Shown: positions 1 through 29,628 of the stretch, one piece after another | Numbering within the stretch: position 1 is the first letter of the stretch | Layout of the letters: the number at the start of each line of letters is the position of its first letter | From: a virus | Strand: one strand, 5' to 3' | DNA length: 29,628 nucleotides | IMG/VR virus record: IMGVR_UViG_3300005253_000281 | Span: 1 to 29,628 of that record | The notes under the pieces: generated by a model | The model's database searches: none | The model's input: only the letters and a program-made list of their open reading frames with translations | Told to the model about the DNA's origin: nothing | Translations under genes and position numbers: made by a program

Positions 1-154
1 GTTCTTCACTGTTCAGTAACCTGTCAATCTCAACTTTAACCCAGTCATCAGTTACGGATGAGTAGCCAAAGTCCCTCAAGGAGTCGGCTAGGGCTTTGCT
101 CGTTCCTTCTGGGTTATCCTTGTAGGCGCTCTTTACTTGCTCTGCTGTTATCAT
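1..154 (-). CDS. Partial small hypothetical protein (runs off left edge)
   Basis: The frame begins at ATG 154-152 and stays open to the window edge, giving 51 visible residues that start MITAEQVKSAYKDNPEG. A strong AAGGAGG lies just upstream, inside the last codons of the neighbouring gene, and only one base separates that gene's stop codon from this ATG, so the two are translationally linked. The visible part is hydrophilic and probably helical, with no Cys motif or membrane segment. I do not recognise the family; the C-terminus is outside the window. Confidence 0.7.
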   Translation of the reverse strand, partial: MITAEQVKSAYKDNPEGTSKALADSLRDFGYSSVTDDWVKVEIDRLLNSEE

Positions 155-155
155 C

Positions 156-362
156 TTAGCCTCCTTCATCTTTCATCATTAGTTCTATTAGCTCCTGAGT
201 ATCCCACCAACCACAACTGCCACAGTTCCAGTATGTCTCACCTACATCAGGCATAGAATTGTAGGTGAGTTGTCGGAAGCATATAGGGCAGTAGTGGCAG
301 GCTCCTATCAGTATGCCATCTAGAGTTACTGAGTCAGTATGGCGGTCATTGCATTCTATCAC
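156..362 (-). CDS. Small zinc-ribbon protein
   Basis: This is a 68-residue protein with Cys at 22, 25 and 28 (CHYCPIC) and a second pair at 47 and 50 (CGSC). The CxxC...CxxC pattern is typical of a zinc ribbon, which usually supports protein or nucleic-acid contacts. The start is GTG at 362-360, whose first G is the last base of the upstream gene's TAG, so translation is probably coupled. No enzymatic motif is visible. It belongs to the leftward transcription unit from the promoter at 790-761. The specific function is unknown. Confidence 0.75.
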   Translation of the reverse strand: MIECNDRHTDSVTLDGILIGACHYCPICFRQLTYNSMPDVGETYWNCGSCGWWDTQELIELMMKDEGG

Positions 363-733
363 TAGTTGCTCTCAGCATTCTTACGGGCTGTTCTACACTC
401 GTAATAGGGCTCCTCGCCTTTCAAATCCTTCTGCTCTATCAATCCGCTAACTATCTTTAGTGCCATAAGAGGCTCCATTCCCATTAGCATCTTCTTAACT
501 GTTCCTTGCATACCTTTGAGAAGTTCTGACACTACTGGGTAGTCTGCTGCTACTGAGGCTACTAATAAGCAGTGGAAGTCCTCGGCTGCTGAGTATAGTA
601 CTACGCCCTCTGACTCGCCAGTGACTATCAGTCCTTCTGCCACAACTGCTATAAATATCTCAAAGTCTTTAGTGCGTCCATCTGCATAGGTTATGGTTAG
701 CTTTACTGGTTGATGCTCGGTGTTGCTCTCCAT
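362..733 (-). CDS. Hypothetical 123-residue protein, first gene of a leftward unit
   Basis: The ATG at 733 has an excellent SD (TAAGGAGGTG) and is the first gene behind the promoter at 790-761, with a predicted leader of about 20 bases. The N-terminal half (residues 9-60) looks like alternating beta strands (KLTITYADGRTKDFEIF), and the rest is mostly helical with hydrophobic stretches but no clear membrane segment. There is no recognisable catalytic motif. It overlaps the following zinc-ribbon gene by one base. I do not recognise the family. Confidence 0.8.
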   Translation of the reverse strand: MESNTEHQPVKLTITYADGRTKDFEIFIAVVAEGLIVTGESEGVVLYSAAEDFHCLLVASVAADYPVVSELLKGMQGTVKKMLMGMEPLMALKIVSGLIEQKDLKGEEPYYECRTARKNAESN

Positions 734-760
734 TAGTAGTCACCTCCTTAGTAGCATTAA

Positions 761-790
761 ATTATACCATATAGTAGGGTTAGTTGTCAA
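761..790 (-). promoter_or_regulatory. Strong leftward sigma70-like promoter, extended -10
   Basis: On the minus strand TTGACA (790-785) is followed after 18 bases by TATAAT (766-761), preceded by TGG, so it has a TGn extended -10. The -35 sits in GGGTTGACA, a flank shared with the other leftward promoters. It drives the genes at 733 and downstream. Confidence 0.85.
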
Positions 791-792
791 CC

Positions 793-975
793 CTACCGCT
801 TGTCTCTTTGCTGGGTTAAGTCATATATCATACGCCTAGCCTCCCAGCGGTTGCTAGGCTTATCCTCAATAGGCTCCTTGATACCTAGTTGCATTGCTAG
901 TCGAGTTATTGCTACTACCTGTCTGCCTGTAGGCGGTAGTGCCCAGCTACTAGCAGGAGATATCTTTTCAGTCAT
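793..975 (-). CDS. Small protein with a DUF3072-like helical domain
   Basis: This is a 60-residue protein. Residues 13-53 follow a pattern I know from a widespread small phage and actinobacterial domain: P-x-x-x-Q (PPTGRQ), then AI-x-RLA-x-x-LGI, then an acidic/proline turn, then EAR-x-MI. That matches the DUF3072-type consensus from memory and is not a search result. The ATG overlaps the upstream stop as ATGA, so the two are probably co-translated. It is the last gene before the promoter at 790-761. Its role is unknown; a small helical interaction module is likely. Confidence 0.7.
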   Translation of the reverse strand: MTEKISPASSWALPPTGRQVVAITRLAMQLGIKEPIEDKPSNRWEARRMIYDLTQQRDKR

Positions 976-1145
976 AATTCTTTAACTTTAAACTCAGTAT
1001 CATATAGAGTGCCGCAACCTATTAGCTCGTTGAACTCGTCTTCCAAGTGCTCCTGAATCTCTTTCTCCGACAAGCCCGATAGTCCTGCCTCATCTAGTTC
1101 TTCTTCAGTATGCGAGATAGTTAAACTCAAGCTATACTCTTTCAT
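972..1145 (-). CDS. Small acidic hypothetical protein (57 residues)
   Basis: The frame runs from ATG 1145-1143 to TGA 974-972 and encodes 57 residues, beginning MKEYSLSLTISHTEEELD. A good SD (AAGGAGGCAC) precedes it and it overlaps the next gene as ATGA. The product is strongly acidic with one central Cys, probably one short strand plus helices. It resembles the many small acidic phage proteins that bind host factors, but nothing in it identifies a target. It is below usual gene-calling size limits but has clear translation signals. Confidence 0.7.
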   Translation of the reverse strand: MKEYSLSLTISHTEEELDEAGLSGLSEKEIQEHLEDEFNELIGCGTLYDTEFKVKEL

Positions 1146-1155
1146 AAGTGCCTCC

Positions 1156-1359
1156 TTATACGTCTTGAAATGCTTTCCTTGCTGCTGATATAGGTCGGTC
1201 AGTTGCTGGCTCCTTAGCAGCTTCCTCAGCGACCTTGAAAGCCTGCTTCTGCACCTCTAACATACGCCTGGCGTCAGTAACATTACTACCTATCTGCTTA
1301 GCCTTACGGTTAGCTTTCTCTTTCTTGCGTTGCTTAAGATACTTCGTCTTGTTCTTCAT
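1156..1359 (-). CDS. Small basic helical protein
   Basis: This is a 67-residue protein whose first 22 residues are very Lys/Arg rich (MKNKTKYLKQRKKEKANRK), followed by an Ala/Glu-rich helix. The N-terminus suggests nucleic-acid or ribosome binding, but no fold is recognised. Its ATG lies inside the 3' end of the upstream gene (26-base overlap) with AAGGAAG as SD. Its stop codon sits at the SD of the next gene, which indicates a coupled operon. Confidence 0.7.
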   Translation of the reverse strand: MKNKTKYLKQRKKEKANRKAKQIGSNVTDARRMLEVQKQAFKVAEEAAKEPATDRPISAARKAFQDV

Positions 1360-1522
1360 ATACTTCCTTCATTGATAAGTACCAAGGTGGCGGGTCAGGC
1401 TTATGGTTAGCTATAGCATTAGCACAAGCGCAGGAGTACATAGCACAGTGCCCGAGGACACCTGTGTTGCTATCCCAGTTCCAGTGAGAGCAGCTGTAAC
1501 AGTATAGTTCAGTGTAACTCAT
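1334..1522 (-). CDS. Small Cys-rich zinc-binding protein (62 residues)
   Basis: The start is set at ATG 1522-1520, which overlaps the last codons of the upstream gene. A longer open frame upstream lies inside that gene and has no SD. The protein has Cys at 8 and 11 (CYSC) and at 26, 31 and 33 (CAMYSCAC), giving a probable structural zinc site, plus a Pro-rich stretch (KPDPPPWYL) near residue 45. No catalytic residues are evident. It sits in a run of small zinc-binding genes. The function is unknown. Confidence 0.7.
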   Translation of the reverse strand: MSYTELYCYSCSHWNWDSNTGVLGHCAMYSCACANAIANHKPDPPPWYLSMKEVYEEQDEVS

Positions 1523-1784
1523 CTTCTGCCTGCAACTTAAGTAGCTTAACTCGTAAACTATACCTGTCTTGCTGGTCGGTAGTGCTATCCCAGGCCTCTG
1601 AGAATGTAAGTGGTTTGCTGGGGTTAACCTGCATATGACCAAACTTCCTTAGCAAATCGTGCGTTGCTGTAGTAGTACGACTGATTGACTCACTAAATAT
1701 ATCGCACTTGAGATGGTAGTATCTTACTCCTACCAACTTGTAGCCGCCTCTAATAGTCTTCCTACAGTTGCTGCAGTGCTTCAT
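1509..1784 (-). CDS. Zinc-finger protein with a C-terminal module shared with the gene at 3104-3640
   Basis: The start is ATG 1784-1782, directly behind AAAGGAGG; the frame is open further upstream but lacks an SD there. The N-terminus has C4, C7, H24 and C27 (CSNC...YYHLKC), a treble-clef or LIM-like zinc site. Residues 61-84 (FSEAWDSTTD...RYSLRVKLLKL) match the C-terminus of the 178-residue protein at 3104-3640 at 13 of 24 positions, so both carry the same short helical module. Its leader holds the structured element at 1809-1901, which suggests post-transcriptional control. Confidence 0.75.
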   Translation of the reverse strand: MKHCSNCRKTIRGGYKLVGVRYYHLKCDIFSESISRTTTATHDLLRKFGHMQVNPSKPLTFSEAWDSTTDQQDRYSLRVKLLKLQAEDELH

Positions 1785-1808
1785 ATTCTCCGCCTCCTTT
1801 ATTCTCAT

Positions 1809-1901
1809 AGCTGGACTAGAAGCCATTAGCAATCCTTTTGCATTAGGAGGTTACACTCCTAAACTACTCCTCTGCCCTTTCGGGTAGTCTCTAGCCCAGC
1901 T
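1809..1901 (-). ncRNA. Cloverleaf-like structured leader RNA (candidate cis-regulator)
   Basis: Read on the minus strand, bases 1901-1891 pair with 1819-1809 in an 11-bp closing helix (one G-U). Inside are three hairpins: ACTAC/GTAGT (1888-1884/1867-1863) around a GAAA loop, a perfect 7-bp TTAGGAG/CTCCTAA stem (1862-1856/1849-1843), and GCAA/TTGC (1841-1838/1832-1829). The second hairpin holds CCUCCU, complementary to the AGGAGG SD of the next gene about 50 bases downstream, so mutually exclusive folds are possible. It lacks a T-loop and a normal anticodon arm, so it is not a tRNA. I do not recognise a known riboswitch class. Confidence 0.55.
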
Positions 1902-1907
1902 ATCAAA

Positions 1908-1946
1908 ATAATGTTAAGGTGCCTTATCATATCAGGCTTTACCTTA
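1908..1946 (-). terminator. Candidate intrinsic terminator at the end of the 1939-2193 gene
   Basis: On the minus strand TAAGGT (1946-1941) pairs with ACCTTA (1920-1915), and GCCT (1937-1934) pairs with AGGC (1924-1921) across a 3-base bulge. A T-rich tract (TTATTTT) follows. The structure overlaps the stop codon and lies just before the structured leader at 1809-1901. Termination strength is uncertain because of the bulge. Confidence 0.45.
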
Positions 1947-2193
1947 TGTATTCAAATGTACTTGGTATTCTAGTCTTAGCTTTCAAGTGCCTCATAGCAT
2001 AGGATAGTGTTAGTCTGGCTGTTTTGCCGAGCGCTACGTGAAACCAGCAGTTCGCTTGCCAAGAGCCTATCCTCACATATTCGCCATTGCTATCTCTCTG
2101 CGGTCTGCCATCTATACTCCAATCAAATGTCTGCTTAGCTCCGCCGTCCCAGTAGCCGTCAACTGGTTTCTCTAGTGTTTGTCTGAGTATCAT
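1939..2193 (-). CDS. Hypothetical 84-residue protein
   Basis: The ATG has a clear AAGGAGG SD 7 bases upstream. The sequence is rich in Trp and Gly in its first half (GYWDGGAKQTFDWSIDG, then GSWQANCWFH), suggesting a small beta fold, and ends in a basic helix. No zinc pairs or membrane segments are present. It is separated from the next gene by the terminator-like hairpin and structured leader, so it is the last gene of its immediate group. I do not recognise it. Confidence 0.75.
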   Translation of the reverse strand: MILRQTLEKPVDGYWDGGAKQTFDWSIDGRPQRDSNGEYVRIGSWQANCWFHVALGKTARLTLSYAMRHLKAKTRIPSTFEYIR

Positions 2194-2205
2194 CTCTCTG
2201 CCTCC

Positions 2206-2445
2206 TTAGTTCATACTAATTGCTTCTATATCTATAGGATAGAAGCTGATTGGACTTGGTGTCTGTTCCCTTAGTAGCTGAGCTGCTATCAGCTCTAGTA
2301 TCAGGTCATTAGTACTCAGCTTCTGTAGATGTAGCTTATAGTACTTACACTCATCAGGCAGGAGGACACCAGCTTCTACTAAGTTCTGTATTGTCTGCTT
2401 GATAACTGAATTCCTGTCTACTACTTTATACTCTATGCCGCCCAT
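2206..2445 (-). CDS. Hypothetical 79-residue protein
   Basis: The ATG at 2445 lies inside the 3' end of the upstream gene (13-base overlap), with GAGAGG acting as SD within that gene. The product is mainly helical (VIKQTIQNLVEAGVLLPDE, then LILELIAAQLLREQ) with no motif that I can name. Arrangement and coupling indicate a real operon member. The function is unknown. Confidence 0.7.
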   Translation of the reverse strand: MGGIEYKVVDRNSVIKQTIQNLVEAGVLLPDECKYYKLHLQKLSTNDLILELIAAQLLREQTPSPISFYPIDIEAISMN

Positions 2446-2702
2446 AACCTCTCAAACTCCTTCTTTGATACCTTACGGATTACTGTTATACTACTGTGAT
2501 GATGATACTCTGTATGCCGTCTAGGTATTGGCTTGCTATCCAGAATACATATCAGTTCATTAAGTAGTAGTCTATTGATAGGTCTATGCAGTAGGTTGTT
2601 AAGCATACAGTTTGTCTGTAGTTTGCGTCTGAAGTATGTTTGGTCAACCTTACCTATCCGTTTAACTTCAGTCCTTGTTAGTACTGTATGGATAACACTC
2701 AT
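2433..2702 (-). CDS. Hypothetical basic 89-residue protein
   Basis: This is a Lys/Arg/His-rich protein (RRHTEYHHHSS near residue 65) with helical segments. Its ATG shares an A with the upstream TAA (TAATG), a classic coupled start. A lone Cys pair is too widely spaced to propose a zinc site. Basic charge would fit nucleic-acid binding, but no domain is recognised. It is cotranscribed from the promoter at 2973-2945. Confidence 0.65.
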   Translation of the reverse strand: MSVIHTVLTRTEVKRIGKVDQTYFRRKLQTNCMLNNLLHRPINRLLLNELICILDSKPIPRRHTEYHHHSSITVIRKVSKKEFERLWAA

Positions 2703-2905
2703 TAGGTTACCTTCACTATTACTCCATCCTTAAGTTCAGCCTGAGCATACCAAGTATGAGATGCTGGGTAGTGGGGACCTTCAAGGTATATGATACCGTT
2801 GAGCGGCATTGTGCCTAGTCCTGGTTGAAAGGCTGTTATCTGCTTACCTTCAGTTACCGCCTGCTTCAGTGCTTTCTTTGTCTTGTAGTTGAAGTCAGTA
2901 TACAT
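2702..2905 (-). CDS. Small conserved phage-type protein (YLEGPHYP/HTWYA motif)
   Basis: This 67-residue protein begins MYTDFNYKTKKALKQAV and contains FQPGLG and IYLEGPHYPASHTWYAQA. I recall this combination (N-terminal TKKALK helix, an aromatic FQPG turn, then LEGPHYPxxHxWYA) from small proteins in many actinobacterial and environmental phages and plasmids. That is family resemblance from memory, and the biochemical role is not known to me. The SD GGGAAGGAGGTG is excellent. It is the first gene behind the promoter at 2973-2945. Confidence 0.75.
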   Translation of the reverse strand: MYTDFNYKTKKALKQAVTEGKQITAFQPGLGTMPLNGIIYLEGPHYPASHTWYAQAELKDGVIVKVT

Positions 2906-2944
2906 AGTTGCACCTCCTTCCCGTCTTCATTATCCTATACATAT

Positions 2945-2973
2945 ATTATACCATACTCAATATCCTATGTCAA
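2945..2973 (-). promoter_or_regulatory. Strong leftward promoter, extended -10
   Basis: TTGACA (2973-2968, in CAGGTTGACA), a 17-base spacer, then TATAAT (2950-2945) preceded by TGG. It sits just downstream of the terminator at 3045-3079 and starts a new transcription unit reading into the gene at 2905. Confidence 0.85.
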
Positions 2974-3044
2974 CCTGGCTACTTCCTGTTGCAGGGTGCA
3001 ACACAGTAACTGTACTTACTGCCTTACTTACTAAGTTTATAAGC

Positions 3045-3079
3045 AAAAGAAAAGGACAGAGCGGTAACTAACTCTGCCC
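3045..3079 (-). terminator. Intrinsic terminator ending the 3104-3640 transcript
   Basis: On the minus strand GGGCAGAG (3079-3072) pairs with CTCTGTCC (3061-3054), 8 bp with one G-U and a 10-base loop. It is followed immediately by TTTTCTTTT (3053-3045). This is a textbook rho-independent terminator. It lies about 25 bases past the stop codon of the upstream gene and before the next promoter. Confidence 0.85.
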
Positions 3080-3103
3080 TCAACCTTTGCTACCTGGTGC
3101 TAC

Positions 3104-3640
3104 TTATATTACACCTTCGAGTTTCAGTAGCTTCTGCCTTATGGCATACCTCCAGTTCTTATCAGTACTATGCTCCCATGCCTGTTGAAAGTTCATTCCG
3201 TCTTTATACTCATCTGCCCCATGCCTTGCTAGCATATCATCTGTACTGATGTCAAACTTCTTACCTCCACCTCCACCACCTGCCCTTGATGCTTTTGGTT
3301 GTGCCTTCATAAGGCGTACTGTTGGAGCTTGTTCTCCAAAGTCATGACTTATCCAGATGCCGTCCGCTGCGTCAAGGTCTCCACTATCTATCAGTGGTTT
3401 GAGTGCCTTGAGGTAGATAGCTTTAACCTTATCTACCATACTATCCAGTGCCGCCCGCTTGGCGTCTAGTTCTGACTTCTCCCTTGCTCGGATGATTGTG
3501 TCTATCTTGCGACTGACAGTGGCTACCGCCTTAAAATCACCAGAGTCAAGTGCCTTCTGAAGTTCTGCCTTCAGTTCATCTTCGGTAGGTTCAGCTGTTG
3601 CTACAGCTGCAACCTTAGCAGATTCCTCACCATTACTCAT
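3104..3640 (-). CDS. Coiled-coil protein with Gly-rich linker and shared C-terminal module
   Basis: This is a 178-residue protein. Residues 1-70 are Ala/Glu/Lys-rich helix, likely coiled coil. Residues 70-115 remain helical, a poly-Gly linker (AGGGGGGKKFD) follows near residue 120, and a C-terminal module spans about 151-174 (FQQAWEHSTD...RYAIRQKLLKL). That module recurs in the zinc-finger protein at 1509-1784. The linker implies two independently folded halves. Its SD lies in a small hairpin (3647-3670), and the gene is closed by the strong terminator at 3045-3079, so it may be a single-gene transcript. The function is unknown. Confidence 0.8.
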   Translation of the reverse strand: MSNGEESAKVAAVATAEPTEDELKAELQKALDSGDFKAVATVSRKIDTIIRAREKSELDAKRAALDSMVDKVKAIYLKALKPLIDSGDLDAADGIWISHDFGEQAPTVRLMKAQPKASRAGGGGGGKKFDISTDDMLARHGADEYKDGMNFQQAWEHSTDKNWRYAIRQKLLKLEGVI

Positions 3641-3646
3641 ATTCTT

Positions 3647-3670
3647 CTATCTCCCTTTCTACGGGAGTAG
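3647..3670 (-). promoter_or_regulatory. Hairpin burying the SD of the 178-residue gene
   Basis: On the minus strand CTCCC (3667-3663) pairs with GGGAG (3655-3651) around a 7-base loop. CTA/TAG (3670-3668/3649-3647) extends it across a one-base bulge. GGGAG is the SD, 10 bases before the ATG at 3640. Pairing would limit ribosome access. Confidence 0.45.
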
Positions 3671-3765
3671 TGACGTTACCGCTTCACACCTCCTTAAGTG
3701 CCAATGATGTTTTATTATACCTTTACATCACTTGTTAATGTACTGGTATCACCATCGATACATAT

Positions 3766-3794
3766 ATCATATCACCTACGCCACCTCAATGCAA
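3766..3794 (-). promoter_or_regulatory. Possible weak leftward promoter
   Basis: TTGCAT (3794-3789), a 17-base spacer, then TATGAT (3771-3766) preceded by TGA (extended -10). The -35 matches only 3 of 6 consensus bases. The stretch GATATGATATA resembles the -10 region of the two rightward late promoters. It could drive the gene at 3640; the TATAAT at 3719-3714 is an alternative without a good -35. Confidence 0.35.
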
Positions 3795-3892
3795 CCTTGC
3801 TGAGCTCGGCTGGCGGGAGTTGGCATAGCACAATGTCGCTCATACTCATTCATACTCGCTCATTCATACCTATGCTACCATATCCGTATCAA

Positions 3893-3923
3893 GGTATAAA
3901 AATACCCAGCGTCTATTACTGGG
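3893..3923 (-). terminator. Candidate intrinsic terminator after the 3976-4251 gene
   Basis: On the minus strand CCCAG (3923-3919) pairs with CTGGG (3909-3905) around a 9-base loop, then TATTTTTATA follows. The stem is only 5 bp, so it is probably a modest terminator. Its place about 55 bases past the stop codon of the zinc-ribbon gene fits the end of that transcript. Confidence 0.5.
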
Positions 3924-3975
3924 CTGTATTGGGCTGCTCCACTCGGCAATTACTGAGCGCTACAGGGAAGGGTGT

Positions 3976-4251
3976 CTACTGGGTTTTAAGAGTTAGGTAT
4001 TGGCTTGTGGTTATAGGTTGTTTGCCGCATCTATGACACACCTTGCCTTCGAAATCTCCCTCTGGGTTTGCATAACCACAACTGTCGCATACAAAGTCTG
4101 GGAATGGTAGGTCATGTACCTCATAGTTACCTGTGCTGAGGTCTGACATAAAATCTCCCGCCATATCCTCGCCAAACATTGCTTCCAGTGCGTTGAGCGC
4201 TACTCGGTATATGAGCTTATACCGTTGTACCTCAATAGGAACCGTTGCCAT
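3976..4251 (-). CDS. Zinc-ribbon protein with SD-masked leader
   Basis: This is a 91-residue protein. Residues 1-45 are helical (QRYKLIYRVALNALEAMFGE). A zinc ribbon follows with C55/C58 (CDSC) and C72/C75 (CHRC), the usual spacing for a structural zinc site. The ATG has the SD GGAGGTG, but that SD sits in the 12-bp hairpin at 4253-4292. A dedicated promoter (4364-4336) lies about 85 bases upstream. Expression control looks unusually elaborate for such a small gene, which suggests a dose-sensitive regulator; that last step is inference. Confidence 0.8.
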   Translation of the reverse strand: MATVPIEVQRYKLIYRVALNALEAMFGEDMAGDFMSDLSTGNYEVHDLPFPDFVCDSCGYANPEGDFEGKVCHRCGKQPITTSQYLTLKTQ

Positions 4252-4252
4252 C

Positions 4253-4292
4253 GTTGCTCACCTCCATAATTATTTTACCGAGGTGGAGCAAC
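4253..4292 (-). promoter_or_regulatory. 12-bp leader hairpin enclosing the SD of the 3976-4251 gene
   Basis: On the minus strand GTTGCT (4292-4287) pairs with AGCAAC (4258-4253) and CACCTC (4285-4280) pairs with GAGGTG (4264-4259). There is a single bulged base at 4286 and a 15-base AT-rich loop. The SD GGAGG overlaps the 3' arm. No T-tract follows, so this is not a terminator. It could be a translational switch, an RNA-binding-protein site, or at DNA level an operator-like inverted repeat. Confidence 0.65.
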
Positions 4293-4335
4293 CCGTCAAT
4301 ATTCTATTATTAATGTACTATCTAATTACATAACC

Positions 4336-4364
4336 ATTGTAACATACTAGGTCGTCGTTGTCAA
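4336..4364 (-). promoter_or_regulatory. Leftward promoter, extended -10
   Basis: TTGACA (4364-4359, in CAGGTTGACA), a 17-base spacer, then TACAAT (4341-4336) preceded by TGT. The -35 overlaps the last codons of the upstream gene. It drives the zinc-ribbon gene at 4251 with a leader of about 80 bases that contains the SD-masking hairpin. Confidence 0.8.
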
Positions 4365-4591
4365 CCTGGCTCACAACCATTGGCAGGTGTTGACCTAGCC
4401 CCAGGTCGTTCAACATCACCTAAGCTCATCAAATCGTCCATATCATACCTAGGGTGCCGACCTGTAATATATTTTGCGGGGCTTCCACAGATGCAGGTGC
4501 CACCCATCTGCAACAACTTTTCTAGCCCCCATACGGGTGCCTTACTTTGCAGTGTGATTCTTCTATCTATTGGAGTCAGGAGAATTCTCAT
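4361..4591 (-). CDS. Hypothetical 76-residue protein with CxC motif
   Basis: The frame starts at ATG 4591-4589 and contains C33 and C35 (TCICGSPAKYITGRHPRYD) plus C73, giving at most a partial metal site. The segment has the look of a basic, positively charged loop. No SD is visible before the ATG, so the start is uncertain and translation may depend on the upstream gene. The 3' end overlaps the promoter at 4364-4336. I do not recognise the family. Confidence 0.55.
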   Translation of the reverse strand: MRILLTPIDRRITLQSKAPVWGLEKLLQMGGTCICGSPAKYITGRHPRYDMDDLMSLGDVERPGARSTPANGCEPG

Positions 4592-4628
4592 TCTGGAAAT
4601 AATTACTTACTTACTTTCAGACTGAGCC

Positions 4629-4748
4629 TCAAAGTCGTAAGAGCCCTGACGACATCCTCCGCAGCTTTCTTGGGTTCTTGTTGCTGACCTCCACAGTTAC
4701 ATTAGCAAAGCCGCTCTCCAGTGTCTTAGTTACTTTTATGTTAGTCAT
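4629..4748 (-). CDS. Very small protein gene with an apparent -1 frameshift
   Basis: ATG 4748-4746 has the SD AAAAGGAGGTG. In frame the product is only 39 residues and stops at 4629. The -1 frame from about residue 28 continues as AAEDVVRALTTLRLSLKVSK to a stop at 4603 and looks far more protein-like. The joined 48-residue product resembles the small protein at 5148-5312 (strand, VEV-x-NK turn, then an Ala/Val helix). One extra A in the AAA run after the CCAAG would restore it. It is either a real frameshift or a homopolymer sequencing error; the short frame-0 product is less likely. Confidence 0.5.
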   Translation of the reverse strand: MTNIKVTKTLESGFANVTVEVSNKNPRKLRRMSSGLLRL

Positions 4749-4765
4749 ACTACACCTCCTTTTAC

Positions 4766-5128
4766 TTAGCTTGAACTGAACGGAAACTCCCTAGCATCCC
4801 TGCGCCTCTGTGCTCTGTTAGGCGGTATAATCTGCGGAGGCATTACTTGCTTTTTCAAATCTGCCCGAGTAATATCTGTAGCATAGATACACCCACAGCC
4901 CATACAGATGTCAGTCTTGAAAGCATAGCCAGGAATCTCAGAGCCGATAGGAAGAGCAGCTTCCTTAGTTGGGTCTAGCACAACTCCCTGCCTAACATCC
5001 ATATGGAAACTCCACTCAGGTCTGGCTAGTCCTCTTTCCTTCAGCTCGTTACCCAACTGCTCCAAGAATCTATCCTCAGAACCACAGCTTGGGCAGTTGC
5101 TGAACTCCTTATGAAAGTCCTTTTCCAT
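4766..5128 (-). CDS. Zinc-ribbon protein (120 residues)
   Basis: The start is set at ATG 5128-5126, 9 bases behind AAAGGAGG; a TTG nine bases further upstream is too close to that SD. Cys pairs at 12/15 (CPSC) and 75/78/80 (CMGCGC) are split by about 60 residues, consistent with a zinc ribbon carrying an insertion. A basic stretch (NRAQRRRDARE) lies near the C-terminus. It sits in the leftward operon from 6816-6787. It may be a small transcription- or translation-interfering phage factor, but that is a guess from the fold type only. Confidence 0.75.
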   Translation of the reverse strand: MEKDFHKEFSNCPSCGSEDRFLEQLGNELKERGLARPEWSFHMDVRQGVVLDPTKEAALPIGSEIPGYAFKTDICMGCGCIYATDITRADLKKQVMPPQIIPPNRAQRRRDAREFPFSSS

Positions 5129-5147
5129 TTTGCTCAACCTCCTTTAA

Positions 5148-5312
5148 CTAATGAGTTATAGCTTTCTTAATAGCTAGTTCGCTATTTTCTAACTCGCTAA
5201 TAGCTAGCTTAACTTCTTTCGCTGCCTGCTCAGGTCTACCATCATACACCTTATTATCAATCTCCACCACGTATTGAGTACCCCTAATTAGTGCCGTTGC
5301 TGTTATTCTCAT
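5148..5312 (-). CDS. Small protein (54 residues), strand-helix type
   Basis: ATG 5312-5310 follows AGAGGAGG, located at the end of the upstream gene. The product starts MRITATALIRGTQYVVEIDN and ends in a Lys/Glu/Ala-rich helix, so a beta hairpin followed by a helix is likely. Its layout matches the frame-restored version of the neighbour at 4629-4748, suggesting two diverged copies of one small family. The function is unknown. Confidence 0.7.
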   Translation of the reverse strand: MRITATALIRGTQYVVEIDNKVYDGRPEQAAKEVKLAISELENSELAIKKAITH

Positions 5313-5313
5313 A

Positions 5314-5544
5314 CTATACCTCCTCTGGGATGAATACTAACCAGCCCTTCTGCTCAGGAAGGACATTGATACTAAGCGTTGGAGCGAGCCCATCGGTGTG
5401 CTTGCCTGTCTCTTTTAGTGCTTCTAACATAGCATTAGCACCAGCTTCGTAGATATCAATCTCATCATTCGAAACAGGTTTGCCCTCTTTAATCTCATCT
5501 AGTGCCAACAAAATATGTCTTTCCCAATCCTTAGGTCTCCACAT
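5314..5544 (-). CDS. Hypothetical 76-residue phage protein
   Basis: The start is chosen at ATG 5544-5542, six bases after AGGAGG; a TTG six bases upstream abuts the SD. The N-terminus MWRPKDWERHILLALDEIKEG and the helix YEAGANAMLEALKETG are typical of small helical phage proteins that I have seen near nucleotide-metabolism genes, but no function is established. It ends in a short beta tail (GWLVFIPEEV). It abuts the following small gene with no gap beyond the stop codon. Confidence 0.75.
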   Translation of the reverse strand: MWRPKDWERHILLALDEIKEGKPVSNDEIDIYEAGANAMLEALKETGKHTDGLAPTLSINVLPEQKGWLVFIPEEV

Positions 5545-5546
5545 TT

Positions 5547-5981
5547 TCAACCTCCTATAATGTAGTATAGTATAGAAACTCTTCTAGTCCTTATCTCAAC
5601 AGCAGGACTATATACTGTTCGGGTCTTAGTAACTGCCCTATACCTAGTAACAGGCTCCTGAACAGTCCTATACCCACTTACTCCTACATCTTCAATAACC
5701 CATCTACCTGACCAAGATTCGCCTAAGCCGTAGTAAGACGGCAGGGAATTCTCTATGCTGGTCTTAACTTCGGTCCTCCACCTCCTGTAGCCTTCTGTCT
5801 CCTGCCAGTAGACAATAGTTGAGGATGCTCTGTAGGGAACCTGAACTGTATCGTAGGCAGTGTAAGGCTCAGTAGTAGTATATTCCTCTACTATAGATTT
5901 CTCTACTAGGATATTATACTGCGTAGGTATTATTGGTATGATTAGTAGGATAGCTATTGCTACTGCAGCCAGTTTCTTCAT
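5547..5981 (-). CDS. Secreted or membrane-anchored repeat protein
   Basis: This is a 144-residue protein with a clear N-terminal signal or anchor: MKK followed by a hydrophobic run (LAAVAIAILLIIPIIP, residues 4-19). The mature part is rich in Tyr, Thr, Val and Arg with short quasi-repeats of the type TVQ(V/E)P-x-x-x-YR and VTKTRTV, suggesting extended beta structure. Similar Thr/Tyr/Val pseudo-repeats occur in exported proteins of some Chloroflexi and archaea (recollection only). The SD AAAGGAGG is strong. A cell-envelope role such as superinfection exclusion or a spanin-like function is possible but unproven; no lipobox is visible. Confidence 0.75.
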   Translation of the reverse strand: MKKLAAVAIAILLIIPIIPTQYNILVEKSIVEEYTTTEPYTAYDTVQVPYRASSTIVYWQETEGYRRWRTEVKTSIENSLPSYYGLGESWSGRWVIEDVGVSGYRTVQEPVTRYRAVTKTRTVYSPAVEIRTRRVSILYYIIGG

Positions 5982-5992
5982 TCTATCCTCCT

Positions 5993-6202
5993 TTAATAAC
6001 TCGGTATAGGTTGACTGCTATCCAGATAATCGTCCACAATAAACATCGCGTCCATCTGGTTATCCGTTAGATTAAGAACGACCTTATAGTTATCATAAGA
6101 TGCACGGTTTAGAACTAGACGATGGTCACTGCTTAACGGTAGCCTTCCCAGTTCCCGAAGATGTTTAAGGCTAAGCATATCACACATATCTCCTACTATC
6201 AT
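5993..6202 (-). CDS. Hypothetical 69-residue protein
   Basis: This is a small protein with the core LKHLRELGRLPLSSDHRLVLN and VVLNLTDNQMDAMFIVDDYLD, probably a mixed alpha/beta fold. The start is ambiguous: ATG 6202 has a purine-rich GAAGAGAG directly before it, while ATG 6178 lies 11 bases after AGGAG. Either way it is in the leftward operon. There are no zinc or membrane features and no recognised family. Confidence 0.6.
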   Translation of the reverse strand: MIVGDMCDMLSLKHLRELGRLPLSSDHRLVLNRASYDNYKVVLNLTDNQMDAMFIVDDYLDSSQPIPSY

Positions 6203-6229
6203 CTCTCTTCATACCACTCAGGTCTTGGG

Positions 6230-6706
6230 CTATCTTCTTATGAAAGCTCCGCTGTCCCAGCTTCTCGGTACTCCTCCCAACTCAGATATCCTCTCCTTCA
6301 TCTCCTCTAGCCTGCTACCTATTCTTATAACTTCATCTATATCCCTCTGACCTGGTGCTAGCATAAGTTCTCTAAGTTTTGCTGCTGCTCTAGCTCTCTG
6401 TCTAAGTATCTTCAACCTCTCCTCTAGCTTTTCCTTTGGTAGTATTAGCCTCTTCCTTCCTCTAGTCTCTACTGGAGGATGAGCTGCTAGATTCTCTAAT
6501 CCTGCAACCAGCCAGCAGCACTGTCCATCTCTGGCTCTCTCGGCGTGCCAGCGGAAGCTCATTACCCATCTTCTAGCTTCACCTCCTGATTCTGTGTGCC
6601 TCAGCCATAGCTTGCCGAAGACCATTGGCTCTCCCTTAGTGATTGTCTCACTACAGTAGCTACACTTAGGAACAGTCTTGCGGCAGGCGCTTATCCAGAC
6701 GTCCAC
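6230..6706 (-). CDS. Treble-clef zinc-finger protein with basic helical tail
   Basis: This is a 158-residue protein starting at GTG 6706-6704, which overlaps the 3' end of the 29-residue leader gene; GGAG 9 bases upstream acts as SD. C15/C18 (CSYC) with H54 and C63/C64 (RWHAERARDGQCC) form a likely treble clef of the CxxC...WH...C kind seen in PARP-type and LIM-like fingers. Residues 75-135 are Arg/Lys/Glu-rich helix, probably coiled coil, with RGRKR near residue 82. Nucleic-acid or protein binding is likely. It is the second gene of the leftmost-reading early operon. Confidence 0.75.
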   Translation of the reverse strand: MDVWISACRKTVPKCSYCSETITKGEPMVFGKLWLRHTESGGEARRWVMSFRWHAERARDGQCCWLVAGLENLAAHPPVETRGRKRLILPKEKLEERLKILRQRARAAAKLRELMLAPGQRDIDEVIRIGSRLEEMKERISELGGVPRSWDSGAFIRR

Positions 6707-6780
6707 TCATCACCGCTCCAGACTTGGTTACCGCTGCAGTAGATACAGATGTGCTCTTCTATTACAATCTCCTCTACCAT
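6691..6780 (-). CDS. 29-residue leader gene with CxxC, probably leaderless
   Basis: The frame runs from ATG 6780-6778 to TAA 6693-6691 and encodes MVEEIVIEEHICIYCSGNQV plus nine more residues, with a single CIYC pair. The -10 box of the promoter ends at 6787, so transcription should start at or near the A of this ATG: there is no room for an SD. It overlaps the next gene by 16 bases in another frame. It could be a true micro-protein or a translated leader that couples expression of the zinc-finger gene. Confidence 0.5.
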   Translation of the reverse strand: MVEEIVIEEHICIYCSGNQVWSGDEWTSG

Positions 6781-6786
6781 ATAATT

Positions 6787-6816
6787 ATTATAACATACAG
6801 TAGCTATCCTTGTCAA
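6787..6816 (-). promoter_or_regulatory. Leftward early promoter, divergent region
   Basis: TTGACA (6816-6811, in CAGGTTGACA), an 18-base spacer, then TATAAT (6792-6787) preceded by TGT. It matches consensus fully and sits back to back with the rightward promoter at 6868-6897; the two -35 boxes are about 50 bases apart. Confidence 0.9.
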
Positions 6817-6867
6817 CCTGCCTAAATGCCTATGTTAAATAAATTGGCAGCTCATTATATATTATCC

Positions 6868-6897
6868 TTGACAACAATACCTATGATATGATATACT
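6868..6897 (+). promoter_or_regulatory. Rightward late-arm promoter, copy 1
   Basis: TTGACA (6868-6873), an 18-base spacer, then TATACT (6892-6897) with an upstream TGA. It is preceded by an AT-rich stretch ending TTATCC, identical to the context at 18625. The predicted start near 6904 leaves a leader of about 13 bases that contains the SD TAGGAG for the gene at 6917. Confidence 0.85.
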
Positions 6898-6916
6898 CCA
6901 GAGTAGGAGTACTGTA

Positions 6917-7486
6917 ATGACAACTACTGAAATAGGACCTACAACTGAGCTACCTCCAGAAGTATCCGCAGCAACTACACTCATACCTTACCGCAAGGAC
7001 GATAATAGAGCTATGTATTTAGGCTATATGGCTTGCGGATTCTCTGATGAGGAAGCACTGTTCGTATTAGGACTGGATAGGAGCTGGCTGAAGGAAGTTA
7101 GACAGGACGGCACCTTCTCTAATATGGAAGAACGTATGCCTGAGCTTCGCAAGGAACTGTCCAGAGAGTATACTGAATTAGACTTCTACCGTAACTTCCG
7201 TATGGTACTGGAGAAAGACCATCTTATACTTCGTAAGAGCCTTGGGATGGTGCTAGTGAGGGATGAGGATACAGGCGAGATGGTGCCTGAGGAGCTAAGC
7301 ATATATGACCATCAGTATCTGCTACGTCTCCGCAGTGCCTATACTCCTCAGCAACTACAACTATTAGAAGCTGTTACTAGTAGCTCTGAGAGTGGCTTTA
7401 ACTTTGTTAAGTGGATGAAGGATAATCAGGAGGTTGTGGAGGTTAGTAGAACTGACAAAGTAGTAATTAAGAGCAAGGATGGCTAG
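6917..7486 (+). CDS. Candidate terminase small subunit
   Basis: This 189-residue protein is the first gene of the packaging module, 415 bases upstream of the large terminase. Residues 36-62 (YMACGFSDEEALFVLGLD) fit the helix-turn-helix of small terminases (aGxsxxEAxxxLGl...W). A central helical stretch (about 70-150) would serve oligomerisation. In packaging phages this subunit recognises viral DNA and controls the large subunit. The assignment rests on position, length and the helix-turn-helix pattern, not on a strong signature. It is preceded by promoter copy 1 and SD TAGGAG. Confidence 0.65.
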   Translation: MTTTEIGPTTELPPEVSAATTLIPYRKDDNRAMYLGYMACGFSDEEALFVLGLDRSWLKEVRQDGTFSNMEERMPELRKELSREYTELDFYRNFRMVLEKDHLILRKSLGMVLVRDEDTGEMVPEELSIYDHQYLLRLRSAYTPQQLQLLEAVTSSSESGFNFVKWMKDNQEVVEVSRTDKVVIKSKDG

Positions 7487-7667
7487 GAGACTTAGGACTA
7501 CCGCCAAGGTAATCAATGCTGCAAGGCACAACATCAAAAGAGCTCAGCTTAGCAGAGTCCGTATCCGAGAGCCCAGGTCAGTAGGTAGGATAAGCCGTAG
7601 CAGGTCAATATATAGTCGTCCTGCGTCTAGAGCAGGTAGAGCATCAACTAGTAGGAGGACTCGCTAA
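7479..7667 (+). CDS. Arg/Ser-rich basic small protein (protamine-like)
   Basis: This 62-residue protein has about a third of its residues Arg, with many Ser, and is almost without acidic residues (RISRSRSIYSRPASRAGR). It overlaps the upstream gene by 8 bases and ends in TAATG with the next start, so it is tightly coupled on both sides, which argues that it is real despite low complexity. It probably binds DNA or RNA electrostatically. Its place between the packaging genes suggests association with DNA being packaged or with the virion, but this is inference. Confidence 0.65.
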   Translation: MARRLRTTAKVINAARHNIKRAQLSRVRIREPRSVGRISRSRSIYSRPASRAGRASTSRRTR

Positions 7668-7897
7668 TGGAATCTATATTACAGATTGCTGGTAGTCTGG
7701 GTGTAGGAGCCTTCTTAGGTGCCTTGATATTCTTAATGTATCGTAAGGATAGGCTCAGTACCGAGAGAATGTGGCGGGAGTCTAAGAAGTTTACAGACGC
7801 AATGGTTGAAAGAGACCAAGCTACTCGTGAGGCAAATACTAAAGCTTTGACTGAGCTTAATGTATTGCTTGGTAGACTAAACGGAAATAAGAGGTAA
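7667..7897 (+). CDS. Small membrane protein with coiled-coil tail (holin-like)
   Basis: This is a 76-residue protein. Residues 5-25 (LQIAGSLGVGAFLGALIFLMY) form one membrane segment, followed by a charged helix with the pattern ERDQATREANTKALTELN. One N-terminal transmembrane helix plus a charged coiled coil is the layout of BhlA/UviB-like single-segment holins. The family link is by layout only; an inner-membrane scaffold is also possible. It overlaps the upstream gene by one base and precedes the large terminase. Confidence 0.6.
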   Translation: MESILQIAGSLGVGAFLGALIFLMYRKDRLSTERMWRESKKFTDAMVERDQATREANTKALTELNVLLGRLNGNKR

Positions 7898-7901
7898 CAC
7901 T

Positions 7902-9590
7902 TTGGCAGTTCAGACACAAGATGAAGCACTAAGAATGATGTTCTCTGACAGACGCCTTACCTTAAGCACTCTGTTAGAGATAGAAGATAAGAATCGCCAG
8001 TTAGTTCCTCTAACTCCTAATCCTATACAAGATGACGTCATAGCTAACTCTAGCTGGCGAGATATCTATGTAAAGCCTGGGCAGGTAGGATTTACCTCTA
8101 TCATAGTTGGTGACTTCTACATAGACAACATTACAGTAAATGGCACTGTGTCTGTTATCATAAGCTATGATGAGTTCTCTGCTCAGCGCCAAGTATTAAA
8201 GGCAAAAAGATACCATCGGAGTCTTGAGCGTAAGATTCCTACTATTCCTAGGCTTGACCATAAGTCTGCCACCGAGCTCAGCTGGGAGGATAAGAATACA
8301 GGCTTCTACTCAGTAATGTATATATTCTCAGCCAGAAGTTATATGCTTGGTAGAGGAGAAACCATACATAACTTACTGTTGGATGAGTACGCCTTTTGGC
8401 CTTTGGGTACGCATGAAGCAGTATTTGCCTCTGCTGTTCAACGAGTTCCTCTTAAGGTAGGAACTAAAATCCGCATTGGTTCGACTGCTAATGGCGAGGA
8501 CAATCCTTTCTGTGATATGTATAGAGCAGCTAAGGAAGGTACTGTCATAGGCAAGTCTGTCTACAGGCACCACTTCTATCCTTGGTTTATTCATCCTGAG
8601 TATATTATGTATCCTGATGACCACTTCTGCCTTGATGGGGATGATGTTGACCCGCTATCTAACCTTCAGTCAGATGAGATTATGCTAATGAATCTTATCG
8701 CTACTACGCAGAATCTTGATGAGAAGATGTCTATGGCTAAACTTCGCTGGAGGAGATATAAGAGAGCTGAAATGGCTTCTATGCGTAGAGCAGGAGATAC
8801 TATGTTTATCTTCCCGCAGGAGTATCCTGAGGATGACGAAACCTGCTTTATGACTGCTGGAGACCAAGCCTACAGCGCAGACATCATAACTGACAAGGTT
8901 CATAAATGCATGCCAGCTCCTATTCATAAGGATATTGTAGCAGTTGATAAGGTAACTAAGACTACCATATCTGCTACCTTGGATATCTGGCATGATAGAG
9001 AAGATAATCTAGGCTATCTGATTAGCATTGACCCAGGTAAGGGTAAGATATCAGAATCAGTAGGTCATGTGTGGAGATTCGCTGAAGGCTATAGGACTAA
9101 GGAGGGTGAGGAAATACCTCCGACAATGCAGCACTGCGCTACCTTAGCAGGCATGTATGATGAGTGGGAAATGGCTGAGCTGATGAAGGAAGTAGCTCAC
9201 TATTACAATGGCGGAGTTATCTGCCCTGAAGACAATTTAGACATTGTAAGTCATCTTAGGGACTACCCTGACCTCTACTGGAGGGAGGACGTTAGGTCAG
9301 GTAAGTTTGGTAAGGTTGTAGGCTGGCAGACTAACGTTAGCACTAAGCCTTATATGATAACTGAAGTTAATAGACACTTGAACGATATTGACTGTCAAGA
9401 TATACGCTTCTGGTCTCAGTGTAAGAACATCCGTAGAAACTCTATGGTTAAGAGTGGTATAATGGTAGTAGGAGCAGACGACCACCACGACGCAGGAGCC
9501 ATAGCAATAGTGTGCAGGGATGCTATGCCTATTGCTAGAGGCTATGTAGGTAATACTACTGAAGGCGGCTGGGATGAGAAATGGGGGTAG
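7902..9590 (+). CDS. terL: Terminase large subunit (ATPase and nuclease)
   Basis: This 562-residue motor pumps DNA into the prohead and cuts it. The ATPase domain shows a variant Walker A at 58-65 (KPGQVGFT), Walker B at 158-162 (LLLDE) and a coupling motif GSTANG at 193-198. The linker EYPEDDETCFMTAG (307-320) is typical of large terminases. The RNase H-like nuclease has candidate metal ligands D377 (SIDPG), E443 (CPEDN) and D526/D527/D530 (ADDHHDAG). The start is TTG 7902 behind AGAGG; an internal ATG at residue 12 is an alternative. Length is normal for the family. Confidence 0.93.
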   Translation: MAVQTQDEALRMMFSDRRLTLSTLLEIEDKNRQLVPLTPNPIQDDVIANSSWRDIYVKPGQVGFTSIIVGDFYIDNITVNGTVSVIISYDEFSAQRQVLKAKRYHRSLERKIPTIPRLDHKSATELSWEDKNTGFYSVMYIFSARSYMLGRGETIHNLLLDEYAFWPLGTHEAVFASAVQRVPLKVGTKIRIGSTANGEDNPFCDMYRAAKEGTVIGKSVYRHHFYPWFIHPEYIMYPDDHFCLDGDDVDPLSNLQSDEIMLMNLIATTQNLDEKMSMAKLRWRRYKRAEMASMRRAGDTMFIFPQEYPEDDETCFMTAGDQAYSADIITDKVHKCMPAPIHKDIVAVDKVTKTTISATLDIWHDREDNLGYLISIDPGKGKISESVGHVWRFAEGYRTKEGEEIPPTMQHCATLAGMYDEWEMAELMKEVAHYYNGGVICPEDNLDIVSHLRDYPDLYWREDVRSGKFGKVVGWQTNVSTKPYMITEVNRHLNDIDCQDIRFWSQCKNIRRNSMVKSGIMVVGADDHHDAGAIAIVCRDAMPIARGYVGNTTEGGWDEKWG

Positions 9591-9754
9591 ATAACAGCGA
9601 TGTAGCGTGCTCTAGGTGCGGAGGTAAAATGATGATAGCCCATCGTAGCAAGAATCAGGTACTGTATAAGTGTAAGAAACCTAACTGTGGTCATATGACC
9701 TTGGTTCAGGAGTGGGATAGGGATGATGTAGGAAGGAAGGAGAGTGGACATTGA
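9581..9754 (+). CDS. Small zinc-ribbon protein (57 residues)
   Basis: ATG 9581-9583 overlaps the end of the large terminase and has GGATGAG upstream. The protein has C10/C13 (CSRCGG) and C31/C36 (CKKPNC), a compact zinc ribbon covering nearly its whole length, like transcription-factor or ribosomal-protein ribbons. Its position between terminase and HNH-like gene suggests a role in packaging or late control, but nothing more specific can be seen. Confidence 0.7.
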   Translation: MGVDNSDVACSRCGGKMMIAHRSKNQVLYKCKKPNCGHMTLVQEWDRDDVGRKESGH

Positions 9755-9915
9755 GCTTGTCTAATGTTGAGTTAGATAGGCTAGCTGCTGATACAGGGTG
9801 CAGTATACATAACGATATAGAGCATGGCTTATCTATTAGGAAACTAGCGAAGCTGTTTAGTATAGGCGAGGGAGCTGTGGGGGGTACTTTGAAAAGAGGA
9901 AAATATGATGGGTAA
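9751..9915 (+). CDS. Small helix-turn-helix protein (54 residues)
   Basis: The start is TTG 9751-9753, 8 bases after AAGGAG, overlapping the upstream stop. The core DIEHGLSIRKLAKLFSIGEG is a plausible helix-turn-helix (g-SIRKLAKLFSIGEGAV), so DNA binding is likely. It ends inside the start of the next gene (11-base overlap). It could be a late regulator or a DNA-recognition partner of the packaging complex; no family is recognised. The non-ATG start lowers certainty. Confidence 0.6.
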   Translation: MSLSNVELDRLAADTGCSIHNDIEHGLSIRKLAKLFSIGEGAVGGTLKRGKYDG

Positions 9916-10279
9916 TGACTTGCCTAACCATAAGGAAGCTCAGCGTAGATGGTATGATAGTAAAGGTAGAGATCGCTATAGAGTGAAGTCGCTGGGAGGA
10001 AAGTATCTTCCTCCTGGAGAGGAAAAGAGACCATATACTGGCAAGTGTGAGCTGTGCGGAGCGACTTATGAAGATGATAAGAGTAAGTTTCATTATCATC
10101 ATTGGATAGATGAAGAGCCTACTATAGGTATCTGGGTCTGTGTCAAGTGTCATTGGATGATAGAAGCGGTAGATACAGGTTTACTTCAGAAGTATGAAGA
10201 GTTGAAGCCGTTGATTGAGAAGGAGTGCGCTATGAAAATGCTCGGCAGATTTGGTCTGTTGGAGGTAGTTAATGGGTAA
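9905..10279 (+). CDS. HNH-like zinc nuclease
   Basis: This 124-residue protein has C48/C51 (CELC), a His cluster HYHHW at 63-67, and C79/C82/H83 (CVKCH), the treble-clef layout of HNH and endonuclease VII-like enzymes. The N-terminus (KEAQRRWYDSKGRDRY) is the basic helix common in that group. The usual final Asn/His of the HNH helix is not obvious, so activity is not assured. HNH proteins beside terminase and portal genes often assist cos-type DNA cutting during packaging. The second Met (9908) is an alternative start. Confidence 0.75.
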   Translation: MMGNDLPNHKEAQRRWYDSKGRDRYRVKSLGGKYLPPGEEKRPYTGKCELCGATYEDDKSKFHYHHWIDEEPTIGIWVCVKCHWMIEAVDTGLLQKYEELKPLIEKECAMKMLGRFGLLEVVNG

Positions 10280-12041
10280 GAACGCTACTGACATTATAAC
10301 TAGATGCACTGAATTAAAAAATTTCTGGAGTCCGAGAGATGAAAAAATGAAACAGTGGTATCGGATGATAGAGATGGTTGATGAACTGAAAACTGAGAAG
10401 ATGGAGTCATTTGTAGGTAATGACCCTAGGTCACTGTATAACTTGGTACTTCATCTACTTGATGCTGACATACCTCATAGGATTAAGGAGTATAGCTCTA
10501 CTGACCCTGAGATGACTGCTGCTGTAGCTAGTGTTAGTGGATTCTTCAAAACTGCTTGGAAGGATGTGCATAGAACCTTCCGCAAGACTAACCCTAGGCA
10601 GAGTCTCCAACGTACTTCACTAGGTTTTATGCTAGCAACTGGTTGGTATGCTGATTTTGCTCTGGTTACTGATGATGGCTCTAGATGCTATGATGAGCCT
10701 TGGAATCCTATTGAAGTTTATCCTATGTGGGATGCTATGCTAGGGCTCAGTGAAGTAGCTCATATATTCAGAATCAGTAGTACTCAGGCTACTACTATGG
10801 CTAAGAAGAATGGTTGGGCATTAGGAGGTAACTACCGTCAGTGGAGAGCTACTGTTGGCAGAAACATTACTATCTACGACTACTGGTGGATAGAGATATC
10901 TGATGAGTTTCCTTTCAATAAGACGGTATGGAACGCGATAGTAGTAGATACTGTACTAGTGAAGTTTGGTCAGACTAGGTTCCGCAGAATGCCCATATAC
11001 ATAGCTCCAGTAGGTGGGCTACCTGATATGGGGGCTTTGACTGAGGGAGTACTGCCTACATATTCATCTACCCTTAAGTTACACACTCAAGATGCTGGCG
11101 TAGATAGATGGAAGGCTGAGATTGGGCAGGCTATTATAGCAACCAATGAGAACATCTACCGCACCTGGAATAAGTGGTGGAGCTTCAGTCTACAACTACT
11201 GAGGGATACTGCTCAGCCTAGAATCTTTGAACGAAGCAGAAGTGGCAAGGCTATAGTCAAGCCTGAGGATGTCTTCCGCAGAGGAGCTATATTCAGAGGA
11301 GGTCCTGATGACTCCGTAGACTTTATAGGCACTCCACCTATACCTCTAGAGCTCAGGAGTACTCAACTTGACTTGGAAGCTATGATGCAACGAGGTGGTG
11401 TCAGTTGGTCTATGTTTGGTAATGTTCAAGGTCAGATAACTGCCTCTGTCATGAGTCAGATAGCTGCCTCTGCTAATCAGGTAATTAAGCCTTTCCATCA
11501 GGCTTTCATTAACCGCTATGAGGATATAGACAATGACTGGTTTGCAGATATCAGAGAGCGTGGAGTTAAGCCTTATGGCTGGAAGTATCCGTCAGTACTG
11601 CCAGATGATGTATTTGTAAGTGCTGACTATGACATTGAAATACCTGGAGACCTAGTTCAGAGGGCAACTACTGCTCGTATGCTTGACCCTGACTTCAGAC
11701 TAAGCTATAGCTATGTTATAAAGAAGCTGTTCCCTGATATTGAAGACCATATGCAGGAGAGGGCTCAGGTTAGAGCTGACCAGGCTGAGATGCACCCGTC
11801 TAATGCCTTGATAGCTCTTATCCAATACTATCGTAGGCAGGCAGCTTATCTGGCTAAGATAGGAGATAGCGGAACTGCCAGACTTTATGAGTCAGTAGCT
11901 GATGCTACCCTAGCTATGCTGACTGCAGAGACTCAGCAGCAACAACAGCCTGAGCAGGTAGCTATGAGAGCTGGCAGACCCGAGACTACACCTCAGCGAG
12001 CTCAAATACCAGAGAGAGCAGCTGAGACAGGAGGACAATAA
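10272..12041 (+). CDS. Portal protein
   Basis: This is a 589-residue protein directly after the packaging genes, in the usual slot and size range for portals, the dodecameric ring at the DNA-entry vertex. The N-terminal third is alpha/beta with an aromatic-rich segment (IYDYWWIEI near 210). A long helical region around 360-430 includes VMSQIAASANQVIKPF, typical of portal stem/crown helices, and the C-terminus is Gln-rich. It overlaps the HNH-like gene by 8 bases and shares one base with the giant gene that follows. Assignment is by position and general sequence style; no catalytic motif exists for this family. Confidence 0.8.
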   Translation: MGKNATDIITRCTELKNFWSPRDEKMKQWYRMIEMVDELKTEKMESFVGNDPRSLYNLVLHLLDADIPHRIKEYSSTDPEMTAAVASVSGFFKTAWKDVHRTFRKTNPRQSLQRTSLGFMLATGWYADFALVTDDGSRCYDEPWNPIEVYPMWDAMLGLSEVAHIFRISSTQATTMAKKNGWALGGNYRQWRATVGRNITIYDYWWIEISDEFPFNKTVWNAIVVDTVLVKFGQTRFRRMPIYIAPVGGLPDMGALTEGVLPTYSSTLKLHTQDAGVDRWKAEIGQAIIATNENIYRTWNKWWSFSLQLLRDTAQPRIFERSRSGKAIVKPEDVFRRGAIFRGGPDDSVDFIGTPPIPLELRSTQLDLEAMMQRGGVSWSMFGNVQGQITASVMSQIAASANQVIKPFHQAFINRYEDIDNDWFADIRERGVKPYGWKYPSVLPDDVFVSADYDIEIPGDLVQRATTARMLDPDFRLSYSYVIKKLFPDIEDHMQERAQVRADQAEMHPSNALIALIQYYRRQAAYLAKIGDSGTARLYESVADATLAMLTAETQQQQQPEQVAMRAGRPETTPQRAQIPERAAETGGQ

Positions 12042-15000
12042 TGGTAGAACCACCACAGTTACCTCCGCCTCCTCAGCCTCCAGAGCCTTTTCCTGGCTTT
12101 GGCAGAGAGCTAGAGCAGTTAGGTATATCTCAGTTTAAGGCTCAAACCAGGCTTATGGAAACTGAGAAGAAAAGGGCTACTGCTGAGCAGGCTTTTATCC
12201 TTGGGGGTAGAACTGGGTTTCTTGCTCAGTTCTTTAGACCAGCTAGGAAGACTCCTCTGCCTGGTGGAGGTCTTTCTGTTTTTCCAGTTGCAGTTCCTCT
12301 TGAGATTCTTAAGCAGGAACTACTCCAAGCTCAGCAGGAGTATGACTTAGCTCTTCAGGAGATGAAGTCTAACCGCTGGCGTCAGGAGGTAATGATAACT
12401 CTGCCAAACTATCTGTCTCTGCCAGATTATAAGATACAGAGCCCTGAGGATATACTTAACTATATGCCTCTTGATTCTATGACCGAAGCAGATACAACTT
12501 GGCTTAATCTGACTTATGACCGTCTGAAGCACCTATCTAATGTGCTGCCAGAAGGCTTCACTGGGGATGCTATGGAAGCCCAGACTAAGGTGCTGAACGA
12601 AGTCCTTACCGCTCCTAAACTGGAACTGAGAGGTATTCATAACCTTACTGTAGAGGAGCTAGCTAAGTCTTTCCAGTTCGGGGTAGCTGAGCTTCCACAA
12701 GGTATGTCTGAGGAAGATGTTAGGAGTATCCTTAGCCAGATGGACTTGCAGGAAGAGGAACTGAAGGATGTTAAGATCTGGTTGACTGAGAGAGCGATAA
12801 GCTGGGAAATAGAGTCAGGTAAACTGAATCTTCTCCGTGCTGGACTAGTACTACCAGAAGAGCCAGAGCTGACTCCTTGGGAGTTTACCAAGCTAGCGGC
12901 TACTCAGCCCATGATGGCAACAGTAGAGCTACTGGATAAGTACTGGAATATGCTTCCTAGACCAGCTGTAGCCGCATCTATTATAGGTTTCCATAGGCTA
13001 CTTAATCTTGGTGCCGCAACTTCCGAAGGTACTGCGGCTGCTAGACTGGAAGAGGGATATGAGTTCTACCGCTCTATGGGTTTGAGTAGCTGGGATTCAT
13101 ATGCTAAGTCCTTTAATGAGTGGGACGCTCCTTGGTGGTTAAAGATAGCTGCTGAATCCGCCTTTGACCCTCTTATGTATATTGGCTTTGGGCTAACAAC
13201 TGCTGCTGCATACAAAATAGGAACTGGGCTTACTCGGGTCGGTCTTAGGACTGTAGGAACTAGGATAGGTCCTTGGGTAGGAGCCTTTCATGGAGGCTAT
13301 GTTGCTGGTGCAGATGCTGTGTTCAAGGCTGGAGTGCAAGTATTCTTAGCTCCTATCAAAGGCTCATTCTGGCTAACTGGCGTAGGTTATCAGATTCCTA
13401 AAACCGCTACTCAGATGGCTAGGAACTTCGCCCGCAAGAGCATAATGGACTTCAACGCAGTATTAGGCAGAACCTTTCCTGAAGTACGCAACCTTAAAGG
13501 ATTGACGGTAAAGGACTTGACTGGCACTGCTGACAACGTTATCAATCAGGCTCTGGCTAGACCTATGGAGGGACATGACCTGGCAGTTAGAGCTGGGGCT
13601 AATCTGTTGGAGTTCAACTACATAGATGACCTAGCAGCTAGGAAGATGGTAGCTGGCGTTAGAGAGCCTATCTTAGGTCCTACTGGAGAAGTAATATCTG
13701 AAGTTGGCGGAGAGATAGCATTTGATACTGTCCGCCTAGCTCGCTTTAACAATGAAGTTCTCAATATGTTCTCTGGTCAAGGTGAGAGGATAACAGCTGG
13801 TAAGATAATAGCTGACTTAGGACAGGAAGCTACTGAGGAGGCGGTTACTAATGTATCTGCCAAGCTAGTTACCTTTAGAGAGAAGATAGCTAAAGCTGCT
13901 CTAGTTGCTGTCAAGGGGGATGCTCCTCAGGATGTTATACTCAACGTCTTTAACCGCTTGGAAGGTATCCGCTTCAGCAATATCCATAGTCCTATGACTC
14001 CTCATATGACTCAGGCTGGGAGGTCTGTTAGCTGGGTTACTAGGGTGGCAGACAAGATGCTGTATTCTACTCAGCTAGTAGCTTTAGAGAGGCGGCTAGT
14101 AATGCCTCTAGCTAGATGGAATCTGCTGTTCACTAACTTTGGTCCTTATAACTTCACTGAGAATATGGGTAGGAGCTTCTTAGGAGGCGGTGAGATAATG
14201 TATCCTAAGAGTTACAGTGGGGTAGCAGAAACTAATAGGCTATTCAAAGGACTGGCTGGAGCTCCTTATGAACTTCAACTAATGGAGCGAGGTGAGGTAC
14301 GATTAGCTCAAGCTATGATAGACCCTAAGACTGGCAAGACAGCAGTGTTTCAGAGAGGTAAAGTACCATTTGTAACTAGGGAAGTAACCATACCTGAGAA
14401 GGTTCCTTTCTTAGGTGGTAAGACTATAGGTGCCAAGATTAACTTAGCTGGGCGAGACCACTACCTAGCATCCTTCCAAGACGCTTACGATATGTGGGGG
14501 CACTTCAACTCTAAGCAGGTAGCCTTTGATTATCAGACTCACTATATGAAGTCTCTGGCTGAGATAGCTCCAGATAATATGAAAGGGCTAGTGGATAATG
14601 TAGCTAATCATAGAGCAGAACTAGATAATATATCTGCTATATCTAGTAAAGATGCTAGGGATATAGAACGAGTACTGCTACAGGATTCTACTGTAGGACC
14701 TGAGGCTGTCAGAGCTCACGCTGACCTGGATGTACTGGAGTTTGAGCGGAGGCAGGTTAGCAAAGAACTCTACAAGACTATGGATAGGATGACTGATGTC
14801 CGTGCTATTACTAAGGTTGGTATTAGAGATGAAGTGCTAGGCGGCAGTATCTTCAAAGACATAGATGGCAGGATAGCAGCTTATGTAGAATCCGAGAGGG
14901 AGCTAAGCCTTATCAGCCTGAAGAATCAGATGGATGTGCTGAAGAAGGAAGCTGATACTTTCTTAGCTAACCCTCCTCGTAACCTTAATGAGTTCCTTGG

Positions 15001-18000
15001 AGATATGCAGAACATGACTGCTATGGTAGAGGGCACTGGGGAGAGAATACACGACTATAGGAAGCTAACCGAGTTGAGGAAAGCTAGGCTATCTCCAGCT
15101 GACTTTGATGACTTTGAAGTAGGCTCAGCTAAGCTACTGGCTGAGTTTATGGAGACAAGTGAAGAGCAGCTTACTAAGATAATGAATCAGTTAGGAGAGA
15201 ATGCTAGAACCGTTGTAACTACTAATCTGGAACCTGAGGAGATGACTAGACTGCTCCAGAGTAGGATAAGATATCTAGCTCCAAATGAGTACTTAAGGGG
15301 TCTGGGTAAGGCTCCTAGGGGTAGAGAGTTTGGGTTGGCAGGGCAATTCTTTACTAGGAGCCTTGACGATGCTGGATACTACGGACCTTCTTATATTAGA
15401 GCGACCATTAAGCCTAAGAACTCTTTGGACTGGCGAGGAGATGCTCAGTCGTTAGCAGACTCTATTGGCATAGGCAAGGAGTTTGGCGAGCTTGGAGGTT
15501 CTGGGCATCCGACTGCTGAGGAGTTTCTGATAAATAAAATAAAGTCTTCCGAGCAAGGCTTTGATGCTTTTAGATTGTATGCGGACGCGCCTGGTGAGGA
15601 ACTCATAGTAGTTCTGGACGATTCTATAATTAATATATCCAAGAGATTCACGATAGGTACTGGAGAGTCAGTTTTGAATGAAGTTCAACTAGCTCGCCTT
15701 ACCGACCTTGACTCTATCTCTCGCCTTGAACTTGAGAACATCCTAGCAACCCGCAACAAGGTAGCTGGGATAGAAGCAATCATACCTACAACTCCTAAAG
15801 GCAAAAGGAATGAAAGGTTCTGGCAGCAACAGCGAGCTCAGAAGGCTATCATCTGGGATGAGTATGATGGCAATGCTAGGAAGTTTAAGAGCCTTAGACT
15901 AAGAGCTAGCCGTAACTTTCTTGCATCAGTAGACAAACCAGTATTCACTCCTGACTTCGTTCCAGAAGTAACTGCTGAGCTTACGCCTAACCATCTAGCC
16001 TATCTGTATGGAGCAACTGGGGATGACCTATATAGAGGACTTACTAGAGTGCAGCATCACATAACTATACGACCAAGAGAAGACTTCATCTTACATACTG
16101 CAGAACAAGCAGACGCTTATGCTGCTAAGTTTAGCAAGACAGCATCTGATATGGGCTTTACTGATGAGGCTATAGGAGAAGTCTATGACCAGCTCTGGAG
16201 GAATCAAGGCATAGAGCCTAGTATCCTGACTCCTGATAGTCCTACAGTAATGCAGCTAGAGGAGATAAGGCAGGAGCTGACAAGGTTACATGGTAGTATG
16301 AAGATTCCTGATTCTGATTTAGTTAAGTGGCGTCAGTATGTCAACTCAGTAGCAGATGATGTAGAGAAACTGCCAATGTATAAGGTAGTTACTACTGCTG
16401 AAGCTCAGCTGGAGAGATTAACTGGTATAAAGGCTGATTATGCTAAAGTCGCAGTCCAGTCTGCTAGGCAGATAGCCAGAGATGCTGGAGTGGATATTAA
16501 GAATACTTCTATTATAGGTAGCTTCTTAGGGAAGAAAGCTCCAAAGGATATAGATATTCTTATCACAGTTGATGATGCTTCCAAACTACTAAACAAGAGG
16601 ATTAAAGCTCCTGAGTTCGGTGGAAGGCCTATAGACATATTTGTAACTGACGGCAAGGTTAAGTATGCCACTGTTCAGGTGTCTCCTCAGGACGTTGTGT
16701 TTAAGCCTAGGGACTTCGGTATTCCTACCGACTTACCGAAAGCTGCTCCAGCAGGAGGTACTACTGACTGGTGGTCTAACAAAGAATCTGCTATGACTAG
16801 GGCTCGTGAGCAGCACGCCTTATCCTTCCCTACCTATGACGATTCTAATGTAATAGATGAAGCAATGCGAGCTATCTTCCCCTTCTGGAACTATGAACTA
16901 TTCCGCTGGCGCTGGATACCCAGGACTTGGATGAGGACTCCTGGGACTATGACAGGACTAGCCCGCTACGTTAACTATACTGACCAAGGTTATCTACCTA
17001 TACCTGCTACTGACCTTCAGATAAACATCCTTAGAGGTTCTGTCTGGATGGGTGGTCTCCGCTCTATGTATCTCCGTGACTTCCCTGAATACTACGATGC
17101 TATGCCAGGTATGGAACTTATCGACTATATCGGCAGAATGGGCTTCTTTCCGGGCTTTCATGTTATGGCTCCTATTGTGCTCTTTGGAGCTACTGTAGGA
17201 GGCAAGCCTGAGCTGGCTCAGTTAGCTCCTGCTTGGATGAGAACTACCTTATCAGCTATGAGAGCTCTATCTCCTGAACATATAGGAGCAGTATTAGAGT
17301 TCATCTACCCCGACCGCTTCCGTGACTTTCAGACTATGTTAACTCTAGCAGGACAAGGCTATGATGCTGATGAAATCTGGCGGAAGAAGAAGCAGAACCA
17401 ACCTATAACTGAGGAGGAAGAGAAGCTCTGGCTACAAGCAGTGAATAAGGTTGACGGTGTTAAAGGTATCCTTATGCAGCAGACTGGTCTATTCAGAATC
17501 CGTCCCGATGAGTATACTCAGATAAGAAAATCTATGCGCCTAGCTATTGAGGAGGCTACTGGAGTACCTGTATCTACTCAGGAGCATATTGACAGGCTGT
17601 ATCCAGTAACAGGTAAGAGGTTCTCTGACTACTATCGCCTAGATATACTACAGCAAAAGCTCCTCTATGAGTTTGAAACTTACCGTAGATGGCAGGGAGT
17701 TACTACTCCGCTCTATCCTTCTAGCTGGCAGGTGCTGGATGTAAAGATAAGAGACTACTATCAAGAGGTAGAGCGAGTATATGAAGATGCTAGACACTTA
17801 GGAACTTATGAGGAAGGAGAGCTAGTCCGTCCCAGTATGGTAGAGATTAACCGCCAACTGGTAGATGGTGTGATAGGTCCTGACCAGTGGAGAGCTATGC
17901 GTAGTGATATACAAGGTAGTCTAGCAGAAGCTGTCAGAGTGTTAGGAGAATCTCCAGCCTATAAGGATGTGCCTAAGACCTTTGAAGAGCGTGCTCTAAT

Positions 18001-18577
18001 GCTAGAGGAGAGAGGTATTACTACTCCTACTCAAGGTGCTGACCAAGAGCTGCTCTACTACTACTTTGAGCTCAAGCCTGAGTATAAGTGGAGCTGGGAA
18101 GCTCAGCGCATGGAGAGGGACTTTGATACCTACTACACTCATATTGATATTCTGTTAGAGTCTCTGGATGCTGCTCACCGAGAACGCCTGATACAGAGAA
18201 TACAGTTTGACTGGACTCCTATGGAGAGGCTCTACTGGCAGATTAGCCGAGAGCATATCAGACCATACAGGAATCTCCGTAGCATAGTATTATCTGAGTA
18301 TACTCCTGAGGAGGTTCAACAGATACGTCGCTTTGAAGTAGCTCGTGGCGTTGAGCGGGAGGAGCTACAGCAGGTGTTAGGTCCTGACGGTCTGAAGCTT
18401 ATAAGTGGCTTTGCTAAACGTCTCCGAGAAGCTCGTCAGCGCTTCAGAATCCTTGACCCTCTGACAGATGCATGGCTTAACTTCTTTGGCACTACAGATA
18501 AGTTAATGAGTGCTCAGGCTAAGGAAATATATGATGGACTTCTGAAGCAGTTCTTAACTTCGGAGATGGTTGAGTAA
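12041..18577 (+). CDS. Giant multidomain virion-associated (polyvalent) protein
   Basis: This is a 2178-residue protein between portal and scaffold. It begins with a Pro-rich tail (PPQLPPPPQPPEPFPGFG), then long helical regions. Near 360-450 are Gly/Ala-rich semi-hydrophobic segments. Around 1085-1200, GQFFTRSLDDAGYYG followed by IKPKNSLDW and PGEELIVVLDD resembles the STS and E-x-E strands of ADP-ribosyltransferases (weak). Around 1485-1545, IIGSFLGKKAPKDIDILI with G1493, S1494, D1503, D1505 and a later D1532 (RPIDIFV) matches a pol-beta-type nucleotidyltransferase. The C-terminal 600 residues are helical with a hydrophobic patch (FHVMAPIVLFGATVGG). It is probably packaged and ejected with DNA. 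Confidence 0.75.
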   Translation: MVEPPQLPPPPQPPEPFPGFGRELEQLGISQFKAQTRLMETEKKRATAEQAFILGGRTGFLAQFFRPARKTPLPGGGLSVFPVAVPLEILKQELLQAQQEYDLALQEMKSNRWRQEVMITLPNYLSLPDYKIQSPEDILNYMPLDSMTEADTTWLNLTYDRLKHLSNVLPEGFTGDAMEAQTKVLNEVLTAPKLELRGIHNLTVEELAKSFQFGVAELPQGMSEEDVRSILSQMDLQEEELKDVKIWLTERAISWEIESGKLNLLRAGLVLPEEPELTPWEFTKLAATQPMMATVELLDKYWNMLPRPAVAASIIGFHRLLNLGAATSEGTAAARLEEGYEFYRSMGLSSWDSYAKSFNEWDAPWWLKIAAESAFDPLMYIGFGLTTAAAYKIGTGLTRVGLRTVGTRIGPWVGAFHGGYVAGADAVFKAGVQVFLAPIKGSFWLTGVGYQIPKTATQMARNFARKSIMDFNAVLGRTFPEVRNLKGLTVKDLTGTADNVINQALARPMEGHDLAVRAGANLLEFNYIDDLAARKMVAGVREPILGPTGEVISEVGGEIAFDTVRLARFNNEVLNMFSGQGERITAGKIIADLGQEATEEAVTNVSAKLVTFREKIAKAALVAVKGDAPQDVILNVFNRLEGIRFSNIHSPMTPHMTQAGRSVSWVTRVADKMLYSTQLVALERRLVMPLARWNLLFTNFGPYNFTENMGRSFLGGGEIMYPKSYSGVAETNRLFKGLAGAPYELQLMERGEVRLAQAMIDPKTGKTAVFQRGKVPFVTREVTIPEKVPFLGGKTIGAKINLAGRDHYLASFQDAYDMWGHFNSKQVAFDYQTHYMKSLAEIAPDNMKGLVDNVANHRAELDNISAISSKDARDIERVLLQDSTVGPEAVRAHADLDVLEFERRQVSKELYKTMDRMTDVRAITKVGIRDEVLGGSIFKDIDGRIAAYVESERELSLISLKNQMDVLKKEADTFLANPPRNLNEFLGDMQNMTAMVEGTGERIHDYRKLTELRKARLSPADFDDFEVGSAKLLAEFMETSEEQLTKIMNQLGENARTVVTTNLEPEEMTRLLQSRIRYLAPNEYLRGLGKAPRGREFGLAGQFFTRSLDDAGYYGPSYIRATIKPKNSLDWRGDAQSLADSIGIGKEFGELGGSGHPTAEEFLINKIKSSEQGFDAFRLYADAPGEELIVVLDDSIINISKRFTIGTGESVLNEVQLARLTDLDSISRLELENILATRNKVAGIEAIIPTTPKGKRNERFWQQQRAQKAIIWDEYDGNARKFKSLRLRASRNFLASVDKPVFTPDFVPEVTAELTPNHLAYLYGATGDDLYRGLTRVQHHITIRPREDFILHTAEQADAYAAKFSKTASDMGFTDEAIGEVYDQLWRNQGIEPSILTPDSPTVMQLEEIRQELTRLHGSMKIPDSDLVKWRQYVNSVADDVEKLPMYKVVTTAEAQLERLTGIKADYAKVAVQSARQIARDAGVDIKNTSIIGSFLGKKAPKDIDILITVDDASKLLNKRIKAPEFGGRPIDIFVTDGKVKYATVQVSPQDVVFKPRDFGIPTDLPKAAPAGGTTDWWSNKESAMTRAREQHALSFPTYDDSNVIDEAMRAIFPFWNYELFRWRWIPRTWMRTPGTMTGLARYVNYTDQGYLPIPATDLQINILRGSVWMGGLRSMYLRDFPEYYDAMPGMELIDYIGRMGFFPGFHVMAPIVLFGATVGGKPELAQLAPAWMRTTLSAMRALSPEHIGAVLEFIYPDRFRDFQTMLTLAGQGYDADEIWRKKKQNQPITEEEEKLWLQAVNKVDGVKGILMQQTGLFRIRPDEYTQIRKSMRLAIEEATGVPVSTQEHIDRLYPVTGKRFSDYYRLDILQQKLLYEFETYRRWQGVTTPLYPSSWQVLDVKIRDYYQEVERVYEDARHLGTYEEGELVRPSMVEINRQLVDGVIGPDQWRAMRSDIQGSLAEAVRVLGESPAYKDVPKTFEERALMLEERGITTPTQGADQELLYYYFELKPEYKWSWEAQRMERDFDTYYTHIDILLESLDAAHRERLIQRIQFDWTPMERLYWQISREHIRPYRNLRSIVLSEYTPEEVQQIRRFEVARGVEREELQQVLGPDGLKLISGFAKRLREARQRFRILDPLTDAWLNFFGTTDKLMSAQAKEIYDGLLKQFLTSEMVE

Positions 18578-18602
18578 TGTAGTGTAAATAAACCGTATAA
18601 CA
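18578..18602 (+). other. Short gap after the giant gene
   Basis: Together with the following promoter, the 95 bases between the giant gene and the scaffold gene hold an imperfect AT-rich inverted repeat (AATAAA...TTTATT, 18587-18620) that might act as a weak terminator or as part of the promoter's upstream element. No gene is visible. Confidence 0.4.
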
Positions 18603-18624
18603 TTATATAGGGTATTTATTATCC

Positions 18625-18653
18625 TTGACAATGCGGTACTGATATGATATACT
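18625..18653 (+). promoter_or_regulatory. Rightward late-arm promoter, copy 2
   Basis: TTGACA (18625-18630), a 17-base spacer, then TATACT (18648-18653) preceded by TGA. It shares TTATCC before the -35 and TGATATGATATACT at the -10 with copy 1. The leader is about 13 bases and carries the SD TGGAGG for the scaffold gene. It gives the capsid genes their own start point behind the 6.5-kb giant gene. Confidence 0.9.
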
Positions 18654-18672
18654 ACTACTATGGAGGAATGTA

Positions 18673-19329
18673 ATGAGTGAAGAGAACCAGAAGGTAACTG
18701 ATGGTGCTTCTGGCGACGGAGAAGGTAAGACAACTCCACCTCCCGCTACTACTGTTCCTAAGGTGGAAGTTAAGGAGGGTGCGACCTTTCTTGATGGTAA
18801 GAAGGTTGTTCTTGAGTCTGACTTAATCGCTGCTAAGAAGAGTTTAGAAGGGCAAATGGAGCAAGCCCAGACAGTTCATAGTGATGCCATAGACAAGGCT
18901 AAGCTTGAGGTGTCTGAAGCACAGCAACAGATTGCTACTCTAAACGCTAATATCAAGGAGAATGAAGAAGCCCGTAAGACGGGTGCAGTTTCTGATGAGG
19001 AAGCTGCGAGAGTCAAGCAGGAATTAGAGACTACTAGGAGTAGTTTGGAGCAGGCTAATAGCTCTGCTCTGGAGCATCGCAGGGCACTTATTGTAATGAA
19101 ATACGGAGTGCCTGAGGATACTATCAAAGACAAGACATCAGAACAGCTTGATTCTTTCGAGGAGGCTGCTAAAGCCTTCGTAACAGTTAAAGGCGGTGCT
19201 GTTGGACCTTATGCAGTAGGAGGCGGAAGTGCTGATGCTGCTCCTCAGACTAATATAGAGAGGGCAACTAAGATACTTGAAGCTACTCCTATACGAGGTG
19301 TTAGCAATGCTGCTCTGGCTGACAAGTAA
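18673..19329 (+). CDS. Scaffolding protein
   Basis: This is a 218-residue, highly charged, Ala/Glu/Lys/Gln-rich protein. Residues 1-35 are disordered, 45-140 form a long coiled coil (LEGQMEQAQTVHSDAIDKA), and the C-terminus is a short Gly/Ala tail with a final helix. This composition and the place directly before the major capsid gene are standard for scaffolds, which shape the procapsid and then leave or are digested. There are no protease residues. The gene sits immediately behind promoter copy 2 with a good SD. Confidence 0.85.
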   Translation: MSEENQKVTDGASGDGEGKTTPPPATTVPKVEVKEGATFLDGKKVVLESDLIAAKKSLEGQMEQAQTVHSDAIDKAKLEVSEAQQQIATLNANIKENEEARKTGAVSDEEAARVKQELETTRSSLEQANSSALEHRRALIVMKYGVPEDTIKDKTSEQLDSFEEAAKAFVTVKGGAVGPYAVGGGSADAAPQTNIERATKILEATPIRGVSNAALADK

Positions 19330-19354
19330 AATATAAGAAAGGAGCAAGATTGTT

Positions 19355-20434
19355 ATGGCTGATTCAGGCGGGCATTGGAGTAACTTAGCAGCTGCGCAAA
19401 AGTTAACCCAGTCCATGAAAATTCCTGGTGTCTTTGAGGAAGACATCAAACGCAACAATCCTATTGATAGGCTTACCGTAGGTCAGGCGGCTCATAGCGG
19501 ACTCAAGATAGAGTGGTTGAGAGAGCAACCAGCTGCAGTAGCTTCTATAGAAGCTGCAGTAAATGATATAAGTATTGGTGAGCAACTATCTTGGACTGAG
19601 GATGTAGACTACGATGAGAAGGAATCTACTCTTCGCACTTGCTATATCCAACGGAAGCTTGACCACTATGTCCAAGGTATCTACGGAACCTACAACAACT
19701 ACGAAGCACGGAAGCTTCTGGAGTCTGAGAAAGGACTCAGGCGGAAGATTGGAGCTAGGATAATCTATGCTGATAATACCTATACCTCCACTAAGCAGTT
19801 CGATGGTATTCATGCACTAGCGGCAGAACACGGTTCTCCATATACTGCTGGCAGTAGCAACGACCCTAAGAACATAGATAATGGAGATGTAGGGCTTAGT
19901 CTCGCCTTCCTAAGAATAATGATAGACGAGATGAAGCAAGGTGTAGATGAGCTCTGGGCACCTTTTGAAGTTATCCGCAGAATGGATGCTGCCTATCAGG
20001 AACGAGGATTTCTACAAGCAGCTGCCAATACTACTAACCTTGCCTTCCTAACCCTAGGCTACAATGACCTCGGCAAGCGAGTACTGTTCTGGGACGGTCT
20101 TCCTATCATCAGGACTGACTACCTCGTAGCTGAGGACGACGACACTGGAACTGGTGGAAGCTCAGATGCACGAGCACTCTATGTCTCTGGTGATAAGGTC
20201 TACTCCATCTTCGGTATCAAGCATGGTAACGTGATGAACCAGGAGCCTGGTCTAACCTACGCCTACGGTGGAACTGAAGGTCTTGGTGATCTTTACAAGC
20301 TAGTAAGATTTCCTGAACTGGAAGACTACGATGCTGGCGGAATTAGGCTGGTTAACTACTCCACCTTACTGCTTGGCTCTAGCTTCTGCCTAGGAAGAAT
20401 CTTTGACATCCAAGACGTGGCGATAACTATTTAG
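19355..20434 (+). CDS. Major capsid protein
   Basis: This 359-residue protein follows the scaffold gene by 25 bases. Its size, the mixed alpha/beta content, a long central helix (LSLAFLRIMIDEMKQG, near 180) and aromatic beta segments with a late Gly-rich loop (TYAYGGTEGLGDLY) fit an HK97-fold coat protein. The SD AAAGGAGC lies 10 bases before the ATG. Codons here appear more selective (AAC, TAC, ATC endings) than in neighbours, as expected for the most abundant virion protein. No direct family signature is seen; the call rests on position, length and style. Confidence 0.85.
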   Translation: MADSGGHWSNLAAAQKLTQSMKIPGVFEEDIKRNNPIDRLTVGQAAHSGLKIEWLREQPAAVASIEAAVNDISIGEQLSWTEDVDYDEKESTLRTCYIQRKLDHYVQGIYGTYNNYEARKLLESEKGLRRKIGARIIYADNTYTSTKQFDGIHALAAEHGSPYTAGSSNDPKNIDNGDVGLSLAFLRIMIDEMKQGVDELWAPFEVIRRMDAAYQERGFLQAAANTTNLAFLTLGYNDLGKRVLFWDGLPIIRTDYLVAEDDDTGTGGSSDARALYVSGDKVYSIFGIKHGNVMNQEPGLTYAYGGTEGLGDLYKLVRFPELEDYDAGGIRLVNYSTLLLGSSFCLGRIFDIQDVAITI

Positions 20435-20516
20435 TGGCGATGACTGCACTGTCCAGTCAGGTAGAGCAGATGAGGCAGAATAAAACTATCTGCTTAACAA
20501 AATGGAGTAAAGTAAA
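20435..20516 (+). promoter_or_regulatory. Intergenic region with two hairpins after the capsid gene
   Basis: TGACTG (20441-20446) pairs with CAGTCA (20454-20459), a 6-bp stem with a 7-base loop. AGCAGAT (20465-20471) pairs with ATCTGCT (20488-20494), a 7-bp stem with a 16-base loop. No T-tract follows, so they may stabilise the capsid mRNA 3' end or mark a processing site, not terminate transcription. Confidence 0.5.
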
Positions 20517-21359
20517 ATGTCTATAGAGTACGATATTAGAAGGAGTAATGGTAGAGTACTATATCTACCCGCTAATCCTGAGGATGCTAGTCTGAAGAGC
20601 ATAGCCTTTCCCGACGTCTATGTAGCTGATACTCTTCAGAAGTATCCTCTCGGAACTGAATACGATGAGGGTACTGGTAGGGATTTCCGCTATGCTCAGA
20701 ACGATAACAGTGGTAATACCCTAGTTCCTGGCAGAATGGTTCAGCAGAACTCTGAGGATGGTCAGATGACTGGTCTTGTTCCAGCTGCTGCTTCCATAGG
20801 TGACACAACTGTTACCCTCACTATCGGAACTGGAGCGATTGTAGCCAATCAGTTTGAGAACGGATGGCTATTCGTAGAAGGACCAGCTGGCGCAAGTGCA
20901 GAGAAAGGCTTTACGTATCAGATAGAGAGTCATCCTGCTGCGTCTGGCAGTGCTACCTGTGTCTTCACTCTGAGGCGGGCGCTGATTAAGGGTATTAGTA
21001 CTGCTAGGAGAGTCAGTGTCTATTCTAATCCTATTGGTAGTAGGAAGTCAACTAGCCGCGGCTGCAAGGTAGTTCCTGCAGGTGGTCAGACTTTCATTGC
21101 TGTCGGGATTCCCGCTTGCCGTGTGACTCAGGCTCAATTCTTCTGGGCTCAGTATAAGGGTATCTGTGGCTTTGAGACTGATGGCTCTACAGCTATGGTC
21201 AAGGGACAGAGAGTTAGTATTGGCGGAGCCTCTGACGGCTGTGGTATGGTATCTGGAGGCAATACAGACCAGATATTTGGAGTATGTATCACTGCTGGAG
21301 GTTTTAGCCGCCTAAGTCTGGTGGCTCTTGACCTGCCAGAAATAGCTGGCGGTGGTTAG
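20517..21359 (+). CDS. Probable capsid decoration or auxiliary structural protein
   Basis: This is a 280-residue beta-rich protein next to the capsid gene. Landmarks are LGTEYDEGTGRDFRYAQN (about 46-63), SIGDTTVTLTIGTGAIVANQ (about 93-112) and FTYQIESHPAASGSA (about 131-145). I recall this order (LGT...FRYA, a VT-rich strand with VxANQ, then Y-I-SHP) from capsid-adjacent structural proteins of many environmental phages. It probably binds the capsid surface or vertices. The SD TGGAG lies 9 bases before the ATG. A tail component is less likely given the location. Confidence 0.7.
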   Translation: MSIEYDIRRSNGRVLYLPANPEDASLKSIAFPDVYVADTLQKYPLGTEYDEGTGRDFRYAQNDNSGNTLVPGRMVQQNSEDGQMTGLVPAAASIGDTTVTLTIGTGAIVANQFENGWLFVEGPAGASAEKGFTYQIESHPAASGSATCVFTLRRALIKGISTARRVSVYSNPIGSRKSTSRGCKVVPAGGQTFIAVGIPACRVTQAQFFWAQYKGICGFETDGSTAMVKGQRVSIGGASDGCGMVSGGNTDQIFGVCITAGGFSRLSLVALDLPEIAGGG

Positions 21360-21365
21360 ATATAG

Positions 21366-21399
21366 TATGGAGAGGGAGGAGCAGTCTTCCCTCTCCATA
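21366..21399 (+). promoter_or_regulatory. Perfect 12-bp (15-bp with inner pairs) intergenic hairpin
   Basis: TATGGAGAGGGA (21366-21377) pairs perfectly with TCCCTCTCCATA (21388-21399). The inner GGA/TCT extends the stem to 15 bp (one G-U) with a GCAG loop. It is followed by AGGAG, the SD of the next gene, and not by a T-tract. It is likely an mRNA processing or stabilising element between structural genes. Confidence 0.6.
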
Positions 21400-21410
21400 G
21401 GAGAAGCAAT

Positions 21411-21626
21411 ATGCCGTTACCTAACAGAATAGAAATAGATATACAGTGGGAGAACAACAATACTATTGACATAACTGCTAAGAATGGTAGTGGTACGCCG
21501 TACACTGTTGTTAAGGCTGATGAGAATGGGCATCTTGAGGATATGTTCCCTGCTATAAAGGACGTTATGGAGCGCTATGTCAAAGGTATAATGGAGAAGA
21601 TAGCTGCTGATATGAAGCTACCTTAG
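21411..21626 (+). CDS. Small virion-module protein (71 residues)
   Basis: It starts behind AGGAG right after the strong hairpin. The N-terminal half is beta (RIEIDIQWENNNTIDITAKN), the C-terminal half a helix (AIKDVMERYVKGIMEKIAAD). It lies between the decoration protein and further small structural genes, so a head-completion or chaperone role is plausible, but no family is recognised. Confidence 0.7.
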   Translation: MPLPNRIEIDIQWENNNTIDITAKNGSGTPYTVVKADENGHLEDMFPAIKDVMERYVKGIMEKIAADMKLP

Positions 21627-21636
21627 GAGGATAACT

Positions 21637-21819
21637 ATGCCTAACCCAGCAATGGAGAGGTTAACTAAAGATTCAACTGACACTCAGATACAATCTGCTG
21701 TCAGTGCTGAAATAGAACAATGTATGAAGGAGCCTGGCGCTGACCAGAAAGCATGCGCTGGTAGAGCATTTGGAATGGCAAGAGATAAGACAGGTAAAGC
21801 ATTAGACTTGGGGAGGTAA
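21637..21819 (+). CDS. Small helical protein with ArekTGK-type motif (60 residues)
   Basis: The SD TAGGAGG precedes the ATG. The core IEQCMKEPGADQKACAGRAF followed by GMARDKTGKAL matches a pattern I know from tiny phage proteins in structural operons (C-x-x-x...QK-x-C/A-x-A...AR-x-x-GK). It is helical, with two Cys ten residues apart. The function is not established; it is found beside capsid and prohead genes. Confidence 0.7.
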   Translation: MPNPAMERLTKDSTDTQIQSAVSAEIEQCMKEPGADQKACAGRAFGMARDKTGKALDLGR

Positions 21820-21821
21820 GT

Positions 21822-22133
21822 ATGATAGACCAAGCAATATATAGAGTACTAGGCAGAGAACAGATAGCTGACATTAGTGCTTCTGGTGGGACTGGTCTTA
21901 CCGCCACACAAATTGCAAAGCCAGGTATCATCTATGCTCAGATTCAAGTCCAGGAGAGCGACTGTCGCTGGAGGGTAGATGGCGGTGCTCCAACAGCTTC
22001 TCAAGGTATGTATCTTGCTGAGAACGGAATCATTGAGGTCTGGGGGAAGCAGGCTTTGGAGAATTTTCTAGCCATAGATGACACTGCGGCAGATGCCCTA
22101 TTGGAAGTAATATACTATGGAGGGGGAGCATAA
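21822..22133 (+). CDS. Small beta-rich structural protein (103 residues)
   Basis: Residues 28-75 (IAKPGIIYAQIQVQESDCRW then VDGGAPTASQGMYLAENG) form a compact beta fold of the sort found in small phage head or tail-tip proteins with the xYTVDGxxPTxxxG pattern. The SD GGGGAGG is strong and the gene shares one base with the next. It is probably a virion component such as a head decoration or head-tail adaptor; this is inferred from position and pattern. Confidence 0.65.
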   Translation: MIDQAIYRVLGREQIADISASGGTGLTATQIAKPGIIYAQIQVQESDCRWRVDGGAPTASQGMYLAENGIIEVWGKQALENFLAIDDTAADALLEVIYYGGGA

Positions 22134-22726
22134 TGACAGTAAAGATAATTACTGGAGGAGCGCCAACTCCAGCTGCTCAGATTTCACCACTGCCTGTAAA
22201 TGTTACTGGTGGGAGTATAAATGTCATAGAAGGTGTGCCAGTTGCATCTGTATGGGTAGGTCCCAGAGGATACTATGAGGTTAATAATAGACAGGTAACT
22301 ACTGATAACCCAGGTGTAGCTTGGATAGGTGGTGACGGTGCAACTGCCTCTGATGAGGTTAAAGCTGCAGGAACTTGGACTGATGCCCAGAAAACACGGT
22401 TCTTAGCTGAGTTCCCAGATGCTCGCCCTGGTCTGCTATATGGAATCATCTATGTTGCTTGGGGTAACTCCTACGGCACTATAGAAGATATGTATAATAC
22501 CAGAGGAGTAACAGACACTAGGTCCTATCGTGATAGACTAAGTTGGGCATATGACAGTGGTTCATTCTCACTTGGTAAGATGTTTGAGCCTAAGACCAGT
22601 TCAGGTGGTCTGTGGCAAATTACCTTCCCTAAGCCAATACCCTTCCACTTAGGACTCCGAGTATCTTACGATAATGGAGTTGCTAGGTATTACTTCTGCT
22701 ATAGCCTAGACCCTGACTTTGCTTAA
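22133..22726 (+). CDS. Hypothetical structural protein (197 residues)
   Basis: The N-terminus is Pro/Gly-rich with beta strands, followed by an aromatic-rich region (GLLYGIIYVAWGNSYGTIED) and a C-terminal beta segment ending in Tyr/Phe-rich strands. There are no catalytic motifs. It sits between head and tail genes and starts in the coupled ATAATG of its upstream neighbour. It may be a tail or connector component; I do not recognise the family. Confidence 0.7.
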   Translation: MTVKIITGGAPTPAAQISPLPVNVTGGSINVIEGVPVASVWVGPRGYYEVNNRQVTTDNPGVAWIGGDGATASDEVKAAGTWTDAQKTRFLAEFPDARPGLLYGIIYVAWGNSYGTIEDMYNTRGVTDTRSYRDRLSWAYDSGSFSLGKMFEPKTSSGGLWQITFPKPIPFHLGLRVSYDNGVARYYFCYSLDPDFA

Positions 22727-22750
22727 AATAAAGTATCAAGGAGAACTACA

Positions 22751-22903
22751 ATGGATGCAGCAAAGGTTGAGAAACTGCTAGACCTTATAGAGAGAGCCAA
22801 AGTTCCTCCGCCTGGCATGGCTGGAGGTGAACTGCCAGCAAGAAACCTAGCAATCATAGCTAAGGCTGAAGCAGATATAGACGCAGAATTAGCCATACCA
22901 TAA
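22751..22903 (+). CDS. Small helical protein (50 residues)
   Basis: The frame runs from ATG 22751 to TAA 22903 with a good SD (CAAGGAGA). The product is Ala/Glu/Leu-rich helix (AAKVEKLLDLIERAK), a Pro-Gly turn, then a second helix, so a helical hairpin is likely. The next gene's SD (TAAGGAGG) overlaps the stop codon. The size suggests an assembly chaperone or small adaptor, but this is a guess. Confidence 0.65.
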   Translation: MDAAKVEKLLDLIERAKVPPPGMAGGELPARNLAIIAKAEADIDAELAIP

Positions 22904-22913
22904 GGAGGTGACT

Positions 22914-23168
22914 ATGGCTTGGAGTGAACTTACAGCTAGACCAGAAGTCAATAAGATATTCAGAAAGCTGAAGCTCAAGTACACTCTACGTCGTATCTTA
23001 GAGGCTTCAGGATATACGATTCAGATACTCCACGAGAGTGAACTAAGCATCCCTACTGTTGTAGAAATCCTTGCTCTCTTTCCAGACTTCATCTATGTTG
23101 AGTTTGTTCCGAATACTCCATTTGCTGAAGAAGCTACGGGGGACACTTATAACTACAAAGGTGATTGA
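22914..23168 (+). CDS. Hypothetical 84-residue protein
   Basis: The start is set at ATG 22914, 4 bases after AAGGAGGT; a GTG six bases upstream overlaps the SD. The first part is basic helix (NKIFRKLKLKYTLRRILEAS), the rest alpha/beta with an aromatic acidic end (FPDFIYVEFVPNTP). It overlaps no catalytic family that I know. It leads the tail/fibre block. Confidence 0.65.
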   Translation: MAWSELTARPEVNKIFRKLKLKYTLRRILEASGYTIQILHESELSIPTVVEILALFPDFIYVEFVPNTPFAEEATGDTYNYKGD

Positions 23169-23170
23169 GA

Positions 23171-23638
23171 ATGACTATAACCTTCAATAAAGATAAAGCA
23201 TATATTGAGATTACTGAGGATGGAGTTACCTATCGTAGAGCCATTGTGCTGGAGGACGGAGTAGTATCCTTAGTAGACCCTGACGGAACTAACAAGAAGG
23301 TTGACTTAGTATATGTTAATGCCTCAGACCAGTTAGTATTAGTATTGGAGGATGACTCCGAAGTTACTGTAGCTGCTGGCAGTGGCGATATGCTTAAGTC
23401 AGTCTATGATACTGGCAATAGCGGAGTTGTAGATGACGCAGAGGACTCCCAGCTACTGGAAGGTTCTACCAAAGCTCAGGTTCAAGACCATACTCCTAAA
23501 GCGCATACCCTAGGCTCTCATAGTACTAGAGCTCATAGTGAGTTATCCGATGCACCAACTGATGCTCACCACACTAAGTACACAGACGCTGAGGCAGTGG
23601 TAGCGACTCTGCCTCTAATATTAGCTCTCGGAGGTTAG
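23171..23638 (+). CDS. Fibre-associated protein with Ca-loop-like linker (155 residues)
   Basis: The start is set at ATG 23171 behind AGGTGAT. Residues 1-75 are beta strands. Residues 76-100 (GDMLKSVYDTGNSGVVDDAE) form the DML-x-SVYDT...GVVD-x-AE motif common in tail fibres, which looks like a degenerate calcium loop. A His/Thr-rich stretch and the ending HHTKYTDAEAV follow, again typical of fibre joints; the last gene in the window begins with the same YTDAEA. It is probably a fibre shaft or connector. Confidence 0.75.
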   Translation: MTITFNKDKAYIEITEDGVTYRRAIVLEDGVVSLVDPDGTNKKVDLVYVNASDQLVLVLEDDSEVTVAAGSGDMLKSVYDTGNSGVVDDAEDSQLLEGSTKAQVQDHTPKAHTLGSHSTRAHSELSDAPTDAHHTKYTDAEAVVATLPLILALGG

Positions 23639-23639
23639 C

Positions 23640-24911
23640 TTGATAGCACTTGACAATGGAGATAAAATAAGAGGAGATGCATCAGCAGCTACTGTAGTAG
23701 ACTATACTCTGCACGGCTTAGACAATAATGCTATTAAGCAACTAGCTGATGGGCAACTAGCTAATACTATTGACGACTTGTATACTGCTGACTCTGCTGA
23801 TGTAGTATCTGCAATTATCCTTGTCAATACTGATAGCAGTGCCCGAACAGTTAACCTCTACCTAACTCCTAGTGGCGGGACTGCAAGACGCCTTATACCT
23901 AAGGATACATCTCTTGGGGTTGGTTTCTGCTTAATTACTGATGGTAGCAAGATGGGCGTCTATGATGCCAGTGGGAACCTGCAGCAGACAGTCACGATAG
24001 TAGCTCACGCACTTGGAGGCAGCTCTCACGATGCAGATACCTTATCTGATTTGAACAGTAAGATTTCAGATGCAACTCTGGTAGATACCGCATCCATTGT
24101 ACTGAAAGCTCTGTTTGATGCCAATACTATATTAGCTGCCAATTCTGATGATATGCCTGCCGCTCTAGCTGTAGCAGCCTCTCGGATACTAGGTAGGAAG
24201 GCTGCAGGCAATATAGCTGCTATGACTGTGGCTGAACTACTAACACTTATAAATGTAGCTGCTGGTGCAGATGTAACTGGAAGTAATGCACCTCAGGCAC
24301 ACGAAGCCAGTCATGTTTCTGGTGGTTCTGATGATATTGATGCTGCACTAAATCCAGCTGCGGTAGCACTAACTACTCGGGGAGACGTACTCTTTCATGA
24401 TGCTTCTGGGCTAGCTAGACTAGCTAAGGGCACAGATGGACAGTTTCTTAAGATAGGAGCCAATGACCCAGTTTGGGCTGATGTAGCTGCTGGTGCAGGG
24501 GAAGGTCATGTTACAATCTCCCTGATTGCTTATAGCTCAATAGGGCAAGGCACTTGGACTATTGGGGTTGACACAGGGAGAATTGGCAATCTTGTTGTTC
24601 AGAATACTACCACAGACGATGGCGATAATATAAGTTATAAAGTGTATCTGGCAACAGGCACATATACACTTTACTTTCTATATGGAACAGGAAGTGACGG
24701 TGGTATTATAGACTTCTATATTGACGCTGTAGAAGTCGCCAGTGTCGACACTTACTCTGGAAGTGGTTCAAGTAACAACGTCCTTACCCAAGTGTCTATC
24801 GTCGTAACTGATGGCTTAAAAACCCTTAAATTAGATGTGGATGGGAAGAATGGCAGTTCATCTGGTTATAAGGCAGCTTTTTCCAGTCTAATACTATATA
24901 GGACAGCATAA
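23640..24911 (+). CDS. Tail fibre with modular C-terminal binding domain
   Basis: This is a 423-residue protein from TTG 23640 behind GGAGG. Residues 1-120 are a beta domain. About 165-205 (ILAANSDDMPAALAVAASRI) and 215-235 (EASHVSGGSDDIDAAL) are repeats common in phage fibres, and TTRGDVLFHDASGLARLAKG (near 247-266) is a classic fibre linker. The C-terminal 140 residues are Gly/Thr/Tyr-rich strands, likely a jelly-roll receptor-binding tip. Base use in that tip (AAA, GGG, TTT runs) differs from the shaft, consistent with a swapped module. Confidence 0.85.
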   Translation: MIALDNGDKIRGDASAATVVDYTLHGLDNNAIKQLADGQLANTIDDLYTADSADVVSAIILVNTDSSARTVNLYLTPSGGTARRLIPKDTSLGVGFCLITDGSKMGVYDASGNLQQTVTIVAHALGGSSHDADTLSDLNSKISDATLVDTASIVLKALFDANTILAANSDDMPAALAVAASRILGRKAAGNIAAMTVAELLTLINVAAGADVTGSNAPQAHEASHVSGGSDDIDAALNPAAVALTTRGDVLFHDASGLARLAKGTDGQFLKIGANDPVWADVAAGAGEGHVTISLIAYSSIGQGTWTIGVDTGRIGNLVVQNTTTDDGDNISYKVYLATGTYTLYFLYGTGSDGGIIDFYIDAVEVASVDTYSGSGSSNNVLTQVSIVVTDGLKTLKLDVDGKNGSSSGYKAAFSSLILYRTA

Positions 24912-25123
24912 TGATTATACAATTTCACACACCAAAAGGAATAGTTCCAATAGACAGTGACACAGTAACCGATGCCGAGCTTGCTGGGATAAATATGGGC
25001 AGGCAAAAGTTAGACGCTTACTTATCAGAAATGCCTAGAGATTTAGCTGCCGAAATAACTAGCTTGAAGGTAGAAGCTGACGGGCTAAGGACTAAACTAA
25101 AGGCGGCTGGAGTTATACAGTAA
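24911..25123 (+). CDS. Small fibre-associated coiled-coil protein (70 residues)
   Basis: The start overlaps the fibre stop (ATAATG). A short beta N-terminus (MIIQFHTPKGIVPIDS) is followed by a coiled coil ending in KVEADGLRTKLKAAG. Small genes directly after a fibre often encode fibre assembly chaperones or clamp proteins; this is inferred from position and shape. Confidence 0.7.
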   Translation: MIIQFHTPKGIVPIDSDTVTDAELAGINMGRQKLDAYLSEMPRDLAAEITSLKVEADGLRTKLKAAGVIQ

Positions 25124-25124
25124 A

Positions 25125-25160
25125 ATGGCAAAGCATCCGCATAAGAAAAAGAGGAAGTAG
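25125..25160 (+). CDS. Possible 11-residue polybasic peptide
   Basis: ATG 25125 to TAG 25160 encodes MAKHPHKKKRK. Tiny His/Lys-rich peptides of this kind appear in phage genomes (recollection). However, the same bases supply the AAGAGGA SD of the next gene, so the open frame could be accidental. A GGAG lies 12 bases upstream, which is rather far. Low confidence. Confidence 0.3.
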   Translation: MAKHPHKKKRK

Positions 25161-25161
25161 T

Positions 25162-26196
25162 ATGAGGTCTATATCAGCTAACTTACTTACCGAGCAGAAT
25201 GCGGCTAGTAATACTCCGTATGTCTATCTAGTATTCACTAGCGCAGATGGGTGTGCTACCGAAAACTACGGCTCTGACCAGAAGGACAGACGCATCCTAC
25301 TCATAGACCATCAGGAAGAGCCTTACAATGAGTATGCATCTGTCATCCTGCGCAATGATGATAGGTCTATACCTAACCTGAAAGGCTACTGGACTGAAAT
25401 CGGCTATGGCTATGTAGTTAGTGGCACTGGAGAGTACTCCCAAACTTCTCGCCTCTGGGTTAAGCATCAGCAGGAGATATCTGCTCAGGGCAAAAGAGTA
25501 ATGCTACTGGAGTTGGAAGGTATGTGGGCTAAGCTTGGGGAGCTACCTATGAGAATAGGTAATCCTCCATACTACCGAGATGAATCAGGAACTCTCACAG
25601 CTGTTACTCCTTACAGTGTTATGGAGACAATCATAGAGTCCGAGCTTGGTTGGACACTAGCTGCTCTTGTGGAGGATGATAGCATCATAAATACCTATGA
25701 GATTCCTACTCTGCTAATTAACCAACAGCCCTTTGAGTCAGCAGGAGGTCTGCTCTACCGTCTCATAAATATAACTAAATCTTATCTGCGCTCTAAGGCT
25801 GGTCTAGAGATGGAGGTTAAGTATTCTCAATCAACTGACTCTGTAGCTATAACCTACTACTCAGGTCAAGCTCCATACTTCTATGAGTATATAGAGCGCA
25901 ATAATGTGCTGATACCTAATGATGTGATAGTATTTGCTAACCCAGGTGCAGATGGCTTATGGACTGATATTAAAGCTGGAGAAGCTACTGACCAGGCTGA
26001 GATAGATGCTTATGATACTATTAGAAGGCTAGTGCCTGCTGCTGAGCTAACTACGAAGGCTCAGGCAGATACTAGGGCAGCTGCACTACTAGCTAGAGCT
26101 GAGGCGGAAGTACTAGCAGGCAGAATGTATGCTCCGCACGACTGCCAGCTGGAGCTGTATGATAGGATAGAGGTTAGGGACTCAAGAGGACTGTAA
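25162..26196 (+). CDS. Tail-tip or minor tail protein (344 residues)
   Basis: The protein opens with beta strands (YVYLVFTSADGCATENYG) and holds EPYNEYASVILRNDDRSIPN, a pattern typical of baseplate or distal-tail proteins in which a local frame and unit are defined (L-x-N-x-DR). LWVKHQQEISAQGKRVMLLE and a later EIPTLLINQQPFE follow. The C-terminus (AEAEVLAGRMYAPHDCQLEL) also fits tail proteins of the gp37-like group. It is probably at the tail tip, upstream of the receptor-binding genes. Confidence 0.65.
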   Translation: MRSISANLLTEQNAASNTPYVYLVFTSADGCATENYGSDQKDRRILLIDHQEEPYNEYASVILRNDDRSIPNLKGYWTEIGYGYVVSGTGEYSQTSRLWVKHQQEISAQGKRVMLLELEGMWAKLGELPMRIGNPPYYRDESGTLTAVTPYSVMETIIESELGWTLAALVEDDSIINTYEIPTLLINQQPFESAGGLLYRLINITKSYLRSKAGLEMEVKYSQSTDSVAITYYSGQAPYFYEYIERNNVLIPNDVIVFANPGADGLWTDIKAGEATDQAEIDAYDTIRRLVPAAELTTKAQADTRAAALLARAEAEVLAGRMYAPHDCQLELYDRIEVRDSRGL

Positions 26197-27779
26197 TGTC
26201 AAAGCAGAAGATAATATCAGGTAATGTCTGGAACGCACTACACGATACTACTACCGAGTATCTGCGGATAGATGGCGGACCGAGTAACTGGCAAGACTTT
26301 CCTAATATAGGCGAAGCTGATACTACCTTCTTTGCTGTTGCTGGTACTCTAAAGAGTCTTAGACTGATACTTCTCAATGCTGCTGGCGACCCGACTGCTC
26401 CTCCCACTGGCAAGACATTCGTATTTACTACTAGAAAGAATGGTTCTGACACTCTCCAGACAGCTACCATAGGCTCTGGAGAAACTGAAGCGCAAGACTT
26501 AACTAATGATGTAAGTATAGCGGCTGGCGATAGATTGCTTATAGGATGCGCTCCTACTGGCGGAGCAGGACCAAACAGGTATGCTATTTTCAGTTATGAG
26601 TTTGTTCCTACTGTAGATGGCGAAAGCGTATACTTCAATGCAGGCGGACCTTGGCTAAGGCTTGAAGCAGCTGGTTATGCTTCCCTTGTTGGGGCTTGCT
26701 CTAATCCCCACGTATATGCCTTGGCTGATGTAAGGCAGTATGTTGCGGCTCCTGGCAAGATAAAAGACTTAAGACTCTTTCTTAGTAATAATCCTGGTAC
26801 TGGGGTTGAAGGCTGGAGACTAACTCTCTACCTAAATGGTTCTCCTACAGCTCTAACTATAACTATATCTGGCGCTGGTACTAGCGGTAGTAATACTTCA
26901 GACGAGATAACCGTTGCTACTGGCGACCTTGTAGCGTGGCATATAACTCCACTAAACTCACCAACCAATAGTGTAAACGCTGGCTTTGGGTTTGCCTTTG
27001 ACCCAGATGATAATGCTGAGAGCCTGTTTGTTGGTGGTTGGCAGTCAGCGTTAAATACTGGGGCAACTGCCTATCACGGTCTGCACAGTAATACTCGAGC
27101 TTGGGATACTGCTGAAAAGAATGTGTGGCAGTTAGCTCAGCATCTAGCTACTAGTACCTTATATGTAGAAGTATCTGTAGCACCTGGAGCTGGTAAGTCT
27201 TGGGTGTTTACAGTAATGAAGAATGGCTGTCCTACAACTGTTAAAGTTACTATATCTGGTACTGCTACTACTGGTAGCAATCTAGTGGATAGGGTTGCCT
27301 TTGCTGATGACGATTACATCTCAATGAGAGCTGTGCCGTCTGGAACTCCTGCTGCTGCCAATGCTAGATGGGGACTAGTTCAGGTAGCTGGAGTTGTTAT
27401 CCAGCCTTACGAAGCCTTAACTAGAGTAACTGGCATACGCCATATCTACCGACCTGGTATGCTTAGGATGCAGGTGATGATGGGAGATGTCAGTAACACC
27501 ATTGAGATAGCAGAGGCTGCTGTTAGAGCTGAGCTAGTTCAACCTGAACAGCCTGTTCCTCCTATAAGATTACCATCAGAGGAGGTTGCTAGGCAGGAGG
27601 AACGAAGGTTGGAAGGTGAGTTAAGCCGATTACGTCAGTCTTTAGAAGAAGGGGTAATTGAGCCTCCTCCGATATTTACTCCTGGTGGAGCTAGAAGGAC
27701 TGAGGTTGGTCTTCTTGAACAGATGAGATTACTCCACGAGCTGGAAGGTTTGAGCCTAAGAATCTTTGGCAGCAGCTGA
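26196..27779 (+). CDS. Tail protein with three tandem beta-sandwich repeats
   Basis: This is a 527-residue protein. Three similar blocks lie at about 40-136, 176-269 and 308-402, each with a KxLxL or LxVxVxP strand, an FT-x-x-KNG or LTLYLNG turn, a TI-x-G-x-x-T segment and a GD-x-L-x-x-x-x-x-P strand. The pattern implies triplicated carbohydrate-binding-like sandwiches. Residues 450-500 are Pro-rich then coiled coil (LPSEEVARQEERRLEGELSR). The C-terminal frame seems to continue in the -1 frame (27719-27886), so the annotated stop may be premature. It probably displays binding domains on the virion. Confidence 0.75.
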   Translation: MSKQKIISGNVWNALHDTTTEYLRIDGGPSNWQDFPNIGEADTTFFAVAGTLKSLRLILLNAAGDPTAPPTGKTFVFTTRKNGSDTLQTATIGSGETEAQDLTNDVSIAAGDRLLIGCAPTGGAGPNRYAIFSYEFVPTVDGESVYFNAGGPWLRLEAAGYASLVGACSNPHVYALADVRQYVAAPGKIKDLRLFLSNNPGTGVEGWRLTLYLNGSPTALTITISGAGTSGSNTSDEITVATGDLVAWHITPLNSPTNSVNAGFGFAFDPDDNAESLFVGGWQSALNTGATAYHGLHSNTRAWDTAEKNVWQLAQHLATSTLYVEVSVAPGAGKSWVFTVMKNGCPTTVKVTISGTATTGSNLVDRVAFADDDYISMRAVPSGTPAAANARWGLVQVAGVVIQPYEALTRVTGIRHIYRPGMLRMQVMMGDVSNTIEIAEAAVRAELVQPEQPVPPIRLPSEEVARQEERRLEGELSRLRQSLEEGVIEPPPIFTPGGARRTEVGLLEQMRLLHELEGLSLRIFGSS

Positions 27780-27886
27780 CTCCTTGGAGAGAAGAAAGAG
27801 GTGAGACCTTCGGTAGTGAGGTTATAGAGAGAATTAGGAAGAGCCCTATTATCAGGTTCTTCGGAGGTTTGTTCGGTGGGTCGTAA
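27719..27886 (+). pseudogene. Open -1 frame extending the 527-residue tail protein
   Basis: The -1 frame relative to the upstream gene is open for 55 codons with no ATG, GTG or TTG near its beginning, yet reads like protein: FEPKNLWQQLTPWREERGET, then a Ser/Glu/Arg helix and FFGGLFGGS before TAA 27886. One extra T in the TTT at 27749-27751 would join it to the upstream frame. No standard slippery heptamer is visible. It is probably the true C-terminus, displaced by an indel or a sequencing error. Confidence 0.5.
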
Positions 27887-28415
27887 GAAGACTGGCAGAC
27901 CAGTAGATGTTCCCGTCGGCTCAGGTATAGCTGTAACTGGACAGGACTTTGAGCAGAGAGCTCCTATCATACCTCCTGGCTCTGTGTCTTACATATATAG
28001 TGGTCAGTTTAGGACATCATCTAAAACTGCCAGCTTTACTCTTAGCAATGAGATGGTAGTATTAGTAGATGCCACCTCGGTTGACATAGTTATAACTTTA
28101 CCAGCCGCTTCTACTAGCACTCATAAGATATACTATATTAAGAAGGTGGATAGCACAGGGCATACGGTGACTGTAAAAGGTAATGCTACTGCTGAAACAA
28201 TAGATGGAGAGAAGTCAATAGTGATAGCATTACAGTACCAGTACATAGCTATCATCTGTGATGGCTCTGACTGGTTTATAATAGGAGGTGAGTATGTGAA
28301 GATGGAAGAGATTGTAAAGGAAGGTAATGAGACCCAAGGGAAGATACTGAACCTTCTGATACTTTTTAAGAAGGCTCTAAAGAAAATGAGTAATTTAGAT
28401 TTAAAGGAGGACTAA
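27876..28415 (+). CDS. Virion spike or fibre-type protein (179 residues)
   Basis: The start is GTG 27876, 8 bases after GGAGG. Residues 40-132 carry a well-known fibre pattern: TASFTLSNEMVVLVDATS, then ITLPAASTSTHKIYYIKK and the Thr/Val strand VTVKGNATAETIDG, then IICDGSDWFII. This beta domain caps many phage fibres. A coiled coil of about 40 residues ends the protein (KEGNETQGKILNLLILFKKA), likely for trimerisation or membrane/partner contact. It follows the tail protein on the same strand. Confidence 0.8.
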   Translation: MGRKKTGRPVDVPVGSGIAVTGQDFEQRAPIIPPGSVSYIYSGQFRTSSKTASFTLSNEMVVLVDATSVDIVITLPAASTSTHKIYYIKKVDSTGHTVTVKGNATAETIDGEKSIVIALQYQYIAIICDGSDWFIIGGEYVKMEEIVKEGNETQGKILNLLILFKKALKKMSNLDLKED

Positions 28416-28416
28416 C

Positions 28417-28965
28417 ATGGCAGACAGAATAGAAGGCACAGGTGGCATAACTGCTGAGGTAAGTAAAGAGCGACAACTGCTCACCAAAGCAATGCAGGAG
28501 ACTGAGTTTGAGTTCATCTCAGAGCTAACAGGTGAGGCATTTATATGGACTATTGAAACCTATAACTATACTGGTGCTGATACCATCCTGTCAGTAAGAA
28601 ACATCCATGCTACAAAGAAACTGCACATTCACAAGATTGTCTTACACGGAGATACTGAGACTGAGGTAGAGGTTCATGTGCCTACTTCGGATTATACCCC
28701 TACTGGCACGGCAGTGATTGGTCAGGGTCTAAACAGAAGTAAAGATGTAGATGCGACTGCTTATGCTACCGCCATCGCAGATGAGACTGGACAAGCTACC
28801 CAGGGTGATGTAATTGAGCGTAGAAGAATTAAAGTTGATACTGATATGGAGATAGCATTTGATGGCGCTTTGATACTCGCTAACAAGCAAGCTGTCGCTG
28901 TGGACTTCGTCACAGTTGGTACTGAGGCTCATGTCTCTATCTGGGGTTTCTTTAAGGAGGACTAA
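28417..28965 (+). CDS. Structural protein of the tail/fibre block (182 residues)
   Basis: The SD AAAGGAGG is strong. The protein is beta-rich throughout: EAFIWTIETYNYTGADTIL, then HIHKIVLHGDTETEVEVH and a C-terminal HVSIWGFF. I have seen this type in tail-fibre clusters of environmental phages, as a beta-sandwich of unknown role. It is neither an enzyme nor a chaperone by sequence. The stop overlaps the next start. Confidence 0.7.
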   Translation: MADRIEGTGGITAEVSKERQLLTKAMQETEFEFISELTGEAFIWTIETYNYTGADTILSVRNIHATKKLHIHKIVLHGDTETEVEVHVPTSDYTPTGTAVIGQGLNRSKDVDATAYATAIADETGQATQGDVIERRRIKVDTDMEIAFDGALILANKQAVAVDFVTVGTEAHVSIWGFFKED

Positions 28966-29348
28966 TGGTAGCTTCTAACCAATTTTGCCCATACTATAAT
29001 CTGCCCTGTCCACAAACAAACGTTGGTATTGATGGCTGTTACATGTGGGGTACAGGCTGCCCACTTAGGGCTGGTGGAGATACATATAGTAAGACCATGA
29101 CGATGGCAAACGATAGCGCAATCAGGTTTGAGACAGCAGAAAAGTCACTCAGGGATGTTATTATTATTGTTGAGACCAATCCTATGCTGTTAGGTTCAAC
29201 AGGAGTGGAAGTATTTACTGTCGCTGCCGGTGGTAGTATAGGATGGAGTAAGGTAGATATAAGCACCCTTTATTTTAAGAATGCCGGTGCAGGTAACAAT
29301 GGTAAGATTACGATATTGGCAGTGGCAGATTCAGGAGCAAGAGTATAA
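28965..29348 (+). CDS. Small protein with Cys-rich head and beta tail (127 residues)
   Basis: The N-terminus has four Cys at 8, 15, 25 and 32 (CPYYNLPC...GCYMWGTGCP), fit for two disulfides or one metal site, then Thr/Val/Ser-rich strands (VEVFTVAAGGSIGWSKV). The beta part resembles a fibre-capping domain. The gene begins at ATG 28965 in the GACTAATGG junction with the upstream gene. Base use is more relaxed than upstream (more AAA and TTT, two CCGG sites nearby), hinting at recent acquisition. Confidence 0.65.
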   Translation: MVASNQFCPYYNLPCPQTNVGIDGCYMWGTGCPLRAGGDTYSKTMTMANDSAIRFETAEKSLRDVIIIVETNPMLLGSTGVEVFTVAAGGSIGWSKVDISTLYFKNAGAGNNGKITILAVADSGARV

Positions 29349-29628
29349 TGGGTACTTATACTTTGCCCAAATATACTGATGCAGAGGCCATCTCTGCCGT
29401 GGAAGGCGAAGCTACTCTTGACCTCACAGGCGATTTATCAACACCAGGTTCACTCATATCAACGGGTGGGAGTCAAACAGGAAAATTCCTTACAGGTGCT
29501 GCTGGTAATACAGTTTTTGCTTTTAGCGGGGATAATTTCGATATAAGAGCAGGAACTGGTGGGTCATCATCTCAAAATGTTATGCGGGTTAAATCTTCTG
29601 GGGATTTTGGCATTGGAACGAATAATCC
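29348..29628 (+). CDS. Partial tail fibre or spike protein (runs off right edge)
   Basis: It starts at ATG 29348, overlapping the upstream TAA by one base. The 93 visible residues begin MGTYTLPKYTDAEAISAVEG, the same YTDAEA joint found at the end of the protein at 23171-23638. Gly/Ser/Thr-rich strands follow, ending VMRVKSSGDFGIGTNN, which is typical of fibre domains that precede a C-terminal chaperone or peptidase domain. That end lies outside the window. Confidence 0.75.
   Translation, partial: MGTYTLPKYTDAEAISAVEGEATLDLTGDLSTPGSLISTGGSQTGKFLTGAAGNTVFAFSGDNFDIRAGTGGSSSQNVMRVKSSGDFGIGTNN

Follow-up and report, generated by a model that had tools for sequence, protein, structure and literature searches.

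Near-absence of GATC across a divergent family of uncultivated tailed phages probably reflects long selection by host restriction

Introduction

What could have removed a single four-base word almost entirely from a phage genome? The question is raised by a 29,628-base stretch of viral DNA, referred to here as the window, in which an initial annotation read only three GATC sites by eye. Non-temperate phages are known to avoid Type II restriction sites, and Rusinov et al. 2018 report GATC as under-represented in 46/46 phages whose hosts encode GATC Type IIM enzymes (PMC6286503). Since such avoidance and the loss of GATC from phiX174 are already known, the kind of phenomenon is not new. What is unusual is that GATC avoidance is close to fixed throughout a divergent family. 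Among titles and abstract openings, we found no published description of the family or of its GATC loss, which is no proof of absence, and no published phage family in which one avoided site is near-fixed while others turn over.

Results

Judged by its genes, the window is a fragment of the genome of an undescribed, uncultivated tailed phage. It encodes on the + strand the terminase large subunit (562 aa; 7902..9590) and the major head (capsid) protein (19355..20434) of tailed phages, the pair on which assignment to Caudoviricetes rests. The terminase was recognized in a tblastn comparison with annotated phage terminases (best match 4e-23, 25% identity); it has 7 IMG/VR relatives at 64-80% identity and no Pfam or PHROG match at 1e-3. 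The capsid protein matches phrog_212 'major head protein' (E 2.2e-9) and has 69 IMG/VR relatives. Conservation among the 23 large records of the family extends to further + strand genes: a 589-aa protein labeled portal by position only (10272..12041; 23/23 records; no Pfam, PHROG, or phage tblastn match), a 2178-aa protein with no function assigned (12041..18577; 22/23; no Pfam match along its entire length), a 280-aa protein encoded downstream of the capsid (20517..21359; 23/23), and a 189-aa protein upstream of the terminase, in the putative small-terminase position (6917..7486; 22/23). The remaining window proteins that were scanned had no match at 1e-3 in Pfam or PHROG.

Complete-looking relatives are 40-44 kb long, and 13 of the 23 large records carry direct terminal repeats of 35-127 bases. 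Beyond the content of the window, these relatives encode a replication module with a family A DNA polymerase, two AAA ATPases, an RNase H-like protein, a helix-hairpin-helix protein, a Cas4-like nuclease, and a PF01555-type methylase. Bacteria are indicated as hosts by strong AGGAG/GGAGG signals preceding genes, by the family A polymerase, and, in one relative, by a tRNA-Ile ending in CCA; codon usage is skewed (AGA/AGG, ATA). From their sample numbers, we take the source samples to be anoxic sediments. No integrase occurs among the first 25 of the 30 protein families listed for the family, no provirus was found in capsid and terminase searches of 84,980 prokaryote genomes, and a lytic lifestyle is likely.

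A scripted count returned GATC at positions 9971, 12775, and 20288 of the window, exactly those read by eye. The initial annotation had also put the expected number at about a hundred and proposed a comparison of 4-mer counts with a second-order Markov expectation; base content predicts 113 sites and the observed 3-mers 102, which bears that estimate out. Among all 256 4-mers of the window, GATC is the most depleted (ratio 0.03). The residual sites lie within a small ORF (9905-10279) called HNH-like by eye (9971..9974), the ORF of the 2178-aa protein (12775..12778), and the major capsid protein gene (20288..20291). Across 300 synonymous-codon shuffles of the 31 called CDS (24,942 bases), GATC occurred 77.7 +- 6.9 times, with a minimum of 60, versus the 3 observed, so that protein sequence and codon usage provide no explanation.

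Further words are depleted in the window, namely GGCC (4 observed/65 expected), CCGG (3/39), CGCG (4/18), CATG (33/108), and TCGA (12/34); none of these had been listed in the initial annotation. Shuffling of the window CDS gave the same picture, with observed versus mean shuffled counts of 3 and 47.6 for GGCC, 3 and 32.3 for CCGG, 3 and 29.1 for CGCG, 10 and 64.8 for TCGA, and 29 and 60.9 for CATG. In the same shuffles CTAG, TATA, ATAT, and TTAA were close to expectation and AGCT was above it, and GATC thus stands at the extreme of a palindrome-specific pattern. Since most other four-base palindromes of the window are also mildly low, general palindrome avoidance may form part of the signal.

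The depletion is a property of the family. Relatives were collected from IMG/VR with the terminase (7 loci), a capsid alignment (69 loci), and a methylase alignment (the best 80 of 121 relatives) as queries; 36 whole or largely whole records (23 + 13) were added, and dereplication on shared 80-mers left 101 contigs, among which separate fragments of one virus may count as separate contigs. Contigs with <8 expected sites were left out for the word concerned (1/101 for GATC, more for rarer words), and depletion was defined as <0.25 of expectation. By this measure, GATC is depleted in 92/100 contigs (below 0.1 in 91/100), down to ~33% identity in the common gene, and among the 29 contigs that reach 35 kb or more it falls below 0.1 in 27, with 10 contigs lacking any GATC. 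The corresponding fractions are 41/100 for GGCC, 52/85 for CCGG, 24/40 for CGCG, 17/81 for TCGA, 8/101 for GTAC, and 4/101 for CATG. The contigs that keep GATC number eight (observed/expected): G044 (79/129), G045 (84/218), G041 (41/73), L196 (53/76), L241 (17/26), L248 (22/30), L250 (26/51), and L050 (10/18).

Altogether, the 21 large records with depletion retain 58 GATC sites. Their CDS hold 51 versus about 2640 expected, with each codon phase low. Residual sites amount to 0.70 per 10 kb in core genes, 0.84 in intermediate genes, 0.66 in rare genes, and 0.40 in intergenic DNA, with no concentration in accessory genes, and by raw count they cover 13/16 flanking contexts.

Quick capsid and methylase trees, with weak forks and change counts that cannot tell gain from loss, were used to follow the avoided words through the family. 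On the capsid tree (49 rows, one of them dropped for GATC), where 43/48 scored rows are depleted, GATC changes state 3 times, GGCC 11, CCGG 8, and TCGA 5. On the methylase tree (73 rows, 7 of the 80 loci being out, 6 not entered and 1 whose translation contains a stop), where 69/73 are depleted, the changes number 4 for GATC, 16 for GGCC, 12 for TCGA, and 9 for CCGG. With just 5 and 4 exceptions, many GATC changes would be impossible, and the point is therefore the rarity of exceptions rather than the low number of changes. In G045, GATC has returned over the whole genome; its neighbor on the capsid tree, L054, has 1 site of 27 expected. The regained sites indicate that the pressure can be lifted. 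G045 carries an extra NPPY methylase-like ORF, an attractive candidate for the cause of the return, but a homologue sits in a depleted contig (L234, 1/24) and the other contigs found through the gene are mixed (5/24 depleted).

The methylase common to the family is a partial, permuted match to PF01555 (N6_N4 DNA methylase), scoring 47.8 and 55 bits versus a curated cut-off of 26.7. A GTGT motif I precedes motif IV, which reads SPPY in 51 and SPQY in 15 of the 73 methylase rows and was not found by pattern in 7. Sequence matches are mostly DNA methylases; the best PDB folds for its model (mean pLDDT 88.6) are the tRNA methylases Trm11/Trm14, and the fold search could not separate DNA from tRNA as the substrate. 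A viral Dam-type methylase was also considered and set aside, PF02086 being matched in 1/45 records, inside the PF01555-type gene.

The rarity of such depletion was gauged on other viruses. None of 24 arbitrary viral contigs fell below 0.25 for GATC, a small sample of short pieces (26 drawn by an arbitrary 16-mer, minus 2 with too few expected sites). Among 24 contigs of other viruses found via an unrelated methylase-like gene, 5 were GATC-depleted. One of these 24 is part of G047, an unrelated 134-kb phage from sample 3300033149, also the source of many family members. G047 holds 1 GATC of 377 expected, 14/177 GGCC, 0/134 CCGG, and 1/77 CGCG, and it alone shows joint depletion of GATC, GGCC, and CCGG among the 39 background contigs scored. 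Avoidance of the same sites by the family and by G047 favors a host-imposed cause, for which the same avoided set in two unrelated phages speaks, with the reservation that G047 is one phage and that a shared host would be presumed. Within the G047 lineage, represented by G047 and seven terminase relatives at 68-81% identity, 2/8 contigs are GATC-depleted, G047 included; outside the family, GATC avoidance thus turns on and off as would that of a restriction site, the usual behavior, against which the constancy within the family stands out.

Searches for a host did not name one. Capsid and terminase alignments gave 40 and 27 pattern matches in the 84,980 prokaryote genomes, none of them a relative; window bases 1-25000 had no megablast match among phages and plasmids, and tblastn against phages yielded none for the capsid protein, the portal-position protein, an AAA_25 protein, or the Cas4-like protein. 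Two proteins, the family A polymerase and, from G047, a RecA-like protein, have matches in many phages infecting Actinobacteria, Firmicutes, and other groups; at ~22-32% identity among the matches listed, these are too distant for naming a host.

Discussion

The best explanation for these patterns is probably long, family-wide selection by host Type II restriction at GATC. Hosts throughout the family would carry a Type II-like restriction activity at this word, phage genomes holding GATC would be cut upon entry, and site-removing changes, mostly synonymous, would have been favored and then kept. Hosts differing in further enzymes would account for the avoidance of GGCC, CCGG, CGCG, TCGA, CATG, and GTAC in some lineages only. 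The long selection by a GATC restriction system proposed in the initial annotation thus fits the sequence evidence, i.e., the palindromic nature of the avoided words, the depletion in three codon phases, the low counts of other palindromes cut by Type II enzymes, and the parallel in an unrelated phage. The second option raised in that annotation, a host system sensing adenine methylation at GATC, is a further possibility. As no host was found among the 84,980 genomes, we infer the GATC enzyme, and its presence in the host, its specificity, and cutting as the selective force would all belong to the proposed mechanism.

Restriction genes are typically gained and lost, and site avoidance is accordingly patchy as a rule; the other words avoided here follow that pattern. 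Host restriction explains one feature least well: with 92/100 contigs affected, GATC avoidance is steadier than a mobile restriction system of the ordinary kind predicts. This constancy led us to put forward both an old, fixed host trait and mismatch repair. In the first case, the hosts would share a GATC-directed trait that predates the diversification of the family and is vertically kept rather than carried on a mobile cassette, either a GATC nuclease that has become fixed or, outside Gammaproteobacteria, a housekeeping system that resembles MutH or senses methylation. We hold this reading tentatively, as a possibility well short of probable.

A rather unlikely variant of the Type II explanation combines restriction of methylated GATC (DpnI-like, Type IIM) in some hosts with MboI/DpnII-like enzymes in others, so that methylated and unmethylated GATC would both be unsafe. 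Such a mix would account for near-absolute avoidance and for the lack of escape via a GATC methylase, and the 46 phages of Type IIM hosts noted above, all with GATC below expectation, are in line with it (PMC6286503). From sequence alone, it is inseparable from plain Type II restriction.

Host mismatch repair, by which a Dam/MutH-like system would nick unmethylated GATC in fast-replicating phage DNA and so counter-select the word, is also unlikely, slightly more so than the mixed-enzyme variant. Its precedent is phiX174, which lacks GATC where about 20 sites are expected and in which 20 added sites lower the mutation rate eightfold, according to the account in PMC5014478. The far greater constancy of GATC than of the other avoided sites also fits a housekeeping system better than a mobile one. 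Mismatch repair, however, expects GATC alone to be avoided, whereas GGCC, CCGG, and CGCG are strongly depleted too, and the unrelated phage G047 avoids GATC jointly with the same three words. Moreover, to our knowledge MutH is confined to part of Gammaproteobacteria, and the AGA/AGG and ATA usage of the family does not resemble that of MutH-bearing members of the class.

A cause intrinsic to the virus, either a phage-made GATC nuclease or the conserved methylase rendering GATC harmful, is improbable. The methylase is present in 20/23 large records and missing from the non-depleted outgroup G044, and 75 of the 80 loci found through it (the best 80 of 121 relatives) are GATC-depleted; G045, L196, L241, L248, and L250 nevertheless have the methylase and keep GATC. 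Nor does any BLAST cluster of called ORFs shared by 8 or more of the 21 depleted records track depletion: clusters in 18-21 of them occur also in G044 or G045, and clusters absent from both reach at most 11/21. Lastly, a compositional or codon-usage artefact, suggested by several low GC-rich palindromes and skewed codons, has a negligible probability, refuted as it is by the Markov and shuffled expectations and by close relatives that are alike in codon usage and yet differ in GGCC, CCGG, and TCGA depletion.

With the preferred reading of Type II restriction in mind, the family can be set beside known systems. Like the phages described by Rusinov et al. 2018 (PMC6286503), it consists of tailed double-stranded DNA phages in which a palindromic site is far below expectation genome-wide and several palindromes are affected; unlike in those phages, the depletion is near-absolute and kept over a divergent family while other sites turn over, and the host enzyme is the one postulated above. 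GATC is likewise missing from phiX174 and enterobacterial phages, with 100 and more sites expected here; the phiX174 case is tied to Dam/MutH mismatch repair, whereas here other words are avoided too and nothing indicates a MutH host (PMC5014478). Codon usage (ATA, AGA/AGG) prompted a comparison with viruses of Bathyarchaeia, rejected as kin as the described ones differ in gene content. On the description in PMC10848311, 'Fuxiviridae' and 'Kunpengviridae' are viruses of a sediment clade that resemble the family in being tailed and in encoding stand-alone DNA methylases and Cas4-like proteins; Kunpengvirus, however, has a family B polymerase, unlike the family A polymerase, AGGAG/GGAGG signals, and CCA-ended tRNA found here.

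The near-fixity of GATC avoidance, with other sites turning over around it, provides a natural experiment, according to which a single host pressure has persisted through most of the history of a phage family, and the few members with returning GATC mark the points where that pressure lifted. The avoided set is also a clue to the hosts of a widespread family of uncultivated phages. Once the host system is known, it should become clear whether a whole lineage can carry restriction as a fixed trait.

Results and Discussion

The PF01555-type methylase conserved in the window's relatives (e.g., L017:16422-17222) carries the catalytic motif IV SPPY in most of the family, and SPQY in the window's close relatives and in the separate rows L190 and L201 of the methylase tree. 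The SPPY-to-SPQY substitution may alter or abolish methylase activity. Outgroup aside, G045 is the sole large family member in which GATC sites have been partly regained, and it has an additional NPPY methylase-like ORF (L119:13288-13785); a homologue of this ORF also occurs in L234, which is GATC depleted.

Individual lineages avoid a further site, GTAC, with 0 observed against 130 expected in the relative G055 (L287-L288) and 2 against 112 in G053 (L284-L286). GATC, GGCC, CCGG, and CGCG, the same set as in part of the window's family, are all avoided in the unrelated 134-kb phage G047 (IMGVR_UViG_3300033149_001989; L298-L304). Twenty-six tRNAs are predicted in this phage, Ile(tat) among them. 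tRNA-Ile with a TAT anticodon is uncommon among bacteria. Within the family, the relative G020 encodes one at L140:3273-3349, and ATA accounts for 42-53% of Ile codons in the core genes of the groups tabulated.

The 2178-aa protein of the window (12041-18577) had no match in a Pfam search; 22 of the 23 large records compared have a counterpart, reaching up to 2721 aa. In the relative G063 (IMGVR_UViG_3300031586_000089), a family A polymerase match on the minus strand (10537-12270) is broken in two inside a single 808-aa frame, and this split suggests an intein-like insertion in the polymerase. Among the 93 proteins in alignment A3, one from a relative strongly matches the Thoeris inhibitor Tad6 (5.6e-59); this Tad6-like protein would point to the presence of Thoeris in the host of that relative.

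What the first reader, a model, noticed from the sequence alone, without database searches (positions are those of the whole stretch)
12041..18577. Giant protein with nucleotidyltransferase and possible ADP-ribosyltransferase domains
A 2178-residue protein between portal and scaffold carries a GS...DID...IDIFV set (G1493, S1494, D1503, D1505, D1532) that fits a pol-beta-type nucleotidyltransferase, and a weaker FFTRS...EELIVVLDD set near 1096-1195 that resembles an ADP-ribosyltransferase fold. Enzymes fused into a probably packaged protein would be injected with the genome and could modify host targets at once (known for T4 Alt, and proposed for polyvalent proteins). The GS-to-D spacing (8 residues) is shorter than usual, so activity is open.
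Basis: partly seen in the sequence, partly recalled or inferred. Interest (0 to 1): 0.75.

Follow-up and report, generated by a model that had tools for sequence, protein, structure and literature searches.

The report
Phage giant protein with swappable enzymes
This virus of microbes makes one very large protein that, in related viruses, carries different small enzyme modules slotted into the same few positions; here it holds an ADP-ribose-transferring fold and a likely nucleotide-transferring domain, so it looks like an interchangeable payload carrier for the start of infection.

Summary
The 2178-aa ORF and all named residues are at the stated positions. Three full-length relatives (L002, L004, L005) lack both. 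Others carry unrelated domains at the same sites: ART, nucleotidyltransferase, GNAT, HExxH-type, helical. 29 of 31 non-redundant inserts fall in four short stretches covering 59 of 1896 positions. Sister phages L002 and L003 (88.8% DNA identity) differ by three whole cargo domains. Insert A is an ART: AlphaFold pLDDT 77; Foldseek hits a phage pre-ejectosome chain, PARPs, an anti-CRISPR protein and phage ART-PolyVal proteins; it is homologous to a cargo at another site in L031. Insert C is probably a minimal pol-beta NTase: motif, profile evidence with controls, and a bona fide NTase at the same site in L021; its own structure model failed. Packaging and ejection are inferred from late head-gene position, absence of a tape-measure-sized ORF, and Gly-zipper segments in relatives; not shown. 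Best read as a new chassis-type variant of phage polyvalent proteins.

The parts
12041..18577 (+). Giant late protein, 2178 aa: conserved backbone (about 1,900 aa) plus two cargo inserts
   Evidence: 72% identity to insert-free L005 (1896 aa)
12041..15211 (+). Backbone N-terminal part, residues 1-1057 (empty site E at about residue 974, near 14960)
   Evidence: collinear with relatives
15212..15667 (+). Cargo insert at site A, residues 1058-1209: ADP-ribosyltransferase fold (YLRG 1084-1087, FTRS 1104-1107, GEELIVVLDD 1185-1194)
   Evidence: absent in L002/L004/L005; AlphaFold pLDDT 77; Foldseek; BLASTP 4e-8 to L031 site C cargo
15668..16384 (+). Backbone between sites A and C, residues 1210-1448; contains empty site B at about residue 1422
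16385..16747 (+). Cargo insert at site C, residues 1449-1569: probable minimal pol-beta-type nucleotidyltransferase (G1493 S1494 D1503 D1505 D1532)
   Evidence: absent in L002/L004/L005; motif statistics; profile search with controls; Pfam-positive NTase at the same site in L021
16748..18577 (+). Backbone C-terminal part, residues 1570-2178, including FPFWNYELFRWRW, where relatives carry intein-like insertions
7902..9590 (+). Terminase large subunit
   Evidence: tblastn to annotated TerL, best E 4e-23
10272..12041 (+). 589-aa protein in portal position; conserved next to the giant gene in relatives, no family match
   Evidence: no match; position only
18673..19329 (+). Scaffold-position protein, 218 aa
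   Evidence: weak PHROG head maturation protease hit, 9.9e-4; position
19355..20434 (+). Major capsid protein
   Evidence: PHROG 212 major head protein, 2.2e-9

Best explanation
The ORF is an internal virion protein of a ~42-44 kb phage that acts as a delivery chassis. A conserved backbone, made with the head proteins and probably packaged (it is encoded between the portal-position protein and the scaffold), is ejected with the DNA. Small enzyme domains sit in a few fixed, insertion-tolerant sites in its middle third (sites E, A, B and C) and are exchanged between phages, presumably by recombination. In this phage site A holds an ADP-ribosyltransferase and site C a minimal nucleotidyltransferase. 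On entry they would transfer ADP-ribose, and probably nucleotides, onto host molecules (defence, transcription or toxin-antitoxin targets) to favour the infection. SHOWN: ORF, insertions, fixed sites, exchange, and the ART fold by prediction. SUPPORTED: NTase identity. INFERRED: packaging, ejection, catalysis, host targets.
For: Insertions: two inserts absent from full-length relatives with 72-73% identity. Unrelated cargo at the same sites: NTase in L021 (PF01909 32.1 bits against a 21 cut-off), GNAT in L010 (PF00583 24.4 against 20.7), ART in L029 (ART-PolyVal PF18760 31.4 against 31.2). 29 of 31 inserts lie in four stretches totalling 59 of 1896 positions; the maximum of 2000 uniform simulations was 13. 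At least 15 changes of site C content on a tree of 26 giants. Sisters L002/L003 are 88.8% identical in DNA over 4708 bases yet differ by three cargos. Window site A cargo is homologous to L031 site C cargo (4e-8), so one cargo family occurs at different sites. ART: pLDDT 77; PDB hits are cyanophage A4 pre-ejectosome chain 9k3a_B 2.4e-4, PARP4, anti-CRISPR 6kyf, tankyrase, diphtheria toxin; 40 BFVD hits at E<=1e-3, including ART-PolyVal and MuF-fusion proteins and a vRNAP. NTase: a profile of this insert plus the L021 and L003 NTases hits 30 NTase-superfamily chains out of 31, best 0.015; without it the signal is weaker; with a non-NTase cargo in its place it vanishes. Ejection: late head-gene neighbourhood; relatives L006, L012, L021, L024-L026 and others add a Gly-zipper hydrophobic segment at backbone ~315; no second ORF above 1,000 aa in the late regions read.
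Against: No virion proteomics or functional data; packaging is by position only. The portal assignment has no family support. The NTase insert has no significant single-sequence NTase hit in Pfam, PDB, phage or plasmid records, is not clearly separated from shuffles by the L021 or two-sequence profile, and its model has pLDDT 49 with no NTase fold hit. ART TM-scores are modest (about 0.4-0.6) and Pfam does not recognise the insert. Insert GC does not differ from the backbone, so there is no compositional sign of recent import. Host unknown.
Confidence: 0.62

Rival explanations
1. The inserts are inactive or structural decorations: enzyme folds retained as spacers or capsid/DNA-contacting modules, with no catalysis in the host.
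For: Several cargos are helical domains of unknown function (L001, L003, L009); some zincin-like cargos have incomplete motifs (HEIGD in L009); complete relatives do without any cargo.
Against: Cargo belongs repeatedly to enzyme superfamilies (ART, NTase, GNAT) with motif residues kept; the window NTase keeps all three acidic positions and GS.
Confidence: 0.17
2. Polymorphic-toxin-like system: cargos are toxins that kill the host or competing phage carriers, as in MuF toxins, rather than early take-over effectors.
For: Overlapping enzyme classes and a similar genome position (beside portal and head genes) to MuF-fused effectors described for phages (PMC5576092, PMC9503650).
Against: Cargos are internal, not C-terminal; no integrase was noticed in the regions read (not searched systematically). 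No immunity gene was looked for systematically.
Confidence: 0.12
3. The variation is an artefact of metagenome assembly (chimeric contigs).
For: All relatives are metagenome-derived contigs.
Against: In-frame insertions of 70-180 aa at the same sites in many contigs; the same cargo architecture recurs in contigs from different samples (L010/L011/L015; L023/L028; L031/L032).
Confidence: 0.02
4. The inserts are decayed or minimal self-splicing/mobile elements (intein-like), not cargo.
For: Intein-like insertions do occur in this protein at other sites (L002, L026, L059).
Against: The window inserts give no intein match, cargo inserts are 70-180 aa against about 300 for the intein-like ones, sit at other positions, and several belong to known enzyme folds.
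Confidence: 0.03

Closest known systems
Phage polyvalent proteins (Iyer et al. 2017, PMC5512222)
   Same: Large multidomain late protein near head genes carrying ART, GNAT, NTase and metallopeptidase-type domains, predicted to enter the cell with the DNA.
   Different: Backbone matches no Pfam or PHROG family. The effectors are exchangeable insertions at fixed internal sites of one conserved chassis. [quoted passage not shown]
MuF-fused phage effectors / MuF polymorphic toxins (PMC5576092, PMC9503650)
   Same: Effector domain attached to a head-associated protein encoded among head genes; variable enzymes including ARTs.
   Different: MuF effectors are C-terminal fusions; here no MuF domain was detected and the cargo is internal, at up to four sites.
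Ejection proteins of short-tailed phages (T7 gp16, N4-like vRNAP; PMC8954989)
   Same: Large internal proteins with swappable enzymatic domains such as the lysozyme domain found in gp16 or in gp15 homologues; the ART insert's best PDB hit is a chain of the cyanophage A4 pre-ejectosome.
   Different: No sequence similarity to solved ejection proteins; much greater cargo diversity at fixed sites.
T4 Alt
   Same: Packaged ART injected with the DNA to modify host proteins (PMC5512222).
   Different: Alt is a separate protein of a distinct ART clade; no similarity found here.
MNT/minimal nucleotidyltransferases (PF01909)
   Same: GS...DhD...hD motif; joint-profile hits include 1wot, 2rff and 5yep (Mnt-family antidote).
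   Different: GS-to-D spacing is 8 (10 in L021, 13 in L003); below Pfam detection on its own.

Membership tests
Phage polyvalent protein | Two or more enzymatic domains of different activity in one large polypeptide | tested here: met
   ART and probable NTase in one ORF; the NTase half is less certain
Phage polyvalent protein | Encoded among late virion genes | tested here: met
   TerL and MCP flank it; order conserved in L002, L004, L005 and others
Phage polyvalent protein | Packaged and injected with DNA | not testable with these tools
   needs virion proteomics
Phage polyvalent protein | Recognised polyvalent-protein (LPD) domains in the polypeptide | tested here: not met
   no Pfam hit in the window protein or in L005/L033; ART-PolyVal only in cargo of relatives L025/L029. 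I therefore claim similarity of mode of action and architecture, not descent from a described polyvalent family
ADP-ribosyltransferase | ART fold | tested here: met
   model pLDDT 77; Foldseek to PARPs, anti-CRISPR 6kyf, diphtheria toxin, ART-PolyVal proteins
ADP-ribosyltransferase | Catalytic triad positions (basic residue in strand 1, S/T-or-Y motif in strand 2, acidic/amide in strand 5) | tested here: inconclusive
   R1086, T1105/S1107 and E1187 fit by alignment with other cargo ARTs; geometry not inspected, activity untested
ADP-ribosyltransferase | NAD-dependent ADP-ribosyl transfer | not testable with these tools
   needs an assay
Pol-beta-type nucleotidyltransferase | GS ... DhD ... third acidic residue | tested here: met
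   G1493 S1494 D1503 D1505 D1532; 64 of 400,000 shuffles
Pol-beta-type nucleotidyltransferase | Profile membership (PF01909) | tested here: inconclusive
   not detected alone; joint profile with L021/L003 gives 30 of 31 NTase hits, controls none, but best E is only 0.015
Pol-beta-type nucleotidyltransferase | NTase fold | tested here: inconclusive
   pLDDT 49, no informative hit; predicted order of helices and strands is compatible
MuF polymorphic toxin | MuF domain with C-terminal variable toxin | tested here: not met
   no MuF match; cargo is internal
Intein | Splicing motifs in the insert | tested here: not met
   window inserts give no intein hit; by contrast the L002 insert does, though below the cut-off

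The most novel reading that the evidence does not exclude
A dedicated virion cargo chassis: a conserved ejected scaffold protein with several defined docking sites at which phages of one lineage plug in and exchange effector enzymes, so that each phage delivers its own pre-made effector set at the moment of infection.
Probability: 0.5. Interest if true: 0.82.

Novelty: new variant of a known kind. Interest (0 to 1): 0.66.

Why it matters
If the protein is ejected, this lineage offers a natural catalogue of host-targeting enzymes, each readable by position as 'whatever sits in sites E, A, B and C', and a natural protein-delivery scaffold that tolerates domains of 70-180 aa at defined sites. Comparing near-identical phages with different cargo (L002 against L003) would make the function of injected effectors directly testable.

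Tried and rejected
Whole-protein Pfam, PHROG and phage tblastn searches gave nothing. Searches for close relatives of either insert alone in viral contigs, phages and plasmids found none (the ART insert was not tried against plasmids). Two scans of bacterial/archaeal genomes with backbone alignments found no relative, so the host is unknown. The backbone profile matched no solved structure. The NTase fold search was uninformative because of a poor model. The L021 or L021+L003 profile alone did not separate the window NTase from shuffles, so the NTase call rests on the motif and on the controlled joint profile. Recent foreign origin by GC was not supported. An NCBIfam hit of insert C to a kinase model (3.3e-4 but 19.5 bits against a 528 cut-off) was rejected as spurious. 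The assembly-artefact and intein readings were rejected (see rivals).

Full report
WHAT WAS CHECKED. The full protein has no Pfam or PHROG hit above threshold and no tblastn match in 50,697 phage records. The window is a 29,628-base virus record.

RELATIVES. Scans of viral contigs gave a family of giant proteins, from about 72% backbone identity to the window down to about 45%, directly downstream of the same ~590-aa portal-position gene and, where sequence continues, upstream of scaffold- and capsid-position genes. TerL is identifiable, and so is the capsid protein (PHROG 212, 2.2e-9). The longest contigs of relatives are 42-44 kb.

THE TWO 'ENZYME' REGIONS ARE INSERTIONS. Against the insert-free, full-length backbone of L005 (1896 aa), the window protein has two large insertions: residues ~1058-1209 (site A, backbone 1049) and ~1449-1569 (site C, backbone 1288). 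L002 (apart from an intein-like insertion), L004 and L005 lack both and keep open, full-length frames. Other relatives carry different domains at the same places. At site C: Pfam-positive NTase (L021), GNAT (L010/L011/L015) and ART-PolyVal (L029; L025 just below the cut-off), further ART-like sequences by motif only (L012, L022, L023, L030), an ART homologous to this window's site A cargo (L031), HExxH-containing domains (L026; degenerate in L009) and helical domains (L001, L003). At site A: an NTase-like domain in L003 and an ART-like domain in L023. A third and fourth site (B, backbone ~1263; E, ~967) are used in other lineages.

NOT CHANCE. 29 of 31 non-redundant cargo inserts fall in four stretches totalling 59 of 1896 positions; in 2000 uniform simulations the best four 21-residue windows never held more than 13. 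On a backbone tree of 26 giants, site C content (states assigned by hand) changes at least 15 times. The sister phages L002 and L003 are 88.8% identical in DNA over 4708 aligned bases, yet L003 has three cargos that L002 lacks and L002 has an intein-like insertion. The same architecture recurs in contigs from different samples, so it is not an assembly artefact.

SITE A CARGO IS AN ART. AlphaFold on an eight-sequence alignment gave pLDDT 77 and pTM 0.66. The PDB fold search returned a chain of the cyanophage A4 pre-ejectosome first (2.4e-4), then the PARP4 ART domain, an anti-CRISPR protein (6kyf; from my own knowledge the ART AcrIF11), tankyrases and diphtheria toxin. The viral library gave 40 matches at E<=1e-3, led by ART-PolyVal-like proteins and including a MuF fusion and a virion RNA polymerase. 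R1086, T1105/S1107 and E1187 align with the positions shared by the other cargo ARTs; catalysis is inferred.

SITE C CARGO IS PROBABLY A MINIMAL NTASE. The motif is rare (64 of 400,000 shuffles; two occurrences in 150,084 aa, both in cargo). Added to the L021 and L003 NTases it yields a profile whose PDB hits are 30 of 31 NTase-superfamily chains, best E 0.015. Without it the signal is weaker. Two other cargo domains put in its place abolish the signal. Against this: no single-sequence detection, no separation from shuffles with the L021-based profiles, and a failed structure model.

HOW IT PROBABLY WORKS (inference). The gene sits in the late head cluster. No second ORF above 1,000 aa was seen in the late regions read of L026, L005 and L031, so there is no obvious long tape measure, which fits a short-tailed phage with a large internal protein. 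Divergent members insert a Gly-zipper hydrophobic segment at backbone ~315, as expected of a protein that meets a membrane. I therefore favour an ejected internal protein that carries exchangeable effectors: the ART would ADP-ribosylate a host molecule, and the NTase would transfer a nucleotide to a protein or RNA (Iyer et al. suggest protein substrates for the polyvalent NTases). Packaging and ejection are not shown.

COMPARISON. The closest concept is the phage polyvalent protein (PMC5512222): same enzyme classes, same genomic context. Two differences matter. Effectors here are insertions into fixed sites of one conserved chassis and are swapped between close relatives. And pol-beta NTases were reported there only from polyvalent proteins of conjugative elements. 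MuF effectors are C-terminal; known ejection proteins show swapping of a lysozyme domain (PMC8954989), but nothing of this diversity was found in the papers read. The literature search covered only open-licence papers.

VERDICT. Observation confirmed. Interpretation partly supported (ART well, NTase moderately, injection untested). The more interesting fact is the interchangeable-cargo architecture: a new variant of a known kind.

Noticed in passing
L002:6826-7761, L026 (backbone 1335 and 1364), L059:3502-4398; L004 TerL 2743-5415: Intein-like insertions in the giant protein at FPFWNYE^LFRWRW and YVE^NTDQGY in three relatives, and an insertion with a LAGLIDADG-like match in L004 TerL. Pfam support is below cut-off or absent.
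   Followed up: partly
L006, L012, L021, L024-L026, L029, L033, L034, L037-L039 (backbone about 315-330): Gly-zipper, transmembrane-like segment of about 40-55 aa present in divergent giants and absent from the window's lineage.
   Followed up: partly
L001:11073-11522, L009:11100-11543 and 12177-12677, L003:9741-10202: A helical cargo family with a conserved 'DKVIAID' stretch, found at sites A and B and duplicated within L009; no significant Pfam match where scanned.
   Followed up: partly
L030:10788-11183, L031:10881-11261, L040:2147-2521, L054:11761-12177, L059:1642-2025: A conserved site E domain (possibly GNAT-like by eye, no Pfam support where scanned) restricted to one clade of giants.
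   Followed up: partly
L039:3879-4409: Insert with an HEAGH zincin-type motif at backbone ~549, outside the four common sites.
   Followed up: no
window 9905-10279: Small ORF between TerL and the portal-position gene with paired CxxC and HH residues resembling an HNH endonuclease; related ORFs in L003 and L004.
   Followed up: no
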